Source: Pontibacter sp. Tf4 (GTDB taxonomy: Bacteria > Bacteroidota > Bacteroidia > Cytophagales > Hymenobacteraceae). Taken from it: a stretch of 64,000 nt of DNA. The notes under the pieces were generated by a model. The model was not told where the DNA came from and did no database searches. It worked only from the letters and a program-made list of their open reading frames with translations. This document shows, piece after piece, positions 1 to 64,000 of the stretch (the stretch's first letter is position 1; the number at the start of each line of letters is the position of its first letter). The stretch is taken from positions 1-64,000 of the forward strand of contig NZ_JACKZC010000006.1 of assembly GCF_014212495.1 (NCBI RefSeq), given 5' to 3'. The translations under genes and the position numbers were made by a program.

Positions 1-90
1 GATTGGCAAGACTGGAGCATGGGAAATAACGTATAGGCTTATGTAGGTATCAGACCCTTTTACTGGAACGCGCTGTTCTCCCCCCATAAG

Positions 91-120
91 AATTCAACAT
101 AGGAGAATTCAACATAGGAG
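91..120. repeat. Tandem 15-bp direct repeat (2 copies)
   Basis: The unit AATTCAACATAGGAG occurs twice back to back (91-105 and 106-120) without mismatch. It sits just left of the inverted repeat at 127-173. Its function is unknown; it could be a slippage duplication. Confidence 0.75.
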
Positions 121-126
121 GTGGAG

Positions 127-173
127 CCAAAGAAAATGCGGAGGGCTCCCTTTGGGATACCCATTTTCTTTGG
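127..173. repeat. Perfect 12-bp inverted repeat
   Basis: CCAAAGAAAATG (127-138) is exactly complementary to CATTTTCTTTGG (162-173) across a 23-nt loop that itself contains a smaller GGAG/CTCC pairing. There is no T-run on either side that would make it a standard terminator. It could be a transposon-end relic or part of a structured RNA. Confidence 0.7.
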
Positions 174-609
174 ACTACCTTGGCGCAAGCGTACCCGTGT
201 CCGGGCACAAGGCTACCTTTGCAACAGAATAAATGTCCCCGCACTTTTGAGTTGCTGTGTCTTCAAGTGATTAGCACCTTACATCAGGTTTTCTACTCTC
301 CTTCGCACTGCCTTAGCTTTGTTACTTCAAGCTTTTGCAGTATCTCAAGAGTTGTATTATCTAAAGGCAGCCATGTATGGTCGATTCAGTTTGACAGCTC
401 AGGTATATATGCGTACTTGGTTAAGAAAGGGGAATATAGACCTTGTGAAGCAAGGTTATTAAAAAGGAAAAGCGCCGAGTTCCGAGGCTTGCGCAATGAG
501 TCCTGGCCTGGAGGGGAGGACCATTTTTGTATACAAAAATACATCTTGCTCGTGCCACTCCCAGCACGCTTTTACACCTTCAGATTCCTTTAAGAATTGC
601 TGTTTCTTC

Positions 610-644
610 CAGTCTGTTGCTACGGCAGATTAGCAAACAGACTG
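610..644. repeat. Imperfect long hairpin
   Basis: CAGTCTGTTGCT (610-621) pairs with AGCAAACAGACTG (632-644) with a single bulged base and a 10-nt loop. It is followed by the small palindrome CAGACTGAGTCTG. There is no terminator-like T-run. It is one of several hairpins in the gene-free left end. Confidence 0.6.
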
Positions 645-868
645 AGTCTGTGTAAAGAAGCTAAATGAAAGTTTTAGCTAAGCAAGCAGGGCGCATTGGG
701 GCAAATGGCATTTGAACCGCTTTTATACATTTCTTTTATGATAGCTAAACAACCAAAGGGAAGCACCTCTCCTGCTCAAATTGCTTATTCCACTTCAATT
801 TGCGCTCCACATTTTCTTGCAAGGGACATACACCTAGACCGTGCGGCTCCACCATGACTGTTTCCGGT

Positions 869-1534
869 TTATACTTTTACTTGCAGCGGGGTATTAGGTA
901 TACTGGTTTTGTTTCCGTTTTTGAGCAGTTGTATCTCGTTTAGCACGAAGGCTGCTTCCACTATTTTATTTACCCTTTGGTAAATGTCTGCCATCTCTAC
1001 TTTGTCCATTGCCTGGTATTCCCAGGGGTTGGTTAAGGCGGTGTGGCACCAGAAGGATATCTTTGACTTGACAGCATCCAGATCCTGCCATTCGAAGAAC
1101 TCATTGATCACGAGATAAGGATTCCTTTCTTCTGCCTGGCTCAGGTTATTGGTGTAAAAATCCGTTTCATCATACTCAGAAAACGCCAGTTCATTTTCCA
1201 CTGCAGCAGACCAGTGTATTTCTAGCGCGTGCGGGCCGTACCTGCCACCGCTATCCGCTTCCGTACAGCTTACTCCGGACTTACGCAGCAGCCAAAGGGC
1301 CTCCATAAGCCTTTCCACATCCTGGAAAGTATACAGCAGGTCAACCACTTTTTTATACTTCCACTTATGTTGATCCTTTATCCCGGCTATCAGGTACCGG
1401 AGCAGCTGCTTTCTGATGGTGGGCAGTTTGTGGTTTATAAAGAAGAGAGCAACTACCTGTAACGGATTTTCAACTTCTTCATCTGACAGCTGTACAGGAG
1501 CGTTCTTCCACGGGTACTTTTTTGCTGCTTTCAT
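869..1534 (-). CDS. Helical-repeat protein of unknown function (2 copies)
   Basis: A 221-residue soluble protein with no signal peptide or membrane segment. By eye it holds two copies of one helical module, at about residues 17-80 and 130-205. Each copy starts L-S-x-x-E-x-x-N-P, continues with a hydrophobic V-x-x-F-F helix, and ends with a helix of the type (K/R)-(L/I)-(M/V)-E-A-(L/A). The same module recurs three times in the 315-residue product of 2461-3408, so the two genes are paralogues flanking a HEPN gene. It is the last gene of a leftward operon; its ATG overlaps the end of the HEPN gene by 4 bp (1531-1534), which suggests translational coupling. I know similar uncharacterised proteins in Bacteroidota but cannot assign a function. 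A role as binding partner or antitoxin of the HEPN protein is only inference. Confidence 0.8.
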   Translation of the reverse strand: MKAAKKYPWKNAPVQLSDEEVENPLQVVALFFINHKLPTIRKQLLRYLIAGIKDQHKWKYKKVVDLLYTFQDVERLMEALWLLRKSGVSCTEADSGGRYGPHALEIHWSAAVENELAFSEYDETDFYTNNLSQAEERNPYLVINEFFEWQDLDAVKSKISFWCHTALTNPWEYQAMDKVEMADIYQRVNKIVEAAFVLNEIQLLKNGNKTSIPNTPLQVKV

Positions 1535-2451
1535 ACGGTGCGTATCAACTCTTCACTATCTGATTTAATTTGGGCTTCTTCCATCTGGGCTTCGGTCAGG
1601 AGCGCTTTTGCTTCCAGTACTTCAATCTCTTTAAAGCATAAGTCCCTTGTCAGCTCCATAAAGTATTTCACCTTCCGGTACAGCTGCCTTGCATCTGCTT
1701 CATCAACCTGAAATTCGTCTTTGTAGCGGCCTTCCAAGTAGCTTTTGGCAAGAATGGAAAAGAGCCGGGTATCCTCCGGTGTATTGCCTGCAAAAACACG
1801 GGCCGGTTCAGGAGAAAAACAACAACACAGATCCAGCAGCCTGCCCAGATGGTGTATGTCCGACCGGTAGGCCATGTGCACGCGTATCAAAGCCCTGCAC
1901 GACTGCTCCACCACTTGGTGCATTAAGAACACTGCACAGTTAAAGTAACCGTTTTCCAAAGCGTTTTCTGCTGCGCAAAAAAAGCCCTGCGCCAGGTCGA
2001 AGCGGTTATAGAAATGCGTTATTGCCTTTTCTGCTGCTTTACGGGGGCATACATCCGGCAGGGCAGGCATTGTCACAAACCCACTGGCCACGTACAACAG
2101 TGCGCCTTCCCTGAATGCCCTGCAAAAGAACCGGCTTTGCCTGCTCAGCGCTTTCTCAATTGTTTCATGTCTATGTGCCAGCACGGTGACTTTGCCCTTT
2201 TTAAAATGATTGGTGGCATAGCTCTGTACATCATGTTCGATGCGTTTACCGGCGGCGGTTACTACCAGCAGGAAATAGTGGTTACAACTTTCATCAGTTG
2301 CTTCGGCAAAACAACTATAACTGTCCTTTTTAGATGAGATACACCCAAAACAGATGATCTTTTCGGGCTGGAACTGCTGCACCAGTTTGGCAACAATGCC
2401 CTGAAGCTCTGCCTGATCTTCAGCAGGTAATTGTTTCAACATCTTCTCCAT
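1531..2451 (-). CDS. HEPN-domain protein with degenerate nucleotidyltransferase-like N-terminus
   Basis: A 306-residue protein. Residues 1-125 resemble the minimal nucleotidyltransferase (MNT) fold, but the usual G-S...D-x-D signature is replaced by F-G-C-I-S-S near residue 35 and N-H-Y-F-L-L near residue 57. The metal-binding aspartates are therefore missing and the domain is probably inactive. Residues about 145-280 look like a HEPN domain: a helix with A-V-F-L-M-H-Q-V-V-E-Q, then H-H-L-G-R-L, then the S-Y-L-E-G-R-Y helix typical of PF05168. I do not see the R-X4-6-H RNase motif in the last helix, so RNase toxicity cannot be claimed. It is the middle gene of the operon: 9 bp after the upstream gene (2461) and overlapping the downstream ATG. 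MNT/HEPN proteins often act in toxin-antitoxin or defence modules; that role here is inference. Confidence 0.82.
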   Translation of the reverse strand: MEKMLKQLPAEDQAELQGIVAKLVQQFQPEKIICFGCISSKKDSYSCFAEATDESCNHYFLLVVTAAGKRIEHDVQSYATNHFKKGKVTVLAHRHETIEKALSRQSRFFCRAFREGALLYVASGFVTMPALPDVCPRKAAEKAITHFYNRFDLAQGFFCAAENALENGYFNCAVFLMHQVVEQSCRALIRVHMAYRSDIHHLGRLLDLCCCFSPEPARVFAGNTPEDTRLFSILAKSYLEGRYKDEFQVDEADARQLYRKVKYFMELTRDLCFKEIEVLEAKALLTEAQMEEAQIKSDSEELIRTV

Positions 2452-2460
2452 TGTTTGCGC

Positions 2461-3408
2461 TCAGTTTTTAGCCTGCTCCTGCTCCAGTCTTTTTATCTCC
2501 TCAAATATCCCCTTGGCATCAAGCTCTGCTGATCGAAGTAAATTGTAGAGTTTCAAAAAATCATGCAGCGTTGAATCGTCATCATCTGGCGAATCTCTGC
2601 CTTTATATTTCAGGTACCCCATGTAAATCCGCAGCAGGTTATCGCTCAGCCGCTCGGGCGGCACTTCCTGCAGGAAGGATATAATGTCTTTTTGCAGAGT
2701 GAGGCTCAGTGGTATTGTACTTGGCAAAGCTGTTGTTGTTGTTGTTGTTGTGTCTGCTTCAGCTTCCTGCTTTTCACCATCAGTTATGATGTTTGCTTTT
2801 CCCAGGTACCTGAAGTTTAGGATCCAGGCTACTTCCAGCAGTTTCACCAGTTGCTCATAGTGCACCAGCAGGTCGTAGTTTTCGGTTTCTTCAAGCATAC
2901 TTGTTCGGCGCAGCGCATACTCCGTCCAATCGCTGAGCAGGTTCTTCCACCGGGCAAGCGGCATCGTCTCAAAGAAAGCCTTCAAAACCAGGCAGGGGTT
3001 ATCCAGCTCCCGGTTCCTGAGCAGGCGAATGTTGCCGCCGTAAATTTTCTGATTCGTACGATGTTCCTGTCGCTTTTGCCTTTCTTCTTCCCACCACTCC
3101 TTTGAATATGGCGTAAAAACCGGCAGTTCCACTTCCCCATCGCTAGCTTCTTTCTTAAGCAATATCAACCAGCAGCTTTCCATCAGTTTTTCCAGCATCT
3201 TCTGCAGGGACACAGCATCGCCTGGCTGTCTCATCATGGGCCAGCCCAGTTTGGTAGTGGCGGCTTTTAGGTATTGCCACAAATCAATTCGCCAGTAATC
3301 AATGGTGCTCATGCTGAACAGCTCTAAAATAACGGTTACCGGCTCCTGCCGCTCTTCCTCAGACAGGTGAATAATCACATCTTCCAAGTTGGTTTTCACG
3401 CTTTCCAT
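2461..3408 (-). CDS. Helical-repeat protein of unknown function (3 copies)
   Basis: A 315-residue soluble protein, first gene of the leftward operon. It contains three copies of the helical module also found in the 221-residue product at 869-1534: about residues 12-85 (L-S-E-E-E-R-Q-E-P), 130-200 (R-E-L-D-N-P-C-L-V-L-K-A-F-F, ending K-L-L-E-V-A-W-I-L) and a diverged copy at 230-300. Copies two and three are joined by a linker with a run of threonines encoded by a (TGT)7 triplet repeat at 2731-2751, a site prone to slippage. The end is charged (E-Q-E-Q-A-K-N). A divergent XRE regulator starts 121 bp away and is the obvious candidate controller. Function unknown; a scaffold partner for the HEPN protein is a guess. 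Confidence 0.8.
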   Translation of the reverse strand: MESVKTNLEDVIIHLSEEERQEPVTVILELFSMSTIDYWRIDLWQYLKAATTKLGWPMMRQPGDAVSLQKMLEKLMESCWLILLKKEASDGEVELPVFTPYSKEWWEEERQKRQEHRTNQKIYGGNIRLLRNRELDNPCLVLKAFFETMPLARWKNLLSDWTEYALRRTSMLEETENYDLLVHYEQLVKLLEVAWILNFRYLGKANIITDGEKQEAEADTTTTTTTALPSTIPLSLTLQKDIISFLQEVPPERLSDNLLRIYMGYLKYKGRDSPDDDDSTLHDFLKLYNLLRSAELDAKGIFEEIKRLEQEQAKN

Positions 3409-3517
3409 AGGTCTGGTTTATTGCTTTACCTGAAGTTGGCGCTTTGCCTTGGTGTACCGAACCCAAAGCATGGGTATTTTACTCATCTTTGTGTTTTTCT
3501 TACTCACCTGAAAACGC

Positions 3518-3525
3518 TATATTTG
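3518..3525 (+). promoter_or_regulatory. Candidate -7 promoter element of the XRE gene
   Basis: TATATTTG matches the Bacteroidota -7 consensus TAnnTTTG. I see no well-spaced -33 TTG. It lies only 4 bp before the first ATG (3530) and 16 bp before a second in-frame ATG (3542), so if real it favours 3542 as the translation start. Confidence 0.45.
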
Positions 3526-3529
3526 ATAA

Positions 3530-3910
3530 ATGGAAACGACTATGAAACCAGCACATATTGGCAGAAAAATCAGCCGCATTAGGGAGTTACGCGGCATTAA
3601 GCAGGAAACACTTGCCCAGGAAATGGGGGTAAGCCAGCAGACAGTGTCCCGCATCGAAGCCAGCGAAACGATTGAAGAAGACATATTGGCCAAGGTTGCC
3701 AAGATTCTGGATGTACACCCTGAGGCGATCAAAAATTTTAGTGAAGAAGCTATTTTCAACATTATGGGCAATACCTATAATGACCATTCATCTTCATTAA
3801 ATTATCAATGCACTTTTAATCCGCTAGATAAAGTTGTGGAACTCTATGAGCGCTTGCTACAGAGTGAACGGGAAAAGGTGGAATTGCTGAAGGAACTTCG
3901 CAAAGGCTAA
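3530..3910 (+). CDS. XRE-family helix-turn-helix regulator
   Basis: A 126-residue DNA-binding protein. Residues about 10-65 are a Cro/C1-type helix-turn-helix (I-R-E-L-R-G-I-K-Q-E-T-L-A-Q-E-M-G, then S-Q-Q-T-V-S-R-I-E). Residues 95-125 form a charged amphipathic helix (V-V-E-L-Y-E-R-L-L-Q-S-E-R-E-K) that could be a dimerisation coiled coil. It is divergent from the HEPN operon (start 3408), the usual arrangement for a local repressor or antitoxin-like regulator. Two in-frame ATGs exist, 3530 and 3542; the promoter-like TATATTTG at 3518 sits so close to the first that the second (starting M-K-P-A-H-I-G-R) may be used. A rho-independent terminator follows at 3934. XRE identity is secure; the target is inferred. 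Confidence 0.85.
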   Translation: METTMKPAHIGRKISRIRELRGIKQETLAQEMGVSQQTVSRIEASETIEEDILAKVAKILDVHPEAIKNFSEEAIFNIMGNTYNDHSSSLNYQCTFNPLDKVVELYERLLQSEREKVELLKELRKG

Positions 3911-3933
3911 AACTGCTAAAGTATAAGGTATAG

Positions 3934-3957
3934 AGCCCGGCCTCTACAGGTCGGGCT
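3934..3957 (+). terminator. Rho-independent terminator after the XRE gene
   Basis: AGCCCGGCCT (3934-3943) pairs with AGGTCGGGCT (3948-3957), a 10-bp stem including one G-U pair, closed by the loop CTAC and followed by TCTTTGTGT. It lies 23 bp after the stop codon of the regulator. Confidence 0.8.
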
Positions 3958-4171
3958 TCTTTGTGTCTATACCTTAGCTGAACGAGCAAGCTATAACCTT
4001 GGCGGGGATGGTTGGGACGCATGTCCCGGAAAGCCACGGCAAGGCTTCTGGGGTGGAAGGGGCCGGAATAGCCCCTTGGCCTGGTGCGGCTGGCGGATCA
4101 GCTGGCTCTCAGGTATAGCGCCAACTTTAAGGTATAGGCATAAAGTATAGCACCAGCCATAAAACAAAAAG

Positions 4172-4189
4172 CCCCGGTTGATTCCGGGG
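4172..4189 (-). terminator. Minus-strand rho-independent terminator
   Basis: CCCCGG/CCGGGG with a 6-nt loop. On the minus strand it is followed by CTTTTTGTTTT. It is the first good minus-strand terminator downstream of the immunity gene ending at 4695, so it may end that transcript or a separate RNA from the structured region. Confidence 0.65.
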
Positions 4190-4409
4190 GTTGGGGGTAA
4201 GATTTCAAGCGCGAAGCCGCTGCGAGCGGAAGCCAGAGCCAGCCAGGAAGAGCCCGAGGTACGAGGGCGGCTGGCTGTGCGGCAGCTGACCCGCAGGCGA
4301 GCATAAATTGGGATGCGGCTGGGCTTGCCGTGGCCGAACGATAGTGAGGCGGCGGACAGCACAGAGAAAGCAGCCGTGAGGAGCAGCGCAACGTGTGAAG
4401 ACAGCCAAA

Positions 4410-4453
4410 GCTTTACTGCCACGGCTGACGTAAGGAAGCGGTGGCAGTAAAGC
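4410..4453. repeat. Perfect 13-bp inverted repeat
   Basis: GCTTTACTGCCAC (4410-4422) is exactly complementary to GTGGCAGTAAAGC (4441-4453), with an 18-nt loop. No T-run follows. It is the most perfect stem of the structured region. Confidence 0.8.
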
Positions 4454-4608
4454 GGCAAAGCAAGACCGAACGAGGCACGAGTGAGCCGAAGGGTAGCCTT
4501 GCTTTGTTGGCTGACGCAACTAAGTGAGCAGCACACGAACCCCGCTGTACCGCGTAACGGCCTTTCAAACAGTAGTGGCTCTTGTTCCCAAGATTTTTAA
4601 TGTAATGT

Positions 4609-4638
4609 AAGAGCCCATCCATGGAGTAATGGGCTCTT
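4609..4638 (+). terminator. Hairpin with T-rich tail, terminator-like
   Basis: AAGAGCCCAT (4609-4618) pairs with ATGGGCTCTT (4629-4638) over a 10-nt loop and is followed on the plus strand by GCAATTTTATTTT. There is no plus-strand gene upstream of it back to 3910, so if it is a terminator it would end a transcript from the structured region. Confidence 0.55.
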
Positions 4639-4694
4639 GCAATTTTATTTTGAATGTGCAGACAGCAGATTCATTTTAGCAGGTAATTTAATAG

Positions 4695-5114
4695 CTAAAA
4701 ACCATTATCAACAGAATCATTTCCTAAATATTTTAGAAGCCCTTCGAAGGAATCTGCAACTTTTGTTGGTTTAGAATGTGCAATTTCTAGAAAATCTATC
4801 TCAACAAATTCACTACTTTCTTTGTCTACAGCATATCCCAAATTTCCACCATCAGAACCGATAAATAACAATTTATCAGATTCTTCAACACCTTCGTAAT
4901 AGGGATTTAGCTGTACAACGTCTTTTGCCTCCCATAGCAAAATATAGTTACTTTCACTTAAATCCCCACTAGCACCATTATGGTTCTTTATAAATTCGAT
5001 ATAATCATCATCGATTTTGAAATCTATTTTTTGAATTAACAACTCCATGTCCGTTTTTGATGGAGCAGAATTAAGATCCAATCTTGATAAAATGTTTATT
5101 ATATTTCTTCTCAT
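4695..5114 (-). CDS. SMI1/KNR4 (SUKH) family immunity protein
   Basis: A 139-residue cytoplasmic protein that fits the SUKH-1 superfamily. Features seen: D-D-D-Y-I-E-F-I-K-N-H-N-G-A-S-G near residue 35 (the usual F-x-x-x-N-G motif), F-I-G-S-D-G-G-N-L-G-Y-A in the middle, and S-F-E-G-L-L-K-Y-L-G near the C-terminus. SUKH proteins are the commonest immunity proteins of polymorphic nuclease toxins. Its ATG shares one base with the stop codon of the RHS toxin gene (TAATG at 5114), so the two are almost certainly co-translated. Composition is AT-rich like the toxin tip and unlike the GC-rich RHS core, as expected for a swappable tip-plus-immunity cassette. The cognate pairing is inferred from position. 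Confidence 0.9.
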   Translation of the reverse strand: MRRNIINILSRLDLNSAPSKTDMELLIQKIDFKIDDDYIEFIKNHNGASGDLSESNYILLWEAKDVVQLNPYYEGVEESDKLLFIGSDGGNLGYAVDKESSEFVEIDFLEIAHSKPTKVADSFEGLLKYLGNDSVDNGF

Positions 5115-8100
5115 TATTTATTAGTTATTGACTTCTGAAGATGGTACCAAAAAGTATTATATTGTCTATGAACTGCTGGCGATAAAGGGACTTTATTAGC
5201 CGGATCAGTAGGGCTTCCTCCAAATTTTACGGGTTGAACTTCGTGAATTTGTTTACCCTTTGTAGTAGGGTCAGTTTTATGTATTTTATTATTAGCAGTA
5301 TTCGCTTGGGTGCGAGCTGACTTATATTCGTCACCTTCTAGCAATTTAAATGGACCTTGTGGTTTAGGCACATTACCTTCTGTAGGGTATCCATCCCAAT
5401 TACTTATAGAGAACGAACCATTATCTACTGCCTCTTTTACAAGAGCTTTCGCTTCATTAAGAACGGCCTTACCAGTTTTCACCAGTGCACCTAATGTAGG
5501 ACCAGCCTCAGGAATTAAAGATGCTGACTCCAACACACCTAGTCCAGCAGCAGCAGCTTTGCTCTGCACAAAAGGCTCACTTTCATTCAAGTACACTTCC
5601 CCACTCTCATTGTTTACTACAGAGAATTCGGATCGGACTATAAAAGGGGATCCAGTAGGAGAGTTAATTGCACCTGCAATTATGCTGCTTAGGTTCTTCT
5701 GTGCTGCCTGAAACTGGAGCGCGAAATATGCCATTGCTTGATCTTGACGCAAGTAACCGCCATTATCGCAGTTAGGACATTCAGGCGCCATCCCATCCGG
5801 GTCAATGTACCTAATGGGGTTGTCGAAGGCATAGTTGTAAGGTGAGTGGCGGCGCATCAAATCCGCCATTGGGTCAACGACATGCCACCTTCCGATCTGC
5901 GCGTCATACATCCGGGCCCCGTAGTCCATCCAGTTAAGCCCCAGCTCGGTCTGACGTTCCTTTCCGTTGTACTGGAACTTATGATCCGGTGCTCCCTGCT
6001 GCTCAATGCCGGCCAGATTCAGCCCCCACGGGTCGTAGTGGTTCTCCTGCACCAGCATGGGCGAGGTGACCGTCACGCTCATGTCGTCCAGCCAGGCATC
6101 GTTGGCCGACTCGTTGGCCACGTACACTTCGGCAAACCCTGCTTGCTCGGCTTTGTAGCTTAACTCCAGCTTTTCCCAGTTGCCTTTGCCCTCCCTGCCT
6201 AGGGCCCGGTAGCCGCTCGTCACATAGTTCGAGTCCGAATCATAGACAATATAGCGCAAATACGCTTTGGGTACACCTTTTTCCTGCTGAATAATTTGCG
6301 GGGCCAGGGCCAGCCCGGCCCCCAGCAGCGGCAGGTACTTGTTTGCTTTGGCTTTGCCTTCCCCTGCTATCTGGGCGGTGGTGACCATCGCACTGGCGGC
6401 CAGCCAGCTGAGCAGGCTGAAGGCCGCATCCTGCTCTTTCACCGTCTCATACATCCCGTAGGCTTCCACCTGCAGCGAGTCTCCTGCCTGCAGTTGTACT
6501 CTGCGGCTTGGCCCCACCGGCTGGTTGCGGCCCGCACTCAGCAGGGCGGCATGGCTGCCCGTGCGGGAGCGGCCCCGGTCCAGGTGGCGGGTCCGGGCCA
6601 CGTTGTCAAAGTCGCTTTCCTCCGATTGGGCCAGCATCGGCTCCATCGTGGCCAAGGTGGTCGACGAGACGGGGGCGGCAAAGGAGACACGCAGGTTGCC
6701 CAGGTGGTCCTTTAAGTGGTACTCGTAGCGCCACTTTTCATTGGTCTCAGGCTGGTAGAGCACCCTTCCTTCCCCAGTATGGGCAAACAGGGTATCGCCC
6801 TGGTGCACAAACAAGCCCGCGTAATCCGTGGTGACTACATCCTTGCCGTTCTCATACACTTCTTTGCGAAGTTTAGTACCACTCGCTGAGTAGCGGTACA
6901 GGATGTAGCCTTTGCCCGTGATCACCACTCTGTCGGGCAGGTTCAGGTGGTTGTAGCCAATAAAGCTGATGCCTTTGTTTTCATCCTGGGTTAAGTTGCC
7001 GTTGCCGTCGTAGTGGTATTCGGTGCCGGCCACAGAATACTTGCTGCCGTTGTCTCTAAAGTCGCCTGCCGGGCCTGCCGCCGCCGCCGCATCGTCCACC
7101 CCTACCAGGCGGTTGCCTTCGTAAGCGTAGCTGAGCTTATCCACCACCCCGAAAGAGCGGGCCGGGTCCTGCCGGTCCTGCGGGTTGCCCAGCATAAGGC
7201 CGCGGCGCACCAGGTGGCGGATGTTGCCGTTGGCATCGTAGCCGCTCTGGGTGATGTTGCCTGCTGCATCTTTTTGCTGCATCTCTACCGAGTAGCGGTC
7301 CGTTTCCTGGTTCCAGCCAGCGCCGGTGTTGGCCCGGTACCCCGCCGTGACCAGGCGGTTGGCCCTGTCATAGGTGTAGCCATAGCCCCGCCGCACCCCG
7401 TCAGAGGCCGTGATCCAGCGCATCTCCGAGATGTTGCCGTTGAACTGCCGGGGCGAAAGCCCCAGTTCCAGCCCGGCGTTGTAGCCCAGCTCCAGGCCGA
7501 ACAGGTCGGGCTCAAAGAAGCTCACGGCATCTTCGTTCTTTTCCGCCCCGTCGTTGGTCAGGGTGCCGTTGTTAATGCTTGTGAGCCAGCCGCGGATGTT
7601 GTAGCGCATGTCCACCGACTGCAGGTAGGTGCGCTGCTCGTCAGCCAGTTCAACTTTAGTGGCATGCAGCTTTTTATCCACCACCTGCCCCAGCGCGTTG
7701 TAGACCAGCCTGGAGAGCACCACCTCCTCGCTGCTGCCCGTCTGCTGCCTTGTCTCCAGCAGGCGGCCCATGTGGTCGTAGACCATGGTGGTGGTGATGG
7801 TATGGGCCACCGGGCCGGCCTGGTGGGTGGCCAGCGTCTTGAGCACCTGGCCCGTAAAGTCGTAGGTGCTGCTCACCCGCTCCCCTCCGGCCGCCACGTT
7901 TCCTCCCAGGTAGCCGTCCGAGACGCTTTGGATCAGCCGGTACCTGCTGTCATAGAAGTTGATGCCGGTCAGCCAGTCACCGGTGCCCAGCACCCGGGTG
8001 CGGGTGCCTGTGACCTGGCCCAGCACGTGCCTGTTCCAGGAGCCGTACGTGTAGCCCAGCTCGGAGGCAAAGGTAGTGGTGTCCAGGGCAGCGTAACGGT

Positions 8101-10717
8101 AATCGTCGTAGTAGGCGATCGTGGTCAGCCAGGCCGATTCGCTTGTGGACAGAGCCGTGCTGTCCAGGGCCGGGTAGCTTTTGTTGAGGCTGTAGCCCAC
8201 GCTGCTGCCCGGTTTCCTGTCTTCGTACAAGGCCGGCGCCCGGTCGACCTCCCCCTGCACCGCGGCCCGGTCTTTCCCCGGCAGTAGGGCCAGGCCCGTT
8301 ACCACCGGGCGGCCCAGCACGTCGTACTTGGTAAAGTGCCACTCCTCCCTGGCCCGCTGCACCGAATCCTGGGTGAGTACCACCTGGTTGCGCCTGTTGT
8401 AGACCATGTGCACGGCGCCCGCGCCCGGTACCTGCTTTTCCACCACCCGGTTGCGGTGGTCGTATTCGTAGCGGAAGCACCAGCGGCTGGTAAAATCTTT
8501 GTCTAATTCCACTGCTAATTCAGGGTATGGCGAGAGCCTGTGTCCCGGGATAGGTCGCTCCTCTGTGTTGCTTGGTTTTTGCCAGCCAACCGTGACATGC
8601 CCCCCTTGAAAATCTACTTTATGCAGCACTTCGATATAATAACTCTGCCCTGCCACCAGAGTTACAGGTGCCGATTCCTGGGAAGTGTGCCTGGCAGCGG
8701 CAATGCGTACCTTAGCGGCAGGATTGTCAGTTGTACTCAGGTAGAGTTCTGCTTCATCACCTCCAGAAACAGAGAAAACATATAGGCCACTCTCCGGTGC
8801 TAAAATGTACCCGCTAATCCGTTGCCCGTAGCTGTCAAAGTCGTTGTGGGGTGAGTCAAAGACAGACAGAAAAGCAAGGCTATCAGACACAGTCTTTACA
8901 GGGATCTGGCCGACCTGATCGCCCACTAGTCCATACCAGATCTCCTGTGCGATGCTGCCCCGCAAGCGCACGGGGGCCGGCAGCCGGCGGTAGCCCTCGG
9001 GCTGGATGACCAGCACCAGGTTGCCCAGCGGATCATACACATACTGGGTGAGCAGGAAACCAGTAGCGGCCAACGGGTCGGTGGCCGTGCTGTCTTCCTG
9101 CACTTTTTTGAGCACCACCCTCCCCTGCTTGTCCTTGTATTCCACCGTGAGCGAACCCTGCTCGTCCCGGACTTGGGTCACCTGCAGCTGCCCGGCACCG
9201 TAGAAACCTGTGGAATAGTAGTTGCCGCCGGCAGGGTCCTTTCCCCAGACGCGCACCTCTCCGGCAGCATTGGTGCGGTAAGTGGTCTTTACCGTGTGGT
9301 CCTGGCTGGCAGCGACGGACAGGGCATCGGGCTGCCAGTCCAGGCCCGGGGCTCCCTGCTTGAGCACGCGGCTCAGGGGCGAGCTCTCCAGCACGCTGAC
9401 CGCATACGGGTGCCCGTCGCGGGCAATGGTCTTGTCGGGCGAGGCGATGGCATAGAAGTCTTTCTGCTCTTTTACGGCCCCGGGCCGGAACATGCCGTTC
9501 TGTCCCTGCACGTAGGGCAGCCAGGTGGTGTCGGTGCGCCCGAAGCGGTCATAGGTCACGGGCGTGACGATGTCCTGCTTCTGGGGGCTGGCCTGGGTGA
9601 GCACCGTCTGCTCCAGCCGCCCCAGCCCGTCGAAGTAGGTGATCTGCTGCCGCATGTGGTCCACCGGCAACAGGTTGGCCTCCGGGATGCCCGTCACCCC
9701 TGCTTTGGTCACCACATTCTCGATGATGTAGTTCCGGTCCGAGGCCTGGGCTGCCGAACGTACCGGTAAAGCCTGTGAGGTGGCGGATCCTGACACTCCA
9801 TTTATGGTTACCTTAACGGTGTACTCTCCGGTTTCGTGCACATTGCTCAAGCTCTGGCTTGTTTTGCCCGTCAACTCCACCCCGTTGCGCAGCCATTGGT
9901 AAGTACTGTAACTTGTGCTGGTAGCTAAGGTTATCTTCCCGCCTGGAGCCAAAGGAAGAGCACCGCTTTGCACCACCACTACCGGCATCGGGTATACAGT
10001 AGCAGTGGCAGCGGTTCTGGCTGCACTCTGGCAGCCCAGGCTGCTGACAGCAGCCACATAGTATGTCGTAGTGGTCTGTACTGTTGCAGGAAAGCTGGTG
10101 CCCGTGTGCAGCACCTGTGTGCTGGTGGAGGTTGCATACCACTTATAGCTATAGCTCGAAAGCGGGCTACTGACCTGCAAGGTCGCAGAGCCTGGGCCAA
10201 TACGAGTGGCACCAGTCACAGCAGGCGCTGCTGTCTTGTTTACAGTCACTTCCTGATAGCCGCTGGTCAGGTACTGGTTGCCACTACCGTCAGGGCATCC
10301 CCCCACGGCAGATAAACTGCCGATGTTTACCTGTGGGTTATCCCATGTCACCGTCACCGAGTTGCCGTTTATTATAGCTGTGCCCCCTTGAACATCCCAG
10401 TCAAACACCGCACAGCCATCCGAGGCCGTGGCCGTGTAGGTATAAGTCTGTCCAAAGCACACTTGGGTGGGGCCCGAGATAGTAAAGCTTGGCCCAGTGC
10501 CCGGCCCTGGGAAGGACATCGTTGACGTGGCTACTTTATCCCGGGTGGACTTGGACCAGTTGCCCGGCGGCAGCACCGGTGCCTTGCCCTTGCCAGGCCC
10601 TGAGGCGGTCTGGGAAAAAGCGGGTACTGCCAGCAAGCTTAGCAGCATAAACAAAAAAGGCAACAGCAGGCCATAACCAGCGGCCGGGCGGCAGGTAAAC
10701 AGGTAGAAGTGTTTCAT
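5114..10717 (-). CDS. RHS-repeat polymorphic toxin with HNH-like nuclease tip
   Basis: An 1867-residue secreted protein. In order: a signal peptide (about 1-36, ending A-F-S-Q), PKD/Ig-like modules (about 75-320), a DUF6443-type region (about 325-425), a PA14-like domain (about 620-730), a long series of YD/RHS repeats, and the RHS-associated core ending in Y-I-D-P-D-G near residue 1640. The C-terminal tip of about 220 residues is AT-rich and ends with an HNH-like pattern: I-H-E-V-Q-P near 1824, then G-G-S-P-T-D-P-A-N-K and an N-x8-H (V-H-R-Q-Y). RHS shells encapsulate such toxins and release them into neighbouring cells. It is preceded by a 1157-residue YD-repeat gene (21-bp gap) and followed by a SUKH immunity gene overlapping by one base. 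The toxin family is my reading of a motif; the rest is secure. Confidence 0.9.
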   Translation of the reverse strand: MKHFYLFTCRPAAGYGLLLPFLFMLLSLLAVPAFSQTASGPGKGKAPVLPPGNWSKSTRDKVATSTMSFPGPGTGPSFTISGPTQVCFGQTYTYTATASDGCAVFDWDVQGGTAIINGNSVTVTWDNPQVNIGSLSAVGGCPDGSGNQYLTSGYQEVTVNKTAAPAVTGATRIGPGSATLQVSSPLSSYSYKWYATSTSTQVLHTGTSFPATVQTTTTYYVAAVSSLGCQSAARTAATATVYPMPVVVVQSGALPLAPGGKITLATSTSYSTYQWLRNGVELTGKTSQSLSNVHETGEYTVKVTINGVSGSATSQALPVRSAAQASDRNYIIENVVTKAGVTGIPEANLLPVDHMRQQITYFDGLGRLEQTVLTQASPQKQDIVTPVTYDRFGRTDTTWLPYVQGQNGMFRPGAVKEQKDFYAIASPDKTIARDGHPYAVSVLESSPLSRVLKQGAPGLDWQPDALSVAASQDHTVKTTYRTNAAGEVRVWGKDPAGGNYYSTGFYGAGQLQVTQVRDEQGSLTVEYKDKQGRVVLKKVQEDSTATDPLAATGFLLTQYVYDPLGNLVLVIQPEGYRRLPAPVRLRGSIAQEIWYGLVGDQVGQIPVKTVSDSLAFLSVFDSPHNDFDSYGQRISGYILAPESGLYVFSVSGGDEAELYLSTTDNPAAKVRIAAARHTSQESAPVTLVAGQSYYIEVLHKVDFQGGHVTVGWQKPSNTEERPIPGHRLSPYPELAVELDKDFTSRWCFRYEYDHRNRVVEKQVPGAGAVHMVYNRRNQVVLTQDSVQRAREEWHFTKYDVLGRPVVTGLALLPGKDRAAVQGEVDRAPALYEDRKPGSSVGYSLNKSYPALDSTALSTSESAWLTTIAYYDDYRYAALDTTTFASELGYTYGSWNRHVLGQVTGTRTRVLGTGDWLTGINFYDSRYRLIQSVSDGYLGGNVAAGGERVSSTYDFTGQVLKTLATHQAGPVAHTITTTMVYDHMGRLLETRQQTGSSEEVVLSRLVYNALGQVVDKKLHATKVELADEQRTYLQSVDMRYNIRGWLTSINNGTLTNDGAEKNEDAVSFFEPDLFGLELGYNAGLELGLSPRQFNGNISEMRWITASDGVRRGYGYTYDRANRLVTAGYRANTGAGWNQETDRYSVEMQQKDAAGNITQSGYDANGNIRHLVRRGLMLGNPQDRQDPARSFGVVDKLSYAYEGNRLVGVDDAAAAAGPAGDFRDNGSKYSVAGTEYHYDGNGNLTQDENKGISFIGYNHLNLPDRVVITGKGYILYRYSASGTKLRKEVYENGKDVVTTDYAGLFVHQGDTLFAHTGEGRVLYQPETNEKWRYEYHLKDHLGNLRVSFAAPVSSTTLATMEPMLAQSEESDFDNVARTRHLDRGRSRTGSHAALLSAGRNQPVGPSRRVQLQAGDSLQVEAYGMYETVKEQDAAFSLLSWLAASAMVTTAQIAGEGKAKANKYLPLLGAGLALAPQIIQQEKGVPKAYLRYIVYDSDSNYVTSGYRALGREGKGNWEKLELSYKAEQAGFAEVYVANESANDAWLDDMSVTVTSPMLVQENHYDPWGLNLAGIEQQGAPDHKFQYNGKERQTELGLNWMDYGARMYDAQIGRWHVVDPMADLMRRHSPYNYAFDNPIRYIDPDGMAPECPNCDNGGYLRQDQAMAYFALQFQAAQKNLSSIIAGAINSPTGSPFIVRSEFSVVNNESGEVYLNESEPFVQSKAAAAGLGVLESASLIPEAGPTLGALVKTGKAVLNEAKALVKEAVDNGSFSISNWDGYPTEGNVPKPQGPFKLLEGDEYKSARTQANTANNKIHKTDPTTKGKQIHEVQPVKFGGSPTDPANKVPLSPAVHRQYNTFWYHLQKSITNK

Positions 10718-10738
10718 CGTTCTTGGGTGAAGTACAGG

Positions 10739-13700
10739 TTACTCAACAGACTGGCCTTTGTAGTGGTACTGGTAGGTTTTCAAGACATTGCCCTCCTCGT
10801 CCCGGACGGCCTGCAGGCGGCCAAAGCCATCGTACTCATAATAAGTGGTCCTGCCGTTGGGGTCGGTCTGCGAGGTCATCCCCACCAGCGGGTCGTAGGT
10901 ATAGGTGCTCATCAGCGCCCCCGCCGGGTAAAGGCGAAGCTCATCGATCTTTCCGCTGCCCGTAATGGAGACAGCGCCCGTTTTCAGTCCGCTGACCTGG
11001 TAGTAGTGCCACCCGCGGCGCGTCAGCTCCTTGGGGGTAGCAGGCGCACCGTTAACCTTGACGGCCCCGTCCCTGGCCCAGAAGGTAAGCTCATACGTGG
11101 TGCCGGCAGGCAGGCCGTCGATGCTGATGCCGGTCGAATCGGTAAGGCGGTAGTGGCGCAAACCGGTCAGGCCGATGGTATCGGTGTACACTGCACCGGC
11201 ATAGCGCCAGTTGCCTTTGCCCTCGGCCTCAAAGCTGGTGTAGGCAAAAGTGCCTGGGTCGGCATGCACGACTTCGGCCACCGGGTGGTTGCCTTGGTAG
11301 TCCCACAGGTAGCGCGTCTCAGGCCCGTACTTGACCACCAGGCCCAGCGGGTTGCCGCTCCCGTCGTAGTCCAGGTAGCGGGCCTCTTCCTGCCAGTTTC
11401 CCCGGTTGACACGGCTCTTGATAGTAAAAGGCATCACAAAGCTACTGGCTTTGCCGGGCCAGTCGTTGCGGTAGTGGGTGCGCTGCTCGGTGGCGGCCAC
11501 CTCCCTGCCCGACGCATCCAGCACCACCGTCTCGGTCAACAGGGGCACGGCCACCCGGTTTTGCGCCACCAGCTGCTGCTCGGCCGCGGTGCGCTTTCCT
11601 GCATCCAGCGTCAGCGGGTAGGTGGTGCGGCTTCGTTGCAAGCGCCCCTGGCTGTCTACCGTCTCCGTGCCCGCCGGCTGGTAATGACGGCTATAGTCGT
11701 AGGAGTAAGTGGTGACCTTTTCAACAGTGTCTCCCGATGCAAAATACTCCCGCTCTACGGTTTGGTGAAGATCCAGTGTGCCGCCCGTTATATAGAAAAT
11801 TTTGCGAGAATGAATAAAGGCCGTGGTATCGGGCTCCCTGGCTGGGATTGCAAAAGGCCTGTAAAATAACGTGTCACTGATAGAGTATAAATATGGCTGA
11901 TTAATATTAACAAATGGTGGCGAAAACACCCTGTCACTACCGGTACTAGAATTATTTGCAAACAAGTACCTGTTTCTGATCTCCTTTATTAGCTCATACC
12001 CCAATGGCGATCCAAGGCTTGTCTTAAAATAACTGGTACCAATACTTTTCCCCCTAAGCCATTCATTATCGATTGGTATAGTATATGGAAACTCGTAATA
12101 ATCACCCCCATCTTCTGTTATGGTAAACTCATGCTCAACCTTTCCATAGTTTGCTGCTTTTTCATCAAAATACTCCGTCACTATCTGGTAGCCCACACTG
12201 TTGCCTTGCAAATTTGTCAAGGGGCTGCCAGGTAAGGAACCATGTACATCGGTGTATTCAGCTTTGGCTATCTTATGAATTCTTTTAAAATAGAACCCAG
12301 GTAGCCCAAACGTTTTCCCGCCGGAATAGGCATATTCCTTTATTTTCACACCCTTCGACGCATCAGTGTAGGTAATTTTCTTTATTCTTTTGCCAGAAGT
12401 ATACAACAGTTCAGTTTCCGGGACCCGGTATACTTCCTCCCATTCCAGATTGCCATAGAAGTGGTGGTCACAGGGCGATGCTATTTCAACCTTGTAGCTG
12501 CCTATTGGCTCTCCGGGTAAATTATCAGGGATTGAAGGATATAACTGTTTCACAATGGAAGCATCGTCTTTTAAATAAGCAGTAAACTTACACGCTGCAG
12601 CCGTCGAGTCACACTCGGGTAACAGGAGCTTAAACCTTAAATTCCGTTTATTAGGACCCAACGTGACCGGGTAGCTATAGACGCTGCCTGTAAAGTTGGC
12701 GGCCATTTTTAACATGGGCTCTGACTTAGGAGAAATGGTAGTCGGGTTGATGTTGGGGATGAGCATCCGTCCTATAAAAAAAGGCGGCATTGCCTTGTTA
12801 TGTTCATACTCAAATTCCACGCTACCGCCCGTAGGATAAGTGATTTTCTTTAAAAGGCCGGCTTCGGCCTTCACCGTATCCACCTCCCTGTTCACGCCTT
12901 GCGCATCATAAGGATAAAAGGCGAGGAAAGGGCCATTCTGTTTTCCGTTATAATAGCCCCAGGCATCCTGCGAAGTCGAAAAGCGATTAGGGAGCAGCGT
13001 TTGGTTATATTCAAATTTATAGGCCGGTTTCGTTTCCCCCTCTCTTCCCTTCTCCTGTATCGAGGCCAGGAACATACGGTGATTGGCGCTTGGGTCTTCC
13101 TCCCTTAACATGTAAAGAACGGTGTTATCGACCGTATTGCTGGTCGTAAAACTGTGCTCGAAACTGAATTCCTTTACTAACTCCGCTCCATAGGAAACAA
13201 TTATCTTAGCAAGCGCCTGGCTACCTGGCAGGTCTGCCCGTGTCACCTGCTTTGGAATAAAATTTATGCTTTCATTTTTAAATTTGATTTCACTGATCTG
13301 ATACTGATAATTCCTGCTGATTGAGTAGTAACTGACAGGATAAGTCCCTCTTTCATTCTGTTCTACCCTGTCAAAGGATCTTCTGCAGCTTATGGCTTCT
13401 TCCAGTTCATAGTCGAACTCTATCCTTTCCCCGTAGGCGGTTTCTATCTCCACTAGATGCCATGTATTGATATTTCTTGATTCAAACCCTGTAGAAGAAA
13501 CCTTCTTCCCATCCAGAAACGAAAAGGAGGCACTTGTTATTAACTGATCATAGTCATAAAAGTGACCTAACCTGTTCTTGGATAGGCCATAGTAGTAAGT
13601 ATTCCCCTGCAAATCCGTAACTTTCCACCCTTCAATACTGCCATCTATTGTTGAATTGAAATCTTTGGCAATGATACATGATATTGCCACATCACTATAC

Positions 13701-14212
13701 TTTTGGACCAGCAGCTTTTTGGTCGTAGGGTCAATGGTAAACTTGATACTTTCCCCATTCAAGTCAAGATAAAACTGGTCCGGGGACTCATCTGCTTCAC
13801 CATTTATCATCCGTTGTTCCAGCGAAAGTAATGCATCGGCATCGTAGAGGACTTCGTTATAATTCGTCGGTTGGTACATAATTCCCAGCCCTGAGTCATC
13901 TGCTCTTCCCCGTACCTGCCGTGTGATGGCCCCGCCGTAGCTCAGCATCCACCCCAGCCCTACCCGGGAGGCAATCTCATCTACTTTCACGCCACGGCTG
14001 TGATAATTGACCGACACGGGTATGGTAAGGCCTTTTGCCTTGATCTGGTGGATTTCCACGGATGTGTTAGGTACCCCGGTGAAGAGGGAGACCGGTACTT
14101 CTGCAAACTTGAAAGCCGCCGTGGCTTCAGGGGAAGGGGGAATAAGTTTGATATCCTGTCCATTGGCATACCAGGTGCACAGCAGGAAAACAAGGAGTAA
14201 TGGATATTTCAT
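10739..14212 (-). CDS. Large secreted YD-repeat partner of the RHS toxin
   Basis: A 1157-residue protein with a short signal peptide (1-18, ending Y-A-N-G-Q). The N-terminal part reads like the SpvB/RHS-type shell proteins of Bacteroidota (F-T-G-V-P-N-T-S-V-E-I near 45, then I-P-V-S-V-N-Y-H-S-R-G-V-K-V-D and G-L-G-W-M-L-S-Y-G-G-A-I-T-R). The C-terminal 60 residues carry YD repeats (T-T-Y-Y-E-Y-D-G-F-G-R-L). It lacks a C-terminal toxin and stops 21 bp before the RHS gene, so it is probably the first gene of a toxin operon and may be a structural or delivery component. It is also possible that this gene and the RHS gene were once one. No perfect AACTATAGTT palindrome occurs in it. Role inferred. 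Confidence 0.85.
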   Translation of the reverse strand: MKYPLLLVFLLCTWYANGQDIKLIPPSPEATAAFKFAEVPVSLFTGVPNTSVEIHQIKAKGLTIPVSVNYHSRGVKVDEIASRVGLGWMLSYGGAITRQVRGRADDSGLGIMYQPTNYNEVLYDADALLSLEQRMINGEADESPDQFYLDLNGESIKFTIDPTTKKLLVQKYSDVAISCIIAKDFNSTIDGSIEGWKVTDLQGNTYYYGLSKNRLGHFYDYDQLITSASFSFLDGKKVSSTGFESRNINTWHLVEIETAYGERIEFDYELEEAISCRRSFDRVEQNERGTYPVSYYSISRNYQYQISEIKFKNESINFIPKQVTRADLPGSQALAKIIVSYGAELVKEFSFEHSFTTSNTVDNTVLYMLREEDPSANHRMFLASIQEKGREGETKPAYKFEYNQTLLPNRFSTSQDAWGYYNGKQNGPFLAFYPYDAQGVNREVDTVKAEAGLLKKITYPTGGSVEFEYEHNKAMPPFFIGRMLIPNINPTTISPKSEPMLKMAANFTGSVYSYPVTLGPNKRNLRFKLLLPECDSTAAACKFTAYLKDDASIVKQLYPSIPDNLPGEPIGSYKVEIASPCDHHFYGNLEWEEVYRVPETELLYTSGKRIKKITYTDASKGVKIKEYAYSGGKTFGLPGFYFKRIHKIAKAEYTDVHGSLPGSPLTNLQGNSVGYQIVTEYFDEKAANYGKVEHEFTITEDGGDYYEFPYTIPIDNEWLRGKSIGTSYFKTSLGSPLGYELIKEIRNRYLFANNSSTGSDRVFSPPFVNINQPYLYSISDTLFYRPFAIPAREPDTTAFIHSRKIFYITGGTLDLHQTVEREYFASGDTVEKVTTYSYDYSRHYQPAGTETVDSQGRLQRSRTTYPLTLDAGKRTAAEQQLVAQNRVAVPLLTETVVLDASGREVAATEQRTHYRNDWPGKASSFVMPFTIKSRVNRGNWQEEARYLDYDGSGNPLGLVVKYGPETRYLWDYQGNHPVAEVVHADPGTFAYTSFEAEGKGNWRYAGAVYTDTIGLTGLRHYRLTDSTGISIDGLPAGTTYELTFWARDGAVKVNGAPATPKELTRRGWHYYQVSGLKTGAVSITGSGKIDELRLYPAGALMSTYTYDPLVGMTSQTDPNGRTTYYEYDGFGRLQAVRDEEGNVLKTYQYHYKGQSVE

Positions 14213-14750
14213 ATACTGTTGAATAGCAATCAGATAAATGACTAAAAATGAGAGCTTTTATTTTAACCGTTAAAGGTAATGGGTGAAAAAGAAGCTGTCA
14301 AGGTAATCGGATGCCCGATTGTAACATCCTTTTTTAATGACAAAAGGCGCCAAAAGGGCCTTTATCGTCTTTAGGCGCAATATCTGGCTTAAAAAAACAG
14401 GTACAATGAGCTGTTTTGTAACATTTTAACTTAAAAATCCGGTCCCGAAATTTGAAGAATTTTTTTGAAAGTATACCGTCTTCTACCTGGTTGGGAAATG
14501 ACCCAAAAGACAAGCCATGACCTAACACCGTCCTAAAACCTTCCCAAGGTAATTGGGTTGACAGGCTGTATGTGTGAAATAAAAACGGTATTAGCCCGGC
14601 TTGACCTCAGTTAGTTTTTTATTGATCAAAATGGAAGAACAGACGATTTGATTTTACCTTTTATCTGCGTAGCTTTAATGCATAGCATTTGCAGCTATAC
14701 TGAGAGCAAAAAGTGGTGCGGGATTCGGTGAGTCAAAAATGAAGCGTCAT
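14213..14750. other. Intergenic stretch, no gene seen
   Basis: Between the start of the YD-repeat gene and the recombinase remnant. I see no conserved open frame. It holds a 6-bp hairpin AATCGG/CCGATT (14305-14320) followed ten bases later by a T6 run, and AT-rich DNA that should contain the leftward promoter of the toxin operon, but no clean TAnnTTTG element was found. Confidence 0.4.
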
Positions 14751-15179
14751 TTAAGTGACTGATAATAAGCTATGTTCTGCGGGAGTTACGATTCCCCTAC
14801 GGACTACTGAAAGGGAAAAGTGATTATTTTGATCGCTTTTCCCTTTTTCTTTTTCCACCAAAAACTGCTGCACGAGGCTGGAAAGGGCAAAAAAGCCGTT
14901 TACCCTTGTGGTTCGATAACCCTCCATTTCGCGGTCATAATACACGCCTTCTGGAAACATCATCGCTTGCAGCTGTTTACGCCCCTGCACACTTGCCTTA
15001 ACCCATGATTGTGAAATAGTTATTGCTTTTTATAAGCCCATTTTAATGAACTCTTTTGGGTTCGATAAGCCTGATGCGCACTTTTCCAGATTCCGCTCGA
15101 TTTCCAGCAACTCTGTCTTCAGTTCTGAACTGAATTTCACAAAGAGGTCTTTTTCAATTTCTCCAAAGGCGTAGCGTCG
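14751..15179 (-). pseudogene. Serine-recombinase C-terminal fragment with in-frame stop
   Basis: Read on the minus strand from 15179, one frame gives A-F-G-E-I-E-K-D-L-F-V-K-F, then L-S-N-P-K-E-F-I-K-M-G-L, a TAA stop (15030-15032), and in the same frame K-A-I-T-I-S-Q-S-W, then K-Q-L-Q-A-M-M-F-P-E-G-V-Y-Y-D-R-E. The last part matches the C-terminal tail typical of large serine recombinases of Bacteroidota. The 5' end is lost: another in-frame stop sits immediately upstream (15180-15182), next to the end of the ATPase gene. The catalytic domain is absent, so this is a dead remnant of a recombinase, consistent with past insertion of an element here. The 79-residue frame at 14751-14990 is only the part after the internal stop. 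Confidence 0.7.
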
Positions 15180-15208
15180 TTATAGAACCCAAGCCTTCTA
15201 AGCAAGGC

Positions 15209-17743
15209 TCAGGATATAGTTATTGCTGGTGCATTAGTACTTCTTTTTACCCACTTCACGGCTTCATACCAAATGACAGATACAAAACCAACAGCAACAG
15301 CAAGCAATAACTGAGGCAGAGATAAAGAAGCAAATCCAAAGAAATGGGCAAACGGACCCGCATAAAGTAATAACCCTGATAAAACGATGGTTACCCCAAT
15401 GATCAGGAATACCAGGTTGTTCTTATATTTTAAAGTGGTGATCGCCGAATAGTAAAAAGAACGGTTTACCAGTGTCAGGAATATGTTAGCAGAAATAAGA
15501 ACGGTAAAGACCATAGTTCGCGTAAAGTTAATGTCGTGCCCCTGCATTACGGCGTACTGATAGATAATCAACGCTCCTGCCGTAATCATAATTCCTTGAA
15601 CAATGCTTGTTGTCAGCTCCCGCCAGTTAAAAAAAGTCTGAGAAAATTTACGTGGCTTTTGCACCATGATGTTTTTCTCAATCGGTTCATTCTCATAAAT
15701 GATGGAACAGGTAGGTCCCATGATCAGCTCGAAATAAATTATATGCGCCGGTGAGAATATGTTAGGGTACTTCCATCCTAAAACCAGCGGAATAAAAACA
15801 GTTAGGATGATCGGGATATGGATGGAGATGATATACTGGATAGCCTTTTTGAGATTAGAGTAAATTTTTCTGCCCATCGTTATGGCGTCTACCATCTTGC
15901 CCAGATCGTCTTCCAGCAAAATGAGGGCGGCGGCCTGTTTGGCAATCTCAGATCCTTTCCGGCCCATGGCTATACCAATATGAGCTGCTTTAAGAGCTGG
16001 GCCATCATTTACGCCATCGCCTGTCATGGCTACTACCTGCTCTTTTGCCTTCAGGGCATTAATGATGCGCAGCTTGGCCTCCGGAAACATGCGGGTAAAT
16101 ACCTGTGTTTCCATTACCCGCTCTGCCAATACAGCCTCCGGTAACGTGACCAGCTCCTCCCCGGGCATGCTTTTCTCGTAGCCCCGAAAACCGACCTGAC
16201 GGGCAATGGCCGCCGTTGTGGTTGCGTTATCGCCGGTAACAATTTTCACATCGATTCCGGCAGCATAAAAGGCTTCGAAAACCTGCTGTATTCCTGTTTT
16301 TGGAGGATCATAAAACGCTACAAGCCCTTTAAATACGAAAGGTAATTCCTGTTGCGTACCCGGAAACTGATCTCCCGTCCAGATTGCTTCTGCAACACCT
16401 AACACCCGGTAACCTTCTCCGGCTAATTCACGCATCACGCTATCTACTTCAGCTTTTTCACTCTCCGAAAGTCCGTCCAGCTTACTGTATGCTTCGGGGG
16501 CACCTTTAGAAGCCACAATACGCATGCCCTGGTCATTTTCGAATACATGGGTCATCATCGGGGGCTTTCCTCCCAGCGGGTATTCATGCACCATTCTGTA
16601 GAGGGGTCTTTCATCCAGCGTAGCAAGCCTTTGGTAAGCCTCATGAAGGGACACTTCCATAGGGTCGAACGGGATGGGTTCGCTTGCCCACATGGCTACC
16701 CGAATGAGCTCCTTCTCGTTTTCATCCAGGTTATCCTCTAAGCGGGAAAGCCGGTGCGAAGCAAGGGCATAAACCTTGTCCAACTGCATCCGGTTCTCGG
16801 TAATGGTACCGGTTTTATCTGTACAGATAACCGTTGCACTGCCCAGGGTTTCCACTGTTTTCATCTGCTTTACCACAATGCCAAGCCGCATCAGGCGCCA
16901 GGCACCAAGGGCCATAAAGGTGGTGAAGGCTACCGGAATTTCTTCAGGAAGAATACTCATCGCCAGCGTCAGGGATTTGAGCAGACTATCGAGCAAACTA
17001 TAACTATGGAAATAGTTTATCGCCCATACAATCATAAGGACTACGGCCCCCAACAGCACCATTTTCCGGACAAAGTTATTGATCTGCAATTCCAGCGGCG
17101 TTACTTCCTCCGCTATGCTCTCTATACTTTTCCCGATCTTACCCAGCCTCGTATCGTTGCCAATGGCAGTGACTGTAACTATAGCCAGGCCGCTGGCCAC
17201 GGTTGTACCCTGATATACAAATGGGTCTGGTAGTTTCTGGTCTTTAAAAACGGCAAGAGACTCCCCCGTGAGAATGGATTCGTTTACCGAAAAATCATTT
17301 GCCTTAATAATTTGTCCATCTGCCGCTATCAGCCCTCCTTCCTCTACCATCAGGCTGTCACCCAATACAACTTCTTCCCTTTTAATTTCCTCCACGTTAC
17401 CGTTGCGTATTACCTTACAGGTTGGCTGTGTGAAGCTACGCAGCTTTTCCAACGCGCTCCGGCTCCTGGAATCCTGGTAGAGCGAAATACCGGCCACCAT
17501 CAGGATGGCTACAGCCAGGAAAATACTGTTGCCTGTATCGCCACTTATCCAATAGATGAGCGAGGCCACCAGCAACAACATTACCATTGGCTCCTCAGCT
17601 ATTCGCTTAATGATCGCCAGCAATTTGTTCTCCCTGCGCTCAGTCAGCTGGTTCATTCCATACGTTCTCCTGGCTTCAAGCACCTGCTCTGTGCTTAGGC
17701 CTTGGGTAACCATTGGTTGTTCCGGCGTATTTATTTCAGGCAT
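15209..17743 (-). CDS. Cation-translocating P-type ATPase (P2, calcium-type)
   Basis: An 844-residue membrane pump that uses ATP to move a cation, probably Ca2+, across the inner membrane. Seen in order: an N-terminal cation-ATPase domain (about 15-75), the actuator motif T-G-E-S near 160, the M4 motif P-E-E-I-P, the phosphorylation site D-K-T-G-T near 309, the hinge G-D-G-V-N-D near 573, and six C-terminal membrane segments. Length is usual for P2 pumps. The substrate cannot be fixed from the motifs alone; Mn2+ or other P2 cations are possible. It stands alone on the minus strand. A perfect AACTATAGTT lies 35 bp upstream of the ATG (17778-17787). A half-site inside the gene (about 17177) is the leftmost strong one in the window, so this gene straddles the change in background. 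Confidence 0.93.
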   Translation of the reverse strand: MPEINTPEQPMVTQGLSTEQVLEARRTYGMNQLTERRENKLLAIIKRIAEEPMVMLLLVASLIYWISGDTGNSIFLAVAILMVAGISLYQDSRSRSALEKLRSFTQPTCKVIRNGNVEEIKREEVVLGDSLMVEEGGLIAADGQIIKANDFSVNESILTGESLAVFKDQKLPDPFVYQGTTVASGLAIVTVTAIGNDTRLGKIGKSIESIAEEVTPLELQINNFVRKMVLLGAVVLMIVWAINYFHSYSLLDSLLKSLTLAMSILPEEIPVAFTTFMALGAWRLMRLGIVVKQMKTVETLGSATVICTDKTGTITENRMQLDKVYALASHRLSRLEDNLDENEKELIRVAMWASEPIPFDPMEVSLHEAYQRLATLDERPLYRMVHEYPLGGKPPMMTHVFENDQGMRIVASKGAPEAYSKLDGLSESEKAEVDSVMRELAGEGYRVLGVAEAIWTGDQFPGTQQELPFVFKGLVAFYDPPKTGIQQVFEAFYAAGIDVKIVTGDNATTTAAIARQVGFRGYEKSMPGEELVTLPEAVLAERVMETQVFTRMFPEAKLRIINALKAKEQVVAMTGDGVNDGPALKAAHIGIAMGRKGSEIAKQAAALILLEDDLGKMVDAITMGRKIYSNLKKAIQYIISIHIPIILTVFIPLVLGWKYPNIFSPAHIIYFELIMGPTCSIIYENEPIEKNIMVQKPRKFSQTFFNWRELTTSIVQGIMITAGALIIYQYAVMQGHDINFTRTMVFTVLISANIFLTLVNRSFYYSAITTLKYKNNLVFLIIGVTIVLSGLLLYAGPFAHFFGFASLSLPQLLLAVAVGFVSVIWYEAVKWVKRSTNAPAITIS

Positions 17744-18123
17744 ACGTGCGGGGATAATATTTTCTTATAAAAGCTGAAACTATAGTTCCTTTAGCAGCGG
17801 CGAACAAATAGTTTACGGGATAACATTTTATCCAATAACACGCCCGGCAAAATACTATAGAATTACTCTATTAAAGTATGCATTATTGACTGAACTAAAA
17901 AGGGAAATATCATTCCTGTGCTGTAGTAATGCAGCACGTTTTTGTATATGTAAAGAAGTCAGACACTGGAATACCTGCAGGAAGCTTACCAGGCAAACAC
18001 AAACAACGCTGCTAACTATAGCAGCAGATTCAAAGACCTCAATTACTACTAATGCTAAAGGTTGATGCAGAACAAATTGTACAGTTACTTCCTGCGAAAA
18101 GAAAGCTACTACCACTCAAAAAG
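17744..18123. other. Intergenic stretch upstream of the ATPase
   Basis: No gene supported; a short open frame at 17855-18115 has no recognisable features. The region contains the first perfect AACTATAGTT (17778-17787) and several ACTATAG half-sites, and must hold the ATPase promoter, although I found no clear TAnnTTTG on the minus strand. Confidence 0.5.
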
Positions 18124-18153
18124 AATCCCGGCCTGTTCCCACAGACCGGGATT
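18124..18153 (-). terminator. Terminator of the adhesin/PorP/OmpA operon
   Basis: AATCCCGGCCTGT (18124-18136) and ACAGACCGGGATT (18141-18153) form a 13-bp stem with one G-U pair and a 4-nt loop. On the minus strand it is followed by CTTTTTGAG. It lies about 50 bp past the stop of the OmpA-family gene. Confidence 0.85.
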
Positions 18154-18201
18154 TTAGAACATTTGTCAACTTGGTTCAGGATAGATCTAAACTATAGCCT
18201 G

Positions 18202-19392
18202 CTATTGCATGAGGTATAGTTCTGTTTTGCGATTGTCCCTGCCTTTCTCGTCGCGTACTTCATTCTCAAGGGTTATAACAAACTTCTTGCTGCTGAAATA
18301 CTTCTCGATGTGATTTTTAACCTGCAAAGCGCGGTTGCGGCTAACATAATCTTTTGCTTCAGCGGTTCCATATCCATCCGAAAAGCCTTTTATAACAAGT
18401 TCGGTCCCTTCTGGCTGCTTGTTCAGGAATCTTGACAAAGCCGATACTTCTTCCAGGTTCAGATAAACACTATTGAAGGCATAGAATAACTTCAGCGCAG
18501 GTAAGGCAGCTTTTACTTTAACTACAGTTGCAGGAGTTATAACTTCTTCTACAACTATACTTTCTTCTTCAACTACTGCAATCACTTCTTCTTCAGGCAG
18601 TACTTTCTCCAGGATGTAGGCTGTATAAAAGGAATCCTGCTCATTAGAAGCTGAGATCCACATCTGGCTATCTGCTACTTTTTTATAGTATGCATTGTAG
18701 GCACCTGCCGCGTTCATAACAGGGTCTGCTTTCACTGGCGTACCTGCCTCACCTGTTGCCAGGTTTAGCGGCGAGCTATAGTTATAGGCACTAGCTGCTT
18801 CCTTGCGCGAGAAGTATAAGGTATCGTTGGCGACATACGGGGCAAACTCTTGCTGGCGGGTATTTACGGCTTTACCAAGGTTTTTAGGTTTGGTCCAGCG
18901 GTTGTTCTCCCACTTGCTAAGGTAGAGGTCTTCATACCCTTGTGACCTGCCAAGTTCTGCCGATACCAGGAGCGTCATTTTATCTTCAGACAGGAATATA
19001 CCCAGGTTGTAGGCATGATTGCGCATCTTTGGCAAAGCACGCTCTCCGGTCTTTTCAAAGCTTCCGTCTTTTAAACTATAGAAGGAGATAACTTCCCGGC
19101 TGCGGCCATCCTTGTGGTAAACGTATAGTTCGCCGGTAAATTTGTTGCCACCCACCACTGCGTTTATTAAACCTGTGTTTAGTACCAGTTCCTTTTTAGA
19201 AGTCTCGCTTTTACCACGTTGCTCCGAATAAATGTATTGTCCCTGATCTTCTTTTAGGGTATAAACCAGCAAATCATTTTCCAGCAAAATAAAGTCTGCC
19301 AGCTCTGATTTGGTTTGCTTTAACGATACTTGTGCCTGAGCTATAGTTCCGGCAGCCAGCATAAAGGCGATCGTGTATAGTATTTTCTTCAT
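18202..19392 (-). CDS. OmpA-family outer-membrane/peptidoglycan-associated protein
   Basis: A 396-residue exported protein from the ATG at 19392, which gives a proper signal peptide (M-K-K-I-L-Y-T-I-A-F ... A-Q-A-Q). The ATG 18 bp upstream would overlap the PorP stop codon and add six polar residues, so I prefer 19392. The middle (about 90-270) has repeated beta-strand stretches like the PD40-type propellers common in these proteins. The last 100 residues are an OmpA-like peptidoglycan-binding domain (L-F-Y-A-F-N-S-V-Y-L, then V-I-K-G-F-S-D-G-Y-G, then N-R-A-L-Q-V-K-N-H-I). It is the third gene of an operon after a large adhesin and a PorP/SprF protein, an arrangement typical of type IX-linked surface adhesin clusters. 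A terminator follows at 18124-18153. Confidence 0.88.
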   Translation of the reverse strand: MKKILYTIAFMLAAGTIAQAQVSLKQTKSELADFILLENDLLVYTLKEDQGQYIYSEQRGKSETSKKELVLNTGLINAVVGGNKFTGELYVYHKDGRSREVISFYSLKDGSFEKTGERALPKMRNHAYNLGIFLSEDKMTLLVSAELGRSQGYEDLYLSKWENNRWTKPKNLGKAVNTRQQEFAPYVANDTLYFSRKEAASAYNYSSPLNLATGEAGTPVKADPVMNAAGAYNAYYKKVADSQMWISASNEQDSFYTAYILEKVLPEEEVIAVVEEESIVVEEVITPATVVKVKAALPALKLFYAFNSVYLNLEEVSALSRFLNKQPEGTELVIKGFSDGYGTAEAKDYVSRNRALQVKNHIEKYFSSKKFVITLENEVRDEKGRDNRKTELYLMQ

Positions 19393-19403
19393 CTTACTAC
19401 TGG

Positions 19404-20399
19404 TTACCACATGGTTACTTTTTTGCTGTACTTCGGATACTTCACCGGAATCAGGTTATAAGTAAACATGATCTCGTTGGTAGCCTTGTTAATGTAGCGG
19501 GCATCGGCAGTTGGTGTTTCGTACACATACCCGATCTTCAGCTGGCTCAGGCGCAGGCCTGCATTTACTGAGAATGCCTGGTCTTTACGGTAGCCTACTC
19601 CAAGCCATAGCATGTTCTGGTAAACCCCTTTCACCTGGCCTTCCAGGGTTTCCTCCAGTTTGCTGTCGTAGCGGTAGATAGAGTTAACCACTACACCAAA
19701 CTGATCGGTAACCGGTGCTCTGAAACCTGCCTGCACAATGTGGTGCTGCGGTACGTTGTTCTGTAGGTAGTCATCACCCGAGGTCATGATCTTGCCTTTG
19801 GTGATATCCTGCATCGCGTAGCCCAGGTAATAGTTCTCAGCTGTCAGCATCAGGCCCATGTTCAGATCCACGCGGTTTACGTTACCTTTCTGGCCTGCCA
19901 ATCCTTCAAATTCCGGATCGCCTTCCTGGTCTATGGTTAACTTGCTGCCATCCAGCTGCTGTGCACTGAGGGTAATTGCCGAGCCCCAACGCAGGCTTAG
20001 ATTCTCCGACAAACGCACCCGCGTGCTATAGCTTAAATGCACCTGGTTTTCGGTAAAAGGTCCGAAGCGGTCGTTGAGCACAGCCAGGCCAAACGCGTGT
20101 TTGGCGCCCAGCTGCCTGTTATAGTTGTCCTCTTCACGCGACTTCAACTGGTCATCTTTCTTCCAGGATCCAAGGTCTGCCAGGTCCAGTTCTGCTGAAG
20201 CAAAAATGGTTCGCGGTGCACCTTCAAAGCCCGTCCACTGGTTGCGGTAATAGGTCTTGAGCATGGAGCCTTCGTAGCCGGTCAGGGCCGGGTTAAAGTA
20301 CTGCTGAAAGAGCGAGAAGTTGGCCACATGTTTTCTGTTCTGGGCACTTGCGCCCAGAACAGAAGCCACCAGGGCTATGGTTAATATTATCTTTTTCAT
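19404..20399 (-). CDS. PorP/SprF family type IX secretion membrane protein
   Basis: A 331-residue protein with a signal peptide (ending A-S-A-Q) followed by the PorP/SprF hallmark Q-Q-Y-F-N-P-A-L-T-G-Y-E-G and Y-R-N-Q-W-T-G-F-E-G-A-P. The rest alternates short strands as in an outer-membrane beta barrel (V-H-L-S-Y-S-T-R-V-R, L-G-V-G-Y-R-K-D). In Flavobacterium, SprF is needed to secrete and attach the giant adhesin SprB; PorP is a related component. Here it lies 6 bp after a type B-tailed adhesin gene, so the likely job is export or attachment of that adhesin. Family assignment is secure; the partner is inferred from the operon. Confidence 0.9.
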   Translation of the reverse strand: MKKIILTIALVASVLGASAQNRKHVANFSLFQQYFNPALTGYEGSMLKTYYRNQWTGFEGAPRTIFASAELDLADLGSWKKDDQLKSREEDNYNRQLGAKHAFGLAVLNDRFGPFTENQVHLSYSTRVRLSENLSLRWGSAITLSAQQLDGSKLTIDQEGDPEFEGLAGQKGNVNRVDLNMGLMLTAENYYLGYAMQDITKGKIMTSGDDYLQNNVPQHHIVQAGFRAPVTDQFGVVVNSIYRYDSKLEETLEGQVKGVYQNMLWLGVGYRKDQAFSVNAGLRLSQLKIGYVYETPTADARYINKATNEIMFTYNLIPVKYPKYSKKVTMW

Positions 20400-20405
20400 T
20401 ATTGA

Positions 20406-23400
20406 TTACTTCTTAAGAATGGTCACGACACCTTTTTTCACCAGGTTGATATCTTTCACCTGCACGATGTAGAAGAAGGCGCCCTGCAGGATCTGTCCGT
20501 TCAGGCCGCGTCCGTCCCATCCTTTTTCCGGATCTGTTGTATGGAACAGCCTAACCCCAGCTCTGTCGAATACCTCGATCTCCACACTGTTGTAGAAGCG
20601 AAGCTCCGGTATGGTCCAGGTGTCGTTCATGCCATCACCATTTGGCGAGAATGCATTCACGATCTTCAGTTTATCAACTGGTTTGGTATAAGGCTCTTTG
20701 TTAAGGGTAAATACCTTTTCGATCGTGTTCTGGTAAGGGTCGGTACTGCGAACTCTGATGCTGAAAGTAGTTTTACCAGATAAACCGTTGTTGCTCTTCA
20801 GGTATACCTTATCACCTCTGATCTCGAACAGGCTGTTACCTGCATCCCCTTCACCAGCTACCAGCGTGTACACAAATTCAGTGTCGTCGGCATCAGTCGT
20901 AGTTAGCGTTCCAATCACATCATCTGTCTTGGCTTCGGGGACAAAAGTAGTCGCACTGAAAGCAAGGTTGGTAGGTGCTTTGTTCGGTTCTACTACTACC
21001 GATATGGTAGCTACTTTGCTGTTACGGTTGGTCGTGTTCGGTGCAGGAATTAACTCACCGACAAGTACGTAGGTGCCGGCTACCAGGCCGTTGTAAGTAC
21101 CCTGTGCCCAGGTTACGCCAATCGCTTCTTTCTGACCGTTGGTGTAGGTTACCTCTACTGTTGCCGGAAGTGGCACATTGGCATAAGTAGTTCTGATCGG
21201 AACATTTATAGTTGCCAAAGTCGCTACAGATACAATGTTCTGACGAACGGTTACAGTTTGTGTTGCTGTCGTTTTATTGCCAGATGCATCGGTTGCCGTC
21301 CAGGTAACGATGGTTACACCTGCCGGATATTCTGATGGCGCATCGTTGGTTACAACTATAGCTGCAGCATCGCAGTTATCAGCAGTTACCGGAGTTCCAA
21401 GGTCTACATTAGAAGCAGTTGTTTTACCAGCATCCACATCCAGCACCAGGTCTGCCGGGGCAGTTATAGTTGGTGCGATGTTATCAACTATAGTTACGAT
21501 AGCTGTAGCCCTTGATTTGTTACCTGCTTTATCGGTTATAGTTAACTTAACTGTGTTTTCACCAACATTGCTGCAGCCGAACGTATCCTTGTCAAGTTCC
21601 AGCGTTTCTACACCACAGTTATCGGTAGAGTTATCGTTTACCTGTGTTGCCTTGATAGTTACCGTACCGTTCTTATCAAGCTCAGCGGTGATATTTTTGG
21701 CAAATGCAGCAGGTGCTATTTCATCAACTATAGTTACAGTTGCTTCTTTAGAGGCTACATTGCCGTTCACATCTTTTACTGTTAACGTCACAGTTTTAAC
21801 ACCAGCATCCTCGCATGTAAACGCTGCTACATCCAGCTCCATACCGGCAATTCCGCAGTTGTCTGCCGAACCATTGTCGACCATAGCAGGAGTTATAGTT
21901 GCGTTACCTGTTGCATCCAGTTTTACAGTGATGTTCTGAGTTATAACTGTCGGAGCCAGGTCATCAACTATAGTTACCGTTGCTTTTTCAGAAGTTTCGT
22001 TGTCATGGGCATCCGTTACAGTAAGTATCACCGTGTTGTCGCCGATATTTGAACAATCGAATGCAGCTTTATCTATAGTTAAGGTTACAGTTCCGCACAC
22101 ATCCGAAGAACCGTTGTCTACGTCAGCCGCAACTATAGTTGCTTTACCGTTTGCATCCAGTTTTACGGTGATGTTTTTGGTAAGCGCAATCGGAGCAATC
22201 TTGTCTTCTACAGTAACTATAGCTGTTTCGGTGGATTCGTTTCCGTTGTTATCAGTTACAGTCAGGGTTACTGTGTTGGCTCCGATGTCAGAGCAATCAA
22301 AAGCAGTTTTGCTCAGGCTCATGGATTTGATACCGCAAGCATCTGAACTTCCATTGTTAATGTCTTCAGCCGTTATAGTTGCATTACCAGCTGCATCCAG
22401 CTGAACGGTGATGTTCCGGGTGATAACAACCGGAGCAACCTTATCTTCCACGGTAACAATAGCCGTAGTGGTGTGCGTGTTGTTGTTAACATCTGTTACC
22501 GTTAATACAACTTCGTTCTCTCCTACTGTACTGCAATCAAACGTCGTCTTATCCAGCATTATCGTTTTAATGCTGCAATTGTCAGAAGATCCGTTGTTAA
22601 CCTGCGAGGCAGTTATAGTTGCGTTACCCGTTGCATCCAGCTGAACCGTGATGTTCTTCGCACGCGCTACCGGAGCAATATTATCAACTACTATTATAGT
22701 TGCCTCAGCAGTTGCTTTGTTGCCATTCTTATCGGTAACGGTTAAGATTACCGGATTGGCACCCAGGTTAGCGCAACCAAAGGTAGTTTTAGATAAATCT
22801 AAGGTTACATCACCACATGCATCAGAGCTTCCATTATCTACTGCCGCTGCGGTTATAGTTGCAACACCGTTGATATCAAGCTCTATGGTTACATTCTGCG
22901 CTTTAGCGATCGGGATAACCTTATCCTCTACAGTAACTATAGCCGTAGCTGTTGCTGCATTGCCGTTGTTGTCGGTTACCGTTAATATTACGGAGTTATC
23001 ACCAATATTACTGCAATCAAAAGCAGTTTTGCTTAGGCTCAAAGATTTAATGCCGCAAGCATCTGAACTACCGTTATTAATCTCATCCGCAGTTATAGTT
23101 GCATTACCAGTTGCGTCTAACTGAACAGTGATATTCTTAGCAAGCGCAACCGGAAGTGTTTCGTCTACTATAGTAACTATAGCTGTTGCAGCATGACTGT
23201 TTCCGCTCTTGTCTGTAGCAGTTAAGGTTACTGTGTTCTCGCCCACATTGCTGCAGTCGAAAGCAGTTTTAGACAGCACTAACGTTTCGATACCACAGTT
23301 GTCAGTTGAGCCGTTGTTTACCTGTGCTGCGGTTATAGTTGCTTTGCCAGTTGCATCTAATGTTACCATTATGTTTTTGGCAATAGCTTTGGGAGCAACC

Positions 23401-25952
23401 TTATCTTCTATAGTTACGGTTGCTGTAGTTGTAGCTACATTTCCTGAAGCATCTGTTACGGTTAACGTTACTGTGTTAGCTCCCAGGTTATTGCAATCAA
23501 ATGTAGTTTTAGAAAGCGCTAAGGTTACATTTCCACATACATCAGAAGAACCATTATCCACCATCTCAGGTGTTATAGTTGCTGCACCGCTGGCATCCAG
23601 CTGAACAGTAATTGCTTTTGCAGTCGTAGTTGGTAGCGTTACATCTTTAACAGTAACTATAGCAGTTTCTGAAGAAGTGTTACCGGCAGCATCTGTTACC
23701 ATTAAGGTTACGGTGTTGTTACCTATGTTGGCGCAAGTGAACGTTGACTTATCTAAACTATAGCCATTAGCCGGAATAGCGCAGTTATCGGTAGAGCCAT
23801 TGTTTACATCAGCAGCCGTTATAGTGGCATTACCTGTTGCATCCAGGTTTACTGTGATGTTCCTGGTAATGACGCTTGGTTTGGTGATGTCTTTAACGAT
23901 AACCTTCTGTTGCTGCGTAGCTTTGTTGCCGGCCGCATCAGTAAAGGTCCAGGTGATAGTGTAGGTGCCCTGTGCAGTATAAGTTAAGGCATCTGTAGTA
24001 GTACCGGTAACAGTTCCTGAAACATTGTCTGTAGCAGTTGGCGCAGTTGCAGTTACTGAACACTCGCCCGTCAGCGCTGGCAGGGTGGCTATAGTTGGTA
24101 CCGGTGCTTCGTTATCTGTAACAGTTACTATTTGTGTGGCTGTAGCAGAATGGCCAACCTTATCTGTCACGGTCCAGGTTACAGCAGTGTTACCTACCGG
24201 GAACGTAGCCGGTGCATCGTTAGTAGTGGTACCAAGTGCGCAATTATCAGCTGTTACTGGTGTGCCCAACACTACACCTGATGCGGTGTTCTTGCCTGCA
24301 TCGGTGTTTATAGTAACCGTTGGCGGTGCTGTTATTGCTGGATTGGTTTTATCTGCTATAATTATTACGTTTTGGGTAGCTGTAGTAATGTTCCCATTTC
24401 CGTCATCAAACTTCCAGTTAATTACATGTGTGCCCAGTGTTGTATAAGTTAAAGGGTCCGTGGTTGTACCTATAATGGTACCATTGCAAGCATCAACAGC
24501 AGATGGAGCTCTTGCTATGGTAGCACTACATTCGGCTAATACATCAGGCATCATTTCGTAATGGATCGTCATGGTACCTCCATTGAAGTATCCGACCCAG
24601 CCTGGCCATGTATCAAAATCCATTCTCAGGAAGTTATTGCCGCCATATACATAACCTGGCACAGCTCCTTTGTATTCGATCTTGAAATTCTGGCTGGTAC
24701 CAAAGAACTGGTTAGACCCAATATGAGTATTAGAAACGATCATTCTTGCCCAGGCGCCTGTACCACCCCAGTTCTGATCTCTGCCGGAATATTCCAGGGT
24801 TATACCTGTAACTACAGCACCTACCGGAAGCGGATCGGCGAAGGAATGGCTAAACATGTTCCAGTCTCTGGATTGACCAGCTGGTATAGAAATAACTTTT
24901 GTACCTGTTTTAGTTACAACAGGCGCTACCGTATCATTAACTTTGATTTCTTTGGTAGCAGAAGTTACAGCTCCAACTGCATCTGTTACGGTTACAGTAT
25001 AGGAGCCTGCGGTTAAACCAGTAGCAGTAGTACCATTCCCGCCAGTTGGTGACCAACTATAGGTATAAGGCGCAGTACCACCTAATACTGTCGCAGTAAG
25101 TTCGCCTGTGGCGTCGCCAGCACATGAGATAGATTGGGTTTCGGTAAGAGTTACACCATAAAGCACTTTAATTTCTACTTTACCGTGCCCCAAGTTTACA
25201 CCTGCTGTGGTTGAACCATTAAGGACCCCATTTATATAACTGGAGCCACCGCCACCAGAAACGTTACTACCTAAAGCAGGATCTACTGCTCCACCGCCAT
25301 ACCAGCCGCCGCCACCGCCGCCGCCGCAATATCCACCTAAGCTACTTGTACTTTGTCCTAATCCAAAACCACCGCCAGTACCAGGTGTCCCAGCTGCTGT
25401 TTGTGTACCTCCTGTTGGTTGATACGTTGGATTATACCCGCCTGAAGCGGTACCTCCTACTAATCCCCCTCCACTACCTGCCAGGCCGTTGCCCAATTGG
25501 CCACCGCCACCGCCAGCTACTATTTTTCTATCATTCAACGTAAAAGGTGAAATACGAACATCTGTAGCTCCACCTCCTCCATTAAAGCATAATCCTCTAC
25601 CGCCTCCATTGAAGCCTCCTAATTGTCCGTTAGGCATTCCGCCTACATTGATTTGTAGAACCTGCCCTGGTGTTACATATAAATTACCAGTTGCAATACC
25701 ACCTAAACCTCCCCAAGATGCGTTACTTCCACCAGAGGCTCCACTAACTTTTATCTCTATCAATGCTACACCAGCAGGAACCGTAAATTCCTGAGTAGTA
25801 CCTGTATAATTAAAAGTAAACGTCTGCTGCCCCTGTGCACTTAGCACAGAACACATGAAGGCAAGGACCAGGAACAGTCCTTTCATTTTTGCTGATCCAC
25901 GGGATTTGGGATGGCCCCACAAAGCGGACAACTGCATGTAAAATTGTTTCAT
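20406..25952 (-). CDS. Giant repetitive adhesin with T9SS type B (gliding-associated) tail
   Basis: An 1848-residue secreted protein from the ATG at 25952; an upstream ATG at 26048 would add 32 residues that do not look like a leader. The stretch [10 protein letters not shown] ... S-A-Q-G-Q supplies the signal peptide. In order: a glycine-rich domain (about 45-250), a SprB-type repeat (about 260-340), HYR-like domains, ten tandem copies of a 79-80-residue repeat with two conserved cysteines per copy, another HYR, an Ig-like and a cadherin-like module, and the gliding-motility-associated C-terminal domain ([18 protein letters not shown]). Such tails direct export by the type IX system. It heads the operon with PorP/SprF and OmpA genes. 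A role in adhesion or gliding is inferred. Confidence 0.9.
21480..23880 (-). repeat. Ten tandem 240-bp repeats inside the adhesin gene
   Basis: Ten copies of a 79-80-codon unit, each with the pattern N-I-T-V-x-L-D-A-x-G-x-A-T-I-T, N-G-S-(S/T)-D-x-C, F-x-C-x-x-(I/L)-G, and V-T-(V/I)-(E/V)-D at the junction. Copies are diverged but in register. In at least three junctions the codons for T-I-V are written as the AACTATAGTT palindrome, at 21486, 21726 and 21966, exactly 240 bp apart. Confidence 0.9.
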
Positions 25953-26738
25953 ATAAAGAGGTTGGTTGTTGATTAGTTGGCTGGAGTAAAACATTGCTGT
26001 TTGCTGGTGCAAAACACGGCCAGAACTATAGTTACCTGAAAGTGGCACCTGGCTGCGAAGGTCGACTGCACGTTATAAAGCAACCGAAGGAAAACGGTTG
26101 ATACAGCGCCCTGATGAGCAGGACGTGCAACAGCATGTTTCATAAATAGGGGGTAAAGGTTTGGCTATAAATTGAAATTTGATACTGAATACATGTAAGC
26201 TTCAGCTTTATGCTGAAACTGGTTTAATTTCATCGTTTTCGGTAGTAACTCTGGAAGCGGGAAAGCGGGGAGGGCTATATAGGTAGCACCTTAAAACCAA
26301 ACAGTTAAAACCCAAATACTATATATTTCAGGATGTTAACTGTAATGCAAATACCAAACTATAGTTCGGTTTCTGCTGAGGCTGAATACTTAAAGTAGAT
26401 CTTGTAATAAGAGCATTTAAATAGTAGCGCAAGTTATAGTTTAAGTTAGCGTCCATCCAATATAGAATTGCACTGGTTTGTCTCGTATTAAAAACGGACA
26501 CAAATAATTCCCGAAGAAGTGTTAATTACTATTGTAGCAGAAATGCTTTTGATAGGTCTGATTGGAAGCAAAAAGGGTTTAGCCCGAAAAGATGGCGATT
26601 GTAATGGAAGGACAAGAACTATAATTGCAGTTACGCTTACTCAACTTGTGTTATAAGCAAGCTCTTAACTGCTTTGCCTGTTTAATCAAGAGCAACTCCG
26701 GACAGGATAACACAACCTCTTTTTATCTGTAAGTAGCG
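25953..26738. other. Intergenic stretch between the adhesin operon and CRP-AraC gene
   Basis: No gene I can support. It contains perfect AACTATAGTT copies at 26024-26033 and 26357-26366 plus half-sites. It must hold the promoter of the adhesin operon, but no clean -7 element was seen. A frame at about 26513-26656 reads V-A-E-M-L-L-I-G-L-I-G and is vaguely MgtC-like, too short to call. Confidence 0.4.
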
Positions 26739-27719
26739 CTAAACTATAGTTTTCGAAGCTGCTAAATACTCCTTGGGGCTAATTCCTTCTGACTTCTTAA
26801 ATGCTTTGTAAAATCCGCTCCTCGAGGCAAAACCTGCTTGCAGGGCTAAAGCTTCGATGGTATAGTTTTGCAGAGAACCATCTTTCTCTAACTGCAATTT
26901 GAGGTATGCAATGCGGTAGTTATTTACAAAATCGTTGAAACTGGAGTTAGCAAACACGTTCAGTACCTGCGATAGTTTGTAGGAAGGAATCTGCAGCCTC
27001 GCGGCCAGATCATTGACTTTTAACGTCTTTTCTTTATAGCATTCAGACGTAAGCATGAATTGCTCTACCCGCTGAAGCAGGTATCCGCCATCCTGGTCCT
27101 GTTCCTTAACTTTCGCCTGCTTTATGATCCGTGATAGTGTTTCCGGCTTCATGTCCAGGAACGAAGCAACACACTTCAGGGGTAGCCGTTCGATGTACCC
27201 GGGCTTGGAATTTACAAAGTATAAGTAGCGCTCTGTCGCATTTCCAACACGAATAACATGCGTCCTCTCCTGTGCATCGCGGTAATAATTCTCGTACACC
27301 TGCCGGATAATATAATTCAGGTCAAAATAGCGCTTATACCAGTCCTGTAATATATCGGTATGTACGCCCAGCACAAGCGTAGGCTCTATGGCAACTATAG
27401 CTTCCCGGGATGGTTGCTCGCCGTACAGCCCCGACAAGGAACTGACAAACTCGTTCTCGACCGAAATATAGGTAGTAATCCTTTTCCGTTTGTGTGTGGA
27501 GTACGCCATAAGCGCACCTTCTCTTATAAAGTACATGTAATTGCACCTGCCCCCTTCGTACAGCAGGTGCTCCCCTTCCTGTAGTTGTATCGATATAGCG
27601 TGTTTATAGAATTCGTTCTGTAGTTCTAAGCAGACAGGGTGTTGGGTAGCAAGCAGGGCAAGAATGTAGGTAATATCATCCGGATCTGCTGGCTTAAACT
27701 GTAAAGGCTTTTCACGCAT
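26739..27719 (-). CDS. CRP-like sensor fused to AraC-type DNA-binding domain
   Basis: A 326-residue regulator. Residues about 30-130 look like a cyclic-nucleotide-binding/CRP jelly roll (E-G-E-H-L-L-Y-E-G-G-R-C, F-I-R-E-G-A-L-M-A-Y). Residues about 175-215 keep a CRP-type helix-turn-helix remnant (L-P-L-K-C-V-A-S-F-L-D-M-K-P-E-T-L-S-R-I-I). Residues about 235-322 are an AraC/XylS pair of helix-turn-helices (L-A-A-R-L-Q-I-P-S-Y-K-L-S, then A-L-Q-A-G-F-A-S-R-S-G-F-Y-K-A-F-K-K, G-I-S-P-K-E-Y). CRP-like N-termini normally pair with only one winged helix-turn-helix, so this looks like a two-reader fusion. The last codons (K-T-I-V-stop) are written as the AACTATAGTT palindrome. Upstream, at 27822-27854, is a phased repeat that may be its operator. 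The target genes are unknown. Confidence 0.85.
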   Translation of the reverse strand: MREKPLQFKPADPDDITYILALLATQHPVCLELQNEFYKHAISIQLQEGEHLLYEGGRCNYMYFIREGALMAYSTHKRKRITTYISVENEFVSSLSGLYGEQPSREAIVAIEPTLVLGVHTDILQDWYKRYFDLNYIIRQVYENYYRDAQERTHVIRVGNATERYLYFVNSKPGYIERLPLKCVASFLDMKPETLSRIIKQAKVKEQDQDGGYLLQRVEQFMLTSECYKEKTLKVNDLAARLQIPSYKLSQVLNVFANSSFNDFVNNYRIAYLKLQLEKDGSLQNYTIEALALQAGFASRSGFYKAFKKSEGISPKEYLAASKTIV

Positions 27720-28035
27720 TTTGTTGATCCGGGATAGGTTAACACATCATCCTTAAAAGATAATTCAGAAGTAATTTCTTTCTACTTCAGGTAAATGTAA
27801 GTTAAATTTTAAATTTTATATGTAATTACTTTAATAGTTTGAGGTAATTACTTTGCAAGACTAATTCTTGATTTGGAGCTAAGTTTATACATCAAACTAT
27901 AGCGTAGCCATACCGGCTTATCTCATACTACCCTAAGCAGAGTAAAAGCCCGGTTGCAACAACGTATACTTAGGGAGAGGAATCGTTTCGCGTTTTTTTA
28001 TAATCGCAGTTAAACTGCGCGATATCGGCACCTGA
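27720..28035. other. Intergenic stretch with candidate operator
   Basis: AT-rich leader of the CRP-AraC gene. It includes the phased GTAATTAC repeat (27822-27854), an AACTATAG half-site near 27896, and a small hairpin CGCAGT/ACTGCG near the end of the DUF389 gene. No coding sequence seen. Confidence 0.5.
27822..27854. promoter_or_regulatory. Candidate operator: two GTAATTACTTT repeats 22 bp apart
   Basis: GTAATTACTTT occurs at 27822-27832 and again at 27844-27854. Each begins with the palindrome GTAATTAC, and the 22-bp spacing is two helical turns, as for a regulator binding one face of the DNA. It lies about 100-135 bp upstream of the ATG of the CRP-AraC fusion gene, so autoregulation is the simplest guess. 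Confidence 0.5.
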
Positions 28036-28944
28036 TCACCTTCTGGCAAAGCGGCGGATACCCTTACCTTTCATTCCCAAAACCAAGAATGTAAGACATG
28101 CAGCTAAAATCAACGTAGAAATATTGAGGCTGAAGGTTAACAAATGCTCTGCCCACGTATCTGCTGCATCAAACCCAAAAATTAATTTGAGTCCAAACCA
28201 GGCCGGATAAACTGAAATATGCGCCGTGGCAGCTAAGCCAATGAGTTCCCGGCGTCCGGCGTCGTCCATTGCGGCCAACGCCGCTGCAATACCGATAACA
28301 GCAGAAAGCACTATCCCGGCTAACGGGGTACCAAATTCTTCAAATCCGATGGGGGGATTGGTAAAGAGCGCGACACAAGCACCTGCAGCCACAATGAGGA
28401 CAGTAGTAACCAACAGCGCCAGAAGTCCCTGCCACAGAAAGCGCCATTCCCGAAGCTGTATACCCAAACCTATCCCGAGCATGTGGTGATGGTAAGGTAA
28501 AAACAAGAGACCGGCAATAATGAGCGGAAGCATATCCTCTACCATCCCGTAGGCAAGTAAAATAGCAGAGAGAAAAACCCTGCCAACAAGACTTTTTGTA
28601 ACCTGAGTAAATTGCCACAGCTCTTGATACACGTCTGTAGTAGGCCTTACAATCGGCCAGGTTTCTTCCTTAGGAGGTTCATCCCCAAATATCGACTCCG
28701 GATGCCGCACGGAGAAAGTGAATGTTTCAGGATCATAGATAGAAGAAACCATCAGGCTCTCCAGGAACTTCCTGGCTTTTGGTGTGGCGGTTTCGATCTC
28801 CACCACATCCAGTTCTGTTTGACTTTGGTTTGAGCTGTATTGGCGTGACTGTAGTATAGATACGTGCTCAATTTCAGACTCGAAAGCAATCTGAGCTATG
28901 TTCTTTCCTTGTCCGGAGGGAGCTTTTACTGTAACTAACCGCAT
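28036..28944 (-). CDS. DUF389 family membrane protein
   Basis: A 302-residue protein from the ATG at 28944 (M-R-L-V-T-V-K-A-P). A longer frame starting at 29091 adds 49 lysine-rich residues that do not fit the family and was rejected. Residues 1-85 are the soluble ferredoxin-like domain of DUF389 (V-T-V-K-A-P-S-G-Q-G, V-E-I-E-T-A-T-P-K-A-R-K-F-L). From about residue 115 there are six or so membrane segments (F-L-S-A-I-L-L-A-Y-G-M, L-P-L-I-I-A-G-L-L-F-L-P-Y-H-H-H, G-I-V-L-S-A-V-I-G-I-A-A-A-L). Family members are uncharacterised inner-membrane proteins. It stands alone, on the same strand as the CRP-AraC gene but 315 bp away from it. No function is assigned. Confidence 0.8.
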   Translation of the reverse strand: MRLVTVKAPSGQGKNIAQIAFESEIEHVSILQSRQYSSNQSQTELDVVEIETATPKARKFLESLMVSSIYDPETFTFSVRHPESIFGDEPPKEETWPIVRPTTDVYQELWQFTQVTKSLVGRVFLSAILLAYGMVEDMLPLIIAGLLFLPYHHHMLGIGLGIQLREWRFLWQGLLALLVTTVLIVAAGACVALFTNPPIGFEEFGTPLAGIVLSAVIGIAAALAAMDDAGRRELIGLAATAHISVYPAWFGLKLIFGFDAADTWAEHLLTFSLNISTLILAACLTFLVLGMKGKGIRRFARR

Positions 28945-29364
28945 TCTATTTTTTATTTTTTCACTGCCAGGCTTAGGAAACCTGCTTATCAGACAAGTAT
29001 ACTGTTCCGACTTGTAAGAGTTATTGGTTACCTGCCTCAGCTTACCAGCCTTTGGTTTAATACACTTAACAAACCCAATAACTATTTTCACTTTAAAAGA
29101 AGCAGGAGAGACACCATAAAAGCGGATTGCCTGATTGTGAAATCGCTGGTGCTATTAACGGTAGTTATATACTTCTACCAGCCTTATAGTTGGCGTCAAG
29201 CGTCATATGATGCAATTAACATTTATATAACATAGTTTGTCGATAATATTAAGATTTATCTATCTAACTTTATGACAGTTAATTTATTAAGCGTCAGTTA
29301 AAAATTTGATCTCGCTAATAGGCTTCTATTCCTATCCGTGAAATCAAAAAGAATTCTTTTACAA

Positions 29365-30645
29365 ATGTATTCCTTGCTCCTAAAATCGCTCCAACCTAAA
29401 GTCAGTTTGCTGTTAATTCTTTTTGGGATTTTACAGCCATTTAATAGTAAAGGCCAGATCATAATTTCCCAGGCGGATGTAGCTCTTGTGGAAAACTTTG
29501 ATGACATGGGCCAAACAGGCACTACTTTTCCAACAGGTTGGTCAGCTGTAAGGCATACCGGAGACAAAACCATCGGAGAGGCACTCACAATTTCTGTTTC
29601 TGATGGCTCGGGAGGGAGCCTGGAAGGAAAGATGTATAATGTCGGAACAACAAACGCAACAGACAGGGCCCTTGGGGCTTTGAGTTCGGGATCGACGGGG
29701 CCAAGGTTTGGAGCGGGATTTACTAACCAAACCGGAGTGCCTGTACTTTCAATCGAGTTGTCGGGAGTTATGGAGCAGTGGCGTTCAGGGTCTTCAAATG
29801 AGACAAATGAAGTTTACACATTTGAGTATAGTTTAAATGCCACCGGGATAAATGATGCTGCTGCAAGCTGGGTGCCATTACCAAAGATGGATTTAGCTGA
29901 AATACTTACTACTACTACAACTGCAGGTGCTGTGAATGGCAACCTGCCTGCCAACAGAGCGGCCATCTCCGGAAATATAGACTTAACCCTTGCAGAAGGG
30001 GATACCATCTGGTTCAGGTGGTCCGGCAAAGACGCCTCTCTTCTCGATGGCATGTACGCTATTGATGATCTATCAGTAAATTTCAGATCTGTTCGTAGTA
30101 TAAGCATTCTTCCTGTAGAGCTTATTTCTTTTACAGCAAAGCCACATAACAATGCTACCCGGCTTACCTGGATAACAGCCTCCGAAAAAAACAGCGACCG
30201 CTTTGAGATTGAACGAAGCCCTGATGGAAGACAATTCGAAACGATAGGAACCATAAGAAGTGCGGGCAACAGCAACATTAAAAATACCTATCATTTTGAG
30301 GATAGAAGACCGTTTTCCGGCACAGCATACTACCGCTTAAGGCAGGTAGATACAGATGGCTCGCATATGTATTCCAGAACAGTGCCGGTTAAGCGATCAC
30401 CTAGCAAGGAAGGTTTGCAACTATATCCAAATCCTGTACGGGATGTATTGTATGTATCTTTCAAGGACCATAAGGCCCCGGAAAAGATCTTTATTATAAA
30501 CCACTTCGGTAAAGTAATCAAGACTTTTGCCTGTACCGGTACTGAATACAACTATAGTTTACCCGTTTCGGACCTGCAACCTGGCAGCTACGTTTTAACA
30601 ACAAGTGAACGCAAAGAAACAGTTAAATTTCTTAAGCTGAATTAA
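29365..30645 (+). CDS. Secreted protein with T9SS type A sorting tail
   Basis: A 426-residue protein counted from the ATG at 29365. A GTG at 29338 would add nine residues in frame and is also possible; both give a hydrophobic leader ending S-K-G-Q. The body (about 40-250) is a beta-rich domain beginning V-A-L-V-E-N-F-D-D-M and resembles the N-terminal domain of Bacteroidota surface proteins. Residues about 255-340 are a fibronectin-like module (T-R-L-T-W-I-T-A-S-E-K-N-S-D-R-F-E-I-E-R-S). The last 75 residues are the type A sorting tail (L-Q-L-Y-P-N-P-V-R-D-V-L, then S-G-S/P-G-S-Y-V-L type strands ending V-K-F-L-K). It should be exported by the type IX system and anchored or released outside the cell. 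The ligand or enzyme activity is unknown. Confidence 0.85.
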   Translation: MYSLLLKSLQPKVSLLLILFGILQPFNSKGQIIISQADVALVENFDDMGQTGTTFPTGWSAVRHTGDKTIGEALTISVSDGSGGSLEGKMYNVGTTNATDRALGALSSGSTGPRFGAGFTNQTGVPVLSIELSGVMEQWRSGSSNETNEVYTFEYSLNATGINDAAASWVPLPKMDLAEILTTTTTAGAVNGNLPANRAAISGNIDLTLAEGDTIWFRWSGKDASLLDGMYAIDDLSVNFRSVRSISILPVELISFTAKPHNNATRLTWITASEKNSDRFEIERSPDGRQFETIGTIRSAGNSNIKNTYHFEDRRPFSGTAYYRLRQVDTDGSHMYSRTVPVKRSPSKEGLQLYPNPVRDVLYVSFKDHKAPEKIFIINHFGKVIKTFACTGTEYNYSLPVSDLQPGSYVLTTSERKETVKFLKLN

Positions 30646-30994
30646 GGTCATCATTTCTGGGGTAAGCTTCTACTCATTTACCGCTCAGGTGATGATGTGT
30701 AGCACCTGATTGTGCAGTGAATATATTTCAGCTATACTCCTACTTCATTCATCCCAATAAAAAGCTGGACAACACGCAGGTTTTAAACTTGTAAGCAATT
30801 ACCAGTCGGGTTCTATAGTTTATCCTCTCTGCCCGCTATCATAACCAGCTAATTTTCTGCAAATTGGCCGGTTTTCGTTGCTTCTAGAATTTCCGACACA
30901 GCCCCCTATCAATACCATACTTATAGTATAGTATTTTCCATATATTATACTTACATTGTGCTTTAATCTTTCCAACTATTTTAAACAAACACCT
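30646..30994. other. Intergenic stretch, no gene seen
   Basis: Separates the T9SS cargo gene from the DUF805 gene. It contains one CTATAGTT half-site near 30811 and a TATA-rich tract at 30920-30955 that may include the DUF805 promoter; no exact TAnnTTTG found. Confidence 0.4.
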
Positions 30995-31390
30995 ATGTCA
31001 AACATCTTCTCTTTTAGCGGACGAATCCGCAGAACCGAGTACGCCGTTACTCAAATCCTTACCTCTATGGTTATGTGCTTCCTGTTCTTTGTTTTCGGCA
31101 TCTCACTTTTCGCTGGGGAGTCTGCTGCCATGGGAGCCATCATCTTTTTTGGTGTTTCCATTCTGCTGGCATGCTGGATCAGCCTTGCTTCCGGTACCAA
31201 AAGATGCCACGATCGTGGCAATTCAGGCTTCTACCAGCTGATTCCTTTTTACGGACTCTGGATGCTGTTTGGGGACGGAGACCACGGCAACAACCGCTAC
31301 GGCGCAGACCCAAAGGGTCGGGTGAACCAGAATGACCTGTTCAGATCGTCTACACCTGCACCAGCAGAAGAAGAAATTCCGGCAATCTAA
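30995..31390 (+). CDS. DUF805 family small membrane protein
   Basis: A 131-residue inner-membrane protein from the ATG at 30995 (M-S-N-I-F-S-F-S-G-R-I-R-R-T-E-Y). An upstream ATG at 30956 was rejected because the F-S-x-x-G-R-x-x-R-x-E-(Y/F) motif normally lies at the very start of DUF805 proteins. Three membrane segments follow (about 20-45, 50-72 and a third after K-R-C-H-D-R-G-N-S-G-F). The conserved R-C-H-D-R-G and the C-terminal G-x-x-G-x-N-R-Y-G motif are both present. The C-terminal 20 residues are polar, rich in Pro, Ala and Glu. The family's function is unknown. A strong hairpin at 31441-31471 separates it from the convergent metallopeptidase gene. Confidence 0.9.
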   Translation: MSNIFSFSGRIRRTEYAVTQILTSMVMCFLFFVFGISLFAGESAAMGAIIFFGVSILLACWISLASGTKRCHDRGNSGFYQLIPFYGLWMLFGDGDHGNNRYGADPKGRVNQNDLFRSSTPAPAEEEIPAI

Positions 31391-31440
31391 ACAGAACCTA
31401 AAGCGCCTGCCTGGGATGATGCCCCGGATAGCCAGGCCAA

Positions 31441-31471
31441 CAACAAAGCCACATTTCGGGTGGCTTTGTTG
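31441..31471. terminator. Hairpin between convergent genes
   Basis: CAACAAAGCCAC (31441-31452) pairs perfectly with GTGGCTTTGTTG (31460-31471) across a 7-nt loop. It lies between the DUF805 gene and the convergent metallopeptidase gene and probably ends transcription from both sides, although the T-tracts are weak. Confidence 0.65.
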
Positions 31472-31515
31472 CTAAACTATAGCAAGTCTGGTTTAAACTA
31501 TAGTTACTATACTTA

Positions 31516-32415
31516 CTATAGTACTGGGGCATTAAACGTATCGCCCTGCGACACATCGCCTGTCTCAAAGCCCTTCCGGAACCAGCGCACGCGTTGGGCT
31601 GATGTACCGTGCGTAAAAGAATCCGGCACTACCCTTCCGGTGGCCTGCTTCTGAAGACGGTCATCCCCAATGGCACTTGCAGCATTCAGGGCTTCTTCCA
31701 GGTCGCCGGGCTCCATAAATCCTGTCGATTTTTGAGTATGGTGTGCCCATACGCCGGCATAAAAATCAGCCTGTAATTCTACCCTTACCATCAGCTGGTT
31801 AAATTCTGTTTCGGATAGCTGGCCACGCATGGCGTTTACCTGATCCATGGTACCGGTCAGGTGCTGTACATGGTGCCCTACCTCGTGGGCCACCACATAG
31901 GCCTGGGCAAAGTCTCCTGCTGCGCCAAACCTATCTTCCATTTCCCGGAAAAAGCTAAGGTCGATGTATAGTTTCTCGTCGCCGGGGCAGTAAAACGGCC
32001 CGGAGGCGGAGGAAGCAAGCCCGCAGGCAGAGCTTACCTGATCGGAGAACAGCACAAGCGTAGGATCCCGGTAGCCCTGAATGGTCTTGCTCCAGAAATC
32101 TTCGGTATCTGCCAGCACCACAGCCGTCTGGTCGGCAAGTTTTTGCTCTGCCGGGCTTGGCTCGTACCCGGTTGACTGGGCATACTGTGGTTCACCGCCC
32201 ATAAACTGCTGCAGCAGCGCCAAAGGGTTGGTGCCTGTCAGAAACATGATCACGACCAGTATTGCCACAATGATCAACCCTACTTTAGAGAAAAGCAAGC
32301 GGAACAACGGTACCAGCAGCATCGGGCTGATGCCCCTGCCACCTCCGAAACCACCTGCTCCCTGCCCCCTGCGGTCTTCTATGTTAGTACTTTTTCTTCT
32401 GCCTTGCCATTTCAT
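31516..32415 (-). CDS. ypfJ: YpfJ-type neutral zinc metallopeptidase
   Basis: A 299-residue protein of the PF04228 family. It has a basic, glycine-rich N-terminus (M-K-W-Q-G-R-R-K-S, G-G-F-G-G-G-R-G-I-S), one membrane anchor at about 35-60, and a periplasmic domain with the zinc motif H-E-V-G-H-H (HExxH) near residue 180. Other family motifs are present: F-Y-C-P-G-D-E-K-L-Y-I-D and A-S-A-I-G-D-D. Length is usual. Its stop codon lies inside a CTATAG motif (V-L-stop written GTA CTA TAG), and downstream DNA carries a dense cluster of AACTATAG sites. It stands alone and its substrate is unknown. The symbol follows the E. coli homologue. Confidence 0.9.
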   Translation of the reverse strand: MKWQGRRKSTNIEDRRGQGAGGFGGGRGISPMLLVPLFRLLFSKVGLIIVAILVVIMFLTGTNPLALLQQFMGGEPQYAQSTGYEPSPAEQKLADQTAVVLADTEDFWSKTIQGYRDPTLVLFSDQVSSACGLASSASGPFYCPGDEKLYIDLSFFREMEDRFGAAGDFAQAYVVAHEVGHHVQHLTGTMDQVNAMRGQLSETEFNQLMVRVELQADFYAGVWAHHTQKSTGFMEPGDLEEALNAASAIGDDRLQKQATGRVVPDSFTHGTSAQRVRWFRKGFETGDVSQGDTFNAPVL

Positions 32416-32788
32416 AAGGATTCATTTTAATGAAGTGAATGAAAGTAGAGCTGCTTGTTTTAAACACGGCAACTTATGAACTGTATAACGGTGAGTTGCT
32501 ATACTTGGATGCTTCCGATTTGTTTGCGATAGCAGAGGCTGACATAGCTTTCATATTCCCGGGTTTGTATCTGGAAACAGAAAGATGATGGCTGCTAACT
32601 ATAGTTGAAGGCCTGTTTTAAATAACTGCACTTTATAGTTGCGTAAGGCGTACCTGAAACTGCATACTGAAAATAAAACAAGGTGCCATCCTTTCTACGT
32701 ACTTCCAGTATACTCCAGGCTGCAATGTAACCTTTGATCCGATGGCAAAGCGCTGTTTAACAACCCGTACTCTTAAACATCAATTCCT
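32416..32788. other. Divergent intergenic stretch
   Basis: Lies between the leftward metallopeptidase gene and the rightward PAP2 gene. It contains a perfect AACTATAGTT at 32597-32606. A weak promoter-like TAACCTTTG at 32738-32746 has one base too many against TAnnTTTG. No gene seen. Confidence 0.4.
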
Positions 32789-33664
32789 ATGAAAAACATT
32801 TTTACAATCTGGCTTACTTTTATGCTGATGCTTGGTTCGTGTGGCCAGGAACTACTGGCGCAGGAAACAGATACGCTCAGAAAATATGAGAAATCGCGGC
32901 CCGATAGCTTGAAAGTCCCTTTTTATAAATCTAAACTGTTTAAGGCAACTATCATTCCGGCGGTGCTTATCGGGTATGGGGTGAGTACTATAAGGGATAA
33001 TGGCATTTACTCGAGTTATGATGCACGGGAAGATATACTGGAAGCCTATCCGAATTTTGATACCTGGCTTGACAACCCGCTCCTGGTAGCACCCTATGTA
33101 GAGCTGGCCCTTGTAAACCTGTTACAGGTAAAATCAAACAACGACTTTGTAAACACAGCACTGGTTACCCTCAAAGCCGAAGCAGTGATGGCTGCCCTGG
33201 TTTTCGGGCTGAAGGAAGTAACAAAACTGGAGCGGCCGAACGGCGAAGACAACAAAGCCATGCCATCCGGACATACGGCCCAGGCCTTCCTGGCGGCTTC
33301 AATCGTGCATACCGAGCTGCGCCACCACAGCCAGTGGTACGGAGTAGGCGCCTATGGTATAGCTACGAGTGTGGCAGCCATGCGTATGTTAAAAAACAAG
33401 CACTGGCAGTCAGATGTGTTTGTTGGGGCTGGCATTGGTATTTTATCCTCTCACCTTTCTTACCTTTCGCACCGCAACCGCTGGGGCCGGAAACCTTTCA
33501 CACTCATTCCAACCTACCAGCCGAACGCCGCCGGAGTAGCTTTGTACATTAGCCTGGATGAGCTGCAGTACCGCAGAAAGCCCCGCAGCACATCATCCGG
33601 TCATTCACGGCATTCCATCTTCCATGCGCCCGCTGGTAATACTTTAGCCGTTGGCCAACTATAG
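32789..33664 (+). CDS. PAP2-family phosphatase lipoprotein
   Basis: A 291-residue protein with a lipoprotein-type leader (L-G-S-C, cysteine near residue 18). It carries the three parts of the PAP2 phosphatase signature: K-x6-R-P (K-E-V-T-K-L-E-R-P), P-S-G-H (A-M-P-S-G-H-T-A-Q) and R-x5-H (R-M-L-K-N-K-H-W). Several membrane-like segments lie between. PAP2 enzymes remove phosphate from lipid phosphates such as phosphatidic acid or undecaprenyl diphosphate. The C-terminus is basic and ends V-G-Q-L, with the last codons CAA CTA TAG coinciding with the AACTATAG motif. It faces a second PAP2 gene on the opposite strand. The substrate is unknown. Confidence 0.87.
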   Translation: MKNIFTIWLTFMLMLGSCGQELLAQETDTLRKYEKSRPDSLKVPFYKSKLFKATIIPAVLIGYGVSTIRDNGIYSSYDAREDILEAYPNFDTWLDNPLLVAPYVELALVNLLQVKSNNDFVNTALVTLKAEAVMAALVFGLKEVTKLERPNGEDNKAMPSGHTAQAFLAASIVHTELRHHSQWYGVGAYGIATSVAAMRMLKNKHWQSDVFVGAGIGILSSHLSYLSHRNRWGRKPFTLIPTYQPNAAGVALYISLDELQYRRKPRSTSSGHSRHSIFHAPAGNTLAVGQL

Positions 33665-33699
33665 TAAGCCTGTAAAAGAGGCAGGCAGCGATATTATAA

Positions 33700-34572
33700 C
33701 TAAAAAATGAGCAGGGCACTAACGCCTCCAAATCTGATTCCGGGCTGCGGCGTGATTAACAGCTTTTGTTTCCGTATCTTCAGCTTTTGGTCCAGCACGT
33801 CATAAAGATACAGGGTTCCCTTTGCTGATACATACCCTACCAGGGCGCCTGCCAGCACATCGGTTGTCCAGTGGGCGTTATCGTGTATGCGCGATAAACC
33901 CACCAACGTTGCTACGCCATACGCTATGGGTGGTACGGCGGGATGCTCGTAACGGTAAACAGACGCGACGGAAGTTGCCATGGCAAACGCCGTAGTGGTG
34001 TGGGAAGAGGGCAAAGAGGTATGCGCCGGGCTCAGGGACGGGCCGTCAAAAAAATGATTATCATCGCCGCTGTTTGGCCTGTGCCGGTGAAACTGATGCT
34101 TTAATCCTTCTGTAATTCCGGCGCTCACCATAATACTACCCACTGCCAGAATGCCTGCTTTCTCCAGATTTTTATCTTTCAGGAGCATACCTGTTGCAGC
34201 AGCTGTAACAGCAAGCGGCAGCATATAATGCTGCCGGCCAAAGGGCTCTACCACAGTCGCAATCTTATCCCCAGCCTGCGACCTGTGAGAAAACATAAAC
34301 CGCTGAACCGGCTCATCCACCCAGGCAAAAGTTGCTGTCCAGACACCAACGCCGGCAACTATAAGAGCTCCGTTTTTTAATACAGATGCTTTCCGACCAC
34401 CACCCTGCGGCAACTGTACCGGAAGTACCTGTTGCAAGGTATCCACACTATGGCCATAACCAACCGTATCTATAGTTACTGGGGGCACCTGAGCATGCGC
34501 TGCCGTTACAATAAACAGCAGAAAACCTTGCAGAAAACGATACCTGCTACGATAAAGAAAAACCAGTTTCAT
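33700..34572 (-). CDS. PAP2-family phosphatase
   Basis: A 290-residue protein with a signal peptide (ending A-H-A-Q) and the PAP2 motifs K-x6-R-P (K-H-Q-F-H-R-H-R-P), P-S-S-H (L-P-S-S-H-T-T-T-A-F) and S-R-x5-H (S-R-I-H-D-N-A-H). Four or so hydrophobic segments surround them. It is the last gene of a five-gene leftward operon (thioredoxin, ApbE, DUF4266, DUF3570, PAP2), 31 bp after the DUF3570 gene. It is only distantly like the convergent PAP2 gene at 32789-33664, so this is not a simple duplication. A role in lipid or cell-wall carrier recycling is inferred from the family. Confidence 0.87.
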   Translation of the reverse strand: MKLVFLYRSRYRFLQGFLLFIVTAAHAQVPPVTIDTVGYGHSVDTLQQVLPVQLPQGGGRKASVLKNGALIVAGVGVWTATFAWVDEPVQRFMFSHRSQAGDKIATVVEPFGRQHYMLPLAVTAAATGMLLKDKNLEKAGILAVGSIMVSAGITEGLKHQFHRHRPNSGDDNHFFDGPSLSPAHTSLPSSHTTTAFAMATSVASVYRYEHPAVPPIAYGVATLVGLSRIHDNAHWTTDVLAGALVGYVSAKGTLYLYDVLDQKLKIRKQKLLITPQPGIRFGGVSALLIF

Positions 34573-34603
34573 ACGCCTGTAACTTATGAAAGAATAAGTA
34601 CTT

Positions 34604-35821
34604 TTATCTGCTAACCGGTATGGTAAAGCCCAGGTCGGCGCTGATGATAAAGGCTTTCAGGCCATCACTGCGCCAGTAGTTGCCTCCCCGTAGTTCTACA
34701 CTTTTAAACTGCGTGGTGTTCCTGGAAAAAGGGAGGCCAAAATGCGTGATACCCTCCAGGGGAGAATAGCGCACACCAAGCCCGGCTTTGTGGCTGTTGA
34801 TACCTGCCAGGTCGTAGTCGGAAGTATAGAATTCTTCGGTGGAGGAATGTGCTTTGTATGGTGCAAAGTAATCTACAGCCGTTTGGGTGTGGTAGCGGTA
34901 AAAGGGGTAAAAGGAAAAGAACGGCCCTATTTTGATGGGTGTTTCTAGCTCAATGGTATTGGCCGTCATGCCCCAGCTATCAGTATAAAACCGGTAAAAG
35001 AAACGCATGGTCAGGTAATCGGAGGTGTAGTAGCTAACCCGCAACCCGACCGGGTATTTGTAGCGGTTTTCGGGCAGGCGCTCAATGTCGGGCTGTTCCC
35101 GGTCTGTAAAATATACCCTATGGAAGGGCGTGGAGAGCAGGCCGGTCTGGTACACAATGTCTGAGGAAAGGGCTGCCTGCAGTTTCTGGTTGATGACCTG
35201 CGAAAAGGTGGCCGACAAACTATAGGACTGCCGTTTATCTTCGCTCAGCAACTCGCCCTGGCTGCGCAGCTCTATCGGGTAGATACGCGACCAGGTATCA
35301 AAAAAGGCCAGTGCGCCCAGGCTCAGCTCCCGGTTTCCGTCTTTGGAAAGCACAGCCCAGTTCACCCCTACCGACAGTGACTGGTAATCGTACTCGGTGG
35401 AGCCGCCGAGGGTAATGCCTTTTATAGTGCGGCGGGCATTGTTGCGGCGGCTCAACCCTACGTTCAGGTGGGTGCGGGTATCGGACTTAGAGGCACTGGA
35501 AACGTTATAGTCTATCTTGTCGGAAGAGGCCGAACTATAGAAATCCATCCCGAAATTCACGTTCAGGTTGGTCACCGTATCCAGGGGCACATTCACAATG
35601 ATGGTGGGCGTCACGTCGGTCAGTTCTTCGGTGCCAACGCCTCCCGTAACCGGCGAGTGTTCCCCGGTCTGGCTATAGTAGCTGCCCAGTATGTTCACTT
35701 CCGTAGGCGAAAGTTCGCGCACCCGGCGCCCATTGGTAGTAGTTGTTGAAGTAGTTTGCTGCGCCATAGTTGCCGTGGCCACCGAACAGGCCACCAGCAC
35801 CCCGATATACCTTAGTTGCAT
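34604..35821 (-). CDS. DUF3570 outer-membrane beta-barrel protein
   Basis: A 405-residue exported protein with a signal peptide (1-20, ending T-M-A-Q) and long runs of alternating strands ending in aromatic residues, typical of an outer-membrane barrel (Y-P-F-Y-R-Y-H-T-Q, L-T-M-R-F-F-Y-R-F-Y-T-D). It has a D-x-Y-S-S-A-S-S-D-K-I-D segment and the C-terminal L-G-F-T-I-P-V-S-R. DUF3570 genes are usually found next to DUF4266, ApbE and thioredoxin genes, exactly as here; the DUF4266 gene overlaps its start by 10 bp. The function of the set is not established; an envelope redox or metal-handling role is a guess based on the neighbours. Confidence 0.88.
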   Translation of the reverse strand: MQLRYIGVLVACSVATATMAQQTTSTTTTNGRRVRELSPTEVNILGSYYSQTGEHSPVTGGVGTEELTDVTPTIIVNVPLDTVTNLNVNFGMDFYSSASSDKIDYNVSSASKSDTRTHLNVGLSRRNNARRTIKGITLGGSTEYDYQSLSVGVNWAVLSKDGNRELSLGALAFFDTWSRIYPIELRSQGELLSEDKRQSYSLSATFSQVINQKLQAALSSDIVYQTGLLSTPFHRVYFTDREQPDIERLPENRYKYPVGLRVSYYTSDYLTMRFFYRFYTDSWGMTANTIELETPIKIGPFFSFYPFYRYHTQTAVDYFAPYKAHSSTEEFYTSDYDLAGINSHKAGLGVRYSPLEGITHFGLPFSRNTTQFKSVELRGGNYWRSDGLKAFIISADLGFTIPVSR

Positions 35822-36039
35822 CCGCAGCCTCCTCCCATTTTACCGCCTGTTGCCCCGGAAGCCCCTTCCCGGTAGCTTTCAAAATTCATTTCAAAGGTCT
35901 GCACTTTGCGGGCGCTCAGCTGCATTTCCTCTTCGTTCAGGTACGACTTCTGATAAGGCTTTACGGCCTCGCAACTGCTCAGCAGTGCAACTATAAGCAG
36001 GCCTGTAAAGACGGATGCCGGTTTAACGCAGGTTTTCAT
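35812..36039 (-). CDS. DUF4266 small lipoprotein
   Basis: A 75-residue protein with a lipobox (L-S-S-C, lipidated Cys at residue 23), then V-K-P-Y-Q-K-S-Y-L-N, typical of DUF4266. The tail is glycine-rich and ends G-G-G-C-G-C-N, with two cysteines at the extreme C-terminus. Such a tail could bind metal, form disulfides with the neighbouring thioredoxin, or carry a cofactor; none of these is proven. It lies 13 bp after ApbE, and its end overlaps the DUF3570 start (10 bp). The small size and conserved tail suggest a partner peptide of the barrel. Confidence 0.88.
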   Translation of the reverse strand: MKTCVKPASVFTGLLIVALLSSCEAVKPYQKSYLNEEEMQLSARKVQTFEMNFESYREGASGATGGKMGGGCGCN

Positions 36040-36052
36040 AGTTTGTCGGGTT

Positions 36053-37114
36053 TTAAGGTTGCTCAGTGGCTGTTTTGCTTTCCTTTCGGGGCGATGATGT
36101 GTTCTGGTAAAAGTGCAGGCTCAGGTTATCGGAGGCAAGCATTTCATCTTTATCCGTTATCAGCAGGCACTCCACACCTTTCAGTTGATTGATCAGGTAC
36201 AAGCCATCCTCCGGGCCCAGTACATACGTAGCGGTTGCCAGGGCATCGGCCAGCTCGGCATCGGGGCAAATAATGGTTACGCTTTTCAGGCCGCTGGCAG
36301 GGTAACCGGTGCGTGGGTCGATGATGTGGCCGTAGCGTTTGCCATCAATTTCCACAAATTTCTCATAATCGCCGGAGGTAACGATAGCGGTTTCGCTGGC
36401 TGTTAGCCAGCTGAATACCTTGTCTTTTTCGGCCGGGTCGGCGATGCCGATGTACCAGGGCTGGCCATCAGGTTGTTTTCCCCAGGTTACCATGTCCCCG
36501 GCGGCATTCACTACGCCGGCCTTAATGCCCATTTTGCGCATCACATCGCGGGCCCGGTTGGCCGCATAGCCTTTGCCAATGGCCCCAAACCCGATCTTCA
36601 TTTCCGGATCGTCCAGAAAGACACTATAGTTGGCAGAGTTGAGTTTGATGCGCTGGTACCCGATGTGTTTGACAGAGGCTGCAACCTGTTCCGGTGCAGG
36701 CATCTGCGTCATGGTGCCATCAAACTTCCATAGTTTATAAGCGGCTGCAAACGATATATCAAACGCACCATCAGTAAGCCTGGAAACCTTGATACTTCTT
36801 TCAATAAGGTGGTATAGTTCAGGATCGACGGAAACAGGCATGGAACCTGCGGCCCGGTTAATGGCGCTTGTCTGGCTGGTAGGCTGCCACTCCGAGATCA
36901 GGGCTTCGATGCGTTTTATCTCGTTTACACCGGCATCTATGGCGTTATTGGCCAACTGCTCGTTTTCAGAAACAGCTACCAGCTCGAAACGGGTACCCAT
37001 TAAAAGGAGCACCTTCTTGTGCGCTTTGGCAGAAGAAGGTGCTCCCTGGGCAATGGCCTGTATCTGCATCAGCAGCAAACTACATAAAACAAGTAAGCGC
37101 AGGCGATGCAGCAT
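36053..37114 (-). CDS. apbE: FAD:protein FMN transferase (ApbE)
   Basis: A 353-residue exported enzyme (signal peptide ending A-I-A-Q) that attaches FMN covalently to Thr/Ser of target proteins in the envelope. Family motifs seen: M-G-T-R-F near 40, L-T-D-G-A-F-D-I-S near 135, G-A-I-G-K-G-Y-A near 180, and the D-P-R-T-G-Y-P active-site loop near 275. It lies 16 bp after a thioredoxin gene and 13 bp before the DUF4266 gene. No Nqr/Rnf-type flavoprotein is encoded nearby, so the acceptor is either elsewhere in the genome or an unknown partner in this operon. Confidence 0.92.
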   Translation of the reverse strand: MLHRLRLLVLCSLLLMQIQAIAQGAPSSAKAHKKVLLLMGTRFELVAVSENEQLANNAIDAGVNEIKRIEALISEWQPTSQTSAINRAAGSMPVSVDPELYHLIERSIKVSRLTDGAFDISFAAAYKLWKFDGTMTQMPAPEQVAASVKHIGYQRIKLNSANYSVFLDDPEMKIGFGAIGKGYAANRARDVMRKMGIKAGVVNAAGDMVTWGKQPDGQPWYIGIADPAEKDKVFSWLTASETAIVTSGDYEKFVEIDGKRYGHIIDPRTGYPASGLKSVTIICPDAELADALATATYVLGPEDGLYLINQLKGVECLLITDKDEMLASDNLSLHFYQNTSSPRKESKTATEQP

Positions 37115-37130
37115 AGTAAATGGTTCTTTG

Positions 37131-37601
37131 TTAGTGGTGCAACAGTTTGTTCAGGTGTTCTACGTAGGCTTCAGGGCCTCCGGTTTTGTATCCGGTCTTC
37201 GAGATCACGTTGCCTTCCTCATCCAGCAGCACAACCAGCGGAAAAACGCCCTCTGTGTTATACTTCTCGGCCAGTTGTTCGTTGTGCTTTACCTGCTGGG
37301 CAGGCAACTGGTTTTTCTTGAAACGGGGAAAGTCCAGTTCCAGCAATACCAGGTTGTCTTTGGCATAGTTTGCAAACGTGTCGGTGTTCCAGACTTCTTT
37401 GTTCAGCAGGATGCAGGGCTTGCACCAGTCGGAGCCGGCAAACACCATCAGAATGGGTTTGTGTGCCGTTTTTGCCTGCTTTAGGGCTGCGTTGTATTCG
37501 TGCAGCCAGGCCTCGTGGCCGGCTATAGTTTGTGCCTGGCTTGCAGTGGAAACCATAACGGCAAAAAGTAAAATCAGCAGGGAAATACGCTTTTTAAACA
37601 T
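37131..37601 (-). CDS. Exported thioredoxin-family protein
   Basis: A 156-residue protein from the ATG at 37601 (M-F-K-K-R-I-S-L-L), which gives a clean signal peptide ending S-Q-A-Q; an upstream ATG (37637) only adds a non-leader extension and was rejected. The fold is that of thioredoxin-like DsbD-gamma or YbbN-type proteins, with active site W-C-K-P-C (Cys60 and Cys63), preceded by L-M-V-F-A-G-S-D. It is the first gene of the operon thioredoxin-ApbE-DUF4266-DUF3570-PAP2 and probably keeps cysteines of an envelope partner reduced or oxidised. The DUF4266 tail with two cysteines is an attractive but untested substrate. Confidence 0.87.
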   Translation of the reverse strand: MFKKRISLLILLFAVMVSTASQAQTIAGHEAWLHEYNAALKQAKTAHKPILMVFAGSDWCKPCILLNKEVWNTDTFANYAKDNLVLLELDFPRFKKNQLPAQQVKHNEQLAEKYNTEGVFPLVVLLDEEGNVISKTGYKTGGPEAYVEHLNKLLHH

Positions 37602-37840
37602 AGCAGCGAAAATTAAAGTGAACATGCAGCAGCCCATCGGTTGCCATGCTTTTACAACTTTGCAAACAGCGGTATTAGTTCAGTTGTGGGGTAGGAATGT
37701 TTCGCTACAAAATGCGTTTCAGACGTGTACTTATAGAACGAACTACCAGCAAATGCATTGCTTCTCACTGCTAAAAAAATTTTCATCCCTGATCATATCA
37801 TCTGCTCCATAACTCAGTCCTAGAAGCTATACCCGAAACC

Positions 37841-37912
37841 AACTATAGTTTGGGCCTTAACTGTGACCGATAACTATAGTTTGTCGCGGGTTTCTGAAGC
37901 CCAACTATAGTT
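37841..37912. repeat. Three AACTATAGTT palindromes at exact 31-bp spacing
   Basis: Perfect copies at 37841-37850, 37872-37881 and 37903-37912, each followed by TTG or TTTG (G-rich after the second and third bases). The start-to-start distance is 31 bp both times, close to three helical turns. They lie between the ArnT-like gene and the thioredoxin operon, 240-310 bp upstream of the thioredoxin ATG, in DNA with no coding capacity (37638-37957). Confidence 0.9.
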
Positions 37913-37957
37913 TGCCCTGCTCTAAAAAGACATGCTGCTCCGGCGTTGCACGCATTT

Positions 37958-39595
37958 CTAAAAATATATCAGCCAGGCTCCTACCCTTCTTTTTTGATGC
38001 AGCCGCTTCACAAGCCATTGTCGTTCGGCTGGCAGTTCATTTTTCACCAGCAGCACTACCGGTTGTTGTATTAGTTGAACTATTCTGATGGAGTCTTCCG
38101 GCTGGTTCAGTTTTAGATAATACTGCTTCCATGTAGTATCTTTTTCAAACTGGGTTTCCCGGTCGAGGTTTCTGTTGTGGTCCTGTATAGTTACAAAGTT
38201 ACATCCCAGCTCAAAGGCTAAAGACGGAAGCAGCCTGTCGTATACTACTATGCGTCGCCCGTGCAGTTCTTTTTGCTGTAACACCTGCCTTAGTGCTACC
38301 GCGCTGTTGGTTAGAGCAGGGTTTGCCTGCAACAGGTAAGACACAAAAGGTAAAAGAAGCACAGTAAATATAAAAGAACCCAGCAATAGTTTAGGCACGG
38401 CTGTGTAATTGCTTCTCCAGATCAGGAACAGGCAGAGTACCATCAGCACAGGCAGGCTTAACGACCAGCTATACACCTGCAGACCTGGTTGCAACAATGG
38501 CCCTGCTATAAGCGCAACCGCCAGGAAAATATAATACCCCATTGCCCATTTGCTTACTTTGTGCAGGCTCCGCTCCGGAAGCCGGTATAGTAGCCAGGCC
38601 ACCAGTAACGCCAACCCGGCAAACAAAGGCAGGATATACAGGATCAATTTGGAGCTGGAAAAAGAGAAAAATAAAAGCGGCACCACCAACCATAGCATAA
38701 ACAGCCACTTGAACCGCCGCTGAAGGTCAGAAAGCCATTTATAGTTGCTGAGCAAAATTACAGACCAGGGTAGACTGAGCAAGGGGGCAAGTACAATATA
38801 AAACCACCAGGGCTTTTCACGGCTAAAAGCTTCTGCGTGCGCGTAACGGTCAACGATATGCCGGATAAAAAAGTAATCGACAAACTGCCTGTCCTGCAGC
38901 ATCAGGTACACAAACCAGCTGCCGCCCAGTACCAGGAACAGCGCAAAACCAGCTAACAGGTGCTTTACATTAGTTTTGCTCCCAGTTTCAGTTTTGTGGA
39001 AGGCATAACTTATAACAACAAGCACCGGAAACACCAGCCCCACCGGGCCTTTCGTTAAAAAAGCCAGCCCCAGCAAACTATAGAACAGGTAAACCCAGCC
39101 GTGTCGCGCCGTACTTTTATGCTTTACCCACGCCCAGATAGCCAGTAATTCGAAGTTCGCCAGATAAGAATCCGTCGTTAAATTTCGGGCCGAGATCAGT
39201 ACTACTGGCATTGTGAAATACACAAGCAGCGCAGTTACCGCAATTTCCCTGTTCCTGAAAAGCTCCTTTGCCAGCAGGTAAACCAGCAACCCTTGCAGCA
39301 ACAAAGAAATCTGCAGAAAGAAACGTACCCCAAAACTGTTCACACCAAACAGCGCCATGCCACCGGCCGAAATGAGGTAGGTTACAGGCGGTTTATGATA
39401 ATGCAGAATGCCCAGCAAACGTGGGTGCAGCCAGTCGCAGGTAACAAGCATATTTCTGCTGATCTCGGCATAGCGAGCCTCGCTGGTTTCCAGTACGCCC
39501 CACCCGCCAAGGTTACAGAGCAGTGCCAGAAACATGATGAGAAAGATCGCCCAAACTATAGTTTTGCCGGACAAGCGGAACACGCGTAGTCTCAT
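37958..39595 (-). CDS. ArnT-like GT39 polyprenyl-phosphate-sugar glycosyltransferase
   Basis: A 545-residue integral membrane protein with about twelve membrane segments. The first periplasmic loop has the GT39/ArnT motif E-A-R-Y-A-E-I-S-R-N-M (near 40), followed by L-H-Y-H-K-P-P-V-T-Y. ArnT moves L-Ara4N from undecaprenyl phosphate to lipid A; relatives such as the Rgt proteins of rhizobia move galacturonic acid. It is the last gene of the operon epimerase, GT2, LAB_N, ArnT-like (8 bp after LAB_N). No Ara4N synthesis genes (ArnA/ArnB) are present, whereas the first gene resembles a UDP-glucuronate 4-epimerase, so a uronic acid is the more likely sugar. The sugar and acceptor are inferred. 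Confidence 0.87.
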   Translation of the reverse strand: MRLRVFRLSGKTIVWAIFLIMFLALLCNLGGWGVLETSEARYAEISRNMLVTCDWLHPRLLGILHYHKPPVTYLISAGGMALFGVNSFGVRFFLQISLLLQGLLVYLLAKELFRNREIAVTALLVYFTMPVVLISARNLTTDSYLANFELLAIWAWVKHKSTARHGWVYLFYSLLGLAFLTKGPVGLVFPVLVVISYAFHKTETGSKTNVKHLLAGFALFLVLGGSWFVYLMLQDRQFVDYFFIRHIVDRYAHAEAFSREKPWWFYIVLAPLLSLPWSVILLSNYKWLSDLQRRFKWLFMLWLVVPLLFFSFSSSKLILYILPLFAGLALLVAWLLYRLPERSLHKVSKWAMGYYIFLAVALIAGPLLQPGLQVYSWSLSLPVLMVLCLFLIWRSNYTAVPKLLLGSFIFTVLLLPFVSYLLQANPALTNSAVALRQVLQQKELHGRRIVVYDRLLPSLAFELGCNFVTIQDHNRNLDRETQFEKDTTWKQYYLKLNQPEDSIRIVQLIQQPVVLLVKNELPAERQWLVKRLHQKRRVGAWLIYF

Positions 39596-39603
39596 GTTCG
39601 GGG

Positions 39604-40254
39604 TCAGTTGGTGATGGGAGAACTTGGCTGCTGTTTCTGCTGGCCTAAGTAAAGGTTCCGGCTATAAGCTACTACCCCGAACAGTTGCCCGATAAACAGC
39701 ACCGGGTCCAGCCTTAAAACTGCGTACAAAATGATCATCAGGCTGCCAAGCAGGCTCAGTACCCAGAAACCCCGTGGCAACACCGACTCCTGCTGCTTTT
39801 CAGAATAATACCACTGGTACACAAACCGAAGTGTGAACACCAGCTGCCCGGCGCCGCCCCATGCCACCAGTGCCCCGGCTATTTTGCTGTGCTCCCAGAT
39901 ATATCCCAAACTATAGACATCGCCAAAAATAAGCCAGACGATAGCCGTGACAGGAAACAGAACAGCAGGCCAGCGCACCCACCACGGCAGCCCGTCCCAG
40001 GCTTTTTTAAGATGCAGGTTGCGGATATAAATGAAATACGAAACAGCCTGGCCAGCCAGTATCACCAGGTCGTTGCGCAGTACCCCGTACACCATCAGCA
40101 GAAAAGAGGCCAGCAAACTAAAGGTCCAGAACGAGGTAGGCGAAAGCACTTTGCCGGCCCGCTCCGACTGAATCCACTGCACCAGGATGCGGGAAGAGAA
40201 AAGCAACTGCGCTCCCAGGCCTATTCCGTACACCCCAAGATCAAATCTGCTCAT
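39604..40254 (-). CDS. Double LAB_N-domain membrane protein
   Basis: A 216-residue inner-membrane protein with two copies of the lipid-A-disaccharide-synthase N-terminal (LAB_N) domain, at about residues 8-80 and 125-200. Each copy keeps Q-W-x-x-S-E-(R/K) followed by P-x-x-F-W-x-x-S-L-L (Q-W-I-Q-S-E-R-A-G-K, Q-W-Y-Y-S-E-K-Q-Q-E). Neither LpxB catalytic domain is present. LAB_N proteins occur beside GT2/ArnT-type systems and have been suggested to help handle lipid-linked sugars. It overlaps the end of the GT2 gene by 14 bp and precedes the ArnT-like gene by 8 bp. A flippase-like or accessory role is inferred. Confidence 0.88.
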   Translation of the reverse strand: MSRFDLGVYGIGLGAQLLFSSRILVQWIQSERAGKVLSPTSFWTFSLLASFLLMVYGVLRNDLVILAGQAVSYFIYIRNLHLKKAWDGLPWWVRWPAVLFPVTAIVWLIFGDVYSLGYIWEHSKIAGALVAWGGAGQLVFTLRFVYQWYYSEKQQESVLPRGFWVLSLLGSLMIILYAVLRLDPVLFIGQLFGVVAYSRNLYLGQQKQQPSSPITN

Positions 40255-40981
40255 GCGCCTCTTTCAAATTAAAAACACTTTTCTCTGCAATGCTATAGTT
40301 GATGTAGCGCCGGCGCATCCAGCGGAAAGCAAAAGTATCGTACAAGGGTCCCCAGAGGCGGTTAAAGAGATGGTACTTGGCCGTGCCGGCATATCGTTCG
40401 AAATGCTGCACCGGCACCTGCTTTACTTTGCCGCCCTGCAACTGGATGAGGGCCGGCAGAAAGCGGTGCATGCCATCAAAAAAAGGGATACGCCTGGCAC
40501 AAGCTGTCTCCATTATTTTTAGCGGGCAGCAGGTATCCTGTATGCCGTCGTCTATCATCAGCCGCCGAAAGCGGTTGGCAATTTTAGAGGACAGCTTTTT
40601 AACAAGCGTATCTTTTCGCCTGGCGCGTATGCCGTTCACCATCTGGTACCCGGGCAGGTAAGCAAAGTAGCTCATAAAATCCAGCGGAGATGTCTGCAGG
40701 TCCGAGTCGAGGTAACCAAGGTAAGTGGTGTTTGTGTGATCAATGCCTGCTTTCAGGGCGGTGCTCAGGCCATAGTTCCTGTTCAGGGAAATATAACTAT
40801 AGTTGGGCCGTAGCTGGCAGATTTGTTGTATGCGGGGCAGGCTGCCATCGGTAGAGCCATCGTTTATGAACAATACCTGCGTGGGCATCGGGGTTTGCGC
40901 CAGAAAAGCGTCCATGGACTCGCAGAACCTATCCAGACATTCTATTTCGTTGTAAACCGGCACAAGTATAGTTAACGACAT
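40241..40981 (-). CDS. GT2 polyprenyl-phosphate glycosyltransferase (DPM1/ArnC-like)
   Basis: A 246-residue cytoplasmic GT-A enzyme. It begins L-T-I-L-V-P-V-Y-N-E-I-E, has F-I-N-D-G-S-T-D-G-S near 45 and the D-x-D-like S-D-L near 100 (Y-L-D-S-D-L-Q-T-S-P), and is short and without C-terminal membrane segments, like DPM1. It should transfer a sugar from a UDP-sugar to a polyprenyl phosphate, making the donor for the ArnT-like enzyme. Gap to the upstream epimerase gene is 39 bp; the end overlaps the LAB_N gene by 14 bp. The sugar is inferred from the epimerase neighbour. Confidence 0.88.
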   Translation of the reverse strand: MSLTILVPVYNEIECLDRFCESMDAFLAQTPMPTQVLFINDGSTDGSLPRIQQICQLRPNYSYISLNRNYGLSTALKAGIDHTNTTYLGYLDSDLQTSPLDFMSYFAYLPGYQMVNGIRARRKDTLVKKLSSKIANRFRRLMIDDGIQDTCCPLKIMETACARRIPFFDGMHRFLPALIQLQGGKVKQVPVQHFERYAGTAKYHLFNRLWGPLYDTFAFRWMRRRYINYSIAEKSVFNLKEAHEQI

Positions 40982-41020
40982 GGCATCTATAGTTAAGACA
41001 GCGTTCAGTTCAAAACAAAT

Positions 41021-42076
41021 TCAGGGTTCCGGCACACCTACTTCCGGGGCATAATGGTACTGCTTAAACCACTTTACAAAATGCGCCAGGCCGGTTTCAA
41101 GGGTAGTGGCCGGCTTATAGTTTATCTTTTTCTCCAGTTCCCGCACATCAGCGTAAGTGGTGTATACATCGCCGGGCTGCATGGGCTCCAGTTGCAGTAC
41201 AGCTTTTTTGCCCAGTTGCCGTTCCAGTACAGCTATCAGTTCCAGCAGGTGGGCCGGCTTGTTATTACCAATGTTGTATAGTTTAAAGGGTGCTCCGGGG
41301 AAAGTGGTTTCAGGGGGCAGGCGCAATAGTTTTGCAAGGCAGTTCACTACATCCTCTACATACGTAAAATCGCGCTGCATGTCTCCGTTATTGAATACCT
41401 GTATAGGCTGGTCTTCGGTAATAGCTTTTGCGAAACTATAGTAGGCCATGTCGGGCCGGCCCCATGGCCCATACACGGTAAAAAACCGGAGCCCGGTGGT
41501 GGGTATTCTGTAGAGATGCGCATAACTATAGGCCAGTACTTCGTTGGCTTTTTTGGTAGCGGCATACAAGGAAACAGGGTAATCCGTGCACTGCCCGACT
41601 TTAAAAGGTACCTGCCGGCAGTGGCCATACACCGAGCTGGAAGAAGCAAACAGCAGATGCTTTACCGAAAAACTTCGGCAGCATTCCAGCAGATTCAGAA
41701 AACCGGTCAGGTTGCTGTCGATATAAGCCTGCGGATTATCAATGCTATACCTTACCCCTGCCTGTGCCGCCAGGTTAACCACCACATCAAACCTGTATTT
41801 TTCGAAAAGATCATGCAGGCTTTTTCCGTTGGTCAGGTCTAGCTGAATGAACGAATGGTTGGGGAAACTATAGTTGGCGGCAATGACCTCCGGCTGGATT
41901 TGCTCCCGGTGAAAGCCCTGTGCCTCCAGCCGGGCATATTTCAGTTCGGGGTCGTAATAGCTGTTAAGTACGTCAAGGCCTACTACAGTATGATCAGTTT
42001 GCCGGAGCTCCTGCATCAGATGATGCCCTATAAAACCTGCACTTCCGGTTACCAGAATTCTCTGCTCTTCTGCCAT
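41021..42076 (-). CDS. NAD-dependent epimerase, UDP-glucuronate 4-epimerase-like
   Basis: A 351-residue short-chain dehydrogenase-type enzyme from the ATG at 42076; the 12 bp further up use a TTG start and were rejected. It has G-S-A-G-F-I-G near 13, D-x-x-N-S-Y-Y-D-P-E-L-K near 40 (a motif of UDP-GlcA epimerases), S-S-S-S-V-Y-G near 130 and the catalytic Y-A-A-T-K near 155. UDP-glucuronate 4-epimerases make UDP-galacturonate. It starts an operon with a DPM1-like transferase, a double LAB_N protein and an ArnT-like transferase. Together these form a plausible route from UDP-GlcA to galacturonate-decorated lipid A or another glycolipid. Substrate inferred. Confidence 0.87.
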   Translation of the reverse strand: MAEEQRILVTGSAGFIGHHLMQELRQTDHTVVGLDVLNSYYDPELKYARLEAQGFHREQIQPEVIAANYSFPNHSFIQLDLTNGKSLHDLFEKYRFDVVVNLAAQAGVRYSIDNPQAYIDSNLTGFLNLLECCRSFSVKHLLFASSSSVYGHCRQVPFKVGQCTDYPVSLYAATKKANEVLAYSYAHLYRIPTTGLRFFTVYGPWGRPDMAYYSFAKAITEDQPIQVFNNGDMQRDFTYVEDVVNCLAKLLRLPPETTFPGAPFKLYNIGNNKPAHLLELIAVLERQLGKKAVLQLEPMQPGDVYTTYADVRELEKKINYKPATTLETGLAHFVKWFKQYHYAPEVGVPEP

Positions 42077-42468
42077 ACCTAACCTCAACTAAAAACCTAA
42101 GCTACCCGGCCCTGCTATGTCTGTAAATGATCTGAACTATAGCTTGCGCAGTTCTATAGTTTAACTCCCCGTTGCTACAAATGTTTCAAACTACAATTCG
42201 ATTTATACCATTTACATAAACTTTCCTTCCTATACCGCTGTTCTATAGTTTAAACAGGCAGAGCTCCGGAGAAAATAAAACCTGAACACTGCCTTGTCGG
42301 GGCTGGTTGCCTATAGTTACAGACTATATAAAGAATATAAGAGTGGTTTTCATCATTTAATTAAATAATAGCAAGCATCAGGTTTACAGAATATTCGTTT
42401 TATATTTGTTCAGGCAACCGGATAAAGCTATTGTCTGGTTTATAAATGAAAAGAACACACCGCTACGT
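42077..42468. other. Divergent intergenic stretch with promoter
   Basis: Between the epimerase operon and the metal-efflux locus. It contains AACTATAG half-sites near 42137, 42150 and 42242 and a clear plus-strand -7 element at 42401. No gene is supported; the reading frame back to 42406 starts with TTG inside that promoter. Confidence 0.6.
42401..42408 (+). promoter_or_regulatory. -7 promoter element of the metal-efflux locus
   Basis: TATATTTG fits TAnnTTTG exactly. A start about 7 bp further on would give a leader of about 55 nt before the GTG at 42469. The upstream TTTAC at about 42383 may be a weak -33 partner. It shows that the TTG at 42406 is not the translation start. Confidence 0.5.
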
Positions 42469-42852
42469 GTGAAACAGTTTACGGCCATATTGCTCCTCCT
42501 GATCTATACATGTTCAGGCTCTACGTTTCAGGAACTCCGGAAAGCGCCTGTTCTGGTGGAGCATTACCTGGAGCATAAGATCCTGGACGAAGACCTGTCT
42601 TTAGTGGAGTATGTGGTTATCCATTACCTGAGCGGCAGCGAAAAAGATGCTGATTATACCCGCGATCTGCAGCTCCCTTTCAGGTGTGCCGACTTCCTCA
42701 CCACAGCTTTTGCCATCGCCTTTATACCGGCACATTTCCTGGAGCTTTCGTTTCTGGCACCCTTGCCCGAGCAACTGAACTATACGGTTCTGAAGGACCG
42801 CTTCGAATTATTGCGCCTACCCACAGCCATCTGGCAACCACCCCAACTATAG
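42469..42852 (+). CDS. Small exported protein upstream of the efflux pump
   Basis: A 127-residue protein using the GTG at 42469 (V-K-Q-F-T-A-I-L-L-L-L-I-Y), which gives a signal-peptide-like N-terminus; the longer TTG frame at 42406 begins inside the promoter element. The body L-V-E-H-Y-L-E-H-K, L-V-E-Y-V-V-I-H-Y-L and K-D-A-D-Y-x-R-D-L-Q-L-P-F is shared, as I recall, with small proteins that precede CusA-type pumps in many Bacteroidota. It is His-, Glu- and Asp-rich, which would suit a metal-binding role, but that is inference. It ends Q-L-stop written CAA CTA TAG, i.e. inside the AACTATAGTT palindrome (42845-42854). The pump gene follows 122 bp later. Confidence 0.7.
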   Translation: MKQFTAILLLLIYTCSGSTFQELRKAPVLVEHYLEHKILDEDLSLVEYVVIHYLSGSEKDADYTRDLQLPFRCADFLTTAFAIAFIPAHFLELSFLAPLPEQLNYTVLKDRFELLRLPTAIWQPPQL

Positions 42853-42974
42853 TTAGTACTTGTTGCATTTGTACCTGCTGCTACCAGCATGGTACTGCCA
42901 GCGCTTATCCCTCATAAGCTGCAGATTGAGTCATACTGTTCAGGTATTATTTCATAACAGTTAGCTATAGTATT

Positions 42975-45900
42975 ATGCTAAATAAAATTATTTCTTTTTC
43001 GATACAGAATAAGCTGATCATTGGCTTATTTGTAGCGGGGCTGATCGTTATCGGGGTGTATAACGTGACGCGCCTGCCTATAGATGCCGTGCCCGATATT
43101 ACCGATAACCAGGTACAGGTCATTACCGTGGCGCCCTCGCTGGGTGCCCCTGACATTGAGCGCCTGATCACCTTCCCGGTAGAACAGGCCAACAGTAACA
43201 TTCCCGGCATCAAAGAGATCCGCAGCTTTTCCCGTTTCGGCTTATCGCTGGTAACTATAGTTTTCCAGGAAGGGGTGGATGTATACTGGGCCAGGCAGCA
43301 GGTGGCCGAACGCCTGCAAACCGTGCAGCAACAGATTCCAGAAGGTGTTGGCAGCCCGGAACTTGGCCCTGTAACCACCGGCCTCGGCGAGATCTACCAA
43401 TACATGGTACGTCCAGAGCCGGGTTACGAAGGTAAATACGATGCCATGGAGCTGCGCACCATACAGGACTGGATTGTGCGCAGGCAGCTGTTAGGTGTGC
43501 CGGGCGTGGCCGATGTAAGCAGCTTTGGCGGTTACCTGAAACAATACGAGATCGCCATAGATCCTTCGCGCCTGAAATCCTACGGTCTTTCTATTTCCGA
43601 TGTGTTTACAGCCCTGGAAAACAACAACCAGAACACCGGCGGCTCCTACATCCACAAAGGCGATGCGGTCCTTTTTATCCGCAGCGAAGGCCTGTTGGGT
43701 AGCATCGATGATATCAGATCCATAGCGATCCGGAACACACAGAATGGTACTCCCATTTACATCCGCGATGTGGCTGATGTAAACTATGGCCATGCCACCC
43801 GCTTCGGAGCCATGACCTACAACGACCAGGGCGAAGTAGCCGGGGCGGTGGTGATGATGCTGAAAGGCGCCAACAGCAACCAGGTAATCAAAGAAGTAAA
43901 AGCCCGCATAGCCCAGATTCAGGAGTCCCTGCCCGAAGGCGTGGTAATTGAGCCTTTCCTGGACCGTACCAAAATGGTGAACAATGCGATTGGTACCGTA
44001 GAAAAAAACCTGCTGGAAGGCGCCCTGATCGTGGTGTTCGTACTCGTGCTGTTCTTAGGAAACCTGCGGGCCGGGCTTATAGTTGCCTCTGTCATTCCGC
44101 TCTCCATGCTGTTTGCCATAACCATGATGAACACCTTTGGCGTGAGCGGCAACCTGATGAGCCTGGGCGCCCTGGACTTTGGTCTGATCGTGGATGGGGC
44201 TGTCATTATAGTGGAAGCTGTGCTGCATACTTTCCATTTTAACAAGCGCTTTGCCACTACCAACCGCATCAACCAGGCGCAGATGGATGATACTGTACAG
44301 CAGTCGGCAAGCCGAATGATGAACAGCGCAATTTTCGGGCAGATCATCATTCTTATCGTTTACCTTCCTATTCTAACACTGCAGGGCATCGAGGGTAAAA
44401 TGTTCAAGCCCATGGCACAGACCGTTTCCTTTGCCCTGATCGGGGCGGCCATCCTCTCGCTGACCTACGTGCCGATGATGAGTGCACTTTTCCTGAGCAA
44501 AAAGATCAGCCACAAGGATACGTTCTCTGATAAGATGATGGCCCGCATCGAGAACTTTTACCAGAAGTACCTGCGCCGCGTCATCGAGTTCCCGAAAGCG
44601 ATCATAGCTGGTGCGGTTGTGCTTTTTGCAGGCGCTGTGCTGGTTTTAATGTCGCTGGGTGGCGAGTTTATACCTGCCCTGGAAGAAGGCGACTTTGCCG
44701 TTGATACCCGTGTACTGACGGGCAGCAACCTGAACACAACTATAAAATCAACACAGCAGGCGGCCGGCATTTTGTTAGAGCGTTTCCCGGAAGTAGAGAA
44801 AGTGGTCACCAAGATTGGCTCCGGTGAAATACCAACCGACCCCATGCCCCTTGAGGCCAGCGACATGATGGTGATCCTGAAACCTAAAAAAGAATGGACC
44901 TCTGCGACATCGTTCAACGAACTGGCTGAAAAAATGGGTACCGCCCTGCAGGATGTACCCGGTATTACGGCAGGTTTCCAGTACCCGGTGCAGATGCGCT
45001 TCAACGAACTGATGACAGGTGCCCGGCAGGATGTGGTGTGTAAGATATTTGGCGAAGACCTGGACACCCTGGCGCGTTACGCCCAAAAGTTAGGCAGCAT
45101 TGCAACTACTGTTGATGGCGCCACCGACCTGTATGTAGAGACCGTAACGGGCATGCCGCAGATCGTGATAGACTATAACCATGCTGCCATTGCCCAATAC
45201 GGCACCAACATAGCGGATATCAATCGCACCGTAAATGCCGCCTTCGCCGGTGTTAGCAGCGGCCTTGTATTTGAAGGCGAACGGCGCTTTGACCTGGTAG
45301 TGCGACTGCAGGGCGAACTACGCAAGAACCTGACCGATGTACAGAACCTGCTCATTCCTACCCCTGTCGGGCAACAGGTGCCTTTGTACTTAATGGCTAA
45401 TGTAAAGCTGGAAGAAGGCCCATACCAGATACAACGCGAAGATGCCAAGCGCCGCATTATGGTAGGCTTTAACGTGCGCGGCCGCGATGTACAGAGCATA
45501 GTGGATGAACTACAGCAAAAAGTACAGCAGCAACTAAACCTGCCACCCGGCTACTATGTGGTGTACGGCGGCGCCTTCGAAAACCTTGAGGCTGCCCAGC
45601 AGCGCCTGAGTGTGGCCGTGCCGGTCTCGCTGGGCCTGATATTCCTGCTGCTCTACTTTGCTTTCCGGTCGGTGCGCTATGGGTTGCTGATCTACTCGGC
45701 TATTCCGTTGTCGGCTATAGGAGGTATTTTTGCGCTGTGGGTCCGGGATATGTCTTTTAGTATTTCGGCGGGTGTCGGGTTTATAGCACTGTTTGGTGTG
45801 GCCGTGCTGAACGGGATTGTGATGATCGCAGAGTTTAACCGCCTGCGGCTGGCCGGCGGACTTAGCCTGAAGGAGATCGTGCTGGAAGGTACTAAATCGC

Positions 45901-47345
45901 GCCTGCGCCCGGTGCTGATGACGGCCAGCGTAGCCAGCCTTGGCTTTTTACCGATGGCGCTGAGTGCCGGTGCCGGGGCCGAAGTGCAGCGCCCATTGGC
46001 AACTGTTGTGATCGGGGGACTGGTAGTGGCCACTTTGCTTACTTTATTCGTGCTACCGGCGCTTTACATCCTTTTTGAGAAAGCCGCCCACCACGAAGAT
46101 AAACCTGCAAAACCGTTGGCAAAAGTGGTTGGCATTATGCTGCTTTTCCTGCTCCCTAACCTGGTTTCGGCACAGCAGCCCATCACCCTGGAACAGGCTA
46201 TAGTAAAAGCGCGCAAACAGAACCCCGAACTACAGAATGCGCAACTACAGGCAAAAGCTCGGCAAAAACTGCAAGGCACCGCCTGGGACATTCCGCATAC
46301 CACAATAACCGGCGAGTACGGGCAGATTAACAGCCCCCTTAAGGATACCCGTCTGAGTGTAGCCCAAAGTATCAAATTCCCGACGGTATATGTACAGCAG
46401 AAACAGCTGTTGAAGCGGGAATGGCAGCAGGGAGTGCGGGAGGCAGAGCTGGCTGATTATGAACTGCAGTGGCAGGTAATGGAACTATACTACGAGATGC
46501 TGTATGCCCGCGAAAAGCAGAAACTGCTGCTCCGCACCGACAGCCTGTTTGCCAACTTCCAGCGTAACGCAGACCTGCGGTTTAAACTGGGATCAAGCAA
46601 CGTGCTCGAAAAAAGTACTGCCCAGACCCAGCGCGGCCAGGTAAATCTGCAACTAAAGCAGCTGCAACAGGAGCTATCAGAACTACAGCACCAGTTCCAG
46701 TTGGTGCTCAATACCGATACAGTTTATGTGCCCGCAGCGCGCCCGCTGAAGATGGAGCTATCCCTAACAGGTGACTCCGCAACTATAGCCGGGCATCCTT
46801 ACTTGAATTTATTGCAGCAACAGCAGCAGGTTAGCCAGGCCAGTATAAAAACGGAGCAATCCCGACTGCTCCCCGACCTGCAGGTAGGCTACAATAACCA
46901 AAGCATAAAAGGCTCACAGACGGTGAACGGGGCAGAGCAAAATTTTACTGCATCCGACAGGTTTTCATCGGTGGAAGTAGGCGTAGGCATTCCGCTGTTT
47001 TATGGGGCACAAAAAGCCCGCATTCAGGCTGCCAGAATACAGGATCAAGCTACCCGCAACAGTTACAATGCCGGTAAACGCTCGCTGGAGCTACAGCTGC
47101 GCAAAGCAATGGACCAGTACCGGGTAGCCGCCGAAAACCTTGCCTATTATGAACAAACGGCCTTACCTGGTGCCGAATCTATCATTAAAACAGCCGACGA
47201 CCAGTTTAAAGGTGGCGAAATTGACTACCTGGAATGGGTGCTGCTTACAAACCAGGCTATCAGCCTGCAAACCAGCTACCTGGATGCCCTGCGGAACTAT
47301 AATCAGACCATCCTCCAATTAAATGCCCTAACCGGAAACAGATAA
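42975..47345 (+). CDS. CusA/CzcA heavy-metal RND pump fused to a TolC-like outer-membrane channel
   Basis: A 1456-residue fusion. Residues 1 to about 1040 are a complete heavy-metal RND pump: S-F-S-I-Q-N-K-L-I-I-G-L-F at the start, D-A-V-P-D-I-T-D-N-Q near 37, and the proton-relay segment D-F-G-L-I-V-D-G-A-V-I-I-V-E near 400 with the Asp, Asp and Glu of the family. After the last membrane segment comes a second signal-like stretch (L-L-F-L-L-P-N-L-V-S-A-Q, about 1055) and then a TolC/CusC-type channel (about 1065-1456; I-T-L-E-Q-A-I, Q-Q-x-x-x-L-Q helices, L-N-A-L-T-G-N near the end). Pump and channel are usually separate; this fused form is known in Bacteroidota. Cu/Ag versus Zn/Co/Cd cannot be decided by eye. 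Confidence 0.93.
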   Translation: MLNKIISFSIQNKLIIGLFVAGLIVIGVYNVTRLPIDAVPDITDNQVQVITVAPSLGAPDIERLITFPVEQANSNIPGIKEIRSFSRFGLSLVTIVFQEGVDVYWARQQVAERLQTVQQQIPEGVGSPELGPVTTGLGEIYQYMVRPEPGYEGKYDAMELRTIQDWIVRRQLLGVPGVADVSSFGGYLKQYEIAIDPSRLKSYGLSISDVFTALENNNQNTGGSYIHKGDAVLFIRSEGLLGSIDDIRSIAIRNTQNGTPIYIRDVADVNYGHATRFGAMTYNDQGEVAGAVVMMLKGANSNQVIKEVKARIAQIQESLPEGVVIEPFLDRTKMVNNAIGTVEKNLLEGALIVVFVLVLFLGNLRAGLIVASVIPLSMLFAITMMNTFGVSGNLMSLGALDFGLIVDGAVIIVEAVLHTFHFNKRFATTNRINQAQMDDTVQQSASRMMNSAIFGQIIILIVYLPILTLQGIEGKMFKPMAQTVSFALIGAAILSLTYVPMMSALFLSKKISHKDTFSDKMMARIENFYQKYLRRVIEFPKAIIAGAVVLFAGAVLVLMSLGGEFIPALEEGDFAVDTRVLTGSNLNTTIKSTQQAAGILLERFPEVEKVVTKIGSGEIPTDPMPLEASDMMVILKPKKEWTSATSFNELAEKMGTALQDVPGITAGFQYPVQMRFNELMTGARQDVVCKIFGEDLDTLARYAQKLGSIATTVDGATDLYVETVTGMPQIVIDYNHAAIAQYGTNIADINRTVNAAFAGVSSGLVFEGERRFDLVVRLQGELRKNLTDVQNLLIPTPVGQQVPLYLMANVKLEEGPYQIQREDAKRRIMVGFNVRGRDVQSIVDELQQKVQQQLNLPPGYYVVYGGAFENLEAAQQRLSVAVPVSLGLIFLLLYFAFRSVRYGLLIYSAIPLSAIGGIFALWVRDMSFSISAGVGFIALFGVAVLNGIVMIAEFNRLRLAGGLSLKEIVLEGTKSRLRPVLMTASVASLGFLPMALSAGAGAEVQRPLATVVIGGLVVATLLTLFVLPALYILFEKAAHHEDKPAKPLAKVVGIMLLFLLPNLVSAQQPITLEQAIVKARKQNPELQNAQLQAKARQKLQGTAWDIPHTTITGEYGQINSPLKDTRLSVAQSIKFPTVYVQQKQLLKREWQQGVREAELADYELQWQVMELYYEMLYAREKQKLLLRTDSLFANFQRNADLRFKLGSSNVLEKSTAQTQRGQVNLQLKQLQQELSELQHQFQLVLNTDTVYVPAARPLKMELSLTGDSATIAGHPYLNLLQQQQQVSQASIKTEQSRLLPDLQVGYNNQSIKGSQTVNGAEQNFTASDRFSSVEVGVGIPLFYGAQKARIQAARIQDQATRNSYNAGKRSLELQLRKAMDQYRVAAENLAYYEQTALPGAESIIKTADDQFKGGEIDYLEWVLLTNQAISLQTSYLDALRNYNQTILQLNALTGNR

Positions 47346-47349
47346 CATC

Positions 47350-48489
47350 ATGAAAAAATTAATTTATATATCCTTTATAACAGCTTTACTGGCCGGTTGC
47401 AGCTCTGAGCAGCCCGCAGAATCAACTATAGCTGAAAAGCCCCAGGAGACCAACCTGGTGCAGCTTACTCCCGCCCAGATGAAAAATGCCGGCGTAGAAA
47501 CCGCGAAGGCGGAACTGAAAACGATAGCAACCGTACTGCAGGTAAATGGTGTGATGGAAGCCCCGCCACAAAGTATGGTATCGGTGAGCGTACCGCTGGG
47601 CGGCTATGTGAAGCACACGACCCTGCTCCCCGGCATGCACCTGAAAAAAGGACAACTGATGGCCGAACTGGAAGACCAGGCCTACATACAACTGCAACAG
47701 GACTACCTGACAGCCAAAGCAAAACTCGGCTACCTTACCCAGGAATATGAGCGCCAGCGCGAACTGAACCAGAGCAAAGCCACCAGCGACAAAGTGTACC
47801 AGCAAACACGGTCGGAATACCAGAGCCAGCAGGTTGCCCTGAAAGCCCTTGGCGAAAAGCTGCGCATGGTAGGCATCAACCCGAACCGCCTTACCCAGAA
47901 AAACCTGACCCGCACGTTAAGGATCTACTCCCCGATTGATGGCTACGTGACCAAAGTGAATGTGAACATTGGCAAGTATGTGGTGCCAACTGATGTGCTT
48001 TTTGAGCTCGTGAATCCAGCGGATCTGCACCTGATGTTAACCGTTTTCGAGAAAGACCTGGATGATCTGGAAATCGGGCAGCAGGTACTGACCTACCGCG
48101 CCAACCAACCCGAAAAGAAATATACAGGCAAGATCATTTACATCGGTAAGGATGTAACCGATGACAGGGCTGTAAAAGTGCACTGCCACCTGGACAAGGA
48201 AGACCCGACGCTGGTGCCCGGTATGTTCATGAATGCAGAGATCGAGGTGCACAGCAAAGAGGCTTATACCCTGCCCGAAGATGCGATTGTGCGCTACGGC
48301 AACAAACAGTATGTTTTCGCGGCCCGTAACAGCGGCGTTTTTGAGATGCTGGAAGCACAAACCGGCAACTCCGAACATGGTTACACGGCGCTGCAGCCTG
48401 ACCAACTTTTACAGCCTGAAAAACAGACCTACGTGACCAAAGGAGCCTACGCGCTGCTCATGAAACTGAAGAACAAGGAAGAAGAATAA
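47350..48489 (+). CDS. RND efflux periplasmic adaptor lipoprotein (CusB/CzcB-like)
   Basis: A 379-residue lipoprotein (leader ending L-L-A-G-C, Cys17) that links the inner-membrane pump to the outer-membrane channel. Seen: a barrel-sandwich half (V-S-V-S-V-P-L-G-G-Y-V, L-L-P-G-M-H-L-K-K-G-Q-L), a helical hairpin (about 110-170, rich in Q, K and E), the second lipoyl half (I-Y-S-P-I-D-G-Y-V) and a beta-barrel domain. It starts 4 bp after the pump-channel stop, a tight operon. A strong bidirectional terminator follows at 48554. Confidence 0.92.
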   Translation: MKKLIYISFITALLAGCSSEQPAESTIAEKPQETNLVQLTPAQMKNAGVETAKAELKTIATVLQVNGVMEAPPQSMVSVSVPLGGYVKHTTLLPGMHLKKGQLMAELEDQAYIQLQQDYLTAKAKLGYLTQEYERQRELNQSKATSDKVYQQTRSEYQSQQVALKALGEKLRMVGINPNRLTQKNLTRTLRIYSPIDGYVTKVNVNIGKYVVPTDVLFELVNPADLHLMLTVFEKDLDDLEIGQQVLTYRANQPEKKYTGKIIYIGKDVTDDRAVKVHCHLDKEDPTLVPGMFMNAEIEVHSKEAYTLPEDAIVRYGNKQYVFAARNSGVFEMLEAQTGNSEHGYTALQPDQLLQPEKQTYVTKGAYALLMKLKNKEEE

Positions 48490-48553
48490 GCCCGATGCAC
48501 AACTATAGTTCAGAGTGCTATAGTTCGGATAAACTATAGCACAACTATAAAAC

Positions 48554-48588
48554 AAAAGCCGGCAGCAATCAGATTGCTGCCGGCTTTT
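48554..48588. terminator. Bidirectional rho-independent terminator
   Basis: AAAAGCCGGCAGCAAT (48554-48569) pairs perfectly with ATTGCTGCCGGCTTTT (48573-48588), a 16-bp stem with a 3-nt loop and A/T runs at both ends. It lies between the convergent adaptor gene and DPP-IV gene and should serve both. Confidence 0.93.
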
Positions 48589-48606
48589 ATGCTTACAAAC
48601 TATAGC

Positions 48607-50811
48607 TTATCTGCCACCTGGCGGGCAGTATTGTCTCAGGTAATTTGTGAACAGCGTAGACAGGTGCACGCCTGTGCCCTCTCCTTCCGAAATGCTGTGC
48701 GAGCGGTTCGGGTATGGCATAAACTGGAACTGCTTGTTGTACTTGATCAGCTCGTTTACCAGTTGCTCGGCATTGTTGTAGTGCACGTTATCGTCGCCGG
48801 TACCGTGGATGTACAGTAGGTTGCCCTGCAGGTTTTTAGCGTACGTAATCGGTGAACCTTTCACAAAATCTTCGCGGTTTTCCTGTGGCAGGCCCATGTA
48901 ACGCTCCTGGTAAATATTGTCGTAGGTAAGCTGGTTAGCCACAGCTGCTACCGAAATACCGGTTTTATAGATATCCGGATGCTGGAAAAGCAGGTTAAGT
49001 GTGGCAGAACCACCACCGCTCCAGCCCCACACCGCAACACGCGATGCATCCACATACGGCAGTTTCAGCAGCTCGCGGGCGGCGGCAGCCTGATCAGAAA
49101 TGTTAAGCTGGCCTACTTTGCGGTAAATACTCTTGCGCCAGTCTCTTCCTTTCGGGGCAGGCGTACCACGGTTATCCACCGATACATAAATATAGCCGTC
49201 TTCCGCCATGTCGCCACCGTACAGGAAATTCATGCCTGCGCCATAGGTATCAGTTACTGTTTGGCTGGCTGGTTCTGAGTACACATAGAACACGATCGGG
49301 TATTTCTTCTTCGGGTCGAATTTGGCAGGTTTGGCCATCCAGGCATCCATTTCCACACCATCTGCTGTCTTAACTTTGATGAACTCTACTCTGTTGGCAG
49401 CTTTATCGGCGCTGGCCAAAGCTTTTTGCACGGCGCTCTCGCCACCTAATGCCTTGTGATTTGGTAATGCTACCCACTCACCAACCGGCCTGGTGTAATG
49501 GTTAGAAAAACGGTGCTGCGCATACTTTGCATTCGGCGACAAACTATAGCTGTGCGTGCCCGGTTGTGATGCCGGCGTCAGGCGCTCGGCCTTACCTTTT
49601 CCGTTCAGGCGCGTGCGGTACAGGTATTGCTGTGTAGCGTTTTCCGGCGACGCCAGGAAGTAAACATAGCCGCCTTTTTCATCAATTCCGGCAATCTCCA
49701 TCACATCATAGTTGCCTTTTGTGATCAGGTGCTCTTTTTTGCCATCGCGGCTTACGCGGTACAGGTGTCGCCAGCCATCTTTTTCACTGGCCCATAAAAA
49801 CTCTTTGCCGCCATTCAGCCAGTCCCAGCCGCCGTAACTATAGGTTCTGTCCCAGGTAGGCAGAATATCTATCCAGGCCTCGTCTTTCTCTTTCAGTATC
49901 TGGCGGGTTTTACCATTATCGGCCTGGCACAGATAAAGGGTGCTTTCGTTCTGCTTACGGTTCAGCTGCTGCACGATCAGTTCGTTGGTATTGGTGGTCC
50001 ACTCCATGCGGGGCAGGTAGGTATTTTTCGGATCTCCCGGAATTTCCATCCAACGGGTAACTGCATTATCTACGCCAACTACGCCGATCTTGTAAGGCGA
50101 TGGCGCTTCGCCGGCAACCGGGTACTCTACCGGAATTACCTTGGCATACACACCATCCAGCATGTCGAACATGATGTAGTCTTTTACCTGTGTGGCATCC
50201 AGTTGCCAGTAGGCGATCTTTTTGCTGTCCGGGCTCCAGCGGAAACCATCGCGGGCAGAGAACTCTTCTTCGTAAGCCCAGTCAAATGTACCATTGATGA
50301 GCTTGCGGGTGCCATCTTTGGTCAACTGCTTTTGCTGGCCACTTTGCAGGTCATCTACATAAATATTGTGCTCGCTCACGTAAGCTACCTTACTGCCATC
50401 CGGCGAAAACTTGGCAAACATCAGCGACGATTCCGGTCTGCCGGCTCCTACCTGTTGCAGGGTTTTCTTTTGGAGATCATACACCCAGTAGTCGCCCCGT
50501 GTATCGTAGCGCCACACTTTCTGAGTGTTTGTATAGATCAGCACCTTCTGCTCATCTGCCGACAGGTCAAAACTCCTGATCTTCAACGGTTCTGTTTTTC
50601 CGGCTGGCACAAGCGCCGTTTTGTTCAGGAAGATCTCAGTGGCGTCTTCAGGGAGTTTATGCTTTACCAGTTGCCCCTGCTCGGCCTGCACGTAGGTGTC
50701 GCCGGACTTAAGCCACTGCCGGTTCTGGTAGCCCTGTGCCAGCGTGGTGAAGGAGATAAAAAGCAGCAGCAGTAACTGCAACAGAAAGGTCCGTAGTTTT
50801 AAATTGTACAT
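48607..50811 (-). CDS. S9 dipeptidyl peptidase IV
   Basis: A 734-residue exported serine peptidase (leader ending T-L-A-Q). Residues about 60-470 form the beta-propeller; the alpha/beta-hydrolase domain has G-W-S-G-G-G (nucleophile Ser), G-T-G-D-D-N-V-H (Asp) and N-R-S-H-S-I (His) in the right order and spacing. The propeller has D-W-A-Y-E-E-E-F, the double-Glu motif that fixes the N-terminus of the substrate in DPP-IV. It releases X-Pro or X-Ala dipeptides from the N-terminus of peptides. It precedes the hydroxyproline catabolic operon on the same strand (about 360 bp downstream of it) and so probably feeds it with Pro/Hyp-containing peptides; that link is inference. Confidence 0.93.
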   Translation of the reverse strand: MYNLKLRTFLLQLLLLLFISFTTLAQGYQNRQWLKSGDTYVQAEQGQLVKHKLPEDATEIFLNKTALVPAGKTEPLKIRSFDLSADEQKVLIYTNTQKVWRYDTRGDYWVYDLQKKTLQQVGAGRPESSLMFAKFSPDGSKVAYVSEHNIYVDDLQSGQQKQLTKDGTRKLINGTFDWAYEEEFSARDGFRWSPDSKKIAYWQLDATQVKDYIMFDMLDGVYAKVIPVEYPVAGEAPSPYKIGVVGVDNAVTRWMEIPGDPKNTYLPRMEWTTNTNELIVQQLNRKQNESTLYLCQADNGKTRQILKEKDEAWIDILPTWDRTYSYGGWDWLNGGKEFLWASEKDGWRHLYRVSRDGKKEHLITKGNYDVMEIAGIDEKGGYVYFLASPENATQQYLYRTRLNGKGKAERLTPASQPGTHSYSLSPNAKYAQHRFSNHYTRPVGEWVALPNHKALGGESAVQKALASADKAANRVEFIKVKTADGVEMDAWMAKPAKFDPKKKYPIVFYVYSEPASQTVTDTYGAGMNFLYGGDMAEDGYIYVSVDNRGTPAPKGRDWRKSIYRKVGQLNISDQAAAARELLKLPYVDASRVAVWGWSGGGSATLNLLFQHPDIYKTGISVAAVANQLTYDNIYQERYMGLPQENREDFVKGSPITYAKNLQGNLLYIHGTGDDNVHYNNAEQLVNELIKYNKQFQFMPYPNRSHSISEGEGTGVHLSTLFTNYLRQYCPPGGR

Positions 50812-50968
50812 GGGTGGTTTAGTTTGTGGTAGTTGCGAATTATGAGACTTTAAAGAAATTCTGCTGACCCGGAAGTTCGTACGTAACGTCCGGGCCGGAA
50901 GCAGGAAATTAGCAAATTAATTTGTTCCCAGCTATAGTTCAGACTTATGAATTGCCATTCCGCTATTT

Positions 50969-51135
50969 CAGACTTCCCATTCTGCTTACTGCTCTTTTGG
51001 ACTTCCCATTCCTATTGCTCTTTCGGACTTCCCAGTCCGAAAGCCATCTGCCGGGGATTTCCTAATCCCCGTGTTGCAGCCTACGCGGATTAGGAAATCC
51101 GCTTCAGTTGAAGTTCCGGATTAGGAAATCCGGAA
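50969..51135. repeat. Cluster of REP-like hairpin units
   Basis: Six related short hairpins with 4-nt loops in the 357-bp gap between the DPP-IV and dehydrogenase genes. Units 50969-50984, 50999-51012 and 51021-51042 have the form ACT-TCCC-A(T/G)T; 51053-51070 is GGGGATT-TCCT-AATCCCC; 51085-51102 (GCGGATT-AGGA-AATCCGC) and 51114-51135 (TTCCGGATT-AGGA-AATCCGGAA) are the inverted version. Perfect stems reach 9 bp. The alternation of orientation and constant loop resemble REP/BIME elements mobilised by a RAYT transposase. The rest of the gap has only AACTATAG-type half-sites. Confidence 0.75.
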
Positions 51136-51168
51136 CAGCGAAATAAAACTATAGCTATAGCTGTTAAC

Positions 51169-52416
51169 TTAATTATACCTGTCCGGTGAGAAGGCGTCGG
51201 TTAGCAGTTGCGCTTTTCTGTTCAGCAATTGTTCCGCCAATACTTTGCCGGTGGCCGGGGCCAGGCTCACACCCATCATACTATGGCCGGTACCGAAAAG
51301 CACATTGCTCCAGCGCTGCGTGGCGCCAATATAAGGCAGCCCATCCGGCGAACATGGGCGCAACCCGCTCCAGATCGTATCCTGCTTTGGGAAGGTATGA
51401 TTAAAGTTGGCGTAGTAATCCGGAATAGCATCAAAAATACCGCGTACCCGCTTCTGGTTTATAGTTTGGTTGGTACCGGTTATCTCCATAGTGCCGCCAA
51501 AACGCACTTGCTCCCCAAATGGAGTTACGGCAACTTTTCGCTCGCACAGGATGGCAGGAATTTGCAGCGCCGGCTGGTTCTGCTGCATAAAACTATAGCC
51601 TTTGCCCGAGAGCATCGGCAGGTAAATACCCAGCTTATCTGCCAGCTCGCCGGACCACGCACCCGCGCAAACTATAAGCTGATCGCAGGTGATACCGCCT
51701 TTGTTGGTAACTATAGTTTGAATGCGGTCGCCTTTATACTCAAACTTCAACACCCGCGCCAGCGGCACCATGTTCACGCCTTTTGCCTTCAGGTAATCTT
51801 TCAAAAAGCCATGCAGTTTAGACGGATCCAGGTGAGCATCGCCTGTAAAATGCACGGCACCGCGCACATCCAGTTCTACATCCGGTTCCAGTTGCTGCGC
51901 TTCCTGCCTTGAGAGGACATTTGCTTCCAGCCCGTGCTGGTTTGCCAGGTGCGCCATTTCCACTTCTTCCCGCTCCATTTCCGGAGTCCGGTATAACATC
52001 AGCAGGCCTTTTTCTTCCAGCCCTATCTGAGATTCAGGGTGTTGTTCTGCAAAATCCTGGTACAGGCGCTTGCTCAGCAAACTCAGGTTTTTCAGGTACG
52101 GAATACTGTGCTCTACGTGCTGTTTGGTAGATGCCCTGTAAAAATGCAGGCACCACTGCAGCAAACGCCTGTCCAGCCGGGGGTGAATGTAAAAAGGACT
52201 GGTAGCGGAGAACATCCACTTCAGTCCTTTACTGATCATACCCGGCGAAGCCAGTGGCACAATATGGCTCGGCACGATCATCCCGGCATTACCTGTCGAG
52301 CAGCCCTGTTGCATGTCGCCCTGGTCGAGCAGGGTTACGTTAAAGCCTTCTTCCGAAAGGTAATAAGCCGTAAACAGCCCCACAATGCCGCCGCCGATTA
52401 TAGTTACGTTGCTCAT
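51169..52416 (-). CDS. FAD-dependent D-amino acid (D-hydroxyproline) dehydrogenase
   Basis: A 415-residue flavoprotein of the DadA family, N-terminal Rossmann motif I-G-G-G-I-V-G-L-F-T-A-Y-Y-L, then G-C-S-T-G-N-A-G and, near the C-terminus, S-G-L-R-P-C-S-P-D-G-L-P-Y-I-G and G-H-S-M-M-G-V-S-L-A-P-A. It oxidises a D-amino acid to an imine. It is followed on the same strand by a 4-hydroxyproline epimerase gene 1 bp upstream, so the natural substrate is most likely cis-4-hydroxy-D-proline, giving pyrroline-4-hydroxy-2-carboxylate. It is a single-subunit enzyme, like HypO and unlike the three-subunit form of Pseudomonas. Several AACTATAG half-sites and one perfect palindrome (51719) occur in the gene. 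Substrate inferred from operon context. Confidence 0.88.
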   Translation of the reverse strand: MSNVTIIGGGIVGLFTAYYLSEEGFNVTLLDQGDMQQGCSTGNAGMIVPSHIVPLASPGMISKGLKWMFSATSPFYIHPRLDRRLLQWCLHFYRASTKQHVEHSIPYLKNLSLLSKRLYQDFAEQHPESQIGLEEKGLLMLYRTPEMEREEVEMAHLANQHGLEANVLSRQEAQQLEPDVELDVRGAVHFTGDAHLDPSKLHGFLKDYLKAKGVNMVPLARVLKFEYKGDRIQTIVTNKGGITCDQLIVCAGAWSGELADKLGIYLPMLSGKGYSFMQQNQPALQIPAILCERKVAVTPFGEQVRFGGTMEITGTNQTINQKRVRGIFDAIPDYYANFNHTFPKQDTIWSGLRPCSPDGLPYIGATQRWSNVLFGTGHSMMGVSLAPATGKVLAEQLLNRKAQLLTDAFSPDRYN

Positions 52417-52417
52417 A

Positions 52418-53419
52418 TCAGATTACCTGGAAACCGTGAATGTATGGATCTTCCTCATCAAAAAAGATGGTGTTATGGCCTGTAATGATGGCCCAGCCTT
52501 CGATGCCGGGATAAATAGCAGGTTTGCCAGCCACGGTGGTCTCCCCTTCTATCGTGCCGGTAAACACCGAACCGATGATGCTTTCGTGGATGAACTTCTG
52601 ACCGGGTTTTAGCTTGCCTTTGGTGTACCACTGCGCCATACGCGCCGAAGTGCCGGTGCCACAGGGCGATCGATCAATGGCTTTATCACCATAAAAAACA
52701 GCGTTGCGGGCTGTGGAAGTAGATGCCAGCGGATCTCCGGACCAGAGAATATGCGAAAGGCCGCTTATTGCAGGGTTATCAGGATGCACAAAAGTGTACT
52801 GCTCGTTCAGGCGCTGCCGCAGCACACGGCTCCAGGAAATAAGCTTATCCGCCGTATAGTTCTGCATGCCGTTGAAGTTTTCCTGCGGATCAACTATAGC
52901 ATAAAAGTTACCGCCATAGGCCACATCCACCTTTAGTTCACCCAGCTCCGGACATTCCACCGTCAACCCTTCCGAATCGAGGTAAGAGGCCACGTTGGTC
53001 AGTTTTACTGATTTCACTTTATCACCTTCCTGGGTATACTGCACAAGCACGAGCCCGGCGGGCGTTTCAAGGCGCAGCTGGCCTGGTGTTTTCGGGGTGA
53101 TCAGGCCTTCTTCCAGCGCTATAGTTACCGTACCGATGGTACCGTGACCGCACATAGGCAGGCATCCGCTCGTTTCAATGTAAAGTACAGCCACATCATT
53201 TTCAGGGTCGTGGGGCGGGTACAGAATGCTACCCGACATCATATCATGGCCGCGCGGCTCAAACATCAGCCCTTTCCGGATCCAGTCGTACTCTTTAAGG
53301 AAGTGAAGGCGCTTTTCGCTCATGTTCTGGCCCTGCAGCACAGGGCCGCCGCTTGCCACCAGGCGCACCGGGTTGCCGCAGGTGTGGGCATCGATACAAA
53401 AGAATGTTTTCCGGGCCAT
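52418..53419 (-). CDS. 4-hydroxyproline 2-epimerase
   Basis: A 333-residue enzyme of the proline racemase family. It has the two active-site cysteines C90 (L-P-M-C-G-H-G) and C253 (S-P-C-G-T-G-T-S), so it is an epimerase/racemase and not a dehydratase, in which one cysteine is replaced by threonine. The start F-C-I-D-A-H-T-C-G-N-P and F-E-P-R-G-H-D-M-M-S-G also fit hydroxyproline epimerases. It turns trans-4-hydroxy-L-proline into cis-4-hydroxy-D-proline. It is packed between the D-hydroxyproline dehydrogenase gene and the ketoglutarate-semialdehyde dehydrogenase gene (2-bp gaps). Confidence 0.93.
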   Translation of the reverse strand: MARKTFFCIDAHTCGNPVRLVASGGPVLQGQNMSEKRLHFLKEYDWIRKGLMFEPRGHDMMSGSILYPPHDPENDVAVLYIETSGCLPMCGHGTIGTVTIALEEGLITPKTPGQLRLETPAGLVLVQYTQEGDKVKSVKLTNVASYLDSEGLTVECPELGELKVDVAYGGNFYAIVDPQENFNGMQNYTADKLISWSRVLRQRLNEQYTFVHPDNPAISGLSHILWSGDPLASTSTARNAVFYGDKAIDRSPCGTGTSARMAQWYTKGKLKPGQKFIHESIIGSVFTGTIEGETTVAGKPAIYPGIEGWAIITGHNTIFFDEEDPYIHGFQVI

Positions 53420-53421
53420 AC

Positions 53422-54882
53422 TTATTCGTTGATGCTGTTTTGGGTTAATTTTCCGTTAATAGTGCGCCAGATGCCTGTGCTGTTCCCGTTCTGCAACTCC
53501 TGCGGCAAAAGTGCCTGCGGTGCCGACTGAAACGTAACCGGACGGGCAAAACGTTTGATGGCATACACGCCTACCGACGTACTGCGGCTGTCGGTGGTAG
53601 CCGGAAACGGGCCGCCGTGCGTCATGGCATAGCTTACTTCTACCCCGGTTGGTACGCCGGCAAAAAGCAAACGTCCGCACTTATCACGCAGCACATCGGT
53701 CAGTTGTTGTTGTAGTTGCTGTTCCTGGTCTGTGCCCCAGAGCGTGCAGGTAAGTTGCCCCTGCAGCGCGTTGGCAGCAGCCAGTAATTCGTCTGTATTC
53801 TTATAGGTTACTACCAGCGTAAACGGCCCGAAGATCTCTTCCTGCAGGGCTGGGTTCTGTAACCACTGCTGCACATCAGTTCGTGCCAGCGCAGCACGAC
53901 CTTCCAGCACATCAGTTTCCTGCTGAACTATAGCCTGTACTCCCTGCTCTTTCAGCAATTTATTCAGTCCGGTATAGTAGTTTCCGGCTATACCTTCATG
54001 CAGCATATTGGCAGGAACAGCCTTGCTCAATTCTTCTTCCAAAGCTTCCATAAAAGGATTGGTTGCATCCGATTCCTGCACAAATAGCAAACCCGGACAG
54101 GTACAGAATTGCCCGGAACCTAACAGCACCGAAGCGGCTGCCTGTTTTGCTAGTTGTTCTGTATCGTGTTTCAGCTTTTCAGGAAGGATGAACAGGGGGT
54201 TGGTACTACCCATCTCGGCATACACCGGTATCGGTACTTCGCGTTGCATGGCCAGGTCGAAAATAGCTTTGCCACCTTTGTAGGAACCTGTAAAAGCCAC
54301 TGCTTTTGTAGTTGTATGTTTTACCAACTCCTGCCCTACCTCTACGCCACCACTAACATGCTGAAAAACACCTTCCGGCAGTCCGCATTTCTGTAAAGAG
54401 TTAGAGATGGCTCCATATACCAATTGAGAAGTTTTCGGGTGGCCCGGATGTTCTTTGTAAACTACGGTACAGCCCGAAGCCAGCGCAGAAGCCGAATCGC
54501 CGCCCGCTGTAGAAAATGCGAGCGGAAAGTTACTTGCCCCAAACACAACTACCGGCCCGAGCGGCACCAGCATACGACGCATGTCAGGACGCGGCAATGG
54601 CTGACGGTCCGGCAGGGCAGTGTCTATAGTTGCTTCTACCCAGGAACCTTCTTCCACCACGTCGGCAAATAACCGCAGCTGGTTACAGGTGCGCCCGCGC
54701 TCGCCGGTCAGGCGAGCCAGGGGAAGGTTGCTTTCGCGGCTGGCCGTTTCCAGCAACGTATCGCCTAAGGCTTCAATTTCTTCGGCTATAGTTCGGAGCA
54801 GTTGCGCTCGCTGTGCCGGAGTGGTTTTCTTGTATACTTCAAAGGCCTGCGCTGCCTGTATCATTGCATTTTTATAGGGCAT
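53422..54882 (-). CDS. Alpha-ketoglutarate semialdehyde dehydrogenase
   Basis: A 486-residue aldehyde dehydrogenase of the NADP-linked 2,5-dioxovalerate (ketoglutarate semialdehyde) type. It has the N-terminal cofactor region with G-A-S-N-F-P-L-A-F-S, the general-base glutamate in Y-A-E-M-G-S-T-N-P and the catalytic cysteine in G-S-G-Q-F-C-T-C-P-G. It performs the last step of the hydroxyproline pathway, making alpha-ketoglutarate. The gene overlaps the upstream DapA-family gene by 11 bp and is 2 bp from the epimerase gene. Sugar-acid pathways also use this enzyme type, but no such genes are nearby. Confidence 0.9.
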   Translation of the reverse strand: MPYKNAMIQAAQAFEVYKKTTPAQRAQLLRTIAEEIEALGDTLLETASRESNLPLARLTGERGRTCNQLRLFADVVEEGSWVEATIDTALPDRQPLPRPDMRRMLVPLGPVVVFGASNFPLAFSTAGGDSASALASGCTVVYKEHPGHPKTSQLVYGAISNSLQKCGLPEGVFQHVSGGVEVGQELVKHTTTKAVAFTGSYKGGKAIFDLAMQREVPIPVYAEMGSTNPLFILPEKLKHDTEQLAKQAAASVLLGSGQFCTCPGLLFVQESDATNPFMEALEEELSKAVPANMLHEGIAGNYYTGLNKLLKEQGVQAIVQQETDVLEGRAALARTDVQQWLQNPALQEEIFGPFTLVVTYKNTDELLAAANALQGQLTCTLWGTDQEQQLQQQLTDVLRDKCGRLLFAGVPTGVEVSYAMTHGGPFPATTDSRSTSVGVYAIKRFARPVTFQSAPQALLPQELQNGNSTGIWRTINGKLTQNSINE

Positions 54883-55795
54883 AGGATTCTTCTTTAAAAG
54901 CCGGCAAGGCAGGTCTATTGTCTATTCCTTTCTGAATGGTAGCGATTACGGCTTCGCGTTCTTCCCCGATCAATGGCAGGCGTGGCGCACGCACATGCTC
55001 GGTACCAATACCTTCCATCTGCTCTGCCAGCTTAATGTACTGCACCAGTTTCGGGTGAATATCGAGTTCTAGCAAAGGCATAAACCAACGGTAAATCTCC
55101 AGTGCTTCCTGCGTTCTTCCGGCCTTGGCTAATTTAAACACTGCCATCGTCTCTTTCGGGAAAGCGCAAACCAGTCCGGCTACCCAGCCATGGGCTCCCA
55201 TCAGCAGGCTTTCCAGCGCCAGGGTATCTACGCCACAAAGTATTTTAATGCGGTCGCCGAAACGGTTCAGCATACGGGTTACGTTGGTCAGGTCGCGGGT
55301 TGATTCCTTTACAGCCTGAATGTTGTCGTGCACGAGTAGTTCCTCAAACATCTCCAGGGTGATGCTGCGCTTATAGTCTACCGGGTTGTTGTAGAGCATA
55401 ATGGGCAGCGATGTGCTTTCTGCTACAGCTTTAAAGAAGGCGACCGTCTCGCGGTGGTCGGAGTAGTAACGCATCGGCGGAAGCAGCATCAGACCACTCG
55501 CGCCCATTTCTTCTGCTTCGCGGGCACGGAGTATGGCTTCCTGGGTAGCCCCTTCGGCAATGTTCATGATCACCGGTACTTTACCGGCCACATAGGCAAT
55601 CGTTCTGCGGGTAAGTTCCTGTTTTTCGTCGGTGCGCAGTACGCTGGCTTCGCCCAGGGTACCGCCCAGTATAATGCCGTCTACACCGGCTTCCAGTTGG
55701 GCATCTATGTTCTTAAAACAGGTTTCAAAGTCAAGGCTGCCATCGGCATGAAATTTTGTGGTAAGTGCAGGAAATACTCCGTTCCAGTTGATCAT
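54872..55795 (-). CDS. DapA-family lyase, probable pyrroline-4-hydroxy-2-carboxylate deaminase
   Basis: A 307-residue (alpha/beta)8-barrel of the dihydrodipicolinate synthase superfamily, with G-T-L-G-E-A near 43, the tyrosine in M-L-Y-N-N-P near 135 and the Schiff-base lysine in A-V-K-E-S near 163. In this operon (with hydroxyproline epimerase, D-hydroxyproline dehydrogenase and ketoglutarate-semialdehyde dehydrogenase) the natural reaction is deamination of 1-pyrroline-4-hydroxy-2-carboxylate to ketoglutarate semialdehyde. It is the first gene of the leftward operon, with a -7 element TACCTTTG at 55828-55821. Family-level relatives with other substrates exist, so the role rests on context. 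Confidence 0.88.
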   Translation of the reverse strand: MINWNGVFPALTTKFHADGSLDFETCFKNIDAQLEAGVDGIILGGTLGEASVLRTDEKQELTRRTIAYVAGKVPVIMNIAEGATQEAILRAREAEEMGASGLMLLPPMRYYSDHRETVAFFKAVAESTSLPIMLYNNPVDYKRSITLEMFEELLVHDNIQAVKESTRDLTNVTRMLNRFGDRIKILCGVDTLALESLLMGAHGWVAGLVCAFPKETMAVFKLAKAGRTQEALEIYRWFMPLLELDIHPKLVQYIKLAEQMEGIGTEHVRAPRLPLIGEEREAVIATIQKGIDNRPALPAFKEESYAL

Positions 55796-55820
55796 GATAA
55801 GAAGGGTTTTGGTTCTATTT

Positions 55821-55828
55821 CAAAGGTA
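55821..55828 (-). promoter_or_regulatory. -7 promoter element of the hydroxyproline operon
   Basis: Minus-strand TACCTTTG fits TAnnTTTG; it lies 26 bp before the ATG at 55795. A TTTTG further upstream (about 55847-55843) is closer than the usual -33 spacing, so only the -7 part is firm. Confidence 0.5.
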
Positions 55829-55887
55829 GGCGACCGGCACACCAAAATCCTGTACTGGATTAATAAGTACTGGTAGTATATTGACCT

Positions 55888-55895
55888 TATTTTTG
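55888..55895 (+). promoter_or_regulatory. -7 promoter element of the AraC gene
   Basis: TATTTTTG fits TAnnTTTG, 36 bp before the ATG at 55931. Together with the minus-strand element 60 bp to the left it makes a divergent promoter pair shared by the hydroxyproline operon and its presumed regulator. Confidence 0.5.
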
Positions 55896-55930
55896 CAAGT
55901 CCCACAGAAATTAGCTAACATGGTACCACC

Positions 55931-56806
55931 ATGAAGGTCATCCCGTTTAAAATACCGAAGTCGAGCAAAGAGCTGATCCGCTACCAGGTGGACTGCCAGC
56001 CCTACTTCTACGATAAGCTGCACCAGCACCCCGAAATACAGCTGAGCTGCATCCTATCGGGAGAAGGAAAACTGATCGTGGGTGACTACATTGGCCGCTT
56101 TGAGCCAGGCGATATTTTCCTGCTGGGCCGTAACGTACCCCATGTTTTCCGGAGTGATGATGCGTATTACAAGCCCGAAAGCCAGAAGCAAAGCCATAGT
56201 ATCATAGTGTTCTTCGACCTGCATGCGTTCGGCAACGAATTCTGGACATCAGAAGAACTGCAGGAAGCAAAGGATTTTTTTGAGCACCTGAACGGCTGTT
56301 ACCGGGTACAGGTGACGGATCAGGAAAGTTTTATCCGGCAGATACAGCAACTACAGCACAAGGAGAAACTGGAAAAGGTACTGGGTGCCCTGCAACTGGT
56401 GGATGTGCTAATGCGACATGCAACGCTCCGGCGCCTGAACCTGGGCGACCAGATGCACAACCTGAACGAGCGCGAGGGCAAACGGATGGAGCAGGTCGTA
56501 CAGTTTCTGGTAGAAGAAAGTCATCGCCAACTGAGCCTGGAAGAAGTGGCATCGGTAGCCAACATGAGCCGCGAAGCCTTCTGCCGGTTTTTTAAAGACC
56601 GCACCCGCAAAACCTTAGTCACGTTTTTAAACGAGCTGCGCGTAAACAATGCCTGCCATGCGCTGCTGCACACCGACCAGACCATAGCCGGCATTGCTTT
56701 TTCCTGCGGCTTTGCCAACCTGTCGCACTTTAACCGGGTATTTGCAAAAACCATTGGCACCACCCCGCGCGAGTTCCGGCGCCAGGCAACTATAACCAAA
56801 GTATAA
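55931..56806 (+). CDS. AraC-family regulator of hydroxyproline genes
   Basis: A 291-residue regulator. Residues about 15-115 form a cupin-type sensor domain (L-H-Q-H-P-E-I-Q-L-S-C-I-L-S-G-E-G, F-E-P-G-D-I-F-L-L-G-R-N-V-P-H). Residues about 190-285 are the AraC helix-turn-helix pair (L-S-L-E-E-V-A-S-V-A-N-M-S, I-A-F-S-C-G-F-A-N-L-S-H-F-N-R-V-F). It is divergent from the hydroxyproline operon and starts 135 bp from it, and is followed 15 bp later by an Xaa-Pro peptidase. Control of both by a product or substrate such as hydroxyproline is a reasonable inference. Downstream, T-I-T-K-V-stop ends just before an AACTATAG half-site. Confidence 0.88.
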   Translation: MKVIPFKIPKSSKELIRYQVDCQPYFYDKLHQHPEIQLSCILSGEGKLIVGDYIGRFEPGDIFLLGRNVPHVFRSDDAYYKPESQKQSHSIIVFFDLHAFGNEFWTSEELQEAKDFFEHLNGCYRVQVTDQESFIRQIQQLQHKEKLEKVLGALQLVDVLMRHATLRRLNLGDQMHNLNEREGKRMEQVVQFLVEESHRQLSLEEVASVANMSREAFCRFFKDRTRKTLVTFLNELRVNNACHALLHTDQTIAGIAFSCGFANLSHFNRVFAKTIGTTPREFRRQATITKV

Positions 56807-56821
56807 CCCAACTATAGCCTT

Positions 56822-58207
56822 ATGAATACTACCAACCCATTTGATGCAGAAACCTTCACACAGCGCCGCCAGCAGCTAAAACAACAGCTTGGCGAAGGCC
56901 TGATCGTGTTACTGGGCAACGAAGAAGCCAGCATGAACTATAAAGACAACTGGTACCCGTTTTACCAGGACAGCACGTTCCGCTATTACTTCGGCATCGA
57001 TCTCTCCGGTCTGACCGGGGTTATCAATATCGATACAAACGAAGAGATCATTTTCGGGCCTGAGCAAAGCATAGATGACGTGATCTGGACAGGACCGCTT
57101 CCGAGCCTGGCCTCGCTGGCTGAGCAGGTGGGAATAAAAAAAGTAATGCCTGTCAGGAAAATAGCGGACTATCTGAAAAGCACAAAAAAACTACACTATC
57201 TGCCACCTTACCGCCCGGAACATGAACTTAAACTACAGGCCTGGACTGGCAAAACTGTATTGGAACCAAGCCTGCAATTGATACAAGCTATAGTTGCGCA
57301 GCGCTCCATTAAATCGGATGCTGAAGTAGCTGAGATTGAAAAGGCCGTGACCTATACTTCGCGCATGCACCGTAACGTGATGCAGTTTGCCCGCGAAGCC
57401 ATGAAGGAACATGAGGTGGCTGCCGAAGCCGTACGGTATGCTGAATCTACAAACAACCTGCTTTCCTTTCCGCTTATCTGCACCACGCAGGGCCAGGTAC
57501 TGCACAACCATTACCGCGGCAACACCCTGCAGCCCGGCGATATGCTGTTATTTGATGGCGGCATACAAACCCCGGCTGGCTACGCAGGCGACATGACGCG
57601 TACCATTCCGGTTGGCACTACTTTTACCGAGCGACAGCGTGAACTATACCAGGTGGTGCTGGACACACACGAAGCCGCCATGGCAGCCCTGAAACCGGGG
57701 ATCTTATACAAAGACGTGCACCTGCTGGCCTGTCGGAAACTGACTGATGGACTGAAACAGGTTGGCCTGATGCGCGGCGATACCGAAGAAGCGGTGCAGG
57801 CCGGTGCACATACCATGTTCTTCCAGTGCGGCCTGGGCCACATGATGGGCATGGACGTGCATGACATGGAAAACCTGGGCGAGCAATACGTAGGCTATAC
57901 ACCGGAGCTGCGCAAAAGCACCGAATTCGGGTTGAAGTCGCTGCGCCTGGGCCGTGCTTTGGAACCGGGTTTTGTGTTGACCGTGGAGCCGGGCATTTAC
58001 ATTATTCCGGAACTGATCGACATGCGACGAAACGATAAAGTGGCGCAGCAATTCATCAACTTTGATAAGCTGGACAGCTACCGTGATTTTGGCGGCATCC
58101 GGATAGAAGATGACCTGCTGATAACTGAAAATGGAAGTCGCATACTGGGCGAACCGCTGCCTAAAACTATAGCTGAGGTTGAGGCTATGCGGCAGCAGGC
58201 ACTATAG
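56822..58207 (+). CDS. M24 Xaa-Pro aminopeptidase (aminopeptidase P)
   Basis: A 461-residue cytoplasmic metallopeptidase. Residues 1-170 are the aminopeptidase P N-terminal domain (Y-P-F-Y-Q-D-S-T-F-R-Y-Y-F-G). The pita-bread catalytic domain has the metal ligands in D-G-G-I-Q (near 245), G-D-M-T-R-T, G-L-G-H-M-M-G-M-D-V-H-D (near 345), V-E-P-G-I-Y and R-I-E-D-D-L-L-I-T. It removes N-terminal residues preceding proline, and with DPP-IV would free proline and hydroxyproline from peptides. It lies 15 bp after the AraC gene. The gene ends Q-Q-A-L-stop written GCA CTA TAG, inside a CTATAGTT motif. No signal peptide is seen. Confidence 0.92.
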   Translation: MNTTNPFDAETFTQRRQQLKQQLGEGLIVLLGNEEASMNYKDNWYPFYQDSTFRYYFGIDLSGLTGVINIDTNEEIIFGPEQSIDDVIWTGPLPSLASLAEQVGIKKVMPVRKIADYLKSTKKLHYLPPYRPEHELKLQAWTGKTVLEPSLQLIQAIVAQRSIKSDAEVAEIEKAVTYTSRMHRNVMQFAREAMKEHEVAAEAVRYAESTNNLLSFPLICTTQGQVLHNHYRGNTLQPGDMLLFDGGIQTPAGYAGDMTRTIPVGTTFTERQRELYQVVLDTHEAAMAALKPGILYKDVHLLACRKLTDGLKQVGLMRGDTEEAVQAGAHTMFFQCGLGHMMGMDVHDMENLGEQYVGYTPELRKSTEFGLKSLRLGRALEPGFVLTVEPGIYIIPELIDMRRNDKVAQQFINFDKLDSYRDFGGIRIEDDLLITENGSRILGEPLPKTIAEVEAMRQQAL

Positions 58208-58698
58208 TTTAACAGAGTTACCGCTACCGGTCTGGTGATTTGTCCCGGGCTGGTAGCGGTAATTCCTCTCTCATTTTTGCGGAGCGGAGATCAGGAGTGT
58301 CCCGTTTTGCCGTTATCCATTTCCCCAGCCTCGATATCCATCCTGTTTTTGCATTTCGGCAAGCTTTTAACAATCTGCACCTTCTGCCTGTTACCTATAG
58401 TTCAGGCGTATATTCTGATGCTATAGTTTGTCGTTTAAATGCAGGAAGCGACGCTCAGGCTACCAAAGCTGTAGTAGATTCACATCTATCTATAGTTACC
58501 TTTTAATTCCCTGTTTCCTGCTGATTTCCTGTCCTTCACTACAACCGAACTGTTTTCTAACATGTAGCCGAATACAGATATCGGGTGTTCTTACAAACCC
58601 GGGACTTTGCTGTACGTTAAGCTTATCAAACTATAGCTCAGCAAAGTAGGCTACAACTATAACAGCTCCGCCATAGCAGCCCCCAGACACCGAATTGA
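58208..58698. other. Intergenic stretch with terminator, no gene
   Basis: Nearly 500 bp with no gene I can support; open frames on both strands lack domains. It begins with a terminator-like hairpin (58218-58262) and carries many AACTATAG/CTATAGTT half-sites, about six in 450 bp. It should contain the promoter of the BASS transporter gene. Confidence 0.5.
58218..58262 (+). terminator. Terminator after the M24 peptidase gene
   Basis: TTACCGCTACC (58218-58228) pairs with GGTAGCGGTAA (58252-58262), an 11-bp perfect stem with a 23-nt loop, followed by TTCCTCTCTCATTTTTG. It lies 10 bp past the stop codon. Confidence 0.6.
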
Positions 58699-59514
58699 AT
58701 GAAGGAGTTTTTACCAGGGTTCCTGAATATGATTGTACCGGTATTTTCGGTGCTGAGCATGTTTTCTGCGGGGCTGCCCTATACGCTTCAGTACTTAACA
58801 GAGCCTCTGAAGAACAGGAAAGGCGTGGTACTGGCTCTGTTGGCAAACTTCATACTGGTTCCTGCACTCACTATACTCATTATAAAGGTTTTCTCGTTAC
58901 ATCCCACCCTGGAGGCAGGACTGGTATTGGCAGCTTGTGGTGCCGGGGCTCCTTTTCTGATACAACTGGCCGGCATGGCAAAGGTGGATGTTGCGCTTGC
59001 AGCCACCTGCCTGATCCTGCTGTTGCCCGCCACAGCTATTTTTATGCCCATTGTGGTGCCGCTGGCCATCCCCGAAGCCGACGTGAATGCCTGGAGTATC
59101 CTGAAGCCGCTCTTACTCACCATGCTGCTGCCCCTGGTTGCCGGTATTCTGCTTAAACGTTTCCTGCCTATGTGGGCCGAGCGACTACAACCCTGGGCGG
59201 CAAAACTATCCGGTATCGCGCTGGTGCTTTTATTTTTAACCTCGCTGCTGCTCTACTTCGGAACCGTTATCTCCCTGTTCGGGACCGGTGCTATTCTGTC
59301 AGCTGTAGTTTTTGTGCTGGGTTGTTACGCCATCGGGTACCTTATTGCCTGGCGGGAAAGCATCCGTGAACTGATCGGATTGGCCACAGCCCAGCGCAAC
59401 ATAGCTGCCGCCACCGTGGTGGCTACCCTTAGTTTCGAGACCAGAGGTCCTCTTGTCATGGTCATCATTATTTCGCTTATCAGCATGGCTATTCTGTTTC
59501 CGCTGGCCTGGTGA
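58699..59514 (+). CDS. Bile acid:sodium symporter (BASS/SBF)-family transporter
   Basis: A 271-residue membrane protein with about nine hydrophobic segments. Family motifs: L-A-A-C-G-A-G-A-P-F-L near 75 and the second-repeat A-T-A-Q-R-N-I-A-A-A near 230, where the two crossing helices bind sodium. BASS proteins import organic anions with sodium; the substrate here cannot be told. It stands alone, 119 bp upstream of a SulP gene on the same strand. Confidence 0.85.
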   Translation: MKEFLPGFLNMIVPVFSVLSMFSAGLPYTLQYLTEPLKNRKGVVLALLANFILVPALTILIIKVFSLHPTLEAGLVLAACGAGAPFLIQLAGMAKVDVALAATCLILLLPATAIFMPIVVPLAIPEADVNAWSILKPLLLTMLLPLVAGILLKRFLPMWAERLQPWAAKLSGIALVLLFLTSLLLYFGTVISLFGTGAILSAVVFVLGCYAIGYLIAWRESIRELIGLATAQRNIAAATVVATLSFETRGPLVMVIIISLISMAILFPLAW

Positions 59515-59633
59515 CTGGGCAGAAGAAAACAGGATGAAATACCCGACCCCGGCCCCAACTATAAAGAGTGACAAGAGCAGCGGCAAATCGTATAGTTTGA
59601 TTAGCAAACAGCAGGTACTGTAAACTATAGACA

Positions 59634-61412
59634 ATGGGAGAAACTACGGAAGAGGAAAAGGCCACCACACCAGACAATGAGTTTCATTTGCCCGGACTTT
59701 CGGTGCTGCGCGATGCGGTGCAGAATGCCTCTAAAAAAGTACCGCCGCGCAACAAACTGCAACAGGATGCCATTGCCGGCATGACCACCGCCGTAAGCAG
59801 CCTTCCTGATGGCATGGCAAACGGCTTATTGGCAGGCGTAAACCCCATTTACGGATTATATGCCTGTATAGCAGGCCCTTTAGTTGGTGGTATTTTTTCC
59901 AGTACCCAGTTAATGATGATCACTGCCACCAGTGCCTCTGCGATCATGGCCGGCCAGACCATCCGTAGCCTGCCTGCCGAAGAGCGGGCACAGGTATTTT
60001 TCCTGCTGGTGGTGTTGATCGGGGTGGTACAGGCCATTATGGGACTGTTAGGCATGGGCCGGCTGACGCGTTTTGTGTCCTTTTCTGTTATGACCGGTTT
60101 CCTGACCGGCATCTCGGTTCTGTTGGTCATGAGCCAGCTCCCTACTGCCACCGGCTATGCCCCGGAAGGCAGCAACAGCATCGTCCAGACATTTGATTTG
60201 TTGCTGCACATAGGTCAGGTTCACCTGCAAAGCGTAAGCATGGCTGCCTTAACCATTCTGCTGGCTATCTTTCTGCAGAAAACCCCGCTCAAAAAATTCT
60301 TCGCTTTAATTGCCATTGCTATCCCCTCGCTTATAGTTTATTTCTTCGATCTGGAAGGTGTAAAAGTGGTGCAGGATATAGGTGATATCAGCGGCAGTAC
60401 GCCAAGCCTGGTGGTGCCCCCGTTTTCGGCCATCAGCCTTGAGGTAATTACCGGTGCCATAGCCGTAGCCATCGTTATCCTGATACAGGGAGCCGGGGTA
60501 AGCCAGAACGTACCCAATAAAAACGGCGAGAGCACCAGCACCTCCCGCGACTTTGTGGCACAGGGAGCCGCCAATATTGCCAGCGGTTTTATACAGGGCT
60601 TGCCCGTTGGTGGGTCGTTGGGAACTACGGCTGTTAATGTGCTGGCGCGGGCGCAAACCCGGTGGGCCGTCATTTTCTCTGGCCTGGCAATGACGCTTAT
60701 TGTTGTGGCACTGTCAACTATAGTTGCTCATACGGCCATGCCTTCTCTGGGTGCCATGCTTATACTGGCCGGCATCCGGAGTATCAAGCTTTCAGATATT
60801 GTTGCAACCTGGAATTCGGGGTGGAGTTCGTGGCCCTCGTTGCTGGCCGGCGGTGTAACTTTTGGCGCGACGCTGGTTTTGCCTATCCCTACGGCAGTGG
60901 GCATCGGCGTGCTGCTTTCGGCTTTCCTTTTTGTCACACAATCCTCTACCGAGATAACCTTGGTTGAGCTCAGAAAACGATCGGATGGAACTATAGAAGA
61001 ACACAAGCCACCCAAAACCCTGAAAGGAAACCAGGTAACGGTACTGAACGTGTATGGCAACCTGTTTTATGCCGGCGCCAGAACCCTGGAACACCTGCTG
61101 CCTAAACCTGAAGACGCCCGGAACCCGGTGGTGATCCTCCGCCTGAGAGGCCGGAAGAAACTGGGGCCAACGCTGGTTTCGGTGCTGGCAGACTATGCCT
61201 CCCTGCTGCATGATGTAAACGGCAAACTATACCTGACGGGTGTCAGCGAGCAGGTGTACAGGGAAGTAATGCACTCCGATAAACTGCGCATCAATGGTCC
61301 GGTAAAAGCATTCAGACAAGAACCCGGCCTGGGCATATCAACCCACAACGCGGTAGTGGACGCAGAAGGCTGGCTGCTGGATAGCGAGGAAAATGAAGCT
61401 GAAAAGCGATAG
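59634..61412 (+). CDS. SulP-family anion transporter with STAS domain
   Basis: A 592-residue transporter. The N-terminal 60 residues are cytoplasmic; the membrane domain follows (A-I-A-G-M-T-T-A-V-S-S-L-P-D-G-M-A near 50, then 11-12 membrane segments). The C-terminal part from about residue 460 is a STAS domain (G-N-Q-V-T-V-L-N-V-Y-G-N-L-F-Y-A-G-A, V-V-I-L-R-L-R-G). SulP proteins carry sulfate, bicarbonate or similar anions. It has a perfect AACTATAGTT in its coding sequence (60716-60725). It follows the BASS gene by 119 bp and may be co-transcribed. The substrate is not predictable by eye. Confidence 0.9.
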   Translation: MGETTEEEKATTPDNEFHLPGLSVLRDAVQNASKKVPPRNKLQQDAIAGMTTAVSSLPDGMANGLLAGVNPIYGLYACIAGPLVGGIFSSTQLMMITATSASAIMAGQTIRSLPAEERAQVFFLLVVLIGVVQAIMGLLGMGRLTRFVSFSVMTGFLTGISVLLVMSQLPTATGYAPEGSNSIVQTFDLLLHIGQVHLQSVSMAALTILLAIFLQKTPLKKFFALIAIAIPSLIVYFFDLEGVKVVQDIGDISGSTPSLVVPPFSAISLEVITGAIAVAIVILIQGAGVSQNVPNKNGESTSTSRDFVAQGAANIASGFIQGLPVGGSLGTTAVNVLARAQTRWAVIFSGLAMTLIVVALSTIVAHTAMPSLGAMLILAGIRSIKLSDIVATWNSGWSSWPSLLAGGVTFGATLVLPIPTAVGIGVLLSAFLFVTQSSTEITLVELRKRSDGTIEEHKPPKTLKGNQVTVLNVYGNLFYAGARTLEHLLPKPEDARNPVVILRLRGRKKLGPTLVSVLADYASLLHDVNGKLYLTGVSEQVYREVMHSDKLRINGPVKAFRQEPGLGISTHNAVVDAEGWLLDSEENEAEKR

Positions 61413-61619
61413 GGCTGAGATCTACCTTATTGCTGCACAACTATAGCATAACGCAAGCTTCTTTACCGGATACCGAACCTGCGCACTGCAAATTGAACAA
61501 ATGGTGTTTTTGAAACTATAAACTATAGCCTGGCCAGTGCCAGCGGCAGCCCACCAGCAGAGAACATTGAGCAGCAGGCTCCAAACTATAGTTTACAGTT
61601 ACTGGCAGCGTTGTGTTTA

Positions 61620-62498
61620 TCATGCCGGGCGCACTTCTATCTGTCCGTTCCGGGTCCTGACTTCGTACTTTGGCTGCGGTGCTGTGGCAGGCCCTTCCGC
61701 CACACTGCCATCTTCCAGCGAGAAAACCGAACCGTGCCATGGACACTTTACCTTTAACCCATCCAGCAACTCTCCTTCCGAGAGCGGACCACCAAGGTGG
61801 GAACAGGTATGGGCCAGTGCATAGATCCTGCCCTCTTTGCGGGCCAGCAGCACCGGCACTTCTCCGGCCTTTACACAACGCATCGTGTTATCCGCTAATT
61901 CGGCTTCGGGCAGAACGGCTACAAAATCAGCAGGTGGCTCGTCGGAAGTGGCGGTATGGTCTACGCCGGTTTGCATGCCAAATACCAGGTGCCCGCCCAG
62001 GTACGCTCCCGCGCTAACTACGCCATACCCGAGCATTGACAAGCCAATGGCCGTTTTGCGCGTTTTTTTGCGCCGCCGCAGCACCAGCGAGGTCAGGTAA
62101 AGGGCAGCCGCTCCGGCGTTCAGCATCCCGTGCATCAATCCTACGCTGCGCATTTCCTTGCTTGTGGCGGTCCAGTCGGTAAGTCCGGTAATGGCTGAGC
62201 CTACGGCACCTACCAGCCCTACGGCTACCGCTGCATCAGCGCCGGGCGCGTACTTTTTCTCGCCCATCAGTTCCATGGTATCCAGTACAGCGGCAGTTGT
62301 CCACGACCCGATCGGCACGTCGGTAATGGCAGGGTGCAAAGGGTGCCCAAGCCAGGTGCCATGCAAAGCATCTTTTACAACCCGCCCCGTTTCGCCGGCG
62401 GATTCAAACGCATTTAAAACGGCAGGCTGAACGGCATCGCCGGCCGCATCCAGCCACTCCTGCTTTCCTATAGTTTCGATCAGGGACTTCTGCTCCAT
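61620..62498 (-). CDS. DUF2231 membrane domain fused to Rieske [2Fe-2S] domain
   Basis: A 292-residue protein. Residues about 40-170 are a DUF2231-type domain with the L-H-G-T-W-L-G-H-P-L-H-P signature and four membrane segments. Residues about 185-290 are a Rieske domain with C-x-H (T-C-S-H-L-G) and C-x-x-H (C-P-W-H-G-S) ligands. The fusion places an iron-sulfur centre on a membrane anchor, suggesting an electron-transfer role, but no partner oxidase or dehydrogenase is nearby. It converges on the SulP gene (207-bp gap containing a perfect palindrome at 61584-61593). Confidence 0.88.
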   Translation of the reverse strand: MEQKSLIETIGKQEWLDAAGDAVQPAVLNAFESAGETGRVVKDALHGTWLGHPLHPAITDVPIGSWTTAAVLDTMELMGEKKYAPGADAAVAVGLVGAVGSAITGLTDWTATSKEMRSVGLMHGMLNAGAAALYLTSLVLRRRKKTRKTAIGLSMLGYGVVSAGAYLGGHLVFGMQTGVDHTATSDEPPADFVAVLPEAELADNTMRCVKAGEVPVLLARKEGRIYALAHTCSHLGGPLSEGELLDGLKVKCPWHGSVFSLEDGSVAEGPATAPQPKYEVRTRNGQIEVRPA

Positions 62499-62934
62499 TA
62501 GCTTTATCTTATTTTAAATTGAACACTGCTCCTATCAACGAAGAAAAGTATAGTATGTTTTGATGACGGCTGGTACGGAACTATAGCTGTACCTTATCAG
62601 TAAAAAGGCTTTGCATTTCCTGGTTTGCTATAGTTGTAACCTTTCAGGAAACAGCATAGCATCTTGCCTTTGGGGTATTAATCAGATCAGGGAAGTTCTA
62701 TGTTTGTCCAGTTTAAAACCATCTGCAAAGCCAGGCCACCTATCATCCTTACACGCTATCGCTGATTAGCTTATATGAGAGACTTACGCTGCAGATCTCC
62801 GATCTCGTATAGTTATAGAAATATCTTGCTCCGGTGTTGCAACAGAAAGCAGAAGCAGGTAACTTAAATGCAGGTTAGGCACAAAACTTGTGTTGCCACC
62901 AAACTATAGCCCTGAAAAAACAAATCCTGCCACT
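62499..62934. other. Divergent intergenic stretch, no gene seen
   Basis: Lies between the Rieske fusion (leftward) and the SIMPL gene (rightward). AT-rich, with AACTATAG half-sites at about 62580, 62628 and 62902. An in-frame TTG at 62890 extends the SIMPL frame but is not its likely start. Confidence 0.5.
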
Positions 62935-63666
62935 ATGAGAAATTACACCAGCGCCATCCTGTTTTCGGTAGCCATTATCATCTCGGCCATTGTGCTGGGC
63001 AATGCCTACATCAAACGCAGCAAGCCCGAAGGCGAAATTGCTGTAACCGGCAACGGCAGCCGCGATTTTACCTCTGACCTTATTGTGTGGGAAGGCAGCT
63101 TTATAAAGCAGGGGCAGGACCTGAAAACCGCATCGGCCCAGCTGGAGCAGGACAAACAGATCATAGCCGGGTACTTAACCAAAAACGGTATCAACCCCAG
63201 CGAGGTAGTGTTCAGCGCCATCGAAATAACCGAACAGCAACGCCCCAAATATTCCGACAAGGGACAGTACATGGGCGATGAATTCATCGGTTACCGGCTC
63301 ACCCAGTCTATCCAGATCACCTCCAAAGAGATCGAAAAGATAGAGGACATTTCGCGCCGCATTACAGAGCTGCTGAACGAAGGCATACAACTGAACTCGC
63401 AACCGCCGCGCTACTACTATACCAAGCTATCGGACCTTAAAATTGAACTGATCTCGGAAGCGACGAAAGATGCGCGCGAACGGGCCGAAAAGATCTCACA
63501 GAACTCGGGCAGCGAGATCGGCGACCTTATTTCTGCCAGCCTCGGCATTTTCCAGATAACCGGGCAGAACTCGAACGAAGAATACTCGTGGGGTGGCACG
63601 TTCAATACATCCTCTAAAGAAAAAACAGCTTCTATTACCGTGAAACTAAACTATAGGGTAAAATAA
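62935..63666 (+). CDS. SIMPL (DUF541) domain protein
   Basis: A 243-residue exported protein from the ATG at 62935 (M-R-N-Y-T-S-A-I-L-F), which gives a signal-anchor helix at residues 5-25; the longer frame from a TTG at 62890 was rejected. The rest is a SIMPL domain: I-A-V-T-G-N-G-S-R near 35, S-D-L-I-V-W-E-G-S near 50, G-Y-R-L-T-Q-S-I-Q near 120, and D-A-R-E-R-A-E-K-I near 180. Function of the family is unclear. It ends K-L-N-Y-R-V-K, with the AAC TAT AGG codons overlapping the palindrome core. Two perfect AACTATAGTT copies follow the stop (63679 and 63717). Confidence 0.88.
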   Translation: MRNYTSAILFSVAIIISAIVLGNAYIKRSKPEGEIAVTGNGSRDFTSDLIVWEGSFIKQGQDLKTASAQLEQDKQIIAGYLTKNGINPSEVVFSAIEITEQQRPKYSDKGQYMGDEFIGYRLTQSIQITSKEIEKIEDISRRITELLNEGIQLNSQPPRYYYTKLSDLKIELISEATKDARERAEKISQNSGSEIGDLISASLGIFQITGQNSNEEYSWGGTFNTSSKEKTASITVKLNYRVK

Positions 63667-63902
63667 GCGGCAACTATAAACTATAGTTACACCATGTAGC
63701 TTGTCTGTAATAGTGCAACTATAGTTTGCCTGTTGGCTGCCGTTCCTCTACCCTGACTATAAAAACGCCCCGGGCTATGCCTGCAGGCTACGAGAGTTGA
63801 GAAATCAGTATATTAGCACGCCTTTTGCTTTGCAGCAGAAGCACCAATTCCGTTTACAAACTATAGCACACCTGCAAAACACCTAACAACACGAACACCT
63901 AT

Positions 63903-64000
63903 ATGGACCTGACAGAAACCAAGGTACCCGAAGCCCCTGCCGCTACGGGCCACCCGAAACAATTATACATGCTGTTTTTTGCCGAGATGTGGGAACGCTT
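63903..64000 (+). CDS. POT-family peptide transporter, 5' end only
   Basis: The window ends inside this gene. The first 32 codons read M-D-L-T-E-T-K-V-P and then Y-M-L-F-F-A-E-M-W-E-R-F, the hallmark N-terminal helix of POT/PTR2 proton-coupled di- and tripeptide importers. About 450 more residues are expected beyond the edge. Peptide import fits the peptide-degrading genes at 48.6-58.2 kb, though it is 5.7 kb away. An AACTATAG half-site lies about 45 bp upstream of the ATG. Confidence 0.85.
   Translation, partial: MDLTETKVPEAPAATGHPKQLYMLFFAEMWER

What the first reader, a model, noticed from the sequence alone, without database searches (positions are those of the whole stretch)
17778..63726. 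AACTATAGTT is a highly iterated palindrome in this genome
At least 24 perfect copies in about 46 kb, where chance predicts roughly 0.05, plus very many half-sites (AACTATAG, CTATAGTT). They lie in intergenic DNA, inside genes, and on both sides of genes. Iterated palindromes are known elsewhere (HIP1, GCGATCGC, in cyanobacteria), but I do not know of one with this sequence in Bacteroidota. It could be a DNA-uptake or recombination signal, a nucleoid- or repair-protein site, a methylation target, or a product of biased mutation.
Basis: partly seen in the sequence, partly recalled or inferred. Interest (0 to 1): 0.9.

Follow-up and report, generated by a model that had tools for sequence, protein, structure and literature searches.

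The report
DNA-word dialects across Pontibacter genomes
Thousands of copies of one short DNA word are scattered through each of most sampled Pontibacter genomes, related species use slightly different spellings of it, and the pattern resembles the self-recognition tags that some unrelated bacteria use when taking up DNA, although no such system or receptor is known here.

Summary
AACTATAGTT occurs 25 times in the window (0.07 expected) and 1,477 times in the genome (reversed control 4). But the palindrome is not the unit. The unit is an asymmetric word of about 8 bp, AACTATA + purine; AACTATAGTT is two overlapping units. It is one of at least three dialects of the same slot in Pontibacter (Hymenobacteraceae): AAGTATAA (2,246-7,030 copies in 19 genomes), AGGTATAG (2,823-5,222 in 12, one clade) and AACTATAG (clade of 8). 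Inside the AAC clade the two dialects trade off genome by genome (rho -0.98). Sites lie on both strands, inside genes, and about 4 times denser between genes; two island-like stretches and a sampled plasmid are poor in them. This matches Neisseria-type uptake-sequence dialects better than HIP1, Chi, KOPS or a promoter. Yet 50 of 50 genomes lack detectable type IV prepilins, and no methyltransferase family tested tracks the motif, so the recogniser is unknown. Parsimony mostly shows more losses than gains, and the window's own comEC is frameshifted. Best reading: an uptake/self-recognition word, confidence 0.5.

The parts
17778..17787 (.). AACTATAGTT, intergenic; first palindrome after a site-poor stretch
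21486..21495 (.). AACTATAGTT inside the 1,880-aa ORF 20406-26048 (-)
21726..21735 (.). AACTATAGTT, same ORF, exactly 240 bp from the previous copy
21966..21975 (.). AACTATAGTT, same ORF, again 240 bp on
22131..22140 (.). AACTATAGTT, same ORF
26024..26033 (.). AACTATAGTT near the start of the same ORF
26357..26366 (.). AACTATAGTT, intergenic
26742..26751 (.). AACTATAGTT at the 3' end of ORF 26739-27719 (-)
30550..30559 (.). AACTATAGTT in ORF 29338-30645 (+)
31496..31505 (.). AACTATAGTT, intergenic
32597..32606 (.). AACTATAGTT, intergenic
37841..37850 (.). AACTATAGTT, intergenic, first of three spaced 31 bp
37872..37881 (.). AACTATAGTT, intergenic, second of three
37903..37912 (.). AACTATAGTT, intergenic, third of three
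39554..39563 (.). AACTATAGTT in the PMT-family ORF 37958-39595 (-)
40795..40804 (.). AACTATAGTT in ORF 40241-40981 (-)
41866..41875 (.). AACTATAGTT in ORF 41021-42088 (-)
42845..42854 (.). AACTATAGTT, intergenic by the crude map (a 148-aa ORF with TTG start overlaps it)
43253..43262 (.). AACTATAGTT in the AcrB-family efflux ORF 42975-47345 (+)
48501..48510 (.). AACTATAGTT, intergenic
51709..51718 (.). AACTATAGTT in the DAO-family ORF 51169-52416 (-)
60716..60725 (.). AACTATAGTT in the sulfate-permease ORF 59634-61412 (+)
61584..61593 (.). AACTATAGTT, intergenic
63679..63688 (.). AACTATAGTT, intergenic
63717..63726 (.). AACTATAGTT, intergenic
1..17700 (.). site-poor stretch, probably acquired DNA: 5 AACTATA (both strands) in 17.7 kb against 170 in the other 46.3 kb; control word 3 against 6

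Best explanation
It is a genome-wide self-recognition word that works like the DNA uptake sequences of Neisseriaceae. A sequence-reading receptor (not identified) prefers DNA carrying an asymmetric word of about 8 bp, A-N-S-TATA-R. DNA of the same species is therefore preferred in uptake and recombination, and sites that arise by point mutation spread and persist wherever the gene product tolerates them. Changes in the receptor shift the preferred word one base at a time, so relatives form dialects (AAGTATAA probably ancestral; AGGTATAG and AACTATAG derived), and genomes caught in a shift carry two. In the AAC dialect two units can overlap head to head, which makes the palindrome. Shown here: the word, its dialects, their phylogeny, the graded mixed genomes, the placement of sites, and slower turnover of sites than of matched words.
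For: Copy number: 1,477 AACTATAGTT in the window's genome; AAGTATAA up to 7,030 (control 80) and AGGTATAG up to 5,222 (control 102) per genome. Both strands; intergenic strand counts like those of permuted words in 6 of 7 stretches; no clear orientation in tandem gaps of AAC genomes (own 116 to 103; G085 86 to 93, G099 85 to 97). Intergenic density 3.6-4.5 times genic for the three 7-mers and 7.5 times for the palindrome; control words 1.6 and 2.6 times, a third had no intergenic copy. Denser between convergent than divergent genes in own C1 and in pooled AAC, AAG and AGG samples. Dialects cluster on the tree: AGG one clade of 12 (100/100), AAC within one clade of 8 (98/99), AAG paraphyletic. 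Inverse AAC/AAG gradient over the 8 genomes of the AAC clade (rho -0.976). Overlapping dyads exceed the product of column frequencies (AAC 128 against 49, AAG 28 against 4.4). Positions partly persist through a dialect change (AAC to AAG in mixed genomes 17 of 223, control words 21 of 1,096, p 4e-5). Whole-word retention G085-G099: 0.73 against 0.55 for permuted words in genes, 0.69 against 0.59 between genes. Two island-like stretches and 40 kb of a P. kalidii plasmid are poor in sites. Precedent: Neisseriaceae dialects, with a genome holding two and overlapping dyad pairs in Simonsiella (PMC3630211, section 11). ComEC in 50 of 50 genomes. A member of the phylum is competent with four essential proteins unlike known machinery (PMC8459023, abstract).
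Against: No Pontibacter was shown here to be naturally transformable, and no receptor was found. Type IV prepilins were not detected (0 of 50) and PilB/GspE-type ATPases gave only partial hits of at most 26 bits, so the known kind of receptor is missing. The Riemerella competence-linked family DUF5689 is in 22 of 50 genomes and does not track the word. ComEC of the window's own genome is frameshifted, and that of G046 and G089 is broken. By parsimony losses exceed gains in the large sets: AAC in G085/G099 18 gained, 93 lost (permuted words 564 and 487); AGG 4-13 gained, 22-43 lost in four overlapping triples; AAG 5 gained, 15 lost pooled over five small triples. Three small sets differ: G081/G113 3 to 3 and G046/G107 5 to 3 (AGG), G055/G067 3 to 2 (AAG). 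In G043/G058 AAGTATA is 6 to 6 and AACTATA 1 to 10 over distinct positions. An actively driven word at balance should not lose so much, although parallel gains bias the count the same way. Tandem gaps of AGG genomes show an excess opposed to the genes (41 to 69 over four related genomes; 15 to 63 near uvrA), unexplained. The chromosomal dialect of P. kalidii is not known, and its plasmid still has AAGTATA at 17 against 4 for the reversed word.
Confidence: 0.5

Rival explanations
1. A HIP1-like system: a DNA methyltransferase reads the word, and a modification-directed repair or replication process creates and protects it. Dialects follow changes in enzyme specificity.
For: HIP1 and alternate HIPs in cyanobacteria go with matching methyltransferases and replace each other between lineages (PMC4390886, abstract, section 3.1 and part 1 of section 3.4). 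The TATA core has adenines on both strands. Not all methyltransferase families were tested.
Against: PF01555 has no match in the window's genome or in G119, G099, G085 and G058. PF07669 and PF02384 hits are patchy: by position and length, among the listed hits (PF02384: 3 of 3 for G000, 3 of 4 for G085, 2 of 3 for G119; the list was cut), the only kind common to G000, G085 and G119 is a short one of about 310-330 aa that looks like PrmC/HemK (recalled). The unit is asymmetric, unlike the HIPs.
Confidence: 0.2
2. A recombination or replication signal read by a DNA-processing enzyme, as Chi or KOPS.
For: Short asymmetric words that differ between lineages and are frequent in genes are typical of Chi (recalled; species differences mentioned in PMC3630211). 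In own C1 the intergenic strand counts are 133 and 191 (p 0.0015), more skewed than permuted words.
Against: No strand polarity beyond that of permuted words in the other 6 of 7 stretches; intergenic preference; overlapping dyads favoured.
Confidence: 0.1
3. Binding sites of an abundant nucleoid or chromosome-organising protein, kept by weak selection.
For: Sites occur throughout the chromosome stretches sampled, are tolerated inside genes, and turn over more slowly than matched words.
Against: Thousands of sites would have to be under selection, and the spelling of thousands of sites changes between close relatives. Presumed acquired DNA is poor in sites. None of this is decisive.
Confidence: 0.1
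4. A product of mutation bias alone: context-dependent mutation or repair drives sequences into the word, without any reader.
For: One-off variants are abundant at the outer positions; gains occur mostly by point substitutions from near-matches.
Against: Enrichment of about 12-40 times over dinucleotide expectation in the dialect-bearing samples, different spellings in sister clades, and retention above matched words are hard to get from mutation alone; no single ancestral word dominates the 18 gains (at most 4, AACGATA).
Confidence: 0.05

Closest known systems
DNA uptake sequence (DUS) dialects of Neisseriaceae
   Same: Thousands of copies, dialects by clade, a mixed-dialect genome, many one-mismatch sites, sites inside and between genes, overlapping dyad pairs in one species (PMC3630211, abstract and section 11).
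   Different: Bacteroidota; word of about 8 bp with TATA core; no type IV prepilin detected, hence no ComP-type receptor; uptake not shown; up to 1 AAGTATAA per 740 bp in G109 (7,030 in 5.2 Mb).
Uptake signal sequence (USS) of Pasteurellaceae
   Same: Dialects; receptor predicted to be one protein that coevolves with the word (PMC12616744, abstract).
   Different: That predicted receptor, ComN/PpdA, is a type IV minor pilin; no prepilin was detected in 50 Pontibacter genomes.
HIP1 (GCGATCGC) and alternate HIPs of cyanobacteria
   Same: Genome-wide iterated word, replaced by other words in some lineages (PMC4390886).
   Different: HIPs are palindromic and generally go with matching methyltransferases; here the unit is asymmetric and three methyltransferase families do not track it.
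Chi and KOPS
   Same: Short, frequent, lineage-specific asymmetric words (recalled).
   Different: Those are strand-polar (recalled); this one is not beyond permuted words in 6 of 7 stretches.

Membership tests
DNA uptake sequence (DUS/USS) | Overrepresented short word in thousands of copies, specific to a lineage | tested here: met
DNA uptake sequence (DUS/USS) | Dialects that follow phylogeny, with mixed genomes | tested here: met
DNA uptake sequence (DUS/USS) | Non-polar placement, preference for permissive (intergenic, convergent) DNA | tested here: met
   exceptions: own C2 convergent not denser, AGG tandem gaps oriented
DNA uptake sequence (DUS/USS) | Type IV minor pilin receptor (ComP, or predicted ComN) | tested here: not met
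   PF07963 in 0 of 50 genus genomes, control positive in 8 of 14; PF00437 only partial weak hits
DNA uptake sequence (DUS/USS) | The word raises DNA uptake or transformation | not testable with these tools
   needs a transformation experiment
HIP1-like iterated palindrome | The overrepresented unit is a palindrome | tested here: not met
   asymmetric unit in AAC, AAG and AGG dialects; the palindrome is frequent only in AAC
HIP1-like iterated palindrome | A cognate orphan methyltransferase is present | tested here: inconclusive
   PF01555 without match in G000 and 4 relatives; PF07669 and PF02384 patchy; other methyltransferase families not tested
Chi or KOPS | Strand polarity along the replichore | tested here: not met
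   intergenic strand counts like those of permuted words in 6 of 7 stretches; own C1 deviates, 133 against 191, p 0.0015; replichores as such not known
Promoter or regulatory element | Location upstream of genes in one orientation | tested here: not met
   divergent gaps are the least dense in most sets; AAC tandem gaps unoriented (own 116 to 103). AGG tandem gaps lean against the genes (41 to 69 in four related genomes), unexplained

The most novel reading that the evidence does not exclude
A type-IV-pilus-free DNA self-recognition system exists in Pontibacter and possibly across Hymenobacteraceae and related Cytophagales. One unknown receptor family reads words of the form A-N-S-T-A-NNN (AACTATAG, AAGTATAA, AGGTATAG; ACCTAGGG or ACCTAGGT in single samples of other genera of the family; ACGTACCC/T in one Fibrella sample). 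Its specificity drifts base by base and rewrites thousands of chromosomal sites each time. The graded genomes of the AAC clade would be a dialect replacement caught in progress.
Probability: 0.3. Interest if true: 0.93.

Novelty: new variant of a known kind. Interest (0 to 1): 0.83.

Why it matters
Uptake-sequence dialects are known, as far as I recall, from two families of Proteobacteria (Neisseriaceae and Pasteurellaceae), with receptors shown or predicted to be type IV minor pilins. A dialect system in Bacteroidota without detectable prepilins would mean that self-recognising DNA exchange evolved separately with another receptor. It also gives a comparative handle for finding that receptor: three dialects, eight graded genomes and eight genomes without a clear word. 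If it is not uptake, a process that rewrites thousands of sites to a new spelling between close species is itself unexplained.

Tried and rejected
Rejected: chance or composition; enrichment limited to this window; insertion of a small repeat (no shared flank beyond about one base; orthologous sites differ mostly by substitutions); coding artefact (both strands, every frame that avoids stops, denser outside genes); promoter element (with the AGG departure noted); polar signal (a skew seen first in C1 is only partly shared by permuted words there, fully elsewhere).

Led nowhere: type IV prepilin and ATPase searches were negative; methyltransferase families PF01555, PF07669, PF02384 and DUF5689 do not track the word; ComEC is universal and so not discriminating. 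A search for the word itself in papers found 33; the 20 listed concern Plasmodium falciparum by title. A phage search with one window protein found nothing. The tree is invalid because loci from minus-strand hits were not oriented; one search replaced it. Gain/loss parsimony is biased by parallel gains and by faster-evolving flanks, so it does not settle whether the word is active or decaying. In one search the pair G043/G058 was run with two outgroups and its pooled numbers count events twice; one search gives distinct positions (AAG 6 gained, 6 lost, 2 of the gains from AACTATA; AAC 1 gained, 10 lost). The conserved positions in AGG genomes (19 of 137) come from 4 positions; 17 of the 19 lie in one gene that looks like alkB (recalled, not from a call), where Tyr-Ser/Thr codons supply TATA. 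Those of AAG genomes (15 of 211) also come from 4 positions. This part of the evidence is weak and pseudo-replicated.
Full report
OBSERVATION. The window holds 25 AACTATAGTT (0.07 expected from dinucleotide shuffles). The genome (4,452,287 bp, 23 contigs) holds 1,477, against 4 for the reversed sequence. In 464 kb of it an order-1 Markov model expects 0.56 and 151 are seen; the next most enriched 10-bp palindrome is 4 against 0.19.

UNIT. One-mismatch variants show that TATA is nearly intolerant (variants at positions 4 and 5 total 13), while position 2 is tolerant: AACTATAGCT 129 sites, against 151 palindromes. Logos from 220 kb (AAC), 353 kb (AAG) and 240 kb (AGG) give an asymmetric unit: [A/C]AAC-TATA-R, AAAG-TATA-[A>G>C, hardly T]-[A/C], CAGG-TATA-G-C. 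If the palindrome were the unit, the AAG dialect should prefer AAGTATACTT; it has 14 of these in 353 kb, against 730 AAGTATA. Dyads are still favoured over the product of column frequencies (AAC 128 against 49, AAG 28 against 4.4), as for the overlapping uptake-sequence pairs in Simonsiella muelleri (PMC3630211, section 11).

DISTRIBUTION. Of 200 family genomes, 8 have 104-1,477 AACTATAGTT, all in one genus; the other 42 of that genus have 0-28 and the 150 of other genera 0-8. The 8 are the window's genome and its 7 best UvrA matches, and one clade in a UvrA DNA tree of 49 of the 50 genus genomes (98/99; the bootstrap had not fully settled).

DIALECTS. Samples of 13-60 kb from the same 49 genomes (G131 left out) showed other spellings of the slot; I assigned dialects from the top words by eye. 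Genome-wide, both strands summed: AAGTATAA 2,246-7,030 in the 19 AAG genomes and 276-453 in the 12 AGG genomes; AGGTATAG 2,823-5,222 in those 12 and 173-833 in the 38 others. AGG is one clade (100/100); AAG is paraphyletic and so probably ancestral in the main clade. One sample each suggests further words in G002 (ATATATAA) and G117 (CCATACC, GGTATAC). Eight genomes show no clear word; their AAGTATAA counts are 1.3-3.7 times the reversed control.

MIXED GENOMES. AACTATAGTT / AAGTATAA counts in the AAC clade: G000 1477/788, G119 1300/790, G085 1164/921, G099 1124/900, G018 1087/2125, G033 330/3911, G058 232/4476, G043 104/6128; Spearman -0.976, n 8. On the tree G043 and G058 sit inside the clade, so the AAG-rich state there is a return or an incomplete change.

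PLACEMENT. Sites are on both strands and in every reading phase that avoids stops. Density per 10 kb (both strands counted) is 19.8 in genes and 88.7 between genes for AACTATA, 14.5 and 63.8 for AAGTATA, 15.7 and 57.0 for AGGTATA, with crude ORF calls; control words give 1.3 and 2.0, 0.8 and 2.0, 0.7 and 0. Convergent gaps are denser than divergent gaps in own C1 (142 against 61), pooled AAC, AAG and AGG samples, and six longer stretches; in own C2 this did not hold (34 against 46, on 1.2 and 3.5 kb). Tandem gaps show no clear orientation in AAC genomes (own 116 to 103, G085 86 to 93, G099 85 to 97), but AGG genomes lean against the genes (15 to 63 near uvrA; 41 to 69 in four longer, related stretches) and AAG samples 58 to 79; this is unexplained. 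Strand counts between genes follow permuted words in 6 of 7 stretches, not in own C1. The first 17.7 kb of the window (5 against 170 AACTATA) and C2:1-25000 (9 against 225 in the next 75 kb) are nearly free of sites. 40 kb of a P. kalidii plasmid holds 17 AAGTATA, 8 AACTATA and 7 AGGTATA, against 4, 8 and 8 for the reversed words; that is about a fifth of the AAGTATA density in AAG chromosomes, but above its control.

EVOLUTION. Among AAC genomes AACTATA is kept at 53-63% of aligned sites, against 29-39% for permuted words. Between G085 and G099 (identity 0.90) intergenic motif columns are 0.86-0.92 identical, flanks 0.73-0.86; whole words 0.69 against 0.59 for permuted words between genes and 0.73 against 0.55 in genes. 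At AACTATA sites of the window's genome, mixed genomes read AAGTATA at 17 of 223 (15 positions; control 21 of 1,096), AAG genomes at 15 of 211 (4 positions; control 12 of 1,813), AGG genomes AGGTATA at 19 of 137 (4 positions; control 0 of 77). Parsimony counts: AAC in G085/G099 18 gained, 93 lost (permuted 564, 487); AGG 9 to 22, 13 to 24, 4 to 35, 9 to 43 in four overlapping triples, and 9 to 23 pooled over four small triples, two of which showed no excess of losses; AAG 5 to 15 over five small triples, one of them 3 to 2; in G043/G058, over distinct positions, AAC 1 to 10 and AAG 6 to 6, with 2 of the 6 gains from AACTATA. So AAC is fading in G043/G058 while AAG holds; elsewhere the counts look like decay, or like active parallel gain misread as loss. 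I cannot tell these apart here.

RECOGNISER. Prepilins PF07963: 0 of 50 (control 8 of 14). PF00437: a match in 50 of 50, but best 25.9 bits over a short stretch and 3 of 50 above the cut-off. ComEC: 50 of 50, frameshifted in the window's genome and broken in G046 and G089. Methyltransferases: PF01555 in 31 of 50, with no match in G000, G119, G099, G085 and G058; PF07669 in 47 and PF02384 in 50, as patchy subfamilies; the list of matches for PF02384 was cut. DUF5689, from a Riemerella competence screen (PMC8459023, abstract and two Results sections): 22 of 50. None of these tracks the word. Other methyltransferase families and other Riemerella genes were not tested.

BEYOND THE GENUS. I looked at 69 of the 80 named loci (those of 12 kb or more; two of them from the genus) and 36 samples (one N only, some shared). 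Single samples show other iterated words: ACCTAGG in G080, G004, G015 and Solirubrum puertoriconensis (27-37 copies against 1.4-1.9 expected); GGCTAGC(C) in Hymenobacter sp. BT559; CCCTACCC in G114 and CTACCCC in H. sediminis; ACGTACC in Fibrella forsythiae. Several fit A-N-S-T-A-NNN. G114's word keeps to the coding strand (25 to 3) and resembles KOPS (recalled), so it may be something else. Most other samples showed nothing comparable.

LITERATURE. Ten searches in the held open-access library listed no description of this word, of an uptake sequence in Pontibacter or Hymenobacter, or of a Pontibacter methylome; subscription papers are mostly not held, and lists were cut (20 of 33). HIP1 facts come from the abstract, section 3.1 and part 1 of section 3.4 of PMC4390886; ComN from the abstract of PMC12616744; DUS dialects from the abstract and section 11 of PMC3630211.

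VERDICT. A real, strong dialect system of iterated words in most sampled genomes of the genus. It works like an uptake sequence in most features testable from sequence, except the receptor; it cannot be filed as a DUS because the defining receptor class was not found and uptake is untested. Confidence 0.5 for the uptake/self-recognition reading, 0.2 for a HIP-like methylation route.

Noticed in passing
G073:C1:1944098-1946633: A long run of AGGTATAG copies on one strand at 64-69 bp spacing (one search list), which looks like a CRISPR array whose repeat holds the word.
   Followed up: no
L151 (G000:C23:50000-54000): comEC of the window's genome is frameshifted near residue 541 of about 705; comEC of G046 and G089 is also broken.
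   Followed up: partly
L263, L266, L268, L180: ACCTAGG iterated about 17-23 times over dinucleotide expectation in samples of genera g4, g5 and Solirubrum, although CTAG is strongly avoided in the window's own genome (0.08 of expectation).
   Followed up: partly
L209: ACGTACC iterated (29 against 2.3 expected) near uvrA of Fibrella forsythiae, another family of Cytophagales (family recalled).
   Followed up: partly
L129: CCCTACCC/GGGTAGGG iterated in G114 with strong coding-strand preference, KOPS-like (recalled).
   Followed up: partly
window 1-17700: Site-poor stretch with a HEPN-domain protein and ORFs of 1,867 and 1,157 aa (the latter without a Pfam match at 1e-8; the former not scanned); probably an acquired island.
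   Followed up: partly
L022:17014-17604: A gene that looks like alkB (recalled) in which codons beside tyrosines seem to change with the dialect (read by eye: Ser or Thr at one site; Asn, Lys or Arg at the other), so the word may push amino-acid changes.
   Followed up: partly
window 21486-21966: Three palindromes exactly 240 bp apart inside the 1,880-aa ORF, suggesting a repeated domain.
   Followed up: no
G113, G103, G071, G107 stretches (L096, L089, L093, L101, L156-L170): In tandem gaps AGGTATA lies against the direction of the genes more often than with it (41 to 69).
   Followed up: partly
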